64,000 bases of DNA from Tridacna crocea (lineage: Eukaryota; Mollusca; Bivalvia; Cardiida; Cardiidae): the NCBI GenBank assembly GCA_943736015.1, contig OX031058.1, forward strand, positions 14,409,001-14,473,000, in the 5' to 3' direction. Numbering within the stretch: the stretch's first letter is position 1; each line of letters begins with the position of its first letter. The notes beneath the pieces are model-generated. The model did not search any database, had not been told where the DNA came from, and was given only the letters and a program-made list of their open reading frames with translations. This document shows positions 1-64,000 of the stretch, one piece after another. The translations under genes were made by a program, and so were the position numbers.

Positions 1-28
1 TACAGGACCATCATGACCCTCTTGTTTA
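1..28 (-). mobile_element. HA element, hairpin terminus cut by window edge
   Basis: Read on the minus strand this is an aacaagaggg start followed by a short hairpin, the same terminus as the HA elements at 28842 and 5343. The body lies outside the window. Confidence 0.55.
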
Positions 29-30
29 CC

Positions 31-255
31 TCTTTACCTCATGGCAAAATTTTTTACCTATCCAAAAGGAAAGCATTTGCCGACAAAAGTTTTATTGTGG
101 CTTAATTGACATATTTTTCCTTTGAGAGGGAAGAAGACTTTGTGGGAGAAGGAGAAAATGCTGGTTTACCAGTAATATCTCATTTACCCACAATGTTTTT
201 CAAACGTTTCTTCCTCAGGGTCGTTAAAAATCGTTACTGAGTGGTAAAGGGTTAA
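31..255. mobile_element. PalA element, diverged copy
   Basis: It runs from a ctctttacc start to a gtggtaaagggttaa end, with the gagaaaatgctggt core. The right arm of the central palindrome is eroded (accagtaatatctc). Confidence 0.7.
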
Positions 256-394
256 GTTTAAAGACACTAAGGAAGAAGGCGTTGATAAATATTCGAAAAG
301 GAAACAAATCCTGATTACCATTTTCTCCATTTTCTGCACATTTTCTTCGAAAAGGGAACATCCTGATTACAGTTTTCTCCATTTTCCGCAACAA

Positions 395-500
395 TTTCTT
401 AAATATCAAAGACAAATCTCATCATTTTTGTCACATGTACTTTGTCATCTGATGGTCCTTTCAATTTGGACACATCTAAAATTTGCCGGCTAATGAAGTT
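395..500. mobile_element. PalA fragment, one half only
   Basis: It keeps the flank between palindrome and terminus (caaagacaaatctcatc, then tttcaatttggacacatc). The palindrome is missing, and it abuts the next PalA copy. Confidence 0.45.
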
Positions 501-699
501 AACTCTTTACCACGACTTTGAACAACCCTGAGAAAGAAGCCTTTTGAAAACAATGTGGGAAAAGGAGAAAATGCTGGTAACCAGCATTTTCTCCTTTTCC
601 CACAATGTTTCTACCCTTTTGAAACCAAATTTCAATTTTACATCTGCAAGTGGTTTAATTTGAATAAGTCTACAATTTTGTCGTTTGGTAAAGAGTTAA
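499..699. mobile_element. PalA element, complete
   Basis: TTAA lies at both ends (499-502 and 696-699). The central palindrome around 550-605 is intact, with arms reading gtgggaaaaggagaaaatgc and its complement. At 201 bp it is shorter than the usual 228 because of flank deletions. Confidence 0.85.
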
Positions 700-1028
700 A
701 CATACGAAAGAATGTGAAAGATTTTAGATGAACAAGAAATTTCTTATCACATGCAGTTTCTACATTGCCACATTTCTTGTTTGGCTGTTTTTGAAGAAAC
801 ATCCAAGTATTGAAATAGCCCTAGCATCATGGTCTGTGCCTGCCAAAACTTTGACATTTTGCTACACCTGCATTATTACTGAAGATATTTACTTCAGACT
901 TAAACAAGTGAGGGAACCCAAACAATAGACTCTTGGGGAACCTAAAAATCTGAGGCAGGGTCATCAAATATTTTTGATACAGTAATGCCAATTTTGCTAC
1001 TAATAATTTTCACTGAAAATCAAACACT

Positions 1029-1257
1029 TTAACCCATTACCACACAATCCCGACTTTTGACGACCCCGAGAAAGAAGCCTTTAGAAAACATAGTGGGAAA
1101 AGGAGAAAATGCTGATAACCAGCATTTTCTCCTTTTTCCACAATGTTTTGTACCCTTCACAAAACAAATTTCAAATTTTCAGTCACTTTTATTTTGTCCT
1201 CTGCAAATGCTTTGGATTTGGACAAGCTTAAAATATTGTCGTTTGGTAATGAGTTAA
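1029..1257. mobile_element. PalA element, complete
   Basis: TTAA lies at 1029-1032 and 1254-1257. It is a full-length 229-bp copy with the palindrome at about 1090-1145. Confidence 0.88.
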
Positions 1258-1396
1258 GTAGAGTGATGGCACCGTCATGCTATGCTCTTCTTTCTTCACA
1301 AAATTGTCTGCTGCAAGATGAAAAATATGTTGGCAGAAGGCAATCTGTTTGTCTCTGATCTCATCATGAAGTATCAGGATCAAAACGGGGGCCATT

Positions 1397-1618
1397 TTAA
1401 CCTTTTACCACACATTCCGTACTTCTGGCGACCCTGAGAAAGAAGCCTTCTGAAAACACTGTGGGAAAAGGAGAAAATGCCGGTAACCAGCATTTTCTCC
1501 TTGTTCACGTTTTCTTCCCATCTTCTAACAATTTCAATTCTTTAATCATATTTATTTTGTTGCCTGCAAATGCTTTCAATTTGGACTAGTCTAAAATTGT
1601 GTCATCTAGTTAAGAGTT
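1397..1618. mobile_element. PalA element, right end eroded
   Basis: The left TTAA is present. The right arm of the palindrome is shortened (ttctccttgttcacg), and the right terminus reads gttaagagttt, a damaged version of the usual end. Confidence 0.75.
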
Positions 1619-1631
1619 TGGGGGAAAAAAA

Positions 1632-1671
1632 TCATCCTTTACCACAAAATCCTGAGTTTAAACAACCTTAA
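1632..1671. mobile_element. PalA terminal fragment
   Basis: This is a short piece matching one PalA terminus (cctttaccacaaaatcctga). It directly abuts the next complete copy. Confidence 0.4.
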
Positions 1672-1898
1672 CCCTTAACCAAACAACAAAATTTTAGACT
1701 GGTCAAAATTGTAAGCACTTGCAGACGACAAAGTAAACGTAAATCAAAAAATGAAATTTGTTTAAAGCGGGATAAAAAAAACATTGTGGGAAAAGGAGAA
1801 AATGCTGGTTTCCAGCATTTTCTCCTTTTCCCACAATGTTTTCAGAACGCTTCAGTCTCAGGGTCGTAAAAACCAGGGATTGTTTGGGAAAGGGTTAA
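1668..1898. mobile_element. PalA element, complete
   Basis: TTAA lies at both ends (1668-1671 and 1895-1898). It has the full palindrome and is in the opposite orientation to the copy at 1029. Confidence 0.87.
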
Positions 1899-1904
1899 GG
1901 AAGA

Positions 1905-2107
1905 AGGCTTTGAAAACATAGTGGGAAAAGGAGAAAATGCTGGGTATCAGAGAAAACAAAATGCTGGGTAGCAGTATTTTCTCCATTTCCAACAGTGTTT
2001 TCTGCCCTTTCTGAGACAACTTTTTCATGTTGAGCTACATTTAATGTGATGCCTACAAAGGCTTTCAATTTGGACAAGTCCAAAATTTTGTTGTTTGGTA
2101 AAGAGTT
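1905..2107. mobile_element. PalA element, 5' eroded
   Basis: It begins just after the TTAA of the previous copy, without the first 30 bp or so, and ends in ttggtaaagagttga. A 24-bp near-duplication interrupts the palindrome (two atgctgggta blocks). Confidence 0.7.
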
Positions 2108-2182
2108 GAGGAAAGACAGGAAGATAGAACAATGATTCATTTTGCATTAGTTGATAACGATATACATACAGACACTTATCCC

Positions 2183-2430
2183 TTAACTCTTGACAAAATG
2201 ACAAAATTTTAGACTGGTCCAAATTGAAAGCATTTGCAGGTGACAAAAGTGCCTGAAAATTTGAAATTTGTTTTGCCTGAAAATTTGAAATTTGTTTTGG
2301 GAAGGGAAGAAAACATTTTGGGGAAAGGAGAAAATGTTGGTTACCAACATTTTTTCCATTTCCCAGAATGTTTTCATAAGGCCTCTTACTCAGGGCCGTT
2401 AAAAGTTAGGAACGTATGGTAAAGAGTTAA
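2183..2430. mobile_element. PalA element, complete, covarying palindrome
   Basis: TTAA lies at both ends. The palindrome centre reads gttggttaccaac instead of gctggttaccagc, so the same pair is changed in both arms. A short internal duplication (cctgaaaatttgaaatttg, twice) is also present. Confidence 0.85.
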
Positions 2431-2520
2431 CTCTTGACTCAACAATAAAATGTTTGACAAGATCAAAATGAAAGCATTTGTAGACAATGAATTTGGAAGG
2501 AAGACTAGGTTTTTAGAAAG
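2427..2520. mobile_element. PalA fragment sharing TTAA with its neighbour
   Basis: It begins at the TTAA that ends the copy at 2183 (ttaactcttgactcaacaat), keeps the gaaagcatttg flank, then stops before the palindrome. Confidence 0.55.
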
Positions 2521-2529
2521 ATAATTTAG

Positions 2530-2743
2530 TTAACTCCTTGGCTGCTAAGCAACAGTCATAGATTTATTGCAGAAAGTGTAGATCAAGATCAGAATGCACA
2601 GAAAGTGCAATCTGATCTTGGATCTTCACTGTCCTATAAGACTATACTTTCTTTTGCAAAACATAACTTTGAAATGGCAATAACTTCGTTTTTACTATTG
2701 TAATGAAAACTTCATTTTAGTTATTTCCCAGGATAAGGGTTAA
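2530..2743. mobile_element. PalB element, complete
   Basis: TTAA lies at both ends (2530-2533 and 2740-2743). The left end contains ggctgctaagca and the right end ggataagggttaa. The central inverted repeat is built on gatcaagatcagaatgcac and its partner gtgcaatctgatcttggatc. Confidence 0.8.
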
Positions 2744-2752
2744 GTTATTAAG

Positions 2753-2885
2753 GTTATCAAAGTATTTTGGTTTACCCCTTTAGTTCCTTTTACAAGATTC
2801 ACTTTATTTGAAGAGATAGACAAAGATTAGACTAGTCAGAATGCACTGTTTGATCTCAGATCTACTCTGATGGACAATATTTGAA
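2753..2885. mobile_element. PalB remnant, degenerate
   Basis: It keeps weak versions of the PalB palindrome (agactagtcagaatgcac, then tgatctcagatctac). No clear ends remain. Confidence 0.4.
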
Positions 2886-2934
2886 CTATACTGACAAAAG
2901 CAGCCTTTGTACTGATCTCAATATTTCACCAAAT

Positions 2935-3132
2935 ATTTCCATGTTTTGACAACTCTTGAGAGAGAAAGATTTAGGAAACAATTGTGAGAAAGGAGGAAAT
3001 ACTTGTAACCAGCAATTTCTTCTTTTTCTCCAATGTTTTTTAGCTCCACAAAGACAAATTTGATCATTTTGGGTCACATTTGTCATCTGAAAATACTTTT
3101 CTCTATGCTAAGTTCAAGATTTTGTCATTTAA
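2935..3132. mobile_element. PalA element, diverged
   Basis: It follows the PalA order (cttgagagagaaagat, a damaged palindrome with cttgtaaccagcaa, then gtcatctgaaaat). It ends at the TTAA of the next copy. Confidence 0.6.
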
Positions 3133-3357
3133 ACCATTACCAAATGACAATATTTTAGACTGGTCCAAATTGAATGCATTTGCAGACAACAAAATAGAAG
3201 TGACTGAGGATTTGAAATTTGTTTTGTGAAGGGTAGAAAACATTGTGGGAATAGGAGAAAATGCTGGTTACCAGCATTTTCTCCTTTTCCCACAATGTTT
3301 TCTAAAGGCTTCTTTCTAAGGGGCGTCAAAAGCAGGGATTGTGTGGTAATGGGTTAA
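3129..3357. mobile_element. PalA element, complete
   Basis: TTAA lies at 3129-3132 and 3354-3357. It has full length and an intact palindrome. Confidence 0.87.
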
Positions 3358-3476
3358 TAAAGGTTTGAACACTGACAGAGTATTCACGTGTTTATAATTA
3401 TAGTGAGTTGTCTAATGGGAGAAGGATGTAGAAGATAACACATGCTAATGCAGTAAGGACAGCTGTAACAGGAACT

Positions 3477-3705
3477 TTAACTCATTACCAAATGACAAAA
3501 TTTTAGGCTTGTACAAATCGAAAGCATTTGCAGGCGACAAAATAAAAGTGACTGAAAATTTGAAATTTGTTTTGTGAAGGGTAGAAAACATTGCGGGAAA
3601 AGGAGAAAATGCTGGTTACCAGCATTTTCTCCTTTTCCCACAATGTTTTCTAAAGGCTTCCTTCTCAGGGTCGTCAAAAGTAGGGATTGTTTGGTAAAGG
3701 GTTAA
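3477..3705. mobile_element. PalA element, complete
   Basis: TTAA lies at 3477-3480 and 3702-3705. It has the same orientation as the copy at 3129 and is highly similar to it. Confidence 0.88.
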
Positions 3706-3759
3706 TACATGTACATGTGAAAGTGAAAGTGTCCCAAGATACTTATGCATAGACAGGAT

Positions 3760-3898
3760 CTCAACCCTAGACCAAACAACAAAAATCTAAGGCTTTTCCA
3801 GATTCAAAGCATTTGCAGAAGACAAATAAGATGTTACTTAGTTTAGACGAGATTTGTTTTCAAAATGGTTGTGGGATATTCTAGGCACAGAATGCTGG
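3760..3898. mobile_element. PalA fragment
   Basis: It has the left flank (accaaacaacaaaaatct, caaagcatttgcag), then a collapsed core ending in aatgctggttt. The next copy starts within it. Confidence 0.5.
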
Positions 3899-4127
3899 TT
3901 TACTCTTTACCACACAAGGAAATTTTAGACTGGTCCAAGTTGAAAGCATTTGCAGACGACAAAATAAATGTGACTGAAAAATTGAGATTTGATTTTGGAA
4001 GAGTAGAAAACATTGTGGGAACAGGAGAAAATGCTGGTAACCAGCATTTTCTCCTTTTCCCACCATGTTTTCAAAAGGCTTCTTTCTCAGGGTCGTCAAA
4101 AGTAGGGATTGTGTGGTAATGGGTTAA
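3899..4127. mobile_element. PalA element, complete; source of tandem duplication
   Basis: It runs from tttactctttaccacac to the TTAA at 4124-4127. The part from about 3968 onward is repeated from 4431. Confidence 0.83.
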
Positions 4128-4142
4128 CAGGATTTTCTACTT

Positions 4143-4430
4143 TTAAGCTCCACTGGCCGAAGGCCAGCGGGCTTATGTCATGGCCTGGTGTCCGTCGTGC
4201 ATCTTTGCGTCCATCCATGTGTGCATGCGTTTACATTTTTTTTCCCGAACATCTTCTCTGAAAATACCAATCCAAATTTGATGAAACTTCGCAGAAATGA
4301 TCCTGCCATGGTCCCGTACAGAATTTCTTGAAAGAATTTGATTCCTTCAAAAACTCTGGTTGCCATGACAACAAAACTGAAAAAAAAAAAACCTGACATT
4401 TTTAAAAATCTTCTCTGAAACCACAAGGAA
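4143..4430 (-). mobile_element. HA element end, duplicated piece
   Basis: It begins with the hairpin ctggccgaaggccag and continues with gtccgtcgtgc and gaaacttcgcagaaatg, the HA 3' region read backwards. It is cut by the tandem-duplication junction at about 4428. Confidence 0.7.
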
Positions 4431-4590
4431 ATGTGACTGAAAAATTGAGATTTGATTTTGGAAGAGTAGAAAACATTGTGGGAACAGGAGAAAATGCTGG
4501 TAACCAGCATTTTCTCCTTTTCCCACCATGTTTTCAAAAGGCTTCTTTCTCAGGGTCGTCAAAAGTAGGGATTGTGTGGTAATGGGTTAA
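4431..4590. mobile_element. PalA element, half copy created by duplication
   Basis: It starts inside the element (atgtgactgaaaaattgag) and ends with TTAA at 4587-4590. It lacks the left terminus because of the tandem-duplication breakpoint. Confidence 0.8.
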
Positions 4591-4605
4591 CAGGATTTTC
4601 TACTT

Positions 4606-5343
4606 TTAAGCTCCACTGGCCGAAGGCCAGCGGGCTTATGTCATGGCCTGGTGTCCGTCGTGCATCTTTGCGTCCATCCATGTGTGCATGCGTTTACATT
4701 TTTTTTCCCGAACATCTTCTCTGAAAATACCAATCCAAATTTGATGAAACTTCGCAGAAATGATCCTGCCATGGTCCCGTACAGAATTTCTTGAAAGAAT
4801 TTGATTCCTTCAAAAACTCTGGTTGCCATGACAACAAAACTGAAAAAAAAAAACCTGACATTTTTAAAAATCTTCTCTGAAACCACAAGGCCCAGGGCTA
4901 CTGAATTTGGCATGTAGCTTTATCTAATAGACCTTTAACAAGTACTTCAATTTAAGCATTAATAAAGGGAAATAACTCTTTACAAAGGATGAAGTGTTAC
5001 TATTTACCTCCCTTGATGATCAAACTGCAGTGATACATGATTGGTGATAGGTATTTCAGTTTTTGATAGGGAATATTCTGTTTCAGGGAGAACGACTCAT
5101 TTTGATGCTAATAGTTATGTTTACAGGGGTGGAATATTAAATTCTGAGTAAGGTCTCTATCATTCAGGGTTTTTTTCCAAGAACTTTACCTTTCATGTCA
5201 ATGAATTAACCTGCTTGTATTGCCTGACAGTGTTCATTGATTTCGAAGGTCCCCTTTTTCACGGTCATGAAAACTTCAATTTGTATGGTAAAAGATTAAA
5301 AAGCCAGTGGAGTGATAAAGGGCCATCATGGCCCTCTTGTTTG
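4606..5343 (-). mobile_element. HA element, complete, reversed
   Basis: It runs from the hairpin ctggccgaaggccag to gggccatcatggccctcttg, the reverse of the aacaagagg start. Inside it contains the gttgccatgacaac block. It has no coding capacity. Confidence 0.7.
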
Positions 5344-5452
5344 TTAAGGCTTTCAAAAGTTTTCTTCGTCCGAATTGCTTGGGATTGTTGGTAAAGCATT
5401 AAAGCATTTTGTAAACAACCAGTGTTACTCAAATGACTTATGAATCAGTCTC

Positions 5453-5680
5453 TTAACCCTTTACCAAACGATAAGATTTTAGACTGGTGCAAATTAAAGC
5501 ACTTGCAGACGACAAGGTAAACATAACTCAAAAATTGAAATTTGTTTACGGCAGGGTAGAAAACATTGTGGGAAAAGGAGAAAATGCTGGTAACCAGCAT
5601 TTTCTCTTTTTCCCACAATGTTTTCAACAAGCTTTTATCTCAGGGTCGTGAAAACCAGGGATTGTTTGGGAAAGGGTTAA
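5453..5680. mobile_element. PalA element, complete
   Basis: TTAA lies at 5453-5456 and 5677-5680. The right TTAA is also the left TTAA of the next copy. Confidence 0.88.
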
Positions 5681-5910
5681 CTCTTTACCACACAATCCCG
5701 ACTTTTAATGACACCGTGAAAGAGGCCTTGTGAAAACATTGTGGGAAAAGGAAAAAATGCTGACAACCAGCATTCTCTCCTATTACCACAATGTTTTCAA
5801 CCCTTCCCAAACCAAATTTCAATTATTTAGTCATGTTTATGTTGCCATCAGAATTTTGTTTCAGTTGAGACCAGTCTATAATTTTGTTGTTTGGTAGAGA
5901 GTAAGGGAGT
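5677..5910. mobile_element. PalA element, shares TTAA with previous copy
   Basis: It starts ttaactctttaccacacaat at the shared TTAA. It has a mutated palindrome (ctgacaaccagcattctctc) and ends at ttggtagagagtaag. Confidence 0.83.
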
Positions 5911-6111
5911 ACAAAAAAGTGTGGGAAATGGAGAATATGAAAGGGTATTTTAATTTTGGTAACTAGAATTTGTTAATTCTCCCACAATGTTTTCATGACA
6001 CAATTAATATGATTATGTTTATCTTATCATCTACAGATCCTTCCAATATTGCCCAGTCTATAAAATTTCATCATCTTGTGGAAAGCAAGGTTTTGCTGTG
6101 TTATATAGAGG
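5911..6111. mobile_element. Degenerate PalA-like remains
   Basis: It has a gtgggaaatggagaat block, then tctcccacaatgttttca and a weak flank. This looks like an old PalA copy; nothing else is seen. Confidence 0.35.
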
Positions 6112-6290
6112 TTAACCCGTAAAGCACATTATACAGCTGTAATTACCTTGTAGTCGGTGTAGATCAAGTTCAGACTGCACAATATGCAGTTTGATCTTTG
6201 ATGTACACTGTTTCTGCTGAAGCAATTCATATATAAAGCAGCCACAATTAAAGTTGCAGTTATCTTGATCTTATTCTAGACTAAAAATTG
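6112..6290. mobile_element. PalB element, partial
   Basis: TTAA lies at 6112-6115. The palindrome reads gtagatcaagttcagactgc and its partner gcagtttgatctttgatg. The right terminus is not recognisable. Confidence 0.65.
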
Positions 6291-6304
6291 AGTTTATTCC
6301 AACT

Positions 6305-6535
6305 TTAATTCTTTACCAAGAGCCAAAACTACAAACTGGTCCAAATTGAAAGCATTTGCCAACGACAAAACAAATGTGACTGAAAAAAAATGAAATTTTT
6401 GGGGAGAAGGATAGAAAACATTGTGGGAAAAGGAGAAAATGCTGGTTACCAGCATTTTCTCCTTTTCCCGAAATGTTTTCAAAAGGCTTTTTTCTCAGAG
6501 TTGTTAAAAGTTTGAATTGTGTGGTTAAGGGTTAA
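6305..6535. mobile_element. PalA element, complete
   Basis: TTAA lies at 6305-6308 and 6532-6535, with an intact palindrome core. Confidence 0.85.
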
Positions 6536-6924
6536 AATGCTGTTTCTTATCCAAGAACACTTCAGTTTGTTACCCATTTACCCTTTTACAAACAGTCCTA
6601 AGCTTCAACCACTCAAAGGTGAATGCCATTTGAAAAGGAGAACATTCTGGTATGCAGTTCAGAATGCTTACCATGCTTTCAAAGACAAAAGTTTAATCCT
6701 TTTAGCCATATTTGATTTGTCATCCGCAGCCACTTTGACTATTTAAGTCGATTGTAGAATTTAGTTTTGTGAGAAAGAGTTTACTCTGCACCAACATATT
6801 CTCTTTTACCCACACTGTTTTGTGCATGGTCAAAGACAAATCTCATCACGAAAGCCAAATTCAATTTGTCGTTAGAATTGCTTCCAACCAGATTATAAAA
6901 GAAATTCACATTGAAAGCTTTTAT
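6536..6924. other. Stretch without recognised gene
   Basis: There are short open frames but no splice-bounded coding signal. Weak PalA-like words (tgcaccaacatattctc, ccacactgttttg) suggest old repeat remains. Confidence 0.4.
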
Positions 6925-7160
6925 AGATTGATTGTATGGTGTTTAACGCCATATTCAACATTACTTGAGTTATATCGCGATGGACAAGTGCACCTATCCA
7001 TGCATTCTTGGAGTCACTTGTACCATTACTTCACACAATTTTCTTTCCAAGCCACTGGCTGCTTTCCCACATAAACATCCTTGAAACAGTGGTTAGCTAT
7101 GGAAGAGGAATAAATCCTGTCACAGTGATAGGCTGATCCCAATATTATCCCCGAAAACAT
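6925..7160 (-). mobile_element. tRNA-derived SINE (family S1), body without head
   Basis: On the minus strand it ends in the gtttaacgccat / caatcaatc type tail seen as gattgattgtatggtg at its left edge. The interior matches the copy at 59351 (tttctttccaagccactgg). The tRNA-like head is lost. Confidence 0.6.
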
Positions 7161-7202
7161 TTGTTTTGCAGGGGTATAATCAATAACAACTGTGTAGGTA
7201 GA

Positions 7203-7280
7203 ATTTTCTTTAGCCCAGTGGTTGAGACGCTGGGGTCTTTAAGCTAAAAAAACAAGGATCTTGCCCACACATGGTTGAAT
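7203..7280 (+). mobile_element. tRNA-like SINE head fragment
   Basis: tagcccagtggttgagacgc resembles a pol III A box. The B box region is poor, so this is only a fragment. Confidence 0.35.
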
Positions 7281-7366
7281 TACGCAAGGTATGGTTTGTT
7301 TTTTAGCTATGCATTTGTTGCAATCTTTCATGTTTGTAAGAGTGGTCATAAGGTAGGTCACAGAGA

Positions 7367-7470
7367 TTAACCCTTTCCAAATCAATCCCTGGTTTTTACG
7401 GGTCTAGAATAGTAGCCTTTTGAAAACATTGTGAGAAAAGGAGAAAATGCTGGTAAACAGAATTTTCTCT
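7367..7470. mobile_element. PalA element, truncated
   Basis: It starts with TTAA at 7367-7370, has one full palindrome arm, and stops in the second arm (acagaattttctct). Confidence 0.65.
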
Positions 7471-7565
7471 TTCAAATTTAAAATTTGGTCATGTGTTTAT
7501 ATAAAGTAGTTCAATGAGACAAATCTTAGAAAACCCTTCTGTGCTCTTAAGAACACCACTGCAAG

Positions 7566-7850
7566 ACCAACCTGCATAGCTCAATTGGTAGAGCGTAGGA
7601 CTTGTGATCATGAGGGTGTGGGTTCCATCCTCACGGCTGGCCATCTAAAATTACTTTTAGTCTTTCGGACGGGCTTTAAACCAAGGTTTCGTGTGACAGT
7701 GCTGTACACCGAGCAGTCAAAACTTAGGATGGGTTTCGTCCTGTATCTGCACTACCCCCTGTGACAATACTAACGACTTTGGGGGGGGGGGGGGTTAGTC
7801 GCCCATATGGGAAACTGGTGGCCATGAAAAATTAACGCAATTTCAATCAG
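7566..7850 (+). mobile_element. tRNA-derived SINE (family S3)
   Basis: The head has a tRNA-like A box (tagctcaattggtagagc) and a B box (gggttccatcc). A non-tRNA body with a 12-G run follows. As a gene it would be a poor tRNA: the acceptor stem does not pair and the body continues without a terminator. It is therefore called a SINE. Confidence 0.65.
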
Positions 7851-8160
7851 TCTGCAAGTTTTTCCAGCAATGAAAGGCGATATAACTTGTCATATTTCAT
7901 CACTTGGCTTGAACCACCTTCATTTTGTTATATGTAATTTTTTTTATCAATTCACACTTGTCTAAAATTTTATCATGTGATAAAGACTTAGATAGTTTTA
8001 TTTAAATAAACCTCTGTATTCCCTTTTTTGCAGATCAAACATACATTTGCGCTGTGCTAAGGGTTGTCATGTTATAGCTCATGTAGAAAACTATTTTAAT
8101 CAAAATAAACCAGATTGTTATGCTGATGAATTTTTTCACCATAAAACAGATCTATAATTG

Positions 8161-8419
8161 GCTTACAACACATGAAAAGGGGCATTCGGACATTTGCGTA
8201 AAGTGTCATCACTGATCAGCCTGCACAGTCCGCACAGGCTAATCCGAGGACGACACTCTCAGTTGTTTTGCAATTTTCTCTTTGGCGCTAGTCTACTGTA
8301 GAACAAAATATCATGAAGTCGTAAAGTGCCGTCTCGGATTAGCCTGCGCTGACTGCGCAGGCTGATCCGAGACGACACTTTACGCAAATGTCCGAATGCC
8401 CCTTTTCGCATGTTGCAAG
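8161..8419. mobile_element. M3 MITE with long terminal inverted repeats
   Basis: The ends are inverted copies of each other over roughly 45 bp (ggggcattcggacatttgcg at the left; its complement at 8380-8405). Each half also holds a smaller palindrome (agcctgcgctgactgcgc and partner). It has no coding capacity. Confidence 0.8.
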
Positions 8420-8659
8420 TCATATGATGTTGAACATTGTTTTGAGAGTAGATATTGCTTGTAACCAGCATTTTGTCCTTCAGCTACATTTTCACAAGTA
8501 TCTTTGCACCAATCCATTATTAATTCTTATAGTACATGTTAAACGAGGTTGTTTTCGAAGATTTCATTAATCAACAATTACATGATGACTTCCATATCAT
8601 AATTCACTGAGACACATTAAGCTCCCTTCTTCCAGAACATGGCGCAAATGCTATTATAT

Positions 8660-8800
8660 CACTGAAGAAGAAAGCTTCTTAAAACATTCTAGTGAAATGA
8701 GTAGATTCTGGTAATCAGCACTTCTTTTTCCCCAAAAAAGGTTTTCTATCTTTTTTAATCAGTTCTCATCAGTGGGGGCTAAATTTTGACATTGAGCCCA
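8660..8800. mobile_element. PalA remnant, degenerate
   Basis: It has gaagaagaaagcttctt, then gattctggtaatcagcac at the palindrome centre. The arms no longer pair. Confidence 0.4.
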
Positions 8801-8907
8801 CCTTTGCTAGAGCATGGCATGATTTGACATCTGTACAGAACTTTAAAAGATGTTTTAGTGAGAGAATGAGAGACATTCTCCTTTACCATCTTGTTTTGTT
8901 TCTACTA

Positions 8908-8908
<1 letters not shown>

Positions 8909-8941
<33 letters not shown>

Positions 8942-9033
8942 AAGGGGAGAGAGAGAGAGAGGTGGGGGAAGAGAGGCAGAAATGGGTAGAAGGGAGACAG
9001 AGACACGAAAGAAAGAGAGAGAGAGAGAGAGAT
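8909..9033. repeat. (GA)n-rich microsatellite
   Basis: This is an interrupted GA/GGGA run. It creates open frames on both strands that are not genes. Confidence 0.9.
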
Positions 9034-9137
9034 GACTTAGCAAGGTAATATGATTATGACCCGAGAGAAGACTAGAAGACGAGAGGGTAGGAAACGCAGC
9101 TACAAAGCGACAGCCTATAACTAATGTAATACTTTTA

Positions 9138-9394
9138 CATCCTGGGATACCCCGGGTCTCCCTATTTGCTACGCTACATCGACCCTGGGACAATTGACCA
9201 ATAAAACTTTGAATCAGCCGCCGAAAATCGATACGAAACATCATAGCGCACAGTACACTCGCCCATCACAAAATGATGATGGAACCAATGAAAAGCCAGC
9301 ATTCGGCCAGCGGTAAAGCGAGGGAAATTCAATTAATTGTCCCAGGGGTCGATGTAGCGTAGCAAATAGGGAGACCTCGGGGTATCCGAGGATG
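9138..9394. mobile_element. Mutator-like MITE with 9-bp target duplication
   Basis: The 257-bp element is bounded by inverted repeats of about 58 bp. The left end starts catcctgggataccccgg; the right end, on the complement, starts catcctcggataccccg. Direct repeats atacttttA flank it at 9129-9137 and 9395-9403. Long inverted ends plus a 9-bp duplication is the usual signature of Mutator-like elements; the superfamily is inferred, not matched. No transposase is inside. Confidence 0.8.
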
Positions 9395-9403
9395 ATACTT
9401 TTA

Positions 9404-10217
9404 CATCACAGTTACTACTGAAATATGCACAATACAAGTACCTGTATTTTGCTTTCAAATATAGATTGCTTAAATACAAGGGTGACAATCTACGTCATAG
9501 CAGTGGTGTCGGAATAGCCGCCATTTTGTGCGCAAAATGCAGATTAATTACAACATATATCTAAATTTACCACTTCATCTGGTGACGGTAAATGTATTTG
9601 TCCTATTCGTGGAATCAAAACGCCATGAAACAATGTTGTAGCTCTAAACACTTCAACACAATTATTCTTAAAGGCATTGTATAAGACATCTATTGTTAAA
9701 TCGCACAATTGTAAGTATACATGTGTCACCAGCTTCGAAAATTGTCGAGGTAATTGCAAAATCAACGAAACTAATGAGCAAAATCTTTATGAATGCTAAC
9801 GAAGAAAGTTGTCAGGTACCATATGCACAGCTTTGTTTGGGCAGATCTTCAATAACAATAATGTACAAGCTGAAAAACTTACCTTTTAAAACAAAAAATG
9901 GCGGATTTAAAATATCTCCGATGACGTCTGCTATGACGTAGGTTGTAACCCATGAAATATGAAGCCCTAATAGAGGCCAAAAGTAAACAAAGTGATGTAA
10001 ATGTACATTTGAATTTACACCATACCTTTTAATAGTGGAGAATTTTTTCTTAAAATGACAATCTCTTAGTATAAAAGTTGGTTCACGTGTTAGTCGCTGG
10101 GAGAAATATATGTATGATTCTCAAAACTAGACCTGTAAAGAGTTAACAAAAGACAGAGCGACCTTACAACTTTAGGTCTTTTTTCTGCAACGAATTCTTG
10201 GTACAATAACAAATTTT
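9404..10217. other. Stretch without recognised gene
   Basis: There are short frames on both strands (9544-9941), but I see no codon-like bias or splice pairing. Nothing is recognised. Confidence 0.4.
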
Positions 10218-10223
10218 TTTATT
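10218..10223 (-). promoter_or_regulatory. Possible polyadenylation signal for the 271-residue gene
   Basis: On the minus strand this reads AATAAA, about 1.03 kb downstream of the stop at 11254. It is the first canonical hexamer I noticed. An A-rich tract follows, so it may be chance. Confidence 0.25.
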
Positions 10224-10329
10224 CACAATAGTTTCCTAACTTTCAAATAGCGCGACTCAAATTTTTAAAAATGCATTTCAACACCAGGATCATAAAAAAT
10301 TTACTTCTGGCTGCTACAGTGGCTTTTAA

Positions 10330-10540
10330 GAATATACAGGTCTAGATACAATTTAAGACATGTCAAAATAGAAAGCAGTTTCAGTTGACAAAATACATGA
10401 ATAACTTAAAAGAATTTGGCTTTCAAATCGTAAAAAAAAACATGGGAAAAGGAGAAAATGTTGGATACCAGCATTTTCTTTTTCCATTTTTTTCCTTTAG
10501 GGATTATTAGAACTTTAATGAAATGGTTTGGTAAGGACAG
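10330..10540. mobile_element. PalA element, diverged
   Basis: It keeps catgggaaaaggagaaaatg and ttggataccagcattttc, with changed flanks. The ends are not TTAA-clean. Confidence 0.55.
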
Positions 10541-10879
10541 TCAAGATTGAGCAACAAAAAATATCATTTATAGACCAAGTGAGGCGAATTCTATTAAAGT
10601 TTAATCCTTGTAACAATACAAAACACCTGAGACCCAAAATAAACTGATATTTATGTCAATACATCCTTTAGGATGTCAAGTGTAGTTTCAAACTTTCGTA
10701 TATAATGAAAACTCGCACTCTTGTGTCACGTATTTTCACTGATGGCTCACAAGTTTTAACGTAGGCCTTTTTTTTAAAAGCCAAGAACTCTTTTTCATAA
10801 AGTTAAAAAAGATAATACCTGCACGATAGACAGGAAGAACGCACCCGGTGCAATCTAGATCTTCAGTGATCGCGCTTTT

Positions 10880-11090
10880 CTCTACTGACTTAACCACATG
10901 GCATGGTTTTAGATTCCTCTGAATTGATTGCATTTGCACGACATAATAAAGCTCATTTGAATATAAAATGGTAGAAAACATTGTGGAAAAAAAAACAGTT
11001 AACCAGCATTTTCTCCTGTACCCACTTTTAGCCAACTTCCTCACGGTCGTTTAAACGGTAACTTTCCATTTCGACTACTTCCCATCTCAC
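10880..11090. mobile_element. PalA element, diverged, in probable 3' UTR
   Basis: It has gcatttgcacgacataataa, then gtagaaaacattgtgg and cagttaaccagcattttctc. It lies within 400 bp of the stop codon of the minus-strand gene, so it may be transcribed as part of its 3' UTR. Confidence 0.6.
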
Positions 11091-11253
11091 CTACTCACAT
11101 TTCCGATATTTTATGACTTACATGTACCTCTTTTGAAACGCCATTTAAACGGAACCTTTTCTGGGCAGTTAAACCTGAAATGAAATGGCAAGTGGTGACT
11201 TTTTTTCCACCGCAAATCTGTGATAGAACATAGAAACTAAACTTCGCCAGACT

Positions 11254-12069
11254 TCACCTGTCCTTTCTGAGGGAAAAAGACGTGGACGATCGCGACGTTT
11301 TGAAATCCGTGAGTACCGGTGTGGCGAAGTAATGTTCTCTTTTTGACGTACTGAAAGAAGTAGACGGTCTTCGTGTTATTTCAGCTGATGCCGTCACTGG
11401 TCTTTGATCAGCTTTCTCATCAAATGACACCGTAGGATCATCTGCGTCGTTTTTATCATAAGAAACATGACCAGTTGCCGTTGTTGCCGGTCTCTTTTTA
11501 TGTGGAGTCCGGGTTGAAAACTTACTTGGGGCAGTCTTTGGCCTTCGTCCGTATGGATTGTTATACTCTACACTTCGGTCCCGATTCTTTATCGAGGCGA
11601 TACTGTCTTCGAGTGTTTTACACTGTTCCATTCGACGTAAAACTCTGGCGTTAAGTCCAACTCTCCTGCCTTTTCTGGCTTCTTTGTTCGGATAGCACAC
11701 TGCATGAGTCCCTTCTACACTAATCACAGGCTCCATTCGAGCCCCTTGTTTATTACCGCGCTGTAAGGTGATAGGTCTGTTGCTCAATAATTTCGAATCG
11801 ATGTTCATGGGCCCTAAGGACATATGATTTTCACCGTCCTTTTCCTGACCCTCAGAAGTTCTGTCCCTGTCGTATGACGGGGTTTTCACATTCAGTCTTA
11901 TCATCTCGTCAAATATATTTATTTTATCTTTCCAATATTGTGTCAACATTTTTTTCTTCATATCGTCGATTTTTGATTCCACATTTTTTAATTCCATATC
12001 CCTACGTTTGTTCTCCGAAATGGCCACGAAGTAACGTAACCCGGTATCTGACGGTTTCGGTCCTTGCAT
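11254..12069 (-). CDS. Uncharacterised 271-residue basic protein with RPxTA motifs
   Basis: This is an intact frame of 271 codons ending in TGA. I do not recognise the family. Residues about 18-60 are charged and helix-like (a possible short coiled coil). Residues about 170-271 are basic, Ser/Thr-rich and probably disordered. An R-P-x-T-A/S motif recurs: RRPKTA (175-180), KRPATTA (192-198), RPVTAS (223-228) and RRPSTSF (233-239). I have seen such motifs in ciliary and microtubule-associated proteins, so a cytoskeletal role is possible but weak. The ATG has A at -3, and an in-frame TAG lies two codons upstream. That upstream AG could also be a splice acceptor, leaving room for a 5' exon. The frame is free of repeats, unlike everything around it, and has normal codon use. 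A probable 3' UTR carries a PalA copy. Confidence 0.75.
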   Translation of the reverse strand: MQGPKPSDTGLRYFVAISENKRRDMELKNVESKIDDMKKKMLTQYWKDKINIFDEMIRLNVKTPSYDRDRTSEGQEKDGENHMSLGPMNIDSKLLSNRPITLQRGNKQGARMEPVISVEGTHAVCYPNKEARKGRRVGLNARVLRRMEQCKTLEDSIASIKNRDRSVEYNNPYGRRPKTAPSKFSTRTPHKKRPATTATGHVSYDKNDADDPTVSFDEKADQRPVTASAEITRRPSTSFSTSKREHYFATPVLTDFKTSRSSTSFSLRKDR

Positions 12070-12071
12070 GA

Positions 12072-12747
12072 TCTATAAATATGTAGCACTTGTTTATTTC
12101 TTTCAAAATAAAGTATTAGAATACCAGGGCTCCAACAATAGAATCAAAATCACTTCAACACTGTTTTATAATCGCCTTTGTGTCAAAATAATGGAGATTG
12201 ATAGCTAGTTTTGATGATCTCTTCGATCGGATTTCACGATATTTACAAGTATTAGATCTGTCTCTTTACACCCTGAGACAAATATGCGCCATGAGCTATG
12301 AGGTACTTGTTTAAAAGCGTTTTAAAAAATCTGTCGAACTTTCAACGTCACAAAATAATGAACTTGGCATTTAGACCTATTCCTGTTACAAATCTTTTCA
12401 ATTTTAAGACAATTTATCGAAATGGAACACTGTTAATAGGTATTCTTCCACACTTTTTATGAGCAATGTGATGGAATTCACAAAAAAACGTTGCCTATGG
12501 GAACTAGATATTCATTTAAAGAAACTCTTTTTACACCTTTTTCCGTAATAACAATATAATGACGAAAACTATTTTAACATATGTAATTCCTTCTTTTTAT
12601 TTTTCTTATTCTATAACCCTTACATGTGTTAGAACAGATCGTGTAAAATAAATTCTTTCTAACATTTCGAAAATTCCAGATATGTTAGTCTTCGGATGGA
12701 AAACATTCTTTTGACACCTTTACGTTGCGTTGCATATCTTATACCCC
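12072..12747. other. Upstream region of the 271-residue gene
   Basis: This should hold the promoter and any 5' UTR exon. I cannot point to a convincing TATA box or a donor site. No recognised repeat. Confidence 0.35.
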
Positions 12748-12968
12748 TGTGACGCTTTACCAAATTGCTATATCCTTACCTTGATGGGAAAAATGAAAAC
12801 ATTGTGGGAAAAGGAGAAAACGATGTTCCCAAGTTTTTTATTTCCTACAATAGCTTTCAATCTTCTACAAAAAAAATCCCAACATTTAACCCTTATATTA
12901 ATTTGTCGTCTGCCAATGCTCTCAAGTTGTAGAAGTTAAACATTAAATGTCGTCTGATAAAGAAGTAA
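12748..12968. mobile_element. PalA element, diverged
   Basis: It has one good arm (aacattgtgggaaaaggag) and a broken second arm, with the tcgtctgccaatgctctca flank preserved. Confidence 0.55.
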
Positions 12969-13141
12969 GCGCGGATTTTGCAAGTACGGTCATACTGTAA
13001 AGATTATTTTACGAGATCTGATTTAATCCTTGAGCCCCGTATTAGGCCAAAAATCGCATTAGACAACTAGAAAAGTAAATCACATGTTGCAATTTCAAGA
13101 CATTCTATCACAATATCTAGACCATGTGTGATACAATAACG

Positions 13142-13222
13142 GGCAGCGTTGACCTAAGATCAGACTACACGTTTTGTATAGCCCAATCTTGGACTACATA
13201 GTCTGTAGAAACTTTTTCTTAA
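13142..13222. mobile_element. PalB fragment ending at a PalA TTAA
   Basis: It has gacctaagatcagactacac and its partner ccaatcttggactac. It ends in TTAA at 13219-13222, where PalA begins. Confidence 0.5.
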
Positions 13223-13439
13223 CCCATTGCCACACTTTTGACGCCCCTGAGAAAGAAGCCTTTTGAAAACATTGTAGGAAAAGGAGAAAATGCTGGTAAC
13301 CAGCATTTTCTCCTTTTCCCACAGTGTTTTTTACCCTTCCAAGAACAAATTTAAATTTTTCAGTCATTTTTATTTTGTCGTCTGCAAATGCTTTCAATTT
13401 GAACCAGTTTAAGATTTTGTCGTTCGGTAAAAAGTTTAA
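13219..13439. mobile_element. PalA element, complete
   Basis: TTAA lies at 13219-13222 and 13436-13439. One palindrome arm carries the T-to-C change (cacagtg) and the other does not. Confidence 0.85.
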
Positions 13440-13490
13440 TCGTAAAAAACTCTGCAAAAATAAGGGCAATCCTTCAGTATCAAAATCACT

Positions 13491-13697
13491 TTAATCCTTT
13501 ACCACAAAACCTGGAGAAGAAGGTTTTTAGAAACATTGTTGGAAAAGGAGAAAACGCTAGTAATCAGAATGCAAGTTCCCACAATATTTTCCACCCGTCA
13601 AAAACAAACTTCAATTTTTATGACACGTTTATTTTGCCGTCTGCAAATTATTTCAATTTGCATACGTGAATGATTACGTCGTTTGGTAACTAGTTAA
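13491..13697. mobile_element. PalA element, complete but diverged core
   Basis: TTAA lies at 13491-13494 and 13694-13697. The second arm of the palindrome is largely deleted. Confidence 0.75.
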
Positions 13698-13826
13698 AAT
13701 CTCTGCCGAAAACATGATTGAAATAGAGGATATATACTTTTTTACGGCGAAAGATCGAAATTTGCAGCCACTCGTGTAAATATTGCCGATGATGTGACGA
13801 GATGAAATAAATTTCGATTTTTCGAT

Positions 13827-14145
13827 ATTCTGTTTATTTCATGCTTAAAATCCAGTGAAGTTCTTTTCGGTTGTTCCCCGTGGCGTACCCTCTCTGCATA
13901 GCAACGCATTACAATATTACGTGAGAAATGTAAGGTAAAGTATGTCATATTGCTATCAAGTTGTTAGGAAAGCGCATTTTACATTGGCAAATAGAACGCG
14001 CGAACAACTGTTTTCGCCCTCAATTGAAGAGTTAAAACTTAAAACACTGAAATCGGTATTTTCACTGGTCGTAACCATGAAATATCTAAAAATATTTCAC
14101 CGATATTTCTCGATAACCTACCGGAAAGCATGAAATAAACAGAAC
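13827..14145. mobile_element. Possible MITE with short terminal inverted repeats
   Basis: ttctgtttatttcatgctt at the left recurs as its complement at about 14126-14144. A related body (cgtaaccatgaaatat, atatttctcg) occurs at 22150-22210. Confidence 0.4.
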
Positions 14146-14796
14146 TATTGCTATAAATTACGTTAAAAAGTATGCAATGATAATTCACTGCTTTTCTCTT
14201 TGTTTATTCTGTACATGGAGAAAAGAATATAGATGTACATTCCTTGCAGTCCATTTTGAAAATTATGAAAGGAGGAATTGTTTGAACAAAAAAACCCTAT
14301 TCACTTCGATACCCCCTGAAACGTTTGTCCAGCAGGAAATGAACAAGCATCCTTTCAAAATACTGATAGTCATCTGCATTAAGGTTTTATAAACTGTACA
14401 TAACAAAAAGTAAGGTTCTCCTTTGCAATGTGCTCTCTTCGCCCATCCTAACCCCAATTCGCCCAGCCGACCGAATAGGCAAATACTGTCGTATGATCCA
14501 AGTAGTGTAAAACACAAAACAAAGTTATACTCTGACTATTGCGGAAATTTTGCATAATGATAAACTAAATGAAAATAGATAACCTTCTTTGATAACTAGA
14601 ACTAGTGCATACTTATTCCGATTTCTGTGTTTTTTTTAAATGACAGAAATGTCTGTGTATCTATTGCCTCAGCTCCTCATATCGTAGGCTCTGGTTTAGA
14701 ATACCGCGACGATCGGGGTAAGGGAGGCCGTGGTCAAACATTTTTGGAAATACATGTACCGAAAACCGCTTAAGCTTTTTCCACATTATTTCGTGT
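14146..14796. other. Stretch without recognised gene
   Basis: Short frames overlap on both strands near 14177-14517. None is supported by a motif or splice site. Confidence 0.4.
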
Positions 14797-14900
14797 TGTA
14801 ACGACCCCGAAAAAGACAGCTTATAAAAAAAATATGACAAAAGGAGAAAATTCTGGTTACCAGATTTTTTTTCTTTTTCTCACGTGTTATAAACATTAAA
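14797..14900. mobile_element. PalA remnant, degenerate
   Basis: It has aacgaccccgaaaaagac, then ggagaaaattctggttacca. The palindrome arms are badly decayed. Confidence 0.45.
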
Positions 14901-14974
14901 AAAAAAAAAAGACTTCGAGAAGACAACTTTGAAACAGCAACATTTAGGTTTTACTTTTGGCTTGTTTGAAAATG

Positions 14975-15362
14975 TCATTTCACTTATTTAGCTGGTTAGA
15001 GTTAACCCTTATTCTGCCAAATAACTAACATAAAACTTCTACAGTCGAAAATAAAACCCAAATTTTGGTAATGCAAAGGTATTTTTGATCTTTTATCGGA
15101 CAGTGTGGATCCAAGATCAGACTGCACGTTCTGTGCAGTCTGATTTTGATCTACGCTGTCCGCAAAAGTCATTTCACTTATTTAGCTGGTTAGAGTTAAC
15201 CCTTATTCTGCCAAATAACTATAACATGAAACTTCTACAGTCGAAAATAAAACCCAAATTTTGCTAATGCAAAGGTATTTTTGATATGAAAATGTCTCTT
15301 TTATCGGACAGTGTGGATCCAAGATCAGACTGCACGTTCAGTGCAGTCTGATCTTGATCTAC
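14975..15362. repeat. 194-bp direct tandem duplication carrying PalB
   Basis: tcatttcacttatttagctg at 14975 recurs at 15169. Both units contain ttaacccttattctgcc, gacagtgtggatccaagatc and the PalB palindrome. Unit two has a small insertion (gatatgaaaatgtctc). Confidence 0.85.
15002..15168 (-). mobile_element. PalB element, truncated by duplication
   Basis: TTAA lies at 15002-15005. The palindrome is at about 15110-15160. The far end is lost at the duplication boundary. Confidence 0.75.
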
Positions 15363-15410
15363 GCTGTCCGCAAAAGGTCAGTGAGTCGCGCTTAGCAGCC
15401 TTAGGTTTAA
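15196..15410 (-). mobile_element. PalB element, complete
   Basis: TTAA lies at 15196-15199 and 15407-15410. The terminal word gcttagcagccttagg is the complement of the left end of the copies at 2530 and 31385. Confidence 0.82.
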
Positions 15411-15589
15411 AATGGCTAACGTTCTCCCATAATGGCACCAATGTTCTTGCAGCCATTTTGAGCCTTGTGAACTTCGGTGAACAGGTGGAAGTTTTCTGTT
15501 TTGTTATACTTTCTAATGCTTGTGTTCGAAATATTTCAGTAAGATTAATCTTTCTTTATCAAAGAAAAAATAAGTAACAGTCATAGCCG

Positions 15590-15905
15590 GGATAGATAAC
15601 GATTAGACCGCATTTGAATTTGATCCGAGATCAAAATGACGCCGTCACAGTCGAAAACTTGATTCTAAACAGTGATCCAAGTCTGCTTCATTTGCACTAA
15701 AACCGAATCTGAATATTTGATACAAGAGGTTCGAATGCTAATTTAGCGAAGGAGGGGTAAAGATTATACAATTTGAAATATTCCCTCGTTCAAAATCTGT
15801 TTAATGTTTTCAACCTCGCTGGGCGAAAATATTGGCTTGTTGGGATGGCATAGATCAAGACAGACTGAACAACACGTGAAGTCTGATGTCGAATCTGTAC
15901 CGTCC
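15590..15905. mobile_element. Degenerate PalB-like remains
   Basis: There are two weak palindromic patches (gattagaccgcatttgaatt; gatcaagacagactgaac and partner). The ends are lost. Confidence 0.35.
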
Positions 15906-16006
15906 GTCTTTTTGACCCAGCCATATAGAAAATTGTCTAAGTGGTTTTTTTTTTGTGGATTTTATTTTCGGCCAACAGAACTTTATATCTTTTTGGTCTG
16001 ATAGAG

Positions 16007-16182
16007 TCAACCCTTTAACAGACGAAAGAAAAATACACCAGTCCAAATTGAACACATGTGCAGACGACAAATTACATTTTGCTGAAATGATTGCAATGCT
16101 TGTGAAAGTGAAGAAAACCTTGTGGGAAAAGGAGAAAATGCTGGTTACCAGCATTTTCTCCTTTTCCCACAAGATTTTCAGA
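16007..16182. mobile_element. PalA element, 3' truncated
   Basis: It has a left terminus with TTAA mutated to TCAA and a complete, nearly perfect palindrome, then a sudden end at 16182. Confidence 0.75.
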
Positions 16183-17177
16183 AGGGGCGGGGGTTGGTGG
16201 TTTAAATACATAATCTGTGATATAATCATACAACGCAAGACATTACATACATGTATATATAGCTTTAAGATCCATTTTGTCTTACAACTAAAGATCATTG
16301 TCTAATGATCTTGGACAGGCAAAAAATTCACAAATGGCAAACAGTCCCCACCGATGTCAGTCTGTGCCATCTGTGCAGGCTGCTGTGGATTGATACTTTG
16401 TGCGGATGCACTAAATCTCATTTTCTTGGTGCAAGAGGCGGTTTCTACGATTTTCCGATCTAGGGGTATTACAAGGAGCTAGACTCAAAGTCTCTCTGGT
16501 TTTCCTACTAAGGATTACAGGATACTCAGATATAGCACAACGTTTCCAGCTGGAAACTGTCATTATTGCCAAAATATTTACTCTTCATTTTCGTACATGA
16601 TATGTACCAGAGGGGGTATTCACAAACAATTCTTGATTATATTTCTAGTCTTATTCTTTATTTCTTGGTCTTACTTTAGAATGAGACATTAAGGTAGTAG
16701 ACCGGTCATACTTCTAGTGCAGCATGGCATAAAATTTCTTGATACAGTAGTTGATAAATACGAATTTATGCAGATATAATACTTTTGCACATTTTTAACC
16801 GAACGGAAATTCCTTTGATGTCTATCTTGAAATTATTTGTTGATACTTTTGTTACTTTCCAGAAAAGGGGGGTAATTATTATCTCCCTTTGTAATGAGAA
16901 TATAATGGTTTTAGATTCATAAATGATAATTATGAGAAGGACAAAAAGGAAAAAGTGGCTCGGTGAAAGTAGTATAATAATACTCATTTTAATCGTAGCA
17001 AATTTTGTGGGATAATAGTATGGTGGAATAGCTGTTTTCTATTACGGAAACTACTACCTTAACCTGATTTCTGATTGGCTGAACCATTTCGTTTAACCAG
17101 TCAGAATATTGCATGGCTTTCGAGCTGTAATAAGCTCTTGAAAACTAGACTAAGACCGTTATTAATCCTTAGGCTGC
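16183..17177. other. Stretch without recognised gene
   Basis: AT-rich, with short frames only. No repeat family recognised. Confidence 0.4.
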
Positions 17178-17300
17178 GACTCGCTGTTGATTGGTTGGTT
17201 GTATTGGGGTTAACGCCACTTTAACAGTTAAGATTATATCATGGCGGTCGGTGATGCACATAATGTTTCCCGGCTTTCTCACACCAGTTCTAACAAAACT
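17178..17300 (-). mobile_element. tRNA-derived SINE (family S2), tail part
   Basis: ttggttggttgtattggggt and catggcggtcggtgatgcac match the copies at 47022 and 59703. The head is missing. Confidence 0.55.
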
Positions 17301-17309
17301 TTTGTGACT

Positions 17310-17476
17310 CACTGACCTCTTGCGGACAGAGTAGACCAAGATTAGACGGCACAAAAGGTACAGTTTGATCCGTGAAGAAGATATGTTTCTCCCCAAAATA
17401 CCTCAGAAAAAGCAAAATTTACTTTTACTGTCAGCTTGAAAGTTTCATGTTAGTTATTTAGCAGAATAAGGATTAA
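17310..17476 (+). mobile_element. PalB element, 5' truncated, shares TTAA with PalA
   Basis: It has a damaged palindrome, then the PalB right end gttatttagcagaataag, finishing in TTAA at 17473-17476 where PalA starts. Confidence 0.75.
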
Positions 17477-17701
17477 CTCATTACCAAACGACAATATTTT
17501 AGGCTTGTCCAAATTGAAAGCATTTGCAGACGACGGAATAGAAATGACTGAAAATTTGAAATTTGTTTTGTGAAGGGTAGAAAACATGATGGGAAAAGGA
17601 GAAAATGCTGGTTACCAGCATTTTCTCCTTTTCCCACAATGTTTTCTAAAGGCTTCTTTCTCAGGGGCGTCAAAAGTAGGGATTGTGTGGTAATGGGTTA
17701 A
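17473..17701. mobile_element. PalA element, complete
   Basis: TTAA lies at 17473-17476 (shared with PalB) and 17698-17701. The palindrome is intact except for catgatggg in one arm. Confidence 0.88.
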
Positions 17702-18164
17702 CACGAGTTGGTGAATACAGGTCTAGCTGGAATTGCATAAGAGAGGGGAAAACACCGCAAAAACTAAACGCTAGTCACGTAGTAGGCCTACATAGCAAAA
17801 AGGACTATATTTTCCTCCACATTGAGTCACGCGGTGGTTACTAATCAATGACAAATGTGTCCTCGGTGAAGTGTTGTACTGCGCACTCACATCATGTGAA
17901 ACTAAACATGTACTTGAAACTTTTTACACATGAAAGAAAACTGCGACACAATGTGCAAGCCTTTTGCTTTGGGTAAATTTTCTGCTCGTAGAAAGACGGT
18001 AGTTTCTCAGAGTCAGTTGCTTGCTGGACAAAATGGATTTCATGAATCCACAATCATGTGACGAATTGCTTGGTAAAATGGATCAAGGAGATGCCTTAAA
18101 CCCCCTTTTGTCAGAGCATTGCTTTTGGTTAAAAAAAAATGGAGCCCTGTTACATTGTTTTGTG

Positions 18165-18415
18165 TCAATGTAACTCAGAAATGAGCTTTAGTCTGGCAAA
18201 TGTAGCTTAATATACCACCGTGATGCATGATACCAGTCAAGCCATGACAATTATAGATCCATACTAGCTACTTTTTTTAAGTAACCGACATAATTTTGAG
18301 CTAGATTGGTCCTAGGAAGTACAGAAAATTGACCAATAGCGAAAACTTTCAGCCCGGGTTAGCCTGAGGAGACTACGCAGGCTGACCGGAGTCGATATTT
18401 TTCGTAAAATACATA
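18165..18415. mobile_element. Possible palindrome-bearing MITE, PalD
   Basis: It has taccaccgtgatgcatgata near one end and gttagcctgaggagactacg plus its partner inside. The related stretch 48296-48545 has the pieces in the other order. Confidence 0.35.
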
Positions 18416-18804
18416 TTATTATACTGCAAAGAAATTTCTCGTGATCTGATTGGTTAACGTGCCGGAAACATAATATCATGTTCCCTGGCAAAAACCACGT
18501 AAAACCAGTTTCCCTTTTGAGTGCCCCGTAAACATCACTACATGTGCAATACAGCATACAAAACGGCGGCGTCGATCGATCACCAGACTGCACATTTATA
18601 CACCAAATTGCACGTTTTAGTGACGTCAATTTCAAGTGACGTCAGCTTTCATTGAATTGGGGCACACAGAAGGGAATTTCTATTTCGTCAGCATACTCGA
18701 TTCGTGATATTATAAAACAGGAAAATTTCGCTTAACGCGCTTTGAAAGGGTAAAACTTTGCAGTATAATAAAGGTTTTTGTCCTGTCAAAGACAGCAATA
18801 TCAT

Positions 18805-19066
18805 TTGTGACCCATCATGCAAAAAGGAGTTAGCTAGGATTTCTGTACATCAAGTATATGAAAACAGGTCAACGATTGTGCAGGTCAGTTTAAGTTAAAA
18901 ATTCAAAAAAGATTGTATAACATGGAACATTGACCACTTTTCATACAGAAAATGTCATTAAAGCCAAAAGTGTCAACCCTGGTCAGCCTGCGCAATTTGC
19001 GCAGTCTGACCAGGGTTGACAATTTTCGCTGTTCCAAGAAAGTCCCTTTTTGCCCGATGGGCCACA
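18805..19066 (+). mobile_element. PalC MITE
   Basis: It is bounded by 22-bp inverted repeats (tgtgacccatcatgcaaaaa; complement at the right). Inside at 18970-19021 is a near-perfect 52-bp palindrome built on gtcaaccctggtcagcctgc. A second, opposite copy is at 34800. Confidence 0.75.
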
Positions 19067-19172
19067 TTTAAATTACACATTTTTTTCGCCGTCTTTAATT
19101 GATTGTGAAACACACCTGTAGCATTGAACTTTCTCGTTTAGTAAAGATAATCTTGATTAATCGTTAAAAGCT

Positions 19173-19370
19173 TTCAACCCTTTACCACAGAATCCCGATT
19201 TTTAACGACCCTGAGACGGAAGCCTTTTGAAAACATTGAGGGAAAAGGAGAAAAAGGAGAAAATGCTGGTAACCCATCCCCCCAAAAAAATTATTTTTCT
19301 ACTTCAGTTATCTTCTGCAAATGCTCTGAATTTGGACAACTCTGAAATATGTTGTTTGGTAAAGATTTAA
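19173..19370. mobile_element. PalA element, second arm lost
   Basis: The left end is ttcaaccctttaccaca; the right TTAA is at 19367-19370. The aaaaggag block is duplicated, and the second palindrome arm is replaced by cccatccccccaaaa. Confidence 0.7.
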
Positions 19371-19390
19371 TCATTATGTAACTTTTTTTC

Positions 19391-21020
19391 TAAACAAGAG
19401 GGCCAAGATGGCCCTGGATCGCTCACCTGAATTTTTGAGATGACCACAGTCTATTTTTTTTTTGAGGTATTGAAACATTGGAACCAAATTTATAATTTTG
19501 CCAAGCAATTTTCAAAAGGTCACCTGTAAAAGTCATTTCGAAATCTGACCATCAGTTTCAAAAAGAAGAATTTTTAAGAATCCTTCATTTCTGTATAAGA
19601 GCAAGTAGCCCCCATCCACGAGAGCCATGTTTCTTGATGGATCAAAATTTACGAACAAGTTTTGACAAGGGTCACCCAAGGAACATCTCTCTGAAATTAT
19701 TTCAAAATCTGACCAAGGGTTTCAGAGAAAGAGAATTTTAAAGAATTTCATCATGTCCGTATAGTGCAAGTAGCCCCCATTCACAAGAGCCATGTTTCTT
19801 GACGGATCAAAATTATATGTACAGCTTTTGGAAAGGGTCACCCAAGGAGCATCTCTGTCAGATTATTTTAAAATCTGACCACGGGTTTCAGAAAAGAAGA
19901 ATTTTCAAGAATTTCTTCATTTCCATATAGTGCAAGTAGCCCCCATTCACTAGAGCCATGTTTCTTGGCCAATCAAAATTTCGCGAACAATTTTAGAAAA
20001 GGGTCACCCAAGGAACATCTCTGTGAAATTATTTCAAAATCTGTCCAGCCATTTCAGAGAAGAAGAATTTTCAAGAATTTCTTCATTTCTGTATAGTGCA
20101 AGTAGCCCCTATTCACCAGAGCCATGTTTCTTGACCAATCAAAATTTCGCGAACAATTTTTGAAAAGGGTAACCCAAGGAACAAGTCTGTGAAATTATTC
20201 CAAAATCTAACCAGCTGTTTCAGAGAAGAAGAATTTTTAAGAATTTCTTCATTTCTGTATAGTGCAAGAAGCCCCCATTCACCAGAGCCATGTTTCTTGA
20301 CCAATCAAAATTTCACGAACAATTTTTTAAAAGGGTCACCCAAGGAACAACTCTGTGAAATTATTTCAAAATCTGACCAGCAGTTTCAGAGAAGAAGAGT
20401 TTTTAAGAATTCCTTCATTTCTGTATAGCGCAAGAAGCCCCCATTCACCAGAGCCACATTTTTTGACAGATCAAAATTTCATGAACAATTTTTGAAAAGG
20501 GTCAGCCAAGGAACATATCTGTGAAATTATTTCAAAATCCGACCAGTGGTTTCAGAGGAGAAGATTTTTAAAGAATTCCTCTATTTCTGTATAGTGCAAG
20601 AAGCCCCCATTCACCAGAGCCACATTTTTTGACGGATCAAAATTTCACGAACAATTTTTGAAAAGGGTCACCCTAGGAACATATCTGTGAAATTATTTCA
20701 AAATCCGACCAGCGGTTTCAGAGGAGAAGATTGTTAAAGAATTTGCTAAAAAATTCCATTTGGTTGCCATGGCAACCAGAGTTTTTGATGGAATCAAATT
20801 CTGTGAACAATTTTTAAAGAGGACCTCCCAAGGAACATTCCTGCCAAGTTTGGTCCAAATCCGCCCAGTGGTTTAGGAGGAGTTGATGTTTAAAGAATTG
20901 TTGACGACGGACGACGGACGACGGACGACGCACGACGGACGACGCACGACGGACGACGGACGACGGACACCGGGTGATCCTAAAAGCTCCCCTTGAGCAC
21001 GTTGTGCTCAGGTGAGCTAA
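19391..21020 (+). mobile_element. HA element, type 1, complete
   Basis: It starts aacaagagggccaagatggc (hairpin) and then ggatcgctcacctga. It ends ttgtgctcaggtgagctaaa, so the ends carry an inverted tcacctga/tcaggtga pair. Inside are about seven tandem units of roughly 166 bp (agcccccat recurs at 19608, 19772, 19938, 20104, 20270, 20436 and 20602). Then come a gttgccatggcaac block and a gacgacggacgacgg run at 20905-20970. It has no long frame, and how it moves is unknown to me. Confidence 0.8.
20905..20970. repeat. (GACGACGGAC)n run near HA 3' end
   Basis: Imperfect gacgacggac and gacgacgcac units sit just before the closing tcaggtgagc. The same placement is seen in every HA copy. Confidence 0.85.
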
Positions 21021-21036
21021 AAAAGGAAAAAGCTAA

Positions 21037-21210
21037 TCTAATAAAATTGCCAAAAATACTACAAGATCATCGCTGTTTGCGCAACGCAAATTCATGCAAA
21101 ATTGCCGATAGTTTTGATCTAAGATCATTTTGTGCAGTCTGATCTTGATCCACACTGTTGGCAAAAGCGAATTTAGTTGAGAAAGGTACTGGCAAAGGTT
21201 AATCTGGATT
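21037..21210. mobile_element. PalB remnant
   Basis: It has gatctaagatcattttgtgc and gcagtctgatcttgatcc. The ends are eroded. Confidence 0.5.
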
Positions 21211-21403
21211 ATCGACATTAATCATAATTTTGATACGTTGTTGTGTGTTTAGTGATAATCCGCACCATTGTTGACCTCATTGTCCCAGGATAATCTGGGA
21301 TAGGCTTAAACCAGTCTACCGACCTTTTAACCGGATGTAAACATCCAGTAGGGTTACCAACCTTTTGCACGTTTGTTTATGCAACAACATGGACAAAAAA
21401 ATC

Positions 21404-21565
21404 TTAACGCTTTAACAAACAATCCCTGGTTTTTACCACTCTAAGATAGAAGCCTTTTGAAAACATTGTGAGAAAAGGAGAAAATGCTGGTAACCAGCAT
21501 TTTCTCCTTTTCCCATAATGCTTTCTACCATGCTGGACACGAATTTTAATTTCTGAGTTAACACC
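21404..21565. mobile_element. PalA element, right part missing
   Basis: TTAA lies at 21404-21407, with an intact palindrome. It is truncated shortly after cacgaattttaatttctga. Confidence 0.75.
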
Positions 21566-21599
21566 ATCGGGAATATTTTCTCTCGTGGCTGCGCCTCCC

Positions 21600-21780
21600 G
21601 TGAAAATATTACCGATGATATTCACTCGATGAAATAAATTTGATCTTTCACCGAAAAAAAAAAATTATCCTCTATTTATTTCATCGATTGATTACCGATG
21701 ATGTTCACGATATTAAGACAGATTGCAATCTTTCTCCGGGAAGAAATAAATATTCCATTTATTTCATACTTCTAGCCCTC
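21600..21780. repeat. Inverted-repeat patch with gaaataaa words
   Basis: attaccgatgatattcac and attaccgatgatgttcac flank complementary gatgaaataaat / atttatttcatcg words. This looks like a decayed foldback element. Confidence 0.45.
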
Positions 21781-21834
21781 TTACTTTGGAAGGTGTGTGT
21801 ATGTGTGTGTGTGTGGGTGGGGGGAAATACAGAA

Positions 21835-22130
21835 GCGGACTACTTTTCTACGCGACAACCGTTACTTTGAATTTCAAACTACATGTAAAATGAACGTCTA
21901 CTAAATAAAACTTTACTTGGTGCGATTCAATGAGCTATGATCAGCAGTTTAGAGAAACCTGGAGGTAAAACAGATCCGACTTCTCCTCAAACGTATTGAT
22001 AAAAGCTATTTTCTCCATTGCTACTTTATATCCAAAGCGTATTACTACAATCCCACAAATATTGGGGGGAGTGGTGTGTCATATAAGGCAGGTCAAATCT
22101 TCGAAGAATATGACATGCGTAGACAACGGT
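21835..22130 (-). mobile_element. E5 repeat copy
   Basis: It runs from actacttttctacgcgacaa to gaatatgacatgcgtagaca. Related copies are at 33338 and around 46216/50534. On the minus strand it shows the uninterrupted version of the site where the large Mutator-like element inserted. Confidence 0.65.
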
Positions 22131-22354
22131 TAGATATGAAATCGTTATTTTTTTTCGCTAGTCGTTACCATGAAATATCGAATACTATTTCACTGTTATT
22201 TCTCGGTAAACCCCCAGGAATCAAGACAAGAAAAACCCTTCTGATTCGCTAAACCTTTTCATCAGTCAATCAAAATTGTTACTTTTAAATCTAGACAGTT
22301 CTTGACAATAACCGTGATACTTCACTGATGCACTGACAGCTTATTGAACTAGGC

Positions 22355-23300
22355 ATCTAGACACAGCTTCAGATTGGGTTATTGGACGAGGCAACTAAAT
22401 CTAGACACAGCTTCAGATTGCGTTATTGGACGAGGCAACTAAATCTAGACACAGCTTCAGATTGCGTTATTGGACGAGGCAACTACACCTAGTCTTCAGA
22501 TTGCGTTATTGGACGAGGCAACTTAATCTAGACACAGCTTCAGATTGCGTTATTGGACGAGGCAACTACATCTAGACACAGCTTCAGATTGCGTCATTGA
22601 CAAGGCAACTAGATCTAGACACAGCTTCAGATTGCGTCAGTGGACGAGGCAACTACACTTGAAAACAGCTTCAGATTGCGTTATTGGACAAAGCAATTAG
22701 ACCGACACAGCTTCAGATTGGGTTATTGGACAAGGCAACTAAATCTAGACACAGCTTCAGATTGCGTTATTGGACGAGGCAACTACACTTGAAAACAGCT
22801 TCAGATTGCGTTATTGGACAAAGCAATTAGACCGACACAGCTTCAGATGGGGTTATTGGACAAGGCAACTAAATCTAGACACAGCTTCAGATTGGGTTAT
22901 TGGACAAGGCAACTAAATCTAGACACAGCTTCAGATTGCGTTATTGGACGAGGCAACTACACTTGAAAACAGCTTCAGATTGCGTTATTGGACAAAGCAA
23001 TTAGACCGACACAGCTTCAGATGGGGTTATTGGACAAGGCAACTAAATCTAGACACAGCTTCAGATTGGGTTATTGGACGAGGCAACTTAATCTAGGCAC
23101 AGCTTCAGATTGCGTTATTGGACGAGGCAACTACACTAGGACACAGCTTCAGATTGCGCTATTGGACAAAGCAATTAGACCGACACAGCTTCAGATTGCG
23201 TTATCGGACAAGGAAACTAAATCTAGACACAGCTTCAGATTGCGTTATTGGACGAGGCAACTTAATCTAAACACAGCTTCACAGTGCGTTATTGGACAGC
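22355..23300 (+). repeat. 44-bp minisatellite, about 21 units
   Basis: The unit is near ctagacacagcttcagattg followed by cgttattggacgaggcaact. Variants (gacaaagcaattagaccg, cttgaaaacagcttc) recur in a fixed order, giving a higher-order block of about three units near 22700, 22790 and 22960. The 119-codon frame inside is a by-product. Confidence 0.9.
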
Positions 23301-23304
23301 GTAT

Positions 23305-23370
23305 ATTAAGATCAGACAGCACATTCTTGATCTCGAGTAGTCTGTGAGAAATTCTGACAAAGGATATGCT
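23305..23370. mobile_element. PalB fragment
   Basis: cagcgtatattaagatcaga and tcttgatctcgagtag resemble half a PalB palindrome. Confidence 0.35.
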
Positions 23371-23630
23371 TTAAAATGCTTTTTGCATACTGCATTTTCC
23401 CCAACTGAGTGTTAATACCACCTAATTAGCAATACAGCTTGATATTGGATCAAAGCAATTTCCTCGCGTCTAATTAATGGGAGTCATAACCAGTATAATA
23501 TAAGCAACCGAGCTGAAAATAATTAAAAGTGAAACGTTAAGATAGAAGGAAAAACAAATATTCATCAGCTCAGCGAGTTACTTTGTTTTTATTCTATAAA
23601 TCATCACACAAACATAAAAGAAAAAAAAAA

Positions 23631-25226
23631 AACAAGAGGACCATGATGGTCCTATATCGCTCACCTGAGTACCAAGCTGTAAAATCAAACTTATGACCCC
23701 TGGGCAGGGCCAGTTTTGACCCCAGGGGCATCCTAAGAAAAAACTTGGTAGAGGTCCACAAGAAGATGCTACATACCAAATATCAAAACTGCACCACCTA
23801 GTTTCAGAGAAGAAGAATTTTAAAGTTTTCTTTCTTTGTTCCTATGATTCAAACTTGTGAACCCCGGGATGGTACCAGTTTTGACCCCAGGGACATCACA
23901 TGAACAATCTTGGCAGAGGTCTACTAGGAGATGCTACATACCAAATATCAAAGCTGTACGCCTTCTAGTTTCAGAGAAGAAGAATTTTGAAGTTTTCCTC
24001 CTTTGTTCCTATGTTTCAAACTTGTGACCCCCGGGGCGGGGCCAGTTTTGACCCCAGGGGCATCATATGAACAATCTTGGTAGACGTCCACTAGAAGATG
24101 CTACATACCAAATATCAAAGCTCTGCGCCTTCTAGTTTCAGAGAAGAAGAATTTTAAAGTTTTCCTTCTTTGTTACTATCATACAAACTTGTGACCCTCG
24201 GCGTGGGGCCAGTCTTGATCCCAGGGACATCATATGAACAATCTTGGTAAAGGTCTACTAGGAGATGCTACATACCAAATATCAAAGCTCTGCGCCTTCT
24301 AGTTTCAGAGAAGAAGGTTTTTAAAGTTTTCCTTCTTTGTTCCTATCATACAAACTTGTGACTCCCGGGGCGGGGCCAGTTTTGACCCGAGGGACATCAT
24401 ATGAACAATCTTGGTAGAGGTCCACTAGGAAATGCTACATACCAAATATCAAAGCTCTGCGCCTTCTAGTTTCAGAGAAGAAGAATTTTGAAGTTTTCCT
24501 CCTTTGTTCCTATGTTTCAAACTTGTGACCCCCGGGGAGGGGACCAGTTTTGACCCCAGGGGCATCATATGAACAATCTTGGTAGAGGTCTACTAGAAGA
24601 TGCGACATACCAAATATCAAAGCTCTGTGCCTTCTAGTTTCAGAGAAGAAGAATTTTAAAGTTTTCCTTCTTTGTTCCTAAGTTTCAAACTTGTGACCCC
24701 CGGGGCGGGGCCAGTTTTGACCCCAGGGGCATCATATGAACAATCTTGGTAGAGGTCTACTAGGAGATGCTACATACCACATATCAAAGCTCTGCGCCTT
24801 CTAGTTTCAGAGAAGAAGAATTTTAAAGTTTTCCTTCTTTGTTCCTATGTTTCAAACTTGTGACCCCCGGGGCGGGGCCAGTTTTGACCCCAGGGGCATC
24901 ATATGCACAATCTTGGTAGACGTCCACTAGGAGATGTTACATACCAAATATCAAAGCTCTACGCATTCTAGTTTCAGAGAAGAAGATTTTCAAAGATTTT
25001 GCTATTTTTTTCCTTTTGGTTGCCATGGCAACCAGAATTATGGCTGGAATTCAATCTCTTTGGTAGAGCTTCACCCAAGGAACATCCCTGCCAAGTTTAA
25101 TCAAGATTGGCCCAGTGGTTTAGGAGGAGATGTTTAAAGAAATTGTGGACGACGGACGACGCACGACGGACATTGGGCGATCACAAAAGCTCACCATGAG
25201 CACTTCGTGTCCAGGTGAGCTAAAAA
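23631..25226 (+). mobile_element. HA element, type 2, complete
   Basis: It starts aacaagaggaccatgatggt and ends ccaggtgagctaaa. Inside are about eight units of roughly 167 bp (acaatcttgg at 23903, 24069, 24237, 24402, 24572, 24739, 24907). These share tttcagagaagaagaatttt with type 1 but otherwise differ. The final 200 bp (gttgccatggcaac, then gacgacggacgacgcacg) match type 1 closely. Confidence 0.8.
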
Positions 25227-25249
25227 ACGCAGATTAGAAATCTCTCTAC

Positions 25250-25302
25250 CAATAAACTAAACAACAAAATTTTGGACTTGTCCGATATGAAAACATTTGC
25301 CA
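25250..25302. mobile_element. PalA fragment cut by M3
   Basis: ctaaacaacaaaattttgga and aaaacatttgcca are the PalA left end. The M3 element begins where it stops. Confidence 0.5.
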
Positions 25303-25540
25303 CATATGGCTTGCAACATGCGAAAATGGGCATTTGAACATTTGCATCAAGTTTCGTCTAGAATCAGCCTGCGCAATCCACGCAGGCTAATCCGAGACAG
25401 CATTTTACGTCTTTGTCAGTTTTTGTGATACACTAGACATGCACAAAGCAGAAAATTATCTACGTGGATTGCGCAGGCTGATCCTAGACGGCACTTTACG
25501 CAAATGTTCAATGCCAATTTCACCTGATGCAATCCATATG
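25303..25540. mobile_element. M3 MITE
   Basis: It starts catatggcttgcaacatgcg and ends with the complementary tgcaatccatatg. It contains gcctgcgcaatccacgcagg and a second palindrome. Confidence 0.7.
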
Positions 25541-26400
25541 TAGTAAAAGAATAGTTTGTCTTTGAGAGGGCAGCGTTTTCTCTTTTCTAGGCCTAAAAGT
25601 GATTTGAAAAGCCTTCTCCCTTCAGGGACGACGAAACACGGGGTCATTTGATCAAAACTTAAATGGCAAATTTTATGTAAGTACAAGTGAAATATACCCC
25701 ACATGAGCAGGGCATGCCTATTTCACATGTATTACACAAGCAAATAGCATTTCCTGTTTGTTGGTAAATCTTCGTACGTATGCGCTACTCTATTTGATAG
25801 TGCATAAATATCTATAGATCGAAAAAATTGATAGTAATGTTGGGAATTTAATGTTAACGGCCAAAATATGTTTCACAATCATGGTTTTCAGGTACAAACT
25901 TAATTCTATTCGATATATTAAGATGGTTTCTCTCTCTAGCCATCATGCATCCTACTATCAAGAAACGTTACTCGTGACTCCTCCTTATGATCAAAAGGAG
26001 ACCCTAATACACAAACAATCATAACTTTGTCAAGAGTACTCTCCTTTCAACCAAAAAGGTGTTCACTTGCTTAGTAGATTAACTTTCAAGCCAGTATTTG
26101 AATAATATTTATCTTTTTCTCTAAAATTATTAATTCCATACAATAGCTTCCTCAACAAATACCAATTCAGCGTTCTCAACGCTTTGATTGTAGGTAAGCA
26201 TCAAGCCTCAAAACAAGATTCACTGAACTGCGTAACTTTAAGATGTGAGTATATATTTTATCAACTTATGTCAGTTCATATCTTTGGATAAAATAGCCAA
26301 GTACACATAATATATGAGTATTTTCAATGAAAAAACACATAAATCTAAGTAGTTCAGTGAGCTGAACTGAAAATCTAAAAAAAAAACATTCCACATTCCA
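25541..26400. other. Stretch without recognised gene
   Basis: No long frame, no splice-flanked exon and no repeat I recognise. Confidence 0.4.
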
Positions 26401-26406
26401 TAGCAA

Positions 26407-26470
26407 ATAAAGCGTAGATCCAAGATCAGACTCCACTCAAATCAGACATAATAATTTGTCACTTAATTAA
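26407..26470. mobile_element. PalB fragment ending at a PalA TTAA
   Basis: gcgtagatccaagatcagac is one PalB arm. It runs to the TTAA at 26467. Confidence 0.4.
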
Positions 26471-26690
26471 CTCATTAACAAACGGCAATATTTTAGGGTT
26501 GTCCAAATCGAAAGCATATGCAGACGACAAAAAAGTGACTGAAAATTTGAAATTTGTTTCGTGAAGGGTAGAAAACACTGTGGACAAGGAGAAAATACTA
26601 GTCTCCAGCATTTTCTCCTTTTCCCACAATGTCTTCTATAAGCTTCTTTCTCGGGGACTTCAAAAGTAGGGATTGTGTAGTAATGGGTTG
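26467..26690. mobile_element. PalA element, complete
   Basis: TTAA is at the left; the right end is mutated to gggttga. The palindrome has scattered changes (aatactagtctccagc). Confidence 0.8.
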
Positions 26691-26965
26691 AGCAATTGCC
26701 GCAATACTGGGGTCGGTCGGATTTCAAGGCTTTTGACAATGTTTATACTAATAGTTTCATATAAAATATAAACAAATAATAAGAAAAAAAGTATAAAACT
26801 AGGGAAAAACGCTGAAGTTTTGCAAACGGTGTGATGTGCTTGCATTGGATCTCCTAATAACAACAAAAACAACAATTGAAACAACAACAACAACAACTGA
26901 AACGACGAAAGCTGATTAAAAAGAAAAGAAACATCGTGACAAAGTACCGCATCATATATATACAT

Positions 26966-27060
26966 AAACAAATGGGATCATGATGGTCCCGAAATTACCT
27001 AACATGTCATTTGATTCCCGGGGGCCGGGCATTTTTTACCCAAGGAGTAAAGTAGGGATC
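26966..27060. mobile_element. HA-related fragment
   Basis: aaatgggatcatgatggtcc is an HA-like hairpin start, followed by gattcccgggggccgggc. The remainder is missing. Confidence 0.4.
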
Positions 27061-27071
27061 CACTAAGTGAT

Positions 27072-27240
27072 ATATAGAGTTTATTTCATCAGCTTGTGGT
27101 TAATACGTGGAAATATTTGCCGGAGAAGGGAAGGGTGTGCGAAAATAACGAGTGCCGTAAGGCACGAGTTATTTTCGCGGAATTTTCCCTTTTGAGGCAA
27201 ATATTTCCCCCTATCAACCACAAGCTGATGAAATAAATTA
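27072..27240. mobile_element. Foldback element
   Basis: The outer arms are tttatttcatcagcttgtgg and their complement at 27215-27240. At the centre is a tight hairpin (gaaaataacgagtgccgtaa then ggcacgagttattttcg). The whole 165-bp unit can fold on itself. Confidence 0.75.
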
Positions 27241-27679
27241 TATATTTCCTCTGATTATTTCGTCAACGAATGCCACTTTTAAAACTATTTTTAGCAAAGT
27301 AGAACAAAACAAGCATTCTGGTAGTATTGCATCTGATAGTAAAGCAATACTGAGTCCCCTACCAGCCGTATATATATTGCTGGCAGGTATAGTTTGTGAA
27401 TTTCTGTGGAGGAGAAAGAACGTATTTGATCAATTTTCAGAAAATTTATAACTTAAGCATAATGTCTGTCTTTGTATGCAATGCTTTAACGAAATCCAGA
27501 TATATGAGCATTTTTCTCGTTAAAGTAAGTTCATTGAAGAAATTATACAAAGACAATATGTGTTTGTGAAACACAATTGTCCTTGTAAAAGCAAATTTTC
27601 AGAAATATGACTTTGAACTTGTGAGATGACCTTGACCTTACCATCGACAGGTGTGTATCAATGAGAGATACTAGCTTAA

Positions 27680-28010
27680 ACTAGAGCTGTCACTGAATGT
27701 GACTTAATATCCCACCAGCGCTTTGACAGAAAAAAGTGTCAAGTTCAAGGGAAGATAATTCCTCAACCAGGGGGAGTTGACACTTGAAAATTGCGTCTTT
27801 CAAATCTTATATATGGTAGTATATGGTCAATATAATGTGCAAAGTTTCAATACAGTTGAAGGAAAACTGTGGGAGGAGTTCGCGACACAAAATTGCTAGT
27901 ATTTTGTACACAGACAGACACAGGGACGGACACAGACAGACGGACGGACAGACAGGCTGATTCCAGTAAACCCCCGAAAACATTCATTTTGCGGGGTTAT
28001 AATGAAGTGA
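27680..28010. mobile_element. Repeat with gacggacg run (HA-like)
   Basis: It starts actagagctgtcactgaatg and ends in a gacagacggacggacagac run, then aaacattcattttgcggggt. Confidence 0.5.
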
Positions 28011-28011
28011 A

Positions 28012-28600
28012 TATGTACAAGGGTTTATAAAAAGTGTGGAACTGTTTTATCAATGAAAATTTCTAAGTCCAAGGCCCGTAAATCCCTGAAAAAGCAGTGG
28101 AGCGGAACAAAGCTGTAAGTCTTGGTGGTTGACTTACACACCAAAATTACACACCAGGGTTTCGAAAAAAAGTGTGGAAAAGTGTTTTATCAGTGAAAAT
28201 TTCAAAGTCCAAGGCCCGTAAATCTGTGAAAAATCAGTGGAGTGGAACGAAAATCGAACTCGATGTGTAAGTGATAGCGGTTGACCTACAGAACAAAAAT
28301 CAGGTCAATATCCACCATCGTTTAATAAAAAAAAGTCCGGAAATCTGTTTTTTTTTTCCGTGAAAATTTCTAGGTCCAAGGCCCATAATTTCATTAAAAA
28401 TCACTAGACCGGAACGAAACTCGAACATGATCTGTAAGTCATGGCGGTTGACTTACTCACCAAAAATCAGTTCAATATCTGCCAGCGTTTAGAAAAAAAA
28501 GTCCGGAAAACTGATTTGCCGGACTGACGGACGGACAAACAGACGGACGGAATGCAAACCTAAAGTCTCCTCCGGCTTCGCCGGTAGGGAACTAAAAAGT
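28012..28600. mobile_element. HA-like element with about 150-bp units
   Basis: Four units contain caaggcccgtaaat-type words and ggttgacttac. It ends in gacggacggacaaacagacg and a closing hairpin ctccggcttcgccgg. Confidence 0.65.
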
Positions 28601-28786
28601 AGTTCCAGATTTTCGGCAGGAGGAAAATATTCACTGTGACGGGGAAATAATTCCCCCAGTATAAATTACGGCATTTCTTTACCCATAACATTTCTGAAAA
28701 GTAGACACATGAAGTATACTACTCAAACTTTGATAGGGATCACTTACATATTTCTGTATGGGTTTATAAGTAATAACAATTTTGCA

Positions 28787-30605
28787 TAAACTCTTTACCA
28801 TACTGTAAAACTCTAGATTTGTCCAAGTTGAAAGCATTTGCTAAACAAGAGGGCCAAGATGGTCCTGGATCGCTCACCTGAATTTTTGAGAGGACCATAG
28901 CCTTTTTTTTTTTTTGAAGGAATCGAAACACTGGAAACAAAATCATTATTTTGCCAAGCAATTTTTAAAAGGTCACCTGTAAAAGTCCTTTCAAAATCTG
29001 ACCAGCAGTTTCAGAAAAGAATTTTTAGGAGTTTCTTAATTTCCGTACAGTGCAAGTAGCCCCCATTCACCAGAGCCATGTTTCTTGACCTATCAAAATT
29101 TCGACAACACATTTTGAAAAAGGTCATTCAAGGAATATTTCCATGAAATAATTTTCAAATCTGACCAGCCGTTTCAGAAAAGAAGAATTTTCAAGAAATT
29201 CTTCATTTCCATATAGTGCAAGAAGCCCCCATTCACCAGAGCAATGTTTCTTTACGAATCAAACTTTCACGAACAAGTTTTGAAAAGGGTAACCCAAGGA
29301 ATATCTCTGTTAAAATTTTCCAAAATCTGACCAGCCGTTTCAGAGAAGAAGAATTTTTAAGAATTTCTTCATTGCCCTATAGTGCAAGTAGCCCCCATTC
29401 ACCAGAGCCATGTTTCTTGACGAATCAAAATTTCACGGACACCTTTTGAAAAGGGTCACCCAAGGAACATCTCCGTGAAATTATTTCAAAATCTGACCAG
29501 CCGTTTCAGAGAAGAAGAATTTGTAAGAATTTCTTAATTTCTGTATAGTGCAAGAAGCCCCCATTCACCAGAGCCATGTTTCTTGACGGATCAAAATTTC
29601 ACGAACAAGTTTTGAAAAAGGTCATCCAAAGAACATCTCTGTGAAATTATTTCAAAATCTGACCAGCCGCTACAGAGAAGAAGAATTTTTAAGAATTTCT
29701 TAATTTCTGTATAGTGCAAGAAGCCCCCATTCACCAGAGCCATGTTTCTTGACGGATCAAATTTCGCGAACAATTTTTGAAAAGGGTCACCCAAGGAACA
29801 TCTCTGTGAATTTATTTTAAAATCTGGCCAGCTGTTTCAGAGAAGAAGAATTTTTAAGAATTCCTTCCTTTCTGTATAGTGCAAGAAGCCCCCATTCACC
29901 AGAGCCATGTTTCTCGATGGATCAAAATTTCGCGGACAAATTTTGAAAAGGGTCATCCAAGGAATATCTCTGTGAAATTATATCAAAATCTGACCAGCCA
30001 TTTCAGAGAAGAAGAATTTTTAAGAATTCCTTTATTTCTGTATAGTGCAAGAAACCCCATTCATTAGAGCCATGTTTCTTGACGGATCAAAATTTCACGA
30101 ACAATTTTTGAAAAGGGTCACCCAAGGAACATCTCTGTGAAATTATTTTAAAATCTGGCCAGCGGTTTCAGAGGAGAAGATTTTTGAAGAATTTCCTAAA
30201 CAATTCCATTTCGTTGCCATGGCAACCGGAGTTTTTGACGGAATCAAATTCTGTGAACAATTTTTAAAGAGCACCTCCCAAGGAACATTCCAGCCAAGTT
30301 TGGTCCAAATTGGCCCAGCGGTTTAGGAGGAGTTGATGTTTAAAGAATTGTTGACGACGCACGACGGACGACGCACGACGGACGACGGACACCGGGTGAC
30401 CCTAAAAGCTCCCCTTGAGCACGTTGTGCTCAGGTGAGCTAAAAATTAATGCAACGTGCACTATGCTGTCTGTAATAGGGTAGAAAACATTGTTGAAAAA
30501 GGAGAAAATGCTGGTATCCAGCATTTTCTCCTTTTCCAACAATGTTTTCCAAGGGCTTTTTTCTCAGTGTCTTTAACAGTCGGCATTGTGATGTAAAGGC
30601 TTAAA
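28787..30605. mobile_element. PalA copy split by an HA element
   Basis: The left end (ctctttaccatactgtaaaa, aaagcatttg) stops at 28841. The rest (gtagaaaacattgttg onward, palindrome, aaaggcttaa) resumes after the HA element at about 30455-30605. Both palindrome arms carry the same G-to-T change (cattgttg / caacaatg). Confidence 0.75.
28842..30442 (+). mobile_element. HA element, type 1, complete
   Basis: It has the same ends, the same ~166-bp units and the same gacgacggacg tail as 19391-21020. It lies inside a PalA copy, so it inserted later than that copy. Confidence 0.82.
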
Positions 30606-30769
30606 GATCCATATTCACCGTCATTTATTGCGCAGTGTGGCAATGTAACTTATTGTAAAACCATACATGATACATGCCACATATATATTTAGAATCTTTT
30701 AGGGTGATACCTAGCAAATTTTGAGTAGTATATAATATACCTTTTTATCAAGATTTAAATGATTTGACC

Positions 30770-30985
30770 TGCAACACACGAAAAGGGGCATTCGGGCATT
30801 TGCATAAATTTTCGTTTCAGATCAGCCTGCGCGGATCCGAAACATCACTTTCCATTTTTACGTAATTTTCTGTTTTACACAAGTCTACTGTATGACTAAA
30901 TCTTATGTAGCTGTAAAGTGCCGTCTCGGATAAGCAGGCTGACCCAAGACGGCACTTTACGCAAATGTCCGAATGCCCCTTAAAG
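30770..30985. mobile_element. M3 MITE
   Basis: Left aaaaggggcattcgggcatt; right gcaaatgtccgaatgcccct. The interior is shorter than the copy at 8161. Confidence 0.7.
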
Positions 30986-31175
30986 GGGTGGATCCAGGAT
31001 TTTTTCAAGGGGGGTTCAACTCAGTCAATCTCAGATATGCAGACACGGACCCAAAGCACAAATCAGTCGCCAATGAGTTGGAAGTCCATCAGAAAAAAAA
31101 AAATCCGGAAATTTAGGGGGGTTCGTCCGAACCCCCCGAATTCTCCTGGATCCGCCAGTGCCTTTACGCGTGTTG
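30986..31175. repeat. Inverted-repeat patch
   Basis: ggtggatccaggattttttc and ggggggttcgtccgaacccc with its complement gaattctcctggatccgcca suggest another small foldback repeat next to M3. Confidence 0.45.
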
Positions 31176-31384
31176 TAACCCCATGTGTATAACACACTTG
31201 GTGTCGTATTTAGCAACCTCTCTTCTTTGCATTATAACTTCCATGTTGGGATTTACAGATTTTTTTAAATTAATCGGATAAACTGTTTGCTTAACACAAA
31301 TGAGCGATTGGGTTCCTTTGCAATGGTGAAAATTCGAGAAAAAAAATTACACTGGACATCAGGGTCTGTATTTACCATCTATTT

Positions 31385-31596
31385 TTAACCCTTAGGCTGC
31401 TAAGCACGACTCTATGAACTTTTGCAGATAGTTTAGATCAAGATCAAACTGCAGAGAACGTGCAGTCTGATCTTTGATCCCACTCTATCCGATAAGAAAA
31501 TATCTATCTCCAAAATTACCGTTGAAAGAGCAAATTTTTGGTTTTATTTTTTTTTTAATGTTTCGTTTTCATTTACTTATCAGAATAAGAGTTTAA
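31385..31596 (+). mobile_element. PalB element, complete
   Basis: TTAA lies at 31385-31388 and 31593-31596. It is the best-preserved PalB copy: left end cccttaggctgctaagcacg, central palindrome, right end ttatcagaataagagtttaa. Its right TTAA is the left TTAA of PalA. Confidence 0.85.
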
Positions 31597-31820
31597 CCCA
31601 TTACCACACAATCTCTACCTCTGACGCCCCTGAGAAAGAAGCCTTTAGAAAACATTGTGGGAAAAGGAGAAAATGCTGGTAAGCAGCATTTTCTCCTTTT
31701 GCCACAATGATTTCTACCCTTCACAAAACGCATTTCTAATTTCAGTCACTTTTATTTTGTCGTCTGCAAATGCTTTCAATTTGGACAAACCTAAAATTTT
31801 GTCGTTTGGTAATGAGTTAA
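31593..31820. mobile_element. PalA element, complete
   Basis: TTAA lies at 31593-31596 (shared with PalB) and 31817-31820. Confidence 0.88.
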
Positions 31821-32067
31821 GAATGTTCACATTCTTATTTTAAAGAATTTTCTAAATTTAAAAGTAACACACCGTCTGATCTGCTAAACCATCTGGTTGA
31901 GCCAATCAGAAGTAGCGTTTCTTTCAGATTTGAAAATATAAGATTAAGTCTAAGACCGTTCTTGAAAATGGTTGGTGAATACGAACCCGTGACCTCGGGA
32001 TAAGGCCATTTCTACCCTGGTTCAATAAAAGGAACATTTGCCAAAGCCAATCGTTGACCCAAGTGCA

Positions 32068-32369
32068 TCAACCCTTACGCTGATGAACGCGATCCTATGA
32101 ACTTTTGCAGAGAGTTAAGATTAAGATCAGACTGAACAGAACCTGCATTCTGATCTTGGATCAGGAATGTCCCATAAGGAGATATTTTTACTCCACACTG
32201 AATAATTTTTTAAACAGCAACGTTTGGGTTTTAACTGTCGGTTTCAATGTTACATTATCGGCGTTTTACTTCAAAAACCTCGTAACTACAGCTTGAAACA
32301 AGCTGTAGTTATGATGTTTTTGAAGTAAAGCGACGATATCATTAAATTAATTAGCAAGTTACGGGTTAA
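32068..32369 (+). mobile_element. PalB element carrying a nested foldback
   Basis: Left end tcaacccttacgctgatgaa; palindrome gattaagatcagactgaac and partner; right end gcaagttacgggttaa. An extra 86-bp hairpin lies at 32255-32340. Confidence 0.75.
32255..32340. mobile_element. Small foldback nested in PalB
   Basis: The arms gttttacttcaaaaac and ctacagcttg pair with caagctgtag and gtttttgaagtaaag around a 3-nt turn. Other PalB copies lack it. Confidence 0.75.
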
Positions 32370-32861
32370 GGTAAAGGAAAACTCGGTGCTCAGGGTTCCA
32401 TTACTTGATACTTATGATACTTTTAGTATAAAATTCTTAAGCTATATAGAACGATTATATGGTTTAGGCTACGGTGTACTCGTATATCATGCTTGGGTAC
32501 AATACTGAGTTCTATTGGATGAGTACACTACAAAACCAGTCTATGTTTGAAATGGGCGAGAGGACAGCCGAGTCCAAAATATAGACTGGTTCTGCAGTGT
32601 GCGAGTAAATTCTAATCAGTTTTATAATATATTGCATATTCCTGTAAAAAGAGTATAGACAGAAGGGCATTATTATAAAAAATAAGGAAAAGTAGGTCCC
32701 GCTTGAAAGTTTGTTATGAAGTAGGAATTTCTATAATTGAAGAAACTTTGAAATAAATTTGATAAATTGGACGTTTGATTGATGCGATATGATTGAAAGA
32801 ATCGTAACAATCAATTGCATTTTCATTATTTTCCTGATGTTTATAAACATCTTAGAAGTAA
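32370..32861. other. Stretch without recognised gene
   Basis: Contains an inverted pair around 32475-32600 (gtacaatactgagttctatt / accagtctatgtttg and ccaaaatatagactggttct). Nothing coding seen. Confidence 0.4.
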
Positions 32862-33090
32862 TTAACCCATTACCACACAATCCCTACTTTTGACGCCCCT
32901 GAGAAAGAAGCCTTTAGAAAACACTGTAGGATAAGGAGAAAATGCTGGTAACCAGCATTTTCTCCTTTTCCCACAGTGTTTTCTACCCTTCCCAGAACAA
33001 ATTTTAATTTTTCAGTCACTTTTATTTTGTCGTCTGCAAATGCTTTCAATTTGAACCAGTCTAAAATTTTGTCATGTGGTAAAGAGTTAA
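32862..33090. mobile_element. PalA element, complete, covarying palindrome
   Basis: TTAA lies at 32862-32865 and 33087-33090. Both arms carry the T-to-C change (cactgt / acagtg). Confidence 0.88.
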
Positions 33091-33171
33091 GTACGGTTTA
33101 TAAAATATCTTTGTTTAACTATAGTAAAGGAGCGTGTAAGCAGGAGTCATTGCCGAGACGGACAATATCTC

Positions 33172-33266
33172 AGCTGGTAACCAGCATTTTCTTGTTTTAT
33201 CACAATGTTTTCAAAAGCTTTCTTTCTCTGATTTGTAAAATTTTAAATTGTGTGGTAAGAGTTAAA
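33172..33266. mobile_element. PalA fragment
   Basis: It begins at the palindrome centre (agctggtaaccagcattttc) and keeps one arm and the right end (gtgtggtaagagttaa). Confidence 0.6.
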
Positions 33267-33337
33267 ATACGAGATTTGAAAATGGACTTACTGGATGTTT
33301 TCTATTTTCATTTCATTCGGTCCTAAAGGTCTTCGGC

Positions 33338-33690
33338 CATTATCTCTCGCTAGATGGCATCCTTCAAATACACATCTTTCTCGTTTGGGCATTCTGGGTA
33401 CAGAACCAGACTACTTTTCTATGCGACAACCGTCCTTTGACTTTCAAACTAAAATAAACATTTAACTAAAAAATCGCTACAATGTGTGAATTATTCAGCT
33501 ACGATCAGCCTGCATGTAACATATGCACTGGCAATTTATCAAAAAAGCCCCCACTGGCTTGAATTATAGCTTCAGTGTAACCCTACCTTTCCCCAGGTAT
33601 ACGGGGATGGGTGATGCGTCATAGCATACAGATCGAATCTTCGAAGAATATGACATGCGCAGACAACGGTTTCTTGGCCAAAGCTATCAC
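33338..33690 (-). mobile_element. E5 repeat, longest copy
   Basis: cattatctctcgctagatgg, then gaccagactacttttctatg, through to gaatatgacatgcgcagaca. The order agrees with the pieces at 46216-46279 and 50534-50836 on the other strand. Confidence 0.6.
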
Positions 33691-34799
33691 TCGGCATACC
33701 TTAGGTGATGGGAATCATCAAATCCATTGGCTGCATCTGGTAGCTTGATATAAACCTACACGGTACATTTCATCGCCGGACATAAGCCGGTTTACCATTC
33801 TGAATATTGTTTTGCTCCTCTTGAAATCTATCTAAATCTTTCTAACTATCTATATTTAAGTTGACAAACAGTTCATACATTCATTTTTAACGTGGTTTAT
33901 CAATTCCTTTTTAAGTTTTCACCAACAGACAGATGTGTCTAACTTCAATTAGGTTGTTTATGTCGTTGCTAAACGACTTACAGTGGCGCCGCCATATACG
34001 AGTATAAGATTACTTAATTGGCAGTACAAATGGAAACGAACGTTATACAGACGCGGTTAGATGTAGGTGCGGAATCGGCCAAGTTGTGACGAGAGCTAAA
34101 ACATATTGTGTAGGAAAATATCAAATTGCTTCAATGTGCAGTCTGAACTTTGCCTACATTTACTGTTAAATAAAGAAATTGAACTGTTTGGGCTTATTTC
34201 TATTCTATCTTATTTAGTCCTAAAGATCCTGGGCCAAAACGTCCGGGACCAAACCGATTGTCCATCCCACTGGTGACATTAACTGATCGATTATTGATTG
34301 GAGTAGATAGAGCTTACAACATTTTTTCCATTTAATTTGGACCGTTCGATTTACTGTATAGGTTGCCAGAATCAATGTGCAAATCAGCTTTCTATTAATT
34401 AAAACAATGCAAAAACATTAATAAATTCATGTGTATATGTACATATAGGAGTAGACAAAACTTGTTAAAAAGCATGGGTGGAATGTGATAAAAACTCTAT
34501 ATTTCTTTCTCATACATCATTTTCAAGACAAACTGCACTTTTGCTGGCGCACAAAAGGGGGGAGGGGGTAAAACGCGAAATTTCTGGCACTTTTTGCATA
34601 CTCTGATAGCAGTCTAAATGATATTTTGCTATTGTTTTGATTGAATTTGATTCTTTATAGCGGTTGTTAATAACCAGATAACCACTTTATGGGATCTGTG
34701 ACCTAAAAATTTAATTTGCCGTGCAGTGTACGGGTTTTCGCTGCTACTAGTTCGTTGAGATCTGGAAAACAACTAATGGCTCAAACAAATCGGAACATA
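33691..34799. other. Stretch without recognised gene
   Basis: AT-rich, only short frames. No repeat family recognised apart from a G-rich patch at 34558-34570. Confidence 0.4.
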
Positions 34800-35048
34800 T
34801 GTGACCCATCACATTCTGGGAACTGCGAAAGGTGTCAACCCTGGTTAGACTGAGCGAATCGCACAGGCTGACTAGGGTTGACACTTTTCGCTTTAAATGA
34901 CATTTTCTGAATGAAAAATGGTTATTGTACCTTATTATACAATCATCTTTGAATTATCAACTTAAACTGACCTGCACTATCGTTGATCTGTTTTCAACTA
35001 ATTGATGTACAGAATTCCCAGATGGTCCCTTTTTGCGTGATGCGTCAC
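34800..35048 (-). mobile_element. PalC MITE, opposite orientation
   Basis: tgtgacccatcacattctgg and the complementary right end; internal palindrome gtgtcaaccctggttagact and partner at 34831-34885. It lies about 360 bp beyond the stop codon of the CCP gene. Confidence 0.7.
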
Positions 35049-35408
35049 ACCCACAAAAGCAATCGGATCGGAAATAAACGTTAGCGGAAAATATCTAAAT
35101 GTCGGGTTACGACCAAAACAAGGGGAGGAAACAACAAAAGGTTCATGACAGGAGGATATGTTTGTCTCGTGCCGATATATATTATACCGAGAGTAAAAGT
35201 TGCTGTACATTAGAAGAGGATCTAAAATTATTAAAGCGTATATAACTTGCTGACGGAAAGCTGGATACCTATGTCGGAAATGTTAGTTCAAAAACGCGCG
35301 ACAAAACTTTTGTTACAGGGATACTTTTAAGCAACTGCTCCCAGTCTTTATCTGATTTTTTACAGGCTTGGATTTTAGATTCTTCTTTGTATTGCAATAT
35401 TCTTATTT

Positions 35409-36613
35409 TCAAACCACGATGCCTTTACTACTTTTCCTATCATCAGGCCGTGGAATCATTTCTAACGTTTCATCTCTGTCCTTCTCATATTTAGTTGGCT
35501 CAGGCTTTTCTGACTTTCCTCTCTTTCTTACTCTTTTAAAGAAAATGAAGGCTGCAACGCCAGACAGAGCACAGACAATAGCAGTGACACTCAATACTAT
35601 CGATAAAACGGGCGTGCCAGCCCTTGCCAACGGTTCTGCCCTAGCTGATGTGGAATTAGTAGTACCCATTGTCTTGTCATACTGTTGTAGGCCTATGCAT
35701 GTAGGAGTGGCACATTTTCCATCAATACAGACAATGTCAGAAATATTTTCCTTTCTATATCCTGATTGGCAAGTCCAGTTTAATTTTTTTCCGTGTTTTA
35801 GAAATCCCCCGTCATTCAAATCCATTACTTTGACTCCCTCTGAATTTTCCAGGATTTTACAATCGCAGAAACATCCTGTATCAGGTTCATCCCAGGCTCC
35901 ATCACTGCAAACTGGAGTTCCGGATCCAACTTTGGTAACCGATATATTACTAGATGGTGACATACAGATATATGAAAGTATGCTTCCATCAGGGGATAAA
36001 TCTGCGTCATAAATACAAGATGAATTTGATCCAAAGTGAGAACCACAAGAGGAAGACAGGCATACTGGTTTAGAGTCCCATTTTCCATCAGCTCTGCATT
36101 GCACCTCCGGGTGACCACTTAGGACATATCCATCATTGCATGTTACTTTTATTTTATTTCCATACACATTTGATCCACCAGCATCCATCACCTGAGTCGT
36201 TTGTCCATTGGGTACACTTCCAAACTCACCACAGTTTACTATCTCACAGATTGGTAGATCTGATCTCCAACTTCCATCAGACATACACACCAATGGAGAG
36301 TCACCTTTCATATTGAAACCCTCATTACATGCAAACACGATGGAACTCCCAGCAACGTAACTTGGTTTGTTTATAATTTCTCCATTTTCTATACTACTGA
36401 TCTCCTTACAAACCGGAAGACACTTAAAATCACCCACCCAAGCACCATGGATACACCTGTAAAATGCATCACCAATCCCGCCATATCCAGCGTTACATTT
36501 GATCATTAGAACTGTCCCATTCTGTAGCACAGATCCAGTGGCATTCGATGATGAATTTGGAACCTGCGGGTTTTGTGGCATACAACCACCTCGTGCATAT
36601 AGAACACAATAGC
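35409..36613 (-). CDS. CCP protein, coding exon 2
   Basis: It encodes residues 15 (second base of the codon) to 415, stop TGA at 35411-35409. The open frame extends upstream past the acceptor into a PalA copy, but those extra residues are intronic: the acceptor tttttgtgttacAG is strong and its phase matches exon 1. Confidence 0.82.
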
Positions 36614-39600
36614 CTGTAACACAAAAATGAATAATTAACTCATTACCAAACGACAATATTTTAGGCTTGTCCAAATCGAAAGCATTTGCAGACGACAAAA
36701 TAAAAGTGACTGAAAATTTGAAATTTGTTTTGTGAATGGTGGAAAACGTTGTGGGAAAAGGAGAAAATTCTGGTTACCAGCATTTTCTCCTTTTCCCACA
36801 ATGTTTTCTTAAGGCTTCTTTCTCAGGGGCGTCAAAAGTAGGGAATGTGTGGTAATGAGTTAAGTCTTTTTTCGTAACCAAATTATAGGCAGAACCGTTC
36901 ATTCAATTCTAAATTGCTCTCTACTATCAGTTGAAAGACTCTCTAAAATTTTCTGAATTAAAAAAAGGAAACAATTTCTCTTTGGCATCCCTTCTTTTTT
37001 TCAATAACCTTCTGAATAAAAGTGCTCAACAGGGACTGCTGGCAAGGAAAGAGATACATTGCAATTCTTCCTCAGTTTACCCATAACCAAGTAATCCCAG
37101 GTTTTTAAGGTAACAGACTTTCAAGAGGAAGAAATCTTTTGAAAACAATGTGGAAAAAGAAGAAAATGCTGCTTAATAGAGACTCTGACGACATTCGCGA
37201 CAGTTGCCATTATCACGCTTCGTATTATTATCACGCTCACCTTTTTCTTGATCTTGCCACACTTGTCAATGTCTGCAGAACTGATAAACCAAGAATTAAA
37301 ATAGGTCGCTTCATGTTAGCAAAACAAAGAAAAAAAGTATTTGAATCAAGCCAAATAATTATATGCGAGGCAAGAATCTGAAATTACTCTTTCAAAAGAT
37401 CGGACTGAAAGTCGAAGTGAAACATTTAACTACGTCCCCTAACAAAGGAAATATTATCACAGATGCTATTAGCACTCTATCTGGCTACAGGCCTTTGAAG
37501 CTCTATTGGTCTATCACGGAATTCTAGAATTTTCCTTGATCGTTTATTTGACACCTATAGTACATTGGTGCATTGTCTGTATAATTATTACGAAACAAAC
37601 TCAAATCTTCTACAGAAACACTGTTTCTATAAATAGCACATCTGTGACTCGCTCTATATCATTGCTCGGCGACATCAGTCGCAGTGCATAATTATATTCA
37701 TGGTTTTTCTGCCTGTTTATGGATTAAATCCGCACAGTTATCTCCCTTCGATTTTTGCCGCGTTATTTTTGAAATATTTTCATTACCCGGATGGTATTTG
37801 AAAAAAAAAAAAAAAAAACAGAATTTGCCGATTCTTTGTATACCTGATATTGTCTGCATATGTCATAATACTTTATTCCTGCCTCATAATTATTGTAGTA
37901 TTCAGTAAATAAAGAATATGTTTACGATATGAGCGAATCCCTTCAGTCAATAGTTTAAGCGCGTCTTTTCAACAGTATTTCCCGATAAAGTATGTTTTTC
38001 TGCTGGGAGCAGATAATAAAACGAGCAATCACTGTTTACTGAGTCACTTTTCGTATCTCTATCTCTGCTCTTTCATTTGGTGCTTAAACACTTCTGTAAG
38101 TGGAATTATTTAATTTTTTTCCGTCTTTTTCCTGCATTGTATGACTGTCATAGACAAAACCCACCACTTTACAAGAAAATAATGCACTCTTCCACAATTA
38201 AAGACAATTTGACCTATAGAACAGAGCTCTGTTTTAAAATGTCTTTGCGGCTCAAAATAATAAATCCATGTTTCATTATTTGTGAACAGTTAGCATATTC
38301 TGCGTTTGTCATAATTTTTGTACTTTATAACCCATTACCAAACGACAATATTATAGACTGGTCCAAATTTAAAGCATTTGCAGACGACAAAGTAAAAGTA
38401 ACTGAAAATTTGAAATTTGTTTGTGAAGGGTAGAAAACATTGTGGGAAAAGGAGAAAATGCTGGTTACCAGCATTTTCTCCTTTTCCCACAATGTTTTCA
38501 AAAAGCTTCTTTCTCAGGAACGTCAAAAGTAGGGATTGTGTGGTAATGGGTGAATTTTGGTCATTTTCACATGAGTATCCTTTTGCTCATCTGTCGACAG
38601 GTGCGGGACCCACGGAGCGCATATCTTACGCAGTTCTAACTCCTTAGTCAAAATCTTATGAAATGATCCCATGATATACCAACTCTCTGCGATTTCTTTC
38701 AATGTAACCCTGGAATCCTGCTTATCTAAATCTGCCACAGCAACATTTTCTTAAGAAGCTACAGTTTTTGGTTGACCAGGACGTGGAGGGGGGTGGGCAT
38801 CTTCTAGGTAAGTTCTACCATCTTTAATTCTTTTTATACGGCCATCTGAAACCGAAACCCCATGTATCTGACATATTAAACTAAATATAATTCATGAAGA
38901 TGAAAGAATCAGACTAATGCAACTTTTGTCATAGGTTCTGATTTGAAGCTTTTCTTTTGTGTTCATTGTACATTCAGCAACATAGCCAGTGTATATGACT
39001 GCACCAACATAAACTTTCAATAACTTTTGAAAGAATGAACCTATCAAAACCAAATTTCGCGCCCATATTCAGAACGACTTGCTTGTTAAAATACCATTAT
39101 TTCCGTGCGATACACATGGCTTATACACGCCAAAAAGGAGCATTCGAACATCTGCGCATAAACAAGAAGTGTGAATTTCAAACTTTAAATCGCTACTTTT
39201 CCCTTACTAAATGTCCGATTTTTTTAAATCAATATGGTTCAAGCTTTTGATGATAACCATAAATGAGGAATTTCTAGCGTAAAAAAAGAAATGTAAATTT
39301 TCAACTTTGAATGGCTTCTTCTTTTAATAATGACTTATCACAGACTTTTTTTAAAAAAACAACAGGGTTCGAGCTAGTGATGATACAACAGGCTTTACAA
39401 GCTTCGCTAAAATCTGACCACAAATGCAGACCCGCAAATGCAGACCTTTTCTCGATAATAAGTGAAAAAAGACTACGAGGCAGACGGACAGACAGGCAAA
39501 AGGACGTACGGAGAGACGACTGAACACAACGACATGACATGCGGTCCCACTATATACCACAAGCACGCCCTTAACATAACAAAGACGCACAAAGACATAC

Positions 39601-42600
39601 AATGACACCACAAAGACGCCTGTATATCAATAAAAACCACAAAGACGCCCTTAACATTACAAAGACGCACAAAGACATACAATGACACCACAAAGACATA
39701 CAATGACACCACAAAGACGGCAAAAGGCTATTAAAAAACGAAAGTACTACACCTGTATATCAATAAAAACCACAAAGACGCCTTTAACATTACATAGACG
39801 CACAAAGACATACAATGACACCACAAAGACATACAATGACATCACAAAGACGGCAAAAGGCTATTAGAAAACGAAAGCACTACACCTGTATATCAATAAA
39901 AACCTTTTTTGCGCCTTGTATAAATGTACATATGATAACGTTTGTAAGTCTATTTAGAGAATTAACCCTTAAAGCGCTGGGACCGATTTAACTTGTTTTT
40001 TGTGGACAGTGTAGATCAAGATCAGACTGCACAGAACGTGCAGTCTGATCTTAGATCTACACTGTCCACTATTTTGTTACATATTCTGGCAAAGAAAAAA
40101 CTTGGTACAGCAATATATCAGATATTTTCCTATTTGAAAATGTCTCGTGTGTTAATTTTTTTTTCAAAGTTTTTCATTATGACGTAAGCTCTGCTGGCTT
40201 TCAGCCAGGAGATCAAATAACAGTTTACCATTGATAATATAACATGAAAGGAGACTATGTATAAAATTATACATCAAGCACACAATTCATTCATTCAAGC
40301 GTTCACGCATTCGTTCGGCCATTGGCATCTATCTGTATATTTTTTTTTGTTCTCTAGCTCTCTTTCCTTGAGTATGTGAGAGGCTGGGTGGCTGGATGGG
40401 TGCTGGCGTGGGTGGAGGTGTTTAAGTGAGTGAGTGATCACCTCTTCAGGCTGATAAAAGTGAAACATAATATCGAGTGTTGCAGGTAAGTTTTAATGGC
40501 ATTTAAAGAACAACACCAATAATAACAGACACACACAGTGTTTATGCTTCATTGTTTTCTCCGCGATCTCCGGTACGGGCGGCTAATTTGTCGTTTGAAC
40601 CTCAAATCAATCACTATTCATTTTCATGTTTTTTTTTTTCAAAATATTATTGTAGGCCATATGTCATACGAAAAACGGTGAGTGCAAATAAGGGTTGCGA
40701 TTTTGAGGTCAAAATTACATCAGAGATTATGAGGAACACGTACACTAAAGCATTAAAATTGTGTTTGTTTTTTTTTTCCCTTTCTTTTTGTGTGGCTAAT
40801 TTATGCCGAGAAACATCAACGCCAATCGTCATAATAATTCTGAGCCGGTGTAATGCAGAGAAATGACCCTCCCCTACAAAATGACCCGGGTCATTATTCT
40901 ACGTTGAAAAATTACCCCATAAGTCATTTCACTACGTAGAGAAATGACCCATGGGTCATTTTGTAGGGGAGGGTCATTTCTCTGTATTATAATGGTCCAC
41001 ATCATGAGAATCACTTCACATAATCGGACCCTTTGTTTATCTAGATCTATGTCAGTTGTGTGTTAATCAGTCTTATCAATTATCAGAGCGTGCAGAAAGG
41101 TGCAAGACTATTTTCGGACAAAAACGAACTCTCTTTTTTGTCAGTTAATTGCAATATCAGTCTAGAATTAGGTCCTTGACGAATTATTTTGGCTACGGTC
41201 AACCCTAGTCCTATTTATAAGACCCTGCGTACGTTATTTCACATTTTGACATTCATCGTGTACGTAGGGTCTTATCGGGCCCTTCATAGGTTCCTTTAGC
41301 AAACTCCGACATCAAATCTTGTCGCTGTTTGAGCATCAAATTTAGATACTTAAAATGCATAATGGCCAATGAAACTGGTATCGGTAACAAGATAAATCAA
41401 TATTGAACCGATATTAAAGACTTGGTTGTAAAACACTTACGTTTTATGAGTTAAATCCGCTTTTATTTCACACTACCCTGTTTTTGAAGTAAAACATGTA
41501 TGTAAATGTGTAGTTATCGCGGGTTAACGGCAACTAAACGAAATTTTTTAAACGAAATTCCTTTACCTCCATTAAAGTGTTACAGAAAGGGGCAACCCTC
41601 ATTCACAAATATAATTTTGCCTAGAAAGAAGGACTGAATCGTTTAATGGTCCATTACAGACGGTTATCGAGTTTTAAGACTATTCATAAATCAAAGAAAC
41701 GTCGAGAGAATGTCCTAGTAACTCGTCCCAAATCTAGTTCGTTCCCACGTTTTCTGAATCGATTTCGCCGGATACCCGTCCAACCCGAGTTCCTGATACT
41801 TTTTGGATGTGTGTAAAATAGAGTGATAATTCAAGAGTTTCTTGAATTATTGTTTGAGTGTTACATATAGGATTTTATGACGTTTATATGCATGGCCTTA
41901 TTTTACGTAGATATAAAGGCATGGACATAAATGAACGTGCGACAGTAAGGCTCCAACTATTTAAGTAAACTTTACGTTGGCAAGTATTGAAAAGCTTCAT
42001 TTCATTAAAGAGAAATAAGATCTATCGTCGATCGATGTGTTTTCGCGGAGTGTATGTTTTTGAACCCTAAATGCATCCCAGTTTTCTCAGGCACAATGAA
42101 GTGAAAGACGTCATCTTTCTTTTTACGAACCCCTTATTTAAATGCAAACAATAGTTTCACTGCTGTTAATTTAGGAACTGCAACCAAAACAGGAGCGTAT
42201 GCATATCTTTAAAAGAAAGATCGGTTTTAGTGGTATTTTATGACGTTTTTCCAGACCAATCGCTCTTATTACTGGGAGTGAATATTTCCATCCAGTCCTA
42301 CTAAAATACGACATGGAGAACGTACATATAATCTGTGGTTAAGTTCATAATTAGAGGGTTTGACAATAATGATTCTAAACTGCATATTTATGATTTGCAG
42401 CAAAACAAGTCTGTTAGATCAAGATAATTATGAAAATTTTCTGTTTAAAGTAATTAAAAAGCTGAAAAGAGGATCTGAAGTGTCTGATCGGGCTGAGTCT
42501 AACGGAACATTCTGTTGTGTCATGGGTTTCTGCGTTTTTTGCACCAATCGATTTTTCATGTCTGTAAATTTATGCATACGTATTTCCGCATGATTTGAGA

Positions 42601-44220
42601 AGAATAATGTCAATAAGGGTGTCAAGTTACTGCATAAGTGTCATTTTACACGAGACAACGGAAAAAATGACACTTTATGTTTTTTTTTTTTGGCGTGAGG
42701 GTTCGCGTGTAGCCAAAATTTATTACATGAATTTCAATTCCACAACTTGATTTTCTTACAAATTTGCTGGAGCAGAAATACTGCAAAAAGTGTATTTTTT
42801 TAAATTTTCTGGTATTCTAGTGCTGCTGTCAAGAGACGACCAACAGATGTCAAATTTTACACAAGTCCGTCCCGTTCATCATGCTTCAAAAACTGAGCTA
42901 ATCGACTTAGAACAGTTCATTTATGTTATTCAAACAGTTACTTCTGGTGATAGGAAGCATTTTCCTTTGAGTTCTGGTATACGGTATGTTTTTCATGAAC
43001 TGTCCAATGGATATATAAAGCCACGCAATGAGGCCGGGGTTTCCCATGTTTAAATTCAGCTTCTGGCACAAGACCGAAGGCTGAATATGTTGGACACATT
43101 ATCGTTGAATATATACATGATTCAAGTAGGGACTATGACGATAAAGGCATTTCACATTAATTTATGTTAGGTAATAATTTTGGTAAACAGAACTTAAGAA
43201 AATGGTTGCCAAATCTAGGGTTATGTGTAACAATCCGTGCGGGGGGGGGGGGGGGGGGGGCGCTAATCGGATTTCGTTCAAAAATCGTTCGGAAATTCGT
43301 TTTTTTATTTAACCCGAAATATGCTTGTAAACATGGCGGCTTCTGTGTTGAAAAAGTTACACGATTGAAGTCAAGATGAATATATCATGAATGTGGCCCT
43401 TTTTCAGAGGCAGAAAAGTAATTTTGTATCCAGTTAAGTTATCTATAATGTTTACTTGAGTGCTTTTTCACCATTATCCCGCATTTTAGGAAATCGAATT
43501 TGCTACATAGAACTAAGTAGGGCCCGTTTAGACGTAACATGCAAAAGAAAAGTAAAATGTAAAATGTCCGAAAAATAAATGTTGAACGGCAAACAAGCAT
43601 GTGTACGTCTAAATATTTGGACTACGGTCAACCCACGCCGCAAATGATTCAGACAATACTGTACACATTCTGCAAGTTTCAGCGGTGTAGAAAATACGTT
43701 GACTTTAAGACCAGGGCATTACAAGCCATTCTCCCTTCTCCGAAATTCAAAGACATAAGACACATAAGACACATTAGTACAAAGAATGACAAGATTGTCT
43801 TTGTGCCGATTTTTTTCAGAAACGGAAGACCAACACAACATATATCGTCAGAGCCATTGGCTCTGAAGATGGAGTTTCCTACCCGTGATAATGTAAAATA
43901 CTAATGAAAGGTTATGAAGTAAGAGTTGTGCTATTTCTAAACACCAGTACGTACTCCTCTGGGGGCTTCTTCCCTCACCTCCAAGGTAAGTGTGAATATA
44001 GGCGTTCTGAAAACACATTACGGAAGTTATAATAACAGATGTATACTCTTTTGTCGTGTAGTTCGACTTGTCTTGGGGCCGAGCGTGACCAGGGATTCCC
44101 CGAACAGAGTGTTGTAAAATGTATCTTTCCGACTGATATTTTCATTGATTTAGATCAATATTGAGAAAACTACTCACCCGTAACGAAGAAAAAGACGGTT
44201 GTGCCTACATATACACCCAT
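35409..44220 (-). CDS. Type I membrane protein with CCP/sushi modules (two coding exons)
   Basis: Coding exon 1 is 44220-44178; exon 2 is 36613-35409. The 7.56-kb intron is phase 1 (donor G|GTGAGT at 44177, acceptor gttacAG at 36615-36614). The spliced frame is 415 residues. Residues 1-20 form a hydrophobic signal peptide. CCP modules follow, with paired cysteines and a late Trp: 25-79, 83-137, 142-199, 204-262 and a looser fifth at 266-320. Residues 350-373 are a transmembrane helix followed by KRVRKRGK. A 42-residue tail ends GIVV, which fits a class II PDZ ligand. CCP modules bind proteins in complement regulation, cell adhesion and recognition, so an invertebrate surface receptor is likely; the ligand is unknown. 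All modules sit in one exon, although CCP modules are commonly encoded by separate phase-1 exons. The ATG has A at -3 and G at +4. The intron is full of repeats. Confidence 0.82.
36634..36863. mobile_element. PalA element, complete, next to a splice acceptor
   Basis: TTAA lies at 36634-36637 and 36860-36863. Its near edge is 21 bp from the first base of CCP exon 2, so it should overlap the branch-point zone of that intron. Confidence 0.88.
37078..37180. mobile_element. PalA fragment
   Basis: acccataaccaagtaatccc, then aaaacaatgtggaaaaagaa and aaatgctgctt. The right half is missing. Confidence 0.5.
37181..38326. other. Intronic stretch without recognised repeat
   Basis: Part of the CCP gene intron. 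Has an 18-A run near 37801 and only short frames. Confidence 0.4.
38327..38552. mobile_element. PalA element, nearly complete
   Basis: The ends are mutated (tataacccattacc; gtaatgggtgaa). The palindrome is intact. It abuts the mariner relic. Confidence 0.82.
38555..38870 (-). pseudogene. Mariner-type transposase relic (N-terminal part)
   Basis: Minus-strand translation reads a GRTYLED / RPGQPKT block, then an in-frame TAA, then TLKEIAESW, HKILTKELELRK and WVPHLSTDEQK. This order fits the second helix-turn-helix of mariner transposases, whose usual text is close to VTxxEIAE...ILTxELGxxKVxARWVPRxLTxEQK. The DDD catalytic domain is absent: the relic stops where PalA lies, and nothing resumes beyond it. 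It is on the sense strand of the CCP intron. Confidence 0.7.
39128..39155. mobile_element. M3 end fragment
   Basis: aaaaaggagcattcgaacat resembles one M3 terminus; it is followed directly by HA-type sequence. Confidence 0.35.
39149..39530 (+). mobile_element. HA-like element fragment
   Basis: aacaagaagtgtgaatttca and ctacttttcccttac units similar to 52967-53290, ending in gaggcagacggacagacagg. Confidence 0.55.
39562..39905 (+). repeat. Compound minisatellite
   Basis: caaagacatacaatgacacc and gtatatcaataaaaaccac recur. A larger block of about 170 bp (ending gcaaaaggctatta and aaacgaaag) is present twice, at about 39640 and 39790. Confidence 0.85.
39962..40145 (+). mobile_element. PalB element with best-preserved palindrome
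   Basis: TTAA lies at 39962-39965. At 40003-40070 lies a 68-bp palindrome, perfect apart from one extra base (gtggacagtgtagatcaaga at one end, its complement at the other). The right terminus is lost. Confidence 0.78.
40182..40216. mobile_element. HA terminal hairpin fragment
   Basis: gctctgctggctttcagcca matches the closing hairpin of the element at 61408. Confidence 0.45.
40851..40990. mobile_element. Foldback element
   Basis: The arms are about 45 bp: 40851-40895 and 40942-40990, matching as complements with about two differences and one small gap (taatgcagagaaatgaccct and partner). Each arm holds a smaller palindrome (aatgacccgggtcatt). A 46-bp spacer separates them. Confidence 0.8.
41120..41215. 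repeat. E6 repeat, partial
   Basis: aactctcttttttgtcagtt and ggtccttgacgaattatttt match 60505-60575. Confidence 0.45.
41218..41270. repeat. Short inverted repeat
   Basis: ataagaccctgcgtacg and cgtgtacgtagggtcttat face each other around about 20 bp. Confidence 0.6.
41271..43600. other. Longest stretch without recognised repeat (CCP intron)
   Basis: Short frames at 42360-42593 and 42790-43053 on the plus strand have no recognisable motif. An 18-G run lies near 43244. I see no exon on the minus strand with matching splice phase. Confidence 0.4.
43605..43905 (+). repeat. E6 dispersed repeat
   Basis: acgccgcaaatgattcagac, gaaacggaagaccaacac, agagccattggctctga and gtttcctacccgtga match 60575-60845 in order. 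The frame at 43599-43904 is inside it and probably not a gene. Confidence 0.7.
44178..44220 (-). CDS. CCP protein, signal-peptide exon 1
   Basis: ATG at 44220 in the context aaacATGG. It encodes MGVYVGTTVFFFVT plus the first base of a Gly codon, then the donor GGGTGAGT. The phase and the continuation of the hydrophobic stretch (GYCVLYA in exon 2) are the reasons for joining it to exon 2. Confidence 0.75.
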
Positions 44221-44329
44221 GTTTGGTGTCTTTTCAATCCCGACAAAATATAAATTGCAAGAATGACAAATGATCTGTGACGCTAATTAATAATCGTACT
44301 TTCGGTTTCGATGACCAGTCCAAAAATCC

Positions 44330-44460
44330 CTTTTGTCTGCGCATGTCATATTGTTCGAATATTCGACCTGTCATATATGACACATCACTCTCGGGAAACT
44401 ATTCGGGAAACTGTAGTAACAAACGAAGGTAGAAATGGAGGAAATAGCTTTTATCAGTGC
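44330..44460 (+). mobile_element. E5 fragment upstream of the CCP gene
   Basis: tgtctgcgcatgtcatattg, tatgacacatcactctcggg and gaaatagcttttatca match E5. It is 110-240 bp upstream of the ATG, so it may lie in the promoter. Confidence 0.55.
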
Positions 44461-44514
44461 GTTTAACTCATTACTAAACGACAATATTTTAGGCTTGTCC
44501 AAATCGAAAGCATT

Positions 44515-45558
44515 AAGTTTAATCCTTCGAAATCGAAATCATTGTTAATATCTCGTAAACGTGACAAACCCGATCACCCAGTCCTTACTATGTCAAATAT
44601 TGCAATTCCGACGGTCCAGTTTCATAAACACCTCGGTATCTGTCTATCTTGTGACGGATCCTGGGACCAACAAATTAAATCTATTGTTGAGAAGGCATGG
44701 AATAGAATAGGTATTTTACGCCGTTTAAAATTTCTGCTTGATCGCCTTTCTCTGCAGACTATATACTTTTCATTCATCAGACCTATTCTTGAATATGGAG
44801 ACACCGTTTGGGACAACATGTATGAATACCATAAGGCAGAACTCGATAAGATCCAAAACGAGGCAGCCAGGATAGTAACAGGATGCACCAAATTAGTGTC
44901 TCTTTCAGACCTTTCTAGAGAATCTGGCTGGGAGACATTAAGACATCGCAGAAACAAACATAAACTCATTCTTTTTTTCAAAATGGTTAATGGTCTAGTT
45001 CCAAACTACCTATGCTCTCTTGTTCCGTCCACTATTGGAAGTAACACAACGTACAATCTTCGCAATTCTAATGACTTGGCAAACATACTTTGTAGAACCA
45101 GCCTTTATAGGAATTCTTTCCTGCCATCAGCTGTAAACGCATGGAACTCCTTGCCACAAGTTACTAGAGAATTTTACTCTCTCTCGGCGTTTAAACGTTT
45201 GCTGAACATAGACAAACCCACTCCTTGTAAACTTTATTTTTACGGGGAAAGAAAAATGCAAATTATTCATACTCGACTTAGAAATGACTGTAGCGATCTA
45301 AAACAACATCTCTTCTGGAAAAATATTGTGACTTCTCCTCTTTGTCGTTGCGGGGAAGTTGAATCTAATACACACTACTTCTTTGAATGCAGATTTTATT
45401 GTAACATTCGAGTAACACTCAGACAACATATTAGCGTTAAATCTGCTTTTAATATTGATACAGTGCTTTATGGAGACAACGAACTCTCCCTTGTCGAAAA
45501 CGAACATATCTTCCATGCAGTTCATGATTACATTGATAAAAGCAAGAGATTCTCTTAG
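44515..45558 (+). pseudogene. C-terminal part of a non-LTR reverse transcriptase
   Basis: The frame is open from the insertion point (44515, FNPSKSKSLLISRK) to TAG at 45558, about 347 codons, without a stop. Recognisable blocks are FNPSKSK (the region after the polymerase catalytic Asp pair), HLGICLS, RPILEYGDTVWDN and AARIVTG, then a terminal CRCGEVESNTHYFFEC zinc-knuckle-like motif (C-x-C-x6-H-x4-C). This is the Jockey/CR1-like layout. The fingers, palm and endonuclease are missing, so it cannot be active; there is no ATG near its start. The absence of stops suggests a fairly young insertion. Confidence 0.85.
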
Positions 45559-45916
45559 TTTTATTCCAATTAAAGGTTAGATCCGCTGATCTTCTTTTCT
45601 GACAATGTACTGTCGCGAACTTTTATACATAAGCATAACTTGTATCTTTTGCTGCCGCTCTGCTCAATCACCAATCACTTTTCCTTTTTTCTTTTTAATT
45701 TTTCAGATAACAGCCCTTTTGTTTATAATCCTATTATCTGTTCTTTTGTAATAAATTCTTTTCTTTTTTGACATTTGATATTATTGGAATATCACGTGTT
45801 TCAGTTTAGGGAGAGGAACTATATAAGCAATATGCTTTCGTTCCAATCCTTTTCACATCATTTCTTGTATTGTAAATGTAAATGTCAATATATTGAATAA
45901 AATATGTTTAAATTAT
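44515..45916 (+). mobile_element. 5'-truncated non-LTR retrotransposon insertion
   Basis: The 1402-bp insertion begins in the middle of a reverse transcriptase frame, ends with a 3' tail (tattgaataaaatatgttta), and is flanked by the duplication aaagcatt. A 5' truncation with a short target duplication is what target-primed reverse transcription leaves. Confidence 0.85.
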
Positions 45917-46084
45917 AAAGCATTTGCAGGCAACAAAATGAAAGTGACTAGAAATTTGAAATTAGTTTTGCGAAGGGTAGAAAACATTGTGGGCCAAGGA
46001 GAAAATGATGGTTACCAGCATTTTCTCCTTTTCCCATAATGTTTTCAAAAGGCTTCTTTTCTAGGGGCGTCAGAAGTAGAGATT

Positions 46085-46215
46085 GTATGGTAATGAGAAA
46101 TGAGACCTGGTTTAGCTCCAGATTTCTCTAAACTGCTGATCACAGCTGAGTGGATCGCAGGAGGTAGCGTTTTATTGAGTAAACGTTTTAGTTTGAAATT
46201 GAAAGTAAAACGCTT
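46085..46215 (+). mobile_element. E5 fragment
   Basis: gagaaatgagacctggttta through aacgcttgtcgcg, the far end of an E5 copy, joined directly to the start of the next E5 copy. Confidence 0.5.
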
Positions 46216-46279
46216 GTCGCGTTGTCTGCGCATGTCATATTCTTCGAAGAATCGACTGTCTTATATGATGCATCACTAG

Positions 46280-46442
46280 GGGTCCCTATAAAGTAAGAAA
46301 CGGAACCGAAACGAAACGCAACGAAACGGAACGAAACGTTACGAAACGTTACGAAACGAAACGAAACGCAACGAAACGAAACGAAATAGAACGAAACGGA
46401 ATATAACGTGAACGAAACGAAACGGAACGAAACGAAATGAAA
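46280..46442. repeat. Left terminal inverted repeat, (aacga)n-rich
   Basis: gggtccctataaagtaagaa, acggaaccgaaacgaaacgc and further aacga/aacgg units. Confidence 0.85.
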
Positions 46443-46763
46443 TCTAGCAGCGTTTTTTTTTTTTTAACTTATTTTTTTGTCTCAATTTATCGTTTTTTTT
46501 TCTGTTGTACTGTTTCCAATTGTTTTATCCCACAGTGTATTTAAGGCACAAAAAGGATTATGTCGCTGAATTTTTGCGATTATTTTGCATTGAAAATCTG
46601 GTCAAAGTCAAGATTAAGCACTTAAAACGATAATCCTCTACAAGGGAGTGTAGTTTTAAGGTTGCAAAAAACATATTAGGTGCAATTTTAAATATTTGAC
46701 GTGTAGAGAAAATTCAATTTTGTTCTGTCACTATGGTATCAGAGTATTATCACAGGGCGCCGG

Positions 46764-46975
46764 AATATGGCGAGCCTGGGTAGCACAGTTGGTAGCGTAC
46801 AGGACTTCAAAATATGGGTCGCCAGTTCAAATATCCATTCGACAAATTTCTTTCGAAAAATTGATGATAGTCATTGCGACAGGATTCATTCCTCTCTCTC
46901 CTGTGATCACCGATAGTAAGCGATTAAAAGCAGCCAGTGGCTTGGGAAGAATATTACTCTCGAAGTACCAAAAGT
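46764..46975 (+). mobile_element. tRNA-derived SINE (S1)
   Basis: Head gggtagcacagttggtagcg with a B-box-like gccagttcaaatatc; body gatgatagtcattgcgacag and cagccagtggcttggg match the complement of 59351-59640. Confidence 0.65.
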
Positions 46976-47021
46976 AAAAATAACAGCAGGAAAACACAGA
47001 TAGGTGTAATGCAGCGATTTT

Positions 47022-47180
47022 GTTTGGTTTGTATTAGAGTTTAATGCCTTTTTAACAGCGTGGGTCATATCATGGCGGTCAGTGTCGCACTAATGTCTTT
47101 CCTGGCTTTTTCACACCGGTACTGACCAAGTCCAGGTCACGAGTCTGATGCGCTAACCACTGAGCGATCCGCCCGGGCCA
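47022..47180 (-). mobile_element. tRNA-derived SINE (S2)
   Basis: Tail ttggtttgtattagagttta and catggcggtcagtgtcgcac at the left. The head on the minus strand includes tcagtggttagcgcatcaga. Confidence 0.65.
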
Positions 47181-47227
47181 AATGTAGCGATGCATGCAAC
47201 GATACAACAAATGTTGTATAGGGCGTT

Positions 47228-47362
47228 AACTCTTAAGACATTGTAGTAAAGAGAGAAAATGCTGGTAACGAACATTTTATCCTTTTCTTAAAACATTTTC
47301 AAAAGTACTAGTATTCTCCTTTAGGGGCGGTGAAACTCAGGATTTTATAACAAGGGGTTTGT
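47228..47362. mobile_element. PalA fragment
   Basis: aaagagagaaaatgctggta, a mutated second arm (acgaacattttatccttttc), then tttaggggcggtgaaactca. The ends are lost. Confidence 0.5.
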
Positions 47363-47419
47363 TTCTTTCATATTTAAATCGAAAACTGAGGTCATATCTG
47401 TTCTGCAATGAGAGCTGTG

Positions 47420-47560
47420 ATCGTATGGTGGTTAGTGCTTTGCGAATTAGCCGACATTCCCGGTTTGAATCCTGGTCACGGCAGGTCTGTGACCGTCGCT
47501 ATCTCGGCACAGCTTAACAATTTTTAGCTGGCCTTTGGGTTGTAAGGCGTCTTACACCAC
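47420..47560 (+). mobile_element. tRNA-like SINE piece
   Basis: A-box-like gtatggtggttagtgctttg and B-box-like ggtttgaatcctggtcac. The body is short and not matched elsewhere here. Confidence 0.5.
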
Positions 47561-47580
47561 TTTTCATACGATTTCTATTC

Positions 47581-48045
47581 TATGACTGCTTCGGTTGACT
47601 CTGCTGACGTTTTTTATTGTTTTTACCACACAAGCAATTTCATCTCTTTCCTCTTTGTTGTGCATATTGTTGAAAATGTAACACTTCGATTAGATACGAG
47701 CCTTGCTTTTGGCAATAGGGAGTTTAATGCCTCGCAGTTATACATGATACCAAGTAGGTCATCATATTATTATGGATACATAATTTCCCTCCTTGTTTAA
47801 AAGTCGACTGAATCACGAAGTACACTGGTCCTTTGACAGGTATAATATTGACTCAGTAGAATATTGACTAACTAGCAAACATTTTCGATTAAGATCAGCC
47901 TGCACAGATTGCGCCATGCAGCGATACAACTGATATAATGTTTAGTTTAAACATATTCATCTTACATCGATTGAAAAACAAGTTCTTACAACTTGTACTT
48001 ATCTCTCGCTATTCTGCTTCCTCGGAACTAAACCAGTACTCGCGC
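47581..48045. other. Stretch inside the 4.25-kb element without recognised gene
   Basis: A 72-codon frame at 47582-47800 has no recognisable motif. Confidence 0.35.
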
Positions 48046-48165
48046 CAAATGTGTGGGCTAATGAAAAATCCCAAAGCTGACACCCGTTCCCGTGTATCGA
48101 ACTCGGGACCTGATGATTATGAGGCCGACGCTCAACCCTACGACCACGGACGCCACACAATAATG
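48046..48165 (-). mobile_element. tRNA-like SINE piece
   Basis: On the minus strand gtccgtggtcgtagggttga and cgagttcgatacacggg resemble A and B boxes. Confidence 0.45.
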
Positions 48166-48295
48166 TTGAAAAGGGTGTTAGACACTATGCAGTCAATAAA
48201 ATCAAGCGTTGGAATATTTCAAGCATGTTTTTTTCCCAGGGTTTTAATTCTTAATTTGAAAAATATTCTGTAAAAGAGAGCTTAACGAGTCCGTA

Positions 48296-48545
48296 AACCG
48301 TAAACAGTATCCACCCAGGTCAGCCTGCGCAGTACCCGCAGGGTGACGTGAGCCGAAACCTTTCCCTATTGGTCACTTTTCTGCCTGTCAAAGGACCAGA
48401 GTACTTCATGTTACAGTGCAAAGTTACACACAAAAAAAGACTTCATGGATCTAAAATTGTGTGAGGACCTACTTGGTATCGTGCATCACGGAGATATATT
48501 AAGCCCCCTTTTGCCGGAGCATGTATCATTGTATATTTCGTTAAC
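48296..48545. mobile_element. Possible PalD MITE
   Basis: aggtcagcctgcgcagtacc and partner gcagggtgacgtgagcc, then tggtatcgtgcatcacggag, similar to 18165-18415. Confidence 0.35.
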
Positions 48546-48809
48546 TGTAAGTTAGTATTAACTTATTTTAAAGTCGTCTTTTGGGGCTACTGTTAGTTAA
48601 AATTTCTTTATGTACTTTTTAAGAAACCTCTATTTCTATTTAAAATGAACTAGGACAGAGCAAACTGGAAGGTTTCAAACAGTGACTGAAAGGGAAAAAT
48701 AGTGCATAAAACTTTTGATGTATCCAGAAACCTTAAAATGAATAGGTACATATGCCGCAGACATAATTTCTCTTAGAAAAATAATTTCAAACCTAACATT
48801 TTCCAGGGT

Positions 48810-49022
48810 CCTGAGTGGCTCAGTAGTAAAGTGTAGGACTTGTGACCTGGAGGCTTTGGGCTCAATCCTCACTGGATCCACTGGCTTTTTTGTAGCAAGA
48901 TCATTCAGAACCCTAGCCAAGTACTGGTGGAACTCACAATACATGAATCTGTGAGCTATTGCCGTGATATAACTGAAAAATTGTTGAAAGCGGCGTTCAA
49001 TCTAGAATCAGTCAATCAATCA
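48810..49022 (+). mobile_element. tRNA-derived SINE (S1), complete
   Basis: Head gtcctgagtggctcagtagt with a B box gggctcaatcctcac; tail gttgaaagcggcgttcaatc and gtcaatcaatcaaa. About 213 bp, the clearest full-length copy. Confidence 0.72.
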
Positions 49023-49327
49023 AAATCGTCTGTCCCGGTCTCGACGATTTTTTATGTATGTCTGTTTCATGCAAAAAAAAGAGACATTCAATATAATTAG
49101 CCATGTTCAGTGAAATAAGGTCTTCGAGGCTACTATTTTGGGATGGAAATCAAAGTGATTGAAAAACAGACAGTGCATGAAGAAAGGTGATATCTGCACA
49201 AATGTACAAAATTTAAATAAAGACTCAAAACCGGCATTCTAATTCGCCTGATATAAAATGGATTATTTTTCTAAAGCATCTTGTAAGAATCCAAACCGGT
49301 TTCATTACCGGCAGTAGGTGTTATCAA

Positions 49328-49642
49328 AAGGTCTCGGTAGCTCAGTCAGTACTGTACAGGACTTGAGAACAGATAGTCGCTGGTTCGATTCCCTACTCTG
49401 CCAATTTCTTTTCGAGGATTGATGATAGTCATTGCAGCAAGATTCATTCCTCTTTCGTCGAAGGCCGTTGTGTCGGCGAGGGTTATGTAGAAAAGCAGAA
49501 AAATGGCATGTAAACAACGTTATGTTGAAAACTTTTGTAAGAAATTCCAGGAAAGCACCGATAGACCTGCACTGGCAGCTGCTTTGTAATTGAAATTATG
49601 TTGAAATCGGCGTTTAACGCCATACAAAATCAATCATTCATA
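49328..49642 (+). mobile_element. tRNA-derived SINE (S1)
   Basis: Head ggtctcggtagctcagtcag, B box gctggttcgattcc; tail gttgaaatcggcgtttaacg and caatcattc. Confidence 0.72.
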
Positions 49643-50399
49643 ATCGGTTATCAGTGCATTCAACCTTGCTGTATTTGGACATGAATTTTTAATCACAGTA
49701 TTTATGGAAACAATATACAAAATATCAACCAGACTGCGACGTATTTGCAGTACTGATGGCTGCCAAAAACCATCTTTGCCAGCCAAGGCTGACGATTCGC
49801 TACGCTACTCTACCCTTGGCGGGATTTTTACATTTCCCCCAATACGCTTTTTCATTGGATGCAGCCAGTCCTAACTGCAACGGATGAAATCGCTCGTAGC
49901 ATTTCATCTTTGATAAAAATAGATCAAGATCACTACCTTTCGAATAGAAGGCAAACATGGAAACCCAAGTGGATGTCTGCTTATCGCTTTCATGTCTATT
50001 CGTAAGCGGTTTGTAAACCGATATTTCATTGGCTTTTAGAAATATGATGTAAAGGGTGTAATAGAGGGCGCATCGCAGGAATCTCGAAATCGGGCTCAAT
50101 CAGCCAAGGTAAGATCCAGGTAGTGATCGTAACCTGGGCTCCCGGAGATGGCCAGAAACATGAAGAACATTTCATTGGAGATTTATGTCATAACAAAGTA
50201 AACAATAGTCTAAGTTTACTCAAACCAACATTAAAATAAAATGTCTTCATTTAAATTGTCAAAATTCACCAAAGTATCACGATCATAGTGCGCCGTCAAA
50301 ATTTTAAGTCTTACTTCGTAACAATTTCGGCAATCAAAAGTAGGGTTATTTACAAACAAACTATGTTTTCCTTCTGCTTGATTTTGTACCAAAAATAGC
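49643..50399. other. Interior of the 4.25-kb element without recognised gene
   Basis: Minus-strand frames at 49800-50099 (99 codons) and 50231-50437 (68 codons, running into the terminal repeat) match nothing I know. Confidence 0.35.
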
Positions 50400-50533
50400 A
50401 CTCCGTTTCGTTTCGTTCCGTTTCGTTCTCGTTCCATTCCGTTTCGTTCTATTTCGTTTCGTTTCGTTCCGTTTCGTTGCGTTTCGTTTCGTTGCGTTTC
50501 GTTTCGGTTCCGTTTCTCAGTTTATAGGGACCC
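50400..50533. repeat. Right terminal inverted repeat, (aacga)n-rich
   Basis: Complement of the left end: cgtttcggttccgtttctca then gtttatagggaccc. Confidence 0.85.
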
Positions 50534-51161
50534 CATCACTAGCCCCAAAAGCGGGCTGACTGTAATATTACGCTCTATAACGTAATGTAGAAAATAGCTT
50601 TTATCAATACCAATTTTGAGGAGAAATGAGACCTGCTTTAGCTCCAGATTTCACTAAACTGCTGATCATAGCTGAGTGAATTGCACGAGGTAGGGTTTTA
50701 TTGATTAAACGTTTATTTTAGTTTGAAATTCAAAGTAACGGTTGTCGCGTAGTTAAGTGGTTCGGCTCTGTACACAGGATGCCCAAATTAGATAGATGAG
50801 TATTTATAGAATGCCATCCGTAGCGGGAGATAATGGCTGACTTCGTTTGGGGCTATAGCCACCGGCTAAAGTGACGTCAGAAAACTATAAATAAACGGGA
50901 AGCTGTCAAGTACGCATGTCATGAAGCGAACACACATAGCCTTTGCAACAGCAGTCAACAATATGGCGGCGTCCATGGATACCTATACTGTTGGCGATTG
51001 AGATTTTTTTTTATGGATGATGAATTAAATGACATGTTTTTTTTTTGCATTTACCTACAAAAACTGTTTTGCTTGGTCTCTTACTCAGACTCCGTCGACA
51101 GCATATTCAGCGGGTGCAGGGTTATTCAGAGAATATAATTCCCCAGTTTATAGACTTTGAC

Positions 51162-51390
51162 TTAACCCTTTCCCAAACAATCCCTGGTTTTTACGGGTCT
51201 TGAATAGTAGCCTTTTGAAAACATTGTGGAAAAAAAAGAAAATGCTGGTAACCAGCATTTTCTCCTTTTCCCACAATGTTTACTACCCAATCATAGACAG
51301 AAATCTTCTTTTTAGCAAGAGTTGAATTGTCGTCTGCAAATGCTTTCAATTTTGTCTAGTCCAAAAGCTTGTCGTTTGGGAAAGGGTTAA
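51162..51390. mobile_element. PalA element, complete
   Basis: TTAA lies at 51162-51165 and 51387-51390. The first arm is damaged (gtggaaaaaaaagaaaatgc). Confidence 0.87.
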
Positions 51391-51536
51391 GGTACCATTT
51401 TCGAATTGATAAAGGGATGTGTGAGGAGGTTCTAAGGGTTATCGGCCATTTTCTTACAAGCCAGGACCACAGTGGTGGTATTGAGGACACAGATCTGTTT
51501 ATCTTCCGAAAAATCGCAAATTTCAATGAAAATTTT
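51391..51536 (+). pseudogene. Possible coding remnant, 46 codons
   Basis: The plus-strand frame reads YHFRIDKGMCEEVLRVIGHF and continues to a TGA at about 51533. The amino-acid composition looks protein-like, but there is no ATG or clear splice pair, and I do not recognise the family. It could be part of an old transposon protein. Confidence 0.2.
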
Positions 51537-51635
51537 TGATATTTTTCCTTCACCCCAAAAGATTTTCAAAACTTATAGAGACAATTAGCTCTACCATAAT
51601 TCCAGCTACATTTGATTTCTGCATATGCATTCAAT

Positions 51636-51820
51636 TTCAACCTTTGAAAACACTGTTGGAAAAGGAGAAAATGCTGGTAACCAGCATTTTCTCCATTTCC
51701 CACAATGTTTTCTTCCCTTTCCAAATCAATTTTCTAATTTTCATTCACATTCATTTTGTCGCCTGCAAATGCTTTCAATTTGAACAAGTCCAAAATTTTG
51801 CCATTCGCTAAAGAGTTAAA
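51636..51820. mobile_element. PalA element, 5' truncated
   Basis: It starts near the palindrome (cctttgaaaacactgttgga) and ends with TTAA at 51815-51818. One arm carries the T-to-C change; the other does not. Confidence 0.78.
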
Positions 51821-52262
51821 TACAAAGATTCCCACGGCTATGGCCAAGACTCATACAGTGTAGGCCTAGTTGTAGTCTTGATACAGATCCTTTTTTGGTG
51901 TAAAGCAGATCAGGAGTTGAATAAGAATTTCCATCTGGCTAAAAATTGTTTAGCCAGATCCTGAACAAGTCCAGACCAATTAAGAATTTTTATCTGTCCT
52001 AGTCCTGATAAGATCAAATGCCTATCTGGTCTAGCCAGATTCTGAATCTAGCTGAATTCCTGTCTAGCCTACGACATTTACAACTGTAAACCCAAACTTT
52101 TACTATAAAGTAGGTTTTACAAAATTGATCATTTGAAGGGTACCGGTATATTTAAGTCATAAAAGCAGAAGGTTAGAAAATAAATGAGATATGCCAACAA
52201 CAGTTAATATAATTTTAATAAAGTTTGAAAACTAACATGAAAATCAAAATGTCAGATAAATC
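51821..52262. other. Stretch without recognised gene
   Basis: Contains repeated catctggct / agccagat words (51925-52045), a weak inverted or tandem patch. Nothing coding. Confidence 0.35.
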
Positions 52263-52263
52263 T

Positions 52264-52633
52264 AACAAGAGGCCCATTATGCCTCTGTACAATGCTCCAC
52301 TGGCTTTTTAACCATACAAATTTGAAGTGATAGAGGTCCATAAGATAAAGCTAGATGCCAAATTTGGTAGCCCTGGGCCTTATGGTTTCAGACAAGAAGA
52401 TTTTCAAAGACGATCAAAATTTTTCGGTTTTGTTGCTATGGCAACCAGCTTTTTACTTCTTTCAAGAATTTCTGGAGAAGACAGTAGCAGGATTATTTCT
52501 GTGAGGTTTCATCAAATGGATGGGTAGTTTCAGTGAAAAAGTTTGAAAAAATAGTTAAAACACAGACACACATGTACAATGGACACCAGGCCATGACATA
52601 AGCCTGCTGGCCTTGGGCCAGTGGAGATAAAAA
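52264..52633 (+). mobile_element. HA element, short form
   Basis: Starts aacaagaggcccattatgcc; internal gttgctatggcaac; ends in the closing hairpin ctggccttgggccag. No tandem array, so it is a minimal form. Confidence 0.68.
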
Positions 52634-52959
52634 TGTCGTAGGTTGTTCATAAAAACTTGTGAAATCAAATGCAGCCACCAAAGTTTCTTTGAAATCTTTG
52701 TATGCTGCTTCAAGTTAAAGCAGAATTAGGGTAAAAGCCTTGTCCTGTTTTAAATTGAGGCAACATTATGTACAACAAAAGCCATATAATATGGGATGAA
52801 CAGGCATTAGACAATATAACATAATATCCCATCACTTCCTGTGGCAGGGTGTAAAGAACTAGTGACTCTTAAGAGCCTGAGCTGCTCTACTTGCAGTGTA
52901 TTTTTAACTGTCAAAGTTAAAAAAAAAAACTAAAAACAAATGAAATTTTCATCATGTAA

Positions 52960-53291
52960 ACAAGAAATGGAAATTTTCAACTTGAAATGGCTACTTTTCC
53001 GATATTGTTTGTTTCATTTTTTTTTATTTTTTTCAAAACCAATAGGGTTAAAGCTATTGATAAAACAAACTTTGCAAGTACACAGAAATCTGACAGATAA
53101 TGCATTCTTTATCAAGTAAACAAGAAATAGCTATTTTCAAATTAAAGTGGCTACTTTTCCCTTACTTTTTTTTTTTTCAAAATCAATCAGCTTGAAGCTG
53201 TTGATGAGATAAAGAAATTGTGCAAGTTTCACGAAAATCCAACCAAAAATGCTGACCAAATCATATAAATACGAAATGGAAATTTTAAACT
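52960..53291 (+). mobile_element. HA-like tandem fragment
   Basis: Units of about 150 bp starting taaacaagaaatgg (52967, 53118, 53266) with ggctacttttcc inside. Continues after the PalA insertion at 53528. Confidence 0.6.
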
Positions 53292-53527
53292 TTAACTCAT
53301 TACCAAACAACAATATTTAATCTATAGACTTGTCCAAATTGAAAGCATTTGCAGAAAACAGAATAAAAGTGACTGAAAATTTAAAATTTGTTTTGTGAAG
53401 GGTAGAAAACATTGTGGGAAAAATGAGAAAATGCTGGTAACCAGCATTTTCTCCTTTTCCCACAATGTTTTCTAAAGACTTCTTTTTCAGGGGCATCAAA
53501 AGTAGGGATTATGTGGTAATGGGTTAA
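53292..53527. mobile_element. PalA element, complete, with empty-site paralogue
   Basis: TTAA lies at 53292-53295 and 53524-53527. The host repeat resumes at once (ctggctacttttccc); the neighbouring unit at about 53138 has the uninterrupted version. Confidence 0.87.
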
Positions 53528-53534
53528 CTGGCTA

Positions 53535-53790
53535 CTTTTCCCATATTGTTAGGGCATAAATGTGACAAATGTGCAGGAGAAAAATAAATGGAACAAACTT
53601 AAAAAGGATTATCGGAAAGCAGTCTTGAGAACAACAGTACAGGGAATAATCCAACTAAATTCAAGTACTTTGAAGATTTCAACAGAATCTATTGAAACAG
53701 GGCTTCAACCAAACCTATGGTAGTTTATGACACTGGTAACAAATGGTCACTCACTTCTGACACAGATAGCCACTCTGCCTTTTTAGAGTT
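53535..53790 (+). pseudogene. Trihelix/Myb-like domain relic, C-terminal part
   Basis: Plus-strand translation gives KWNKLKKDYRKAV, then after a frame break NNSTGNNPTKFKYFEDFNRI and Y followed by TGA, then NRASTKPMVVYDTGNKW and SAFLELSKKQKK. The K-W-x-x-L-K-K-x-Y and F-x-x-F-N-R-I-Y-(G)-N-R patterns fit the third helix and following segment of Myb/SANT-like (trihelix) proteins. The frameshift and the stop make it a pseudogene. Confidence 0.5.
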
Positions 53791-53878
53791 ATCAAAGAAA
53801 CAGAAAAAATGAGCCTCTGCAAAGAAGCACTCAAAAGTCCGGAAATGTTAAAATTATGGAAAAGTTAGACCAGTAAAC

Positions 53879-53977
53879 CAGGACATCATGGCGTTGATTT
53901 TTATTAAACTCCTCATCAACCTCTCCTCTCACACTTAATAGAGCTTTCTCTTCACTCGATGTCCATAGGTGTATAAG
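53879..53977 (-). pseudogene. Trihelix/Myb-like domain relic, N-terminal part, inverted
   Basis: The minus strand encodes WTSSEEKALLSVRGEVDEEF and NKNQRHDVL, the expected first helix of the same kind of domain as the relic at 53535, but on the other strand. It is preceded by a good-looking acceptor (ttttattttttatAG), so a functional exon is not excluded. Its phase does not fit the exon at 54934-54846. Confidence 0.4.
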
Positions 53978-54007
53978 CTATAAAAAATAAAAAAAACGGA
54001 TATATTT

Positions 54008-54238
54008 GACGACTGTTTTATGCCGCTTCAACATTATTTCCGTCATATCACTGCAACAACTCGTATATTCATGTATTTTCTGGGTTTTAGCAGTACTAGG
54101 CAAGGGCTTTGAAGTGGCACTCAAATGAAAACTCCAATGAAAACTCCAATGAATGCAGTGCAGCTTGAACCCAGAGCCTCCAGCTTATGAGTCCCACACT
54201 TTACCACTGACCCCTGCAGGACTCCTCCTGTGCTGGTC
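54008..54238 (-). mobile_element. tRNA-derived SINE (S1)
   Basis: On the minus strand the head reads gcaggggtcagtggtaaagt with a B box gggttcaagctgc. The tail, at the left, is tatgccgcttcaacattatt. Confidence 0.68.
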
Positions 54239-54845
54239 AGGAAAAGATAGCCTATCCTAGTTCTTTTTCAATCACTAAAAACATTCAAAGCCACTGTATC
54301 TTGTGATGACAAACATTTCTGCCAAGGAACTGAATTTTGATTTGGCCCGAGCGCTTACTTTCACTTACTTTCACGGCTCTAGAAAAGCAATGATCTTTCC
54401 AGTTCTCCTGAGGCCAAATTAAGTTTCAGTTTACTTGCCAATATAGAAGTGAATATATTATTTCATAAGATTACACAATTATTTCTTTGGAGAAGTGATA
54501 TAATTCCCATGTTATTTCTATTTTTGGTACAGGTAAGATTCTTTCTGAAGTAGGCAGATGCCAGTATCTGACTTAGTACTGGTTAACTGCCTATTCAGTA
54601 GAGTCTGCTTAGGATGAGTGTTGATATACATGTATAACTGAAAATTCGCTAATATGGCATGAACCCCAATAAGCAATTATCAATCATATTTCCCCATAAT
54701 AGGAGTGTAAAGGGTACTGATAAAGCTTATGACACTTCAAAAAACCTGCCTGCATGGTACTAATCTGACACAAGCTAGAAGACTGGTGTTTGATACCCCA
54801 GCCCAGCAACATGTTTTTTTAACATTTCTCCCAAATCATACATAC
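54239..54845. other. Stretch without recognised gene (probable intron)
   Basis: It lies downstream of the exon ending at 54846. I looked for a phase-1 acceptor with an open frame on the minus strand and found none convincing. Confidence 0.35.
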
Positions 54846-55406
54846 CACAATCTGGTGAACTGATCATATCAAATAAAGATTGGCTAATTCTTGCCAAGTA
54901 CATTGTGCCATTTTTGTTCACCTGCACCATAATCCTGAAAGAAGAAACAAGTGCAAATATCACATTGCTGCTCTTCTATAGTACAATAGTGATTTTGAAT
55001 AGAAATAATTTTAGATTTTTACTTAAAAAACAAAACAAAAAAAACGTACTTCTATTGAAGTGTACTCTCCCAGGCAGAATATTGTCTTATTTTATGGGTC
55101 TTAAGATGGGATATCTCAGATTAAAAAAATGAGACATTTCTGAAAATTGATCTGGACTTATGGGGCTCAAAACTTAAATTCAATTTGGGGACGGATTCTC
55201 AACGGACCGATTTCTCCATCAATCATAATGAAAAATATCATCTGCTGAAGCCATAGGTTCGTTTGAAATAACACATCTTCTCTATTTCGATGCATAACTA
55301 TTGGCTGGCATTTAGGTCTGATCAAATAAATAATATGGAACGAATACGGTTTGTACTTCTACCTTTTCAACATAACTTACAGTTCATTTCCTTCCCCAGT
55401 CACCAT
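54846..55406 (-). CDS. Unrecognised gene, first two coding exons
   Basis: Exon 1 is 55406-55381, encoding MVTGEGNE plus two bases; its ATG has A at -3 and G at +4. The donor is CT|GTAAGTTATG. Exon 2 is 54934-54846, behind the acceptor tttcttctttcAG, and is in phase. It encodes LIMVQVNKNGTMYLARISQS then LFDMISSPDC and one base, ending at the donor G|GTATGTATG. Together they give 38 residues plus a phase-1 overhang. I do not know the family. The next exon was not found; it may lie beyond the repeats towards lower coordinates. The matching phase, strong splice sites and start context are the evidence; the short length is the weakness. Confidence 0.5.
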
Positions 55407-55530
55407 CTTGGAACTAAACCGACCGTGGGTGCGAGCGCGGTCCGACAATAGCCGAGGTTAAAGGTCAAATGACATCATTATAGTCCTGGCTTTTGATGTT
55501 CGGTTGGAGCCATTGCTACTGTAGCCGTGG
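55407..55530 (-). promoter_or_regulatory. Probable 5' UTR and promoter region
   Basis: Sequence just upstream of the ATG is locally CpG-rich (gcgagcgcggtccgac) compared with the AT-rich surroundings. No TATA box is seen. Confidence 0.3.
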
Positions 55531-55650
55531 CTATAGCCCCAAACGAAGTCAGCCAATGACGCTTGTCGCGAAGGAAAGTGGTTCGGTTCTGTACCCAGGA
55601 TGCCCAAATTAGATGAGTATCTATAGAATGCCATCTAGCGGGAGATAATG
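55531..55650. mobile_element. E5 fragment
   Basis: gctatagccccaaacgaagt, gcttgtcgcgaaggaaagtg and ggatgcccaaattagatgag match 50756-50866. Confidence 0.55.
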
Positions 55651-55721
55651 TAACTAGAGGCGCTTGAGCGCCTGTATCGCTTCACAGGTCTGATTTTTCT
55701 GTAACGGTGAAGAGAAGCTTT

Positions 55722-55949
55722 TAACAATTACCATTCATTCCTACATTTCAGGTCACTAAAGAAAAAAAGCTATGAAAAACATTGTGGCAAAAGAAGAAAA
55801 TAATAGTAACCTGCATTTTCTTATTTTTACTCAATAATTTCTACCGTTTTTGATACAAGTTTTACTAATTTTAAGATTTATTATGTTGTCTGTAACATCT
55901 TTCAATTATGATCAGTTATAAAAATTTCGTCTTCTGGTTATAGTTAAAG
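55722..55949. mobile_element. PalA element, strongly diverged
   Basis: aaaaacattgtggcaaaaga and atagtaacctgcattttctt at the core; flanks tgttgtctgtaacatctttc. Confidence 0.5.
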
Positions 55950-56201
55950 AGGGTCTTGTTACAAACCATTTTGGGTGGGGAAATATCAAAATATAGAAAA
56001 TATGAACTGTGGCAATTGTTTTATTGAAGTTGCAGGATCAGTTTGATTGGATAGCAAAATGCCTTATAACAACAGTAAAGCCCTGTCCCTCTTTGTACTA
56101 AGTCACCAGTAGGTCAACAAACCTTTTACAGAACTAATAAAAGTGCAGAGGTTCCCTTGTTTTATATGAAAAGGATTGTAGATTATGTAAAGCAACCATC
56201 T

Positions 56202-56430
56202 TTAACTCTTTACCAAACGACAAAATTTGGGATGTGACCAAACTGAAAGCATTTGCAGACAACAAATTGAAAATTGATGAAATGATGATTTGTCTCTTTG
56301 ATAGAGTAGAAAACACTGAGGGAAAAGGAGAAAATGCTGATTACCAGCATTTTCTCCTTTTCCAAGAGTGTTTTCCAAAGACTTGTTCTTTAGGGTCTTT
56401 AAAAGTCAGGATTGTATGGTAAAGACTTAC
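56202..56430. mobile_element. PalA element, complete, covarying palindrome
   Basis: TTAA lies at 56202-56205; the right end is ggtaaagacttac (TTAA lost). Both arms have the T-to-C change (cactga / gagtg). Confidence 0.83.
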
Positions 56431-56439
56431 CACCATGGG

Positions 56440-56903
56440 AACTAACCTGCAATACACCAATGAAATCCAACGAATAGTTTAAGAGAAGAATTTTTTCAAA
56501 TATTTTACTTTATACCATAAAAGGAAAATGAGTCTCCCATAAAAGCCATGTTTTTTGATTTTTTTTTTTTTAAAGAATTCTGTAGACCTCTATCTAAGGA
56601 ACATTCCTGCAAAATAATAATGCTATCCAATTAGCGGTTTGGGAGGAGAAGATTTTTAAAGGTTTTTTACTTTGGTTGCCATGGCAACCAGAATTATTCA
56701 TGGAACACAATTATTTGAAGGACTTGAAAGAGGACCATCTAAGGAATATTGCTGTGAAATTTGGTAAAAATCCAGTCAATAGTTTATGAGGCGAAGTTTT
56801 TTAAAGAAAAAGTTTACGACGCACGCACGGACGAACGGACGGACGCACGACGGACACAACGCCATGACAATAGCTCGCTGGCCTTCGGCCAGTGGAGCTA
56901 AAA
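56440..56903 (+). mobile_element. HA element, short form
   Basis: gttgccatggcaacc at 56678, a gcacgcacggacgaacggac run at 56822, and the closing hairpin ctggccttcggccag. The usual aacaagagg start is not clear. Confidence 0.65.
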
Positions 56904-56924
56904 ATCGTAGCAATAATTTTCGTG

Positions 56925-57010
56925 ATAAGCGACCGTTGTCTGCGTATGTCATATTCTTCGAAATGAATCGCACCAAGTAGCGTTTAATTGGGTAAACGTT
57001 TATTTTATTC
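56925..57010 (+). mobile_element. E5 fragment
   Basis: accgttgtctgcgtatgtca and ttcttcgaaatgaatcgcac, then gggtaaacgtttatttta: both E5 ends with the middle deleted. Confidence 0.5.
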
Positions 57011-57021
57011 TTAAATTTAAA

Positions 57022-58500
57022 GGTGGCCCTTCAGATATTGGGACGAAAATTTTACAAAAATGCAAAAAAATCATCCTTTTACTCCCAAAGCCTATTAATT
57101 TGCGTTCATAAAATCCCAGTAGTCAAAAACCATCCGACAGCACGACAAATTAGAGATTTACTACGGCCCAGGTTGACACCAGCGGGAGACACGTTCTGTT
57201 TTTAGATGATCAATTCGCTCATTTACATACAGGAATACGCAGATGAAGTTTCAGAAAAAGCGTCCGAAGAAGACATTATGGAAAACAATTATTACATGTT
57301 TGTTATGTAATGGAATTTAAGCGTTATTAGTCACGTGCCAGTCACTTGACATTCCAAAAATAATTAATTGATTTTTGGCGGGAAATCTAAAAATAACTTA
57401 AGAGGCTACGTAGCCTTTTAAGGGAACACCATCAATTTCTTTTTTTTTGTAATTTTATGAGTCTCAATTATTGATGATTTGTATTATTTTTCCATATTAA
57501 TTTCAGCGATATATATATTTTTTTAATTTGGTGAGATGTAAAAATTCGAAATACCTACCTTTAAAGGTTGGTATTTAGAATTTTCATATCTCATCAAATT
57601 GAAAAATTTATATATCACTGAAATTTATATGGAAACAATACAAATCATCAATGATTAAGATTAATAAAATAACAAAAATAATTTTTTGGTGGTGTTTCCT
57701 TGAAGGTGGCCCTTCAGAATTTAAGACGAAAATTTTACAAAAATACAAATATATCATCCTTATACTCCCAAAGCCTTATAATCGTCATTCATAAAACCCC
57801 AGTAGTCGAAATTCATCCGATAATACGAGAAATTAGAGATTTACTACGGCCAAGGTCGAACATCGACGGGAAACACGTTCTATTCTCACATGAACAACTC
57901 ACTCATTTACACACTGGAAATACACAGGCGAAGCTTCAAACATAGCGTCCGAAGGAGATAAATTATGAAAAATAATTACATGTTTGATATGTAATGGAAT
58001 TTAACCGTCATTAGTCACGTGCCAGTCACTTAACATTCCCACAATGCATTTTTTATTTTTGGCGCCAAATCTAAAAATAGCCTAAGAGGCTACGTAGCCT
58101 TTTAAGGGAATAACATCATAAACATTTTTTGGTAATTTTATGATTCTTAATTATTGATGATTTGTATTGCTTTTTCATATAAATTTCAGTGATATATATA
58201 ATTTTTTTATTTGGTGTGATGTGAAATTCTAAGTACCCACCTTTAAAAGGCTACATAGCCTCTTAAGGTATTTTTAGATTTCGCGCCAAAAATAAATAAA
58301 GCATTGTGGGAATGTCAAATGACTGGCACGTGACTAATAACGCTTGAATTCCATTACGTAACAAACATGTAATAATTATTATGTCTATTTGGACGCTTTG
58401 TTTGAAACTTCGTCTGTGTATTCCTGTATGTAAATTAGAGAATTTATAAATCATCTAAAAATAGAACGTGTCTCCCGTTGGTGTCAACCTCACAGTGTAG
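57022..58500. repeat. Palindromic mosaic of repeat E7
   Basis: Block A (gtggcccttcag...) occurs at 57022-57420 and 57702-58105 directly and at 58247-58500 inverted. Block B (attgatgatttgtatt...) occurs at 57425-57560, inverted at 57563-57700, and again at 58110-58245. The palindrome aggctacgtagcct marks the A/B joins (57405, 58087). The two 60-80-codon frames in block A are similar but not obviously conserved as protein. Confidence 0.75.
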
Positions 58501-59345
58501 GACCGGAAGTGTACAGTGTTTGAGATTGTATGTCACTTGGGAATCTGTACAGTGGTGAAATGTCACTTGGTCGTTGAAAATTGCTATCACACGGTAAGTC
58601 AAGCTGTTGATTTTTCATTTTATTTTGATAGCTATTACAAAACCTTTATATCAAGTTGTTTGTTTGTTAATTATAAAACGTATCAGGAACACCAATGTGC
58701 TATGAAAAGCTTTCCTAGGGATACGGGATGCCTTGATCATGTAACCATACTAAAATACGGATGATTTCGCCTCAAAAGAACGAGGTATTTTGTTTAATTA
58801 ATCATCCTTAAAAGCTTTTTTGCTGAACGGAAAATATATAGACAGTTTCTTTATTCACTTTTTGTTGAAAACATGTAAAGAATTGTAACAAAATCGACTG
58901 CAATCCTCCTAATCGTTCGTTTAAAGTGGCATGTCAACAAAGGGAATTTGTACTGTCACTTGATAAGCTGTTGTACAGTCACTTGAGATCTGTAATATTT
59001 CATTCTGTACAGTGACTTGAAGAGCATGTCTTGTTTTACAAAGGATGAAAAGGGAAATTCGACAAAGAAAGTTGTCTATTTGAAGTGATATGAGACTCCG
59101 ACCTGTTTGACCAACTTTTAAGTAGACTGATTTGACAGATGCTCCTTGAAATGGTGGTTTTACTTGCTATAATACTCGAATACTTTACAAAAAACTGAAA
59201 ATCCCAGTAAGATTACTGCACCAAGGAAACAGCAGCAAGTTTTAAGTTCTATAACTGACTACTACCGTCTCGTACCCTGCTGCATAAAAAGCGCTTTGAT
59301 ATAGATCGCAAACTTTTTAAAGCTTTGTTTATACTTGAGAACACC
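58501..59345. other. Stretch without recognised gene
   Basis: cacttgggaatctgtacagt-type words (tgtcacttg, gtacagt) recur at 58532, 58558, 58965 and 58975, a weak degenerate repeat. No gene recognised. Confidence 0.35.
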
Positions 59346-59350
59346 TAACT

Positions 59351-59640
59351 GATTGATTGTCTGGTGTTTAGCGCCGTTTTCAACATTATTTCAGTTATAT
59401 CGCGGCGGCCAGTGCAGCTATCCATGCTTTCCTGGAGTTTCATTTACCAGTACTCGCACAATTTTCTTTCCAAGCCAATGGCTGCTTTCTCACATAATCA
59501 TCATCGAAACAATGGTCAACAGTGGGAGAGGAATGAATCCTGTCGCAATGACTATCATCAGTCCTCGGAAAGAAATTGGCCTAGCCCGGGATCGAGACCA
59601 CGACCCCCTGTTCTCAAGTCCTGCACCAAGGTAGAGGTCT
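59351..59640 (-). mobile_element. tRNA-derived SINE (S1), long copy
   Basis: Tail at the left (gattgattgtctggtgttta); head on the minus strand with gtgcaggacttgagaac and a B-box-like stretch. The overlapping frames at 59353-59705 are SINE sequence. Confidence 0.7.
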
Positions 59641-59702
59641 ATACTGCCTTTCTGTTTCGTCCGTTTAATCTGTATTGCAGCGAAATGCAACTAAATATAA
59701 GT

Positions 59703-59900
59703 TAGTTTGTTGGTTGTATTGGGTTTTAACGCCACTTTAACAGCGAAGTTCATATGATGGCGGTCGGTGACGCACATGTGTTTCCTGGCTTTCCAAAGCC
59801 ACCGACCGGGTGGGAAAATCCGCCCAAACGGGATATCGAATTCACAACCATCAAGTCATGAGTCCGACACGCTGACCATTGAGTCACCCGGGCAGGCCTA
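59703..59900 (-). mobile_element. tRNA-derived SINE (S2), complete
   Basis: Tail ttggttgtattgggttttaa; head on the minus strand gggtgactcaatggtcagcg with a B-box-like ttgtgaattcgatatc. Confidence 0.68.
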
Positions 59901-60504
59901 AATATAAGTAAATACAAGTAAATAAAATGACCGAATGTAGATTATTAAACCTTTCATCACCTTAAAAGCTTGTAGAAGTCGTTTACGACATGTAAATCTG
60001 GTAAATTTTTCGCGCGTGGCGGCCATTTTCGGAGTGTTTCCGGGAATGTAAACAACTCAAGTAACAGATAAAATGCACGGTTTTCTCTTATGTTCAGCAT
60101 TTAAATTGAAAATATGTGTTTTTCAAACGAAGGGTTATTAAATACACAAGCAACTTGTATGTTTGAATCCTAGTTTTGCGCTCTATTTGCAAAATTATGA
60201 GAGTTCAAACTTGCGCACAAAATCTGTGCGGAACTTTCAACTGGTTTTGTCTTTATCGCCTCCGTACCCAGAGGCGACCAGTAAAAAAGTAACATCGCGT
60301 TTGGGAACAGTTATTTGTACTATGTCAGTCCTTTACTTTCAAGACCCTTATGTTGTGTAAAAATGCCTCTGACTTACATATTCAGAGCCGGTCCACATAT
60401 GCGGAGCCCTTCTTTAATTTTATCATTTTTTGCGTTATTGCTATTCACTTCTTTACCAGCAGTGAATATAACATTTCAAGACATAAATTCATGCTTTTAG
60501 GACA
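59901..60504. other. Stretch without recognised gene
   Basis: Short frames at 60163-60541. None has a motif, and the last ones run into the E6 repeat. Confidence 0.35.
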
Positions 60505-60845
60505 GCAAGACTCTCTTTTTTTGCCAGTTAAATGGCAATAATAGACTAAATATTGGTCCATGACGTATTATTTCGGCTACTGGCGACCCACGCCACAAAT
60601 GATTCAGACAACATCGTACATTTGTTACAACTTTACATACTGTAGAAAACACGTTGAAAGACCAGATCGTTGTATGACATTCTCCTTTTTTGAAATTTCA
60701 AAGACATAAAAAACACATGATTACAAATAATGTCAAGCTTACTTGTTTTTTGAATCGACATTTTCAGAAACGGAAGACCAACATTTTTTTCTGATCGGAG
60801 CCATTGGCTCTGAACATGAAGTTTCCTACCCGTGAGACCACAAAC
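60505..60845 (+). repeat. E6 dispersed repeat, longest copy
   Basis: actctctttttttgccagtt, acgtattatttcggctac, cacaaatgattcagacaaca, gaaacggaagaccaaca, gagccattggctctga. Related to 43605-43905 and 41120-41215. Confidence 0.7.
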
Positions 60846-61400
60846 AAGGTTTTTTCTAAGATTTAGCCTTGTGAATTACTTTGTTGTTCCCTCAATACTC
60901 AGTTTCATGATTCTCTTTACTATCATCAAGACAGATATTCCGACATATCTTTAACAGTCCCAGACCGAAAATGTGGCCTCAGAAAGAGTGCAAAAAAGGC
61001 TTTTTCTAGGATTTAGTCCTATGACCTACTTTTTGACTTGGCGTGACCAAATTTCAAACTTTTCCAAGATATTATCAAGACAAACATCCTGACCAAGTTT
61101 CAAGTGTACCGGGCTGATAAAAGAGGTATACATATGGAGTGCACACAAGCTTCTTTAAATATTTAGCCCACAATTTCGAACTTGTCCGCGATGTAAAATT
61201 TTGGCCAGTATAAGTTATTGATCATAAATTTTACACAAATGAAATATATTGATCAATACCTAACTTACAGTTTGTCCTACTTTCTAATTGACTGACAGCT
61301 ACGGATAGGTAGCCATACAAGAGCGACAGAAAGCTCCGTTCCCAACGCCTCTTTGATTTTAGGGTGAACGAACGCGCGTTTTGAGTCGTAATCCGTCACT
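60846..61400. other. Stretch with weak HA-like text
   Basis: aggttttttctaagatttag and aggctttttctaggatttag recur 160 bp apart, a two-unit tandem repeat. No gene. Confidence 0.4.
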
Positions 61401-61407
61401 TTTATTA

Positions 61408-62641
61408 GCTCTACTGGCTGAAAGCCAGCAGAGCTTATGTCATGGCGTCCGTCCGTCTGTCTTTCCGTCCGTTAGTCTTTTTCTTGTTTACGCGATAAAG
61501 CCTGCATTTGATGTCTGATTTTTGTGAAACTTGCACAGTTTGTTTATCTCATCAATAGCTTCAACCCCATTGATTTTGAGAAAAATCCAACAAACAGTAT
61601 GGGAAAAGTAGCCATTTCAAGTTAAAAATTTCCAATTCTTGTTTACGCGATAAAGTCTTCATTTGTTGTCAGATTTACGTGAAACTTGCAAACTTTCTTG
61701 TTTACGCGATAAAGTCTTCATTTGTGGTCAGATTTTCGAGAAACTTGCACAGTTTGTTTATCTTATCAGTAGCTTCAACCCTATTGATTTTGAGAAAAAA
61801 AAAATCCAACAAACAGTGTGGGTAAAGTAGCCATTTCAAGTTGAACATTTCAAATTATTGTTTACGCGATAAAGTCTTCATTTGTTGGCAGATTTTCATG
61901 AAACTAGCACAGTTTGTTTATCTTATCAGTAGCTTCAACCCTATTGATTTTGAAAAAAATCAAACAAACAGTATGGGAAAAGTAGCCATTTCAAGTTAAA
62001 AATTTCAAATTCTTGTTTACGCGATAAAATGTGCATTTGTAATCAGATTTTTGTGAAACTTGCAGAGTTTGTTTGTCTCGTCAATAGCTTCAATCCGATC
62101 GATTTCGAAAAAAATCAAACAAACAGTATGGGATAAGTAGCCATTTCAAGTTGAAAATTTTTTATTCTTGTTTACGCGATAAAGTCTGCATTTCTAGTCA
62201 AATTTTCACACAGTTTGTTTATCTTATCAGTAGCCCCAACCCTATTGTTCCCTATTGATTTTGAAAAAAATCAATAAACAATATCAAAATAGTAGCCAAT
62301 TAAAGTTCAAAGTTTCAAATTCTTGTATATGTGATTAGGTCTGCAGTTTTGGTTGAATTTTCACAAAACTTGCACTGTTGCTTTGTATTTTAAACAGCTT
62401 GAACCGGCTATTGATTAAAAAAAAATCTGACAATCAGTTTTGGAAATGTAACATTCAAAGTTGAAAATTTCCAATTCTTGTTTAGGCAATGAAGTTCACA
62501 GTGTTGATCCAATTCTTTTGAAGATTCATCAAGGAATTGAATATCTAGTTTGTCTTTTTGCATCATGAATTCATAATGTATGCTATCATCAAAGCAAACT
62601 CTCCCAGTAGAGCATATTCAGGCCCTTCAGGGCCTTCTAGT
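61408..62641 (-). mobile_element. HA element, third type, reversed
   Basis: Left hairpin ctactggctgaaagccagca, then gtccgtccgtctgtctttcc, then about seven units of roughly 155 bp starting ttgtttacgcgataaag (61484, 61640, 61697, 61858, 62014, 62168). Right terminal hairpin ggcccttcagggcc. Confidence 0.72.
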
Positions 62642-62675
62642 TTTGTCCTTGAACTCGTTTCGGGATAATTGTCTG

Positions 62676-62945
62676 TGGTCATGCTCTTTTAACCCATTAC
62701 CACTCAATCCCTACTTTTGACGCCCCTGAGAAAGAAGCCTTTTGAAAACACTGTGGGAAAAGGAGAAAATGCTGGTAACCAGCATTTTCTACTTTTCCCA
62801 CAGTGTTTTCTACCACAGTGTTTTCTACCATTTCCAGATTAAATTTCTCTTTTTCAGTCACCTTTATTTTTTCGTCTGCAAATGCTTTCAATTTGGACCA
62901 GTCTAAAATTTTCTTGTGTGGTAATGAGTTAAGCGCATGACCACA
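62676..62945. repeat. 13-bp inverted repeat flanking a PalA copy
   Basis: tctgtggtcatgc to the left and gcatgaccacaga to the right enclose PalA symmetrically. Confidence 0.7.
62689..62932. mobile_element. PalA element, complete, covarying palindrome
   Basis: TTAA lies at 62689-62692 and 62929-62932. Both arms carry T-to-C. A short duplication of ccacagtgttttctacca lies at 62800-62830. Confidence 0.87.
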
Positions 62946-63505
62946 GATAAAGCCTGCATTTGATGTCTGATTTTTGTGAAACTTGCACAGTTTGTTTATC
63001 TCATCAATAGCTTCAACCCTATTGATTTTGGAAAAAAATCCAACAAATAGCATGGGAAAAGTAGCCATTTCAAGTTGAAAATTTCAATTCTTGTTTACGT
63101 GATAAAATCTGCATTTGTTGCCAGATTTTTATGAAAATCACACTGTTTATCTCATCAGTAGCTTCAACCCTATTGATTTTGAGAAAAATCCAACAAACGG
63201 TATGGAAAAAGTAGCCATTTTAAGTTGAAAATTTCAAATTCTTATTTATGGGATAAAATGTGCATTTGTAATTAGATTTTAGTGATACTTGCACAGTTTC
63301 TTTATCTCACCAATAGCTTCAATCCTATCTACGGTATTTTGAAAGAAATCCAACAAACAGTATGGGAAAAGAAACCACTTCAAGTTGAAATTTACCAATT
63401 CTTGTTTTCCTGACAAAGTATGCATTTCTTGTCAGATTTTCATGAAAAAGCAAAATTGAATTCTCTGCCAGTAGAGCATATTCAGGCCCTTCAGGGCCTT
63501 CTAGT
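62945..63505 (-). mobile_element. HA element, third type, partial second copy
   Basis: Resumes with ataaagcctgcatttgatgt and carries about four units, ending in the same ggcccttcagggcc hairpin as the copy at 61408. Confidence 0.65.
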
Positions 63506-63769
63506 CATAGTAATAGCATCCCTTTACAGCAGTGAAATTTCAGAGGTCTGTGGTAAAACCCAAGACACACATGAAAAAGTGCTGTGAAATAACATCAAAA
63601 CATTGACAGCAGCAAAAAAAAAAGTATACAAGATTCTAGAAGATACTGGGTTATTGCAGCATGGGAAATAAGACTCTAACACACGAAAAAAATTTAGAAC
63701 TTGTCAAAAAGAGTAAATAATACATTAAATATGGCTTACATAGTATTCATGAAAGTTTAGAAAATTGGT
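63506..63769. other. Stretch without recognised gene
   Basis: No frame or repeat recognised. Confidence 0.35.
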
Positions 63770-63855
63770 GGAACAGCATTTTCTCCTTTTCCCTCAATAT
63801 TTTAAATAGATTTCAACCCCATGGTCATAGAAACATGGGACTGTTTGGTAATTGG
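63770..63855. mobile_element. PalA fragment
   Basis: Starts in the second palindrome arm (gaacagcattttctcctttt) and ends in ggactgtttggtaattgg. Confidence 0.5.
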
Positions 63856-64000
63856 TTCTGAGGAAGATTTGTTATTTGGGAATGTAAAGATGTTTCAGTG
63901 AAATAACAGAAAAAAATACATAAGAGTTTGACTCTATTTAATTTCTGAACTGAGTACAAGGTATAAAATACGTATTATTCAGAATAATTCAAAATAAAAG

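Follow-up and report, generated by a model that had tools for sequence, protein, structure and literature searches.

A long-standing question is why some MITEs explode in number when their transposase-bearing kin remain rare. The window considered here, the whole 64,000-base stretch of Tridacna crocea DNA that was analyzed, raises it through PalA, an abundant element with a strong palindrome in its middle. We put at roughly 0.6 the probability that PalA belongs to a piggyBac-type MITE group in which the central palindrome acts in cis to determine spread, with both its sequence and its symmetry conserved among source elements.

PalA and its copies

PalA is a non-coding, TTAA-bounded element with a 229-bp consensus. 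Its central palindrome occupies element positions 108–174 (67 bp) and is made of 33 consecutive pairs and one unpaired base; the flanks outside it, 107 and 55 bp long, are non-symmetric. Pairing in the consensus ends after 33 pairs from the center, so PalA lacks the whole-element symmetry by which fold-back transposable elements are recognized. Terminal inverted repeats are present, short and imperfect (consensus ends TTAACTCTTTACCAAAC and TTAACCCTTTACCACAC), and length is uniform, the 230-bp length bin holding 69 of 111 bounded elements. PalA thus has the features of a MITE: it is short, non-coding, of uniform length, present in high copy number, and terminated by inverted repeats. The first-pass annotation had described complete copies of about 228 bp with loosely inverted ends and a 57-bp palindrome whose 28-bp arms meet at one unpaired base. 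The size class, the ends, and the unpaired base stand, the element length becomes 229 bp, and the palindrome proves to have been underestimated (67 bp, with 33-bp arms). With these corrections, the observation of PalA is confirmed.

A profile search of the window found 55 non-overlapping pieces of PalA, 26 of them spanning both ends, that together cover 9,598 of the 64,000 bases (15.0%); about 45 pieces and one-seventh of the DNA had been estimated at first. There are 42 inverted-repeat pairs in the window, and 21 of the 25 longest are the PalA palindrome, with arms of 31–36 bp and, in 17 of the 21, a 1-base spacer. The TTAA reported on both sides of the element is found at both ends of 14 of the 26 full window copies, at one end of 8, and at neither end of 4, the background TTAA frequency being 0.76% per position. 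For the 126 full copies in the pooled loci, from which eight loci (L001, L022, L023, L025–L028, and L050) were removed as duplicates or overlaps, the corresponding counts are 67, 42, and 17.

Copies of 229 bp with TTAA at both ends lie at 1029–1257 (full-length; minus strand; profile search), 3129–3357 (plus; arms 3234–3268 and 3270–3304), 3477–3705 (plus; arms 3582–3616 and 3618–3652), 17473–17701 (plus; arms 17578–17612 and 17614–17648), 32862–33090 (minus; arms 32915–32949 and 32951–32985), 36635–36863 (plus), and 51162–51390 (minus). TTAA likewise bounds the copies at 1668–1898 (plus; 31-bp arms 100% complementary at 1778–1842), 5453–5680 (plus; arms 5556–5591 and 5593–5628), 6305–6535 (plus; arms 6414–6446 and 6448–6480), and 31593–31820 (minus; arms 31646–31678 and 31684–31716), as well as two shortened copies of 201 bp at 499–699 (minus; profile search) and 207 bp at 13491–13697 (minus). 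The palindrome of the 201-bp copy, located at 548–610 by inverted-repeat search, has 31-bp arms that are 97% complementary. TTAA is mutated at both ends of the copy at 38327–38554 (plus), which has perfect 33-bp arms at 38433–38499, and a 236-bp copy at 53292–53527 (plus) sits inside another repeat. A 244-bp copy at 62689–62932 (minus; arms 62744–62776 and 62778–62810) carries a paired change at distance 26 from the palindrome center, the same distance at which a T-A pair has become C-G in the copy at 32862–33090. Two copies, 5453–5680 and 5677–5905, adjoin in opposite orientation, and the copy at 36635–36863 overlaps the upstream end of a Sushi-repeat open stretch (35409–36773, minus strand).

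When the same 1.05-Gb genome is sampled at 30 arbitrary 5-kb stretches, PalA coverage is 18.6 ± 2.4%, which extrapolates to about 1.1 million pieces genome-wide. A pattern search placed the palindrome's inner 31 bp, intact, at 191,599 sites, or about one every 5.5 kb. The reversed 31-bp pattern had 0 genome matches and a reversed-sequence control gave 0 PalA matches in 20 regions, which excludes chance as the source. A satellite array is excluded by the spacing of 100 listed core places, by the element geometry, and by the empty sites described below. The exact core was found in 0 stretches of viral contigs, and a literature text search did not find the two longest palindrome pieces in print among the matches listed.

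Transposase-bearing relatives in the genome

PalA is very probably a piggyBac-type MITE with a partner in this genome. Mobilization of that type, at first suggested by the TTAA ends, now draws support from empty sites, transposase matches, and a shared end. Empty sites with a single TTAA occur in repeats paralogous to those that host the copies at window 53292–53527 and at L002:1442–1670; the repeat around the former has uninterrupted one-TTAA copies near window 62277–62362 (minus strand) and in L030. The piggyBac transposase family PF13843 has 118 matches in the genome, of which the best 22 are without an internal stop.

The closest partner is a 6.4-kb element on contig C7 (about 18507265–18513640) that has an uninterrupted transposase frame (E 4.4e-89 to PF13843) and TTAACTCTTTCCCACACA at both ends. 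Its left end is identical to the right end of PalA at 34 of 40 positions, with agreement at 11 of the 13 terminal bases and at 23 of the 27 that follow (20,000 shuffles reached 18 at most), and it thereby provides the transposase-encoding relative with the same ends that the first-pass annotation had advised seeking. The end motif recurs about every 35 bp in this element. The other end has only the terminal repeat in common with PalA as judged by eye, and the PalA matches in the element consist of three nested copies and the 38-bp match at the end, nothing else. Judging from the shared end sequence, we infer that the C7 element could be what moves PalA.

A related 7.2-kb piggyBac element, near-identical copies of which are present on several contigs, also has one end like the PalA right end, agreeing with it at 12 of 13 and then at 18 of 27 bases (shuffle fraction 0.00015). 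Its transposase matches the solved piggyBat 9c0f (E 9e-40) and 6x67 (E 4e-36), a chain named Transposase that we take to be piggyBac. The left end of PalA beyond the terminal inverted repeat matches neither end of this element. As closest partner, the 7.2-kb element is superseded by the C7 element, which was found via the 7.2-kb end. A 2.77-kb piggyBac family (ends TTAACCCTTTATATAC) and elements in L020 and L011 were rejected as partners, having little beyond the terminal TTAACCC[A/T]TT in common with PalA; one L011 end agrees with PalA at 13 of 30 positions (shuffle fraction 0.010). Kolobok elements also use TTAA; they were rejected as well, the partner transposases matching PF13843 and nothing else above the curated cut-off.

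The palindrome is absent from the ends of both the C7 and the 7.2-kb elements, and none of its 8-mers recurs in the terminal 300 bp of the latter. The known partners therefore do not need the palindrome.

Conservation within and between families

Within PalA, identity is 92.9% in the palindrome and 80.1% in the inner flanks, a difference of 12.8 points (bootstrap 95%, 10.8–14.9) that is much the same once CpG columns are removed. Core identity is above flank identity in 88 of 91 full copies, which bears out the earlier view of the core as the best-kept part. Neither of the two outcomes that had been named as refuting the first-pass description, a core no better kept than its flanks and copies lacking TTAA duplications, is borne out. 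The core is never missing among the 126 copies that reach both ends (one keeps about half), and no split pair of left and right PalA parts without a core was found. Symmetry is not strict, as one-arm variants without the partner change are common to groups of 4–10 close copies.

The closest cluster (n = 58) has 0.80 private changes per column in the core and 0.80 in the flank, and 0.23 and 0.42 shared changes, respectively, a contrast that falls short of significance by itself (Fisher p = 0.08). Wider sets give this contrast odds ratios of 3.3 (n = 84; p = 5e-6) and 3.5 (n = 144; p = 5e-6), values that saturated flank columns inflate. When a tree is built from all columns, the contrast is weaker (p = 0.006) because the core has fewer terminal changes per column as well (8.26 versus 13.02); a flank-only tree gives p = 2e-8 but is biased toward that result. 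The PalA-only tests set aside 60 of the 204 core-containing copies, those with short or dissimilar flanks. Equal private changes alongside fewer shared ones in the core make it look as though the gap between core and flank arose in source lineages and not after copies had landed.

Two further families, PalB and PalC, have flanks that differ from those of PalA and carry its palindrome in almost the same place; the families are represented by 6 and 2 full copies read, respectively. Compared with PalA, four base pairs are changed on both arms of the PalB core and two on both arms of the PalC core. All six PalB copies have paired changes at distances 3, 8, 13, and 20. One PalC copy has them at distances 3 and 8; in the other, the change at distance 3 is likewise paired, and a small right-arm deletion covers distance 8. 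When cores are assigned genome-wide by core type alone, the arms match in 50 of 51 PalB-type cores among the matches listed (of 15,848 forward matches) and in 50 of 50 PalC-type cores among those listed (of 10,125).

Among elements from a set of 111 that pass an end and motif filter, the distance between the palindrome center and one end is 140.5 bp in 26 of 47 PalA and 5 of 5 PalB elements, and that between the center and the other end is 88.5 bp in 40 of 47 PalA and 3 of 5 PalB elements. The inner left flanks of PalA and PalB are unrelated (z = 0.05), and the inner right flanks are weakly similar (z = 2.8). PalC has its right end in common with PalB and a left end like neither PalA nor PalB; halves may therefore have been exchanged between families. 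Mirror symmetry persists between families even though little of their remaining DNA is related. This arm-by-arm symmetry, like the genome-wide scale, goes beyond what the first-pass annotation had seen, and its judgment that so strong a palindrome in the middle of an element is out of the ordinary stands, given the absence of the palindrome from the partner's ends and its presence in families with different flanks.

Explanations for the palindrome

Symmetry could be kept passively, with no function needed, if the arms copy each other by hairpin template switching (quasi-palindrome correction) or conversion. At an arbitrary site, distance 7, complementary T-A to C-G doubles occur at 31 genome places and non-complementary doubles with the same left change at 17, where independence predicts from the per-arm rates about 4.6 and 8.2, respectively; complementary doubles are therefore in approximately three-fold excess, uneven ages allowed for. 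Rearranged derivatives among 182 cores (one with two right halves; two clear and one weak with two left halves) mark the palindrome as a recombination or template-switch point. Copying between arms preserves symmetry, however, not sequence, yet the sequence is preserved too: PalA and PalB differ at 4 of the 33 pairs, against left flanks that are unrelated. Moreover, private core changes in the closest cluster are paired in 1 of 52 cells, which rules out arm-to-arm correction as the sole explanation, and we regard passive upkeep as improbable. The palindrome might instead act as RNA, a read-through 33-bp hairpin giving small RNAs or shielding element transcripts and so selecting for pairing. 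The perfect copy at 38433–38499 folds at −51.7 kcal/mol (z = −15 versus shuffles), and paired changes fit any stem. One-arm changes that leave a G-U pair number 146 in sense RNA versus 152 in antisense RNA, however, and there is therefore no strand preference; the equal private rates of core and flank in the closest cluster also speak against selection on landed copies. We regard an RNA role as improbable too.

The mixed ends of PalC and the weak likeness of the PalA and PalB right inner flanks could be accommodated by common descent alone, with every family derived from one symmetric founder, flanks changing quickly through chance and recombination, and the core a passive marker. We disfavor this account, as neutral descent would predict neither the better keeping of the core within PalA nor the pairing of between-family changes on both arms.

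In the reading that we prefer, with the palindrome acting in cis on spread, PalA would be a non-autonomous TTAA miniature element whose ends are recognized by piggyBac transposases encoded elsewhere in the genome, and these would move it seamlessly between TTAA sites. The 67-bp palindrome would be a separate cis-acting module, found in several TTAA MITE families at much the same distance from each end, and source elements that keep its sequence and two-fold symmetry would leave more descendants. We lean toward the palindrome being functional for spread; that it is bound by a protein dimer is a more tentative suggestion. We infer both that it raises mobility and what might bind it. Its likeliest role would be as a docking site for a dimeric protein, such as a piggyBac transposase with its zinc-binding C-terminal domains (CRDs) in a pair or, alternatively, a host DNA-binding dimer used in excision or targeting. 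Palindromes of piggyBac and piggyBat are bound by two CRDs of the transposase dimer, according to the portion of the report drawn on here (PMC11707139).

A bolder and rather doubtful proposal is that the 67-bp odd palindrome could be a transferable booster module for TTAA MITEs, one that sits at fixed end distances, moves between families by flank exchange, is neither needed nor carried by transposase-bearing elements, evolves by paired changes, and drove one element to about one-fifth of a 1-Gb genome. If true, such a palindrome would be a new kind of cis-acting DNA-transposon part, unlike terminal repeats and subterminal transposase sites. The natural variants (PalA, PalB, PalC, and the one-arm and paired mutants) make the role of the internal sequence directly testable by transposition assay.

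The PalA group has in common with piggyBac and piggyBat the TTAA target, C-Y-C ends, and a PF13843 transposase. The palindromes of piggyBac (19 bp) and piggyBat (imperfect) are short and near the ends, whereas that of PalA is 67 bp and internal and, unlike theirs, is missing from the ends of its own transposase-bearing relatives. The closest precedent is the coral CMITE group of Acropora as described in the excerpted text of its report (PMC2872659). Those elements are also TTAA-bounded MITEs with piggyBac-like ends, their families have different ends and a common, better conserved internal region, and a piggyBac-like element has ends that match those of one family. CMITEs differ in being about 100 bp long with about 1,600 copies in A. 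millepora, compared with 229 bp and about 1.1 million pieces for PalA, and the excerpted text does not describe their internal region as a palindrome, which that of PalA is. Why the internal region is conserved above the ends was left open there (PMC2872659); PalA repeats the pattern with 191,599 intact 31-bp cores, a partner transposase in the same genome, and a symmetry built into the core.

Palindromic transposable elements of C. elegans and Anopheles, in the part of their description drawn on here (PMC3212995), resemble PalA in being non-coding and having long inverted symmetry, but they fold back entirely, whereas PalA is symmetric in its middle 67 bp only. A single MITE family is the commonest element in Sitophilus oryzae, as in the present genome; the excerpted account (PMC8576890) gives 10,486 hits and 1.3% of the genome for that family, compared with about 19% for PalA. 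With cores spaced so closely, the genome offers a natural experiment on how replication, RNA editing, and silencing face palindromes.

A TTAA-bounded family with a 67-bp central palindrome

An inverted-repeat scan of the window returned 42 pairs, and 21 of the longest 25 represent one palindrome with the common form GAAAACATTGTGGGAAAAGGAGAAAATGCTGGT-N-ACCAGCATTTTCTCCTTTTCCCACAATGTTTTC. This palindrome is the core of PalA, a family with a 229-bp consensus made up of a 107-bp left flank, the 67-bp palindrome (33 base pairs around a single centre base, T or A in most copies), and a 55-bp right flank, with ends TTAACTCTTTACCAAAC and TTAACCCTTTACCACAC. The first-pass annotation had put the length near 228 bp, which agrees with the consensus, and the palindrome at 57 bp; its central position stands, but its size was underestimated. 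The annotation had also counted about 45 pieces making up roughly one-seventh of the DNA, and a profile search is in keeping with this abundance, finding 55 non-overlapping pieces that cover 15.0% of the window, with 26 reaching both ends (27 when profile and cut-off are varied slightly; 16.0% coverage at a looser threshold). Copies from the window and from arbitrary stretches of the genome went into the profile.

The window lies at 14409001–14473000 on contig C3 of a genome that has 1.05 Gb in 31 contigs. PalA covers 18.6% (s.e.m. 2.4; range 0–49%) of 30 arbitrary 5-kb stretches, 10 of which had contributed to the profile; the mean of the remaining 20 is 18.3%. These 150 kb contain 162 pieces, 64 of them full-length; by extrapolation the genome would have about 1.13 million pieces, of which about 0.45 million would be full-length. 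Exact matches to the palindrome's central 31 bp number 191,599 in the genome, and those to the reversed control 0. For comparison, the commonest family of Sitophilus oryzae is a MITE that occupies 1.3% of the genome (PMC8576890), and a bivalve survey reports many MITEs and gives no further classification (PMC10294476).

TTAA is found at both ends of 14 of the 26 full window copies. An empty site with a single TTAA was identified for the copy at window 53292–53527, by comparison with host-repeat copies in the window and at locus L030, and for the copy at L002:1442–1670, by comparison within L002. Because PalA has TTAA at both ends, single-TTAA empty sites, and a non-coding sequence of uniform length, we assign it to the TTAA MITEs; in structure and partner it is of a known kind, a piggyBac MITE. 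The repeat hosting the copy at 53292–53527 has several copies, matched over about 86 bp (window ~61593–63441 and 52951–53009, and L030), and L030 carries several of these with zero PalA matches.

Two further observations were made in the window. Other long inverted repeats with arms of up to 88 nt, distinct from PalA, lie at 27069–27248, 57519–57606, 32256–32338, and 18962–19030. A 454-codon open stretch at 35409–36773 on the reverse strand encodes Sushi repeats (PF00084, E 1e-25), and its first codons fall within the PalA copy at 36635–36863, so that the exon either truly starts elsewhere or includes sequence supplied by PalA.

Transposase-bearing relatives

The genome contains 118 matches to the piggyBac transposase family PF13843, the best 22 of which have no stop within the match. 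Two related transposase-bearing elements, one of 7,203 bp and one of about 6.4 kb on contig C7, have PalA-like ends, and the transposases of both match PF13843. A transposase-encoding relative with PalA-like ends, proposed earlier as a check on piggyBac-type mobilisation, is found in the C7 element: its start (TTAACTCTTTCCCACACAATCCCGACTTTTTACGACCC) agrees with the PalA right end (TTAACCCTTTACCACACAATCCCTACTTTTGACGACCC) at 11 of 13 bases and then at 23 of the 27 that follow, where 20,000 shuffles gave 18 at best. Repeats of this end motif lie about 35 bp apart in the C7 element, an arrangement that would fit a transposase-binding array. Three PalA copies are nested near the right end of this element (~18512552–18513217).

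The 7.2-kb element starts with TTAACCCATTACCGTTCAATAACGCCTTTTGACGCCCC and ends, in reverse, with TTAACTCATTACCACTC, and its transposase matches a solved piggyBat chain. Over 7.17 kb, the C5 and C9 copies share 99.9% identity (the C9 copy is missing its right-hand TTAA), the C3 and C15 copies agree at 99.5–99.9% over about 4.1 kb, and the C10 copy is known from its first 300 bp only. This element has probably been active very recently. Near-identical copies are spread over several contigs (L049/L050, L025–L028), and the transposase frame is open for 486 aa; a 122-aa acidic frame upstream resembles a first exon, and a nested PalA lies between the two. A separate 2.77-kb piggyBac family with ends TTAACCCTTTATATAC looks recently active as well, with copies 98–99.9% identical (L013–L019, L023), several closely adjoining PalA copies.

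Paired changes across and within families

The palindrome is common to families with other flanks. PalB (six copies) has ends TTAACCCTTTACCCCATAAGGC and TTAACCCTTTACTCCATAGATA, is 229 bp long, and carries the palindrome at 108–174; relative to PalA, its left inner flank is unrelated (z = 0.05) and its right weakly similar (z = 2.8). PalC (two copies; TTAACCCTTTACCTGATATGCC) has the right end of PalB and a palindrome placed one base further in. Counting base pairs outward from the palindrome centre, all six PalB palindromes differ from PalA at distances 3, 8, 13, and 20 on both arms. Of the two PalC copies, one shows the paired changes at both 3 and 8; the second is paired at 3 and has a deletion in the right arm that spans distance 8. 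A diverged PalA-like copy, L058:3021–2796, likewise carries the 3 and 8 pairs.

With a PalC-type left arm fixed and two right-arm positions free, the genome gave 10,125 forward matches, with a matching right arm in 50 of the 50 listed; a PalB-type left arm with three free positions gave 15,848, with 50 of the 51 listed matching. The listed matches are the first in contig order, hence non-random, and were scored by core alone. Left arms with the distance-3 change alone are rare, at 336 forward and 362 reverse matches, and most of the 100 listed are unpaired. Among genome matches listed, PalB-type palindromes mostly have C or G as their centre base, and the PalA and PalC types A or T.

Below the family level, the arms are also coupled, though weakly. 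Double changes in 91 full copies comprise 29 complementary and 8 other cases against 13.4 doubles expected, an excess that comes mostly from shared lineages (e.g. distance 26) and from PalB and PalC copies. The 204 core-containing copies have 102 complementary versus 63 other doubles. Among 144 PalA copies, 35 complementary doubles compare with 25.3 expected when right arms are permuted within flank clusters (1 of 300 permutations as high). At distance 7, an arbitrary site, doubles occur genome-wide at 31 complementary and 17 non-complementary places; a change rate of about 0.9% in each arm, with T to C in 53 of 100 matches listed, would predict about 4.6 and 8.2. Of the double places among the 100 matches listed at distance 12, 4 are complementary and 2 are not. 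Copying from arm to arm may explain part of the complementary excess.

Core constraint and a possible role in spread

That the core is the best-kept part of PalA, as first proposed, is borne out by an identity comparison of 91 full copies with the consensus: the core averages 92.9%, the inner flanks 80.1%, and the 17-bp ends 86.7%, with core above flank in 88 of 91. In the closest cluster (n = 58), core and flank both have 0.80 private variants per column, and shared variants number 0.23 in core versus 0.42 in flank (p = 0.08). This contrast is strong in wider sets (odds ratios 3.3 for n = 84 and 3.5 for n = 144; p = 5e-6 each), where saturated flank columns inflate it. By parsimony on an all-column tree, inner branches carry 1.79 changes per column in core versus 3.86 in flank and terminal branches 8.26 versus 13.02, a smaller deficit (p = 0.006 for the inner/terminal contrast); a flank-only tree gives p = 2e-8 but puts core changes on tips by construction. 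The simplest reading is that constraint acts on the source elements from which new copies descend rather than through upkeep of landed ones. Among 126 copies reaching both ends, none is core-less and one retains about half of the core.

There is strong indirect evidence that piggyBac transposases of the same genome recognise the PalA ends. The central palindrome would aid spread of the element and be constrained in sequence, symmetry, and spacing, a proposal in which we have moderate confidence. A direct need of the partner transposase for the palindrome is disfavoured because the partner's own ends lack it; in the C7 and 7.2-kb elements, the palindrome is confined to nested PalA copies. By analogy, a protein dimer may dock on the PalA palindrome: CRD dimers are described on piggyBac and piggyBat palindromes (PMC11707139). 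The coral CMITEs (PMC2872659) offer the closest precedent for an internal region that is conserved. As far as the literature searched shows, the long palindromic internal module is new, as are its evolution by paired changes from family to family, its fixed position, and its genome share.

The palindrome is also a point of rearrangement, since derivatives exist with two right halves (L032:954–1130, bounded by TTAA) and with two left halves around the palindrome (L060:2016–2082 and L058:915–972, each together with its flanks).
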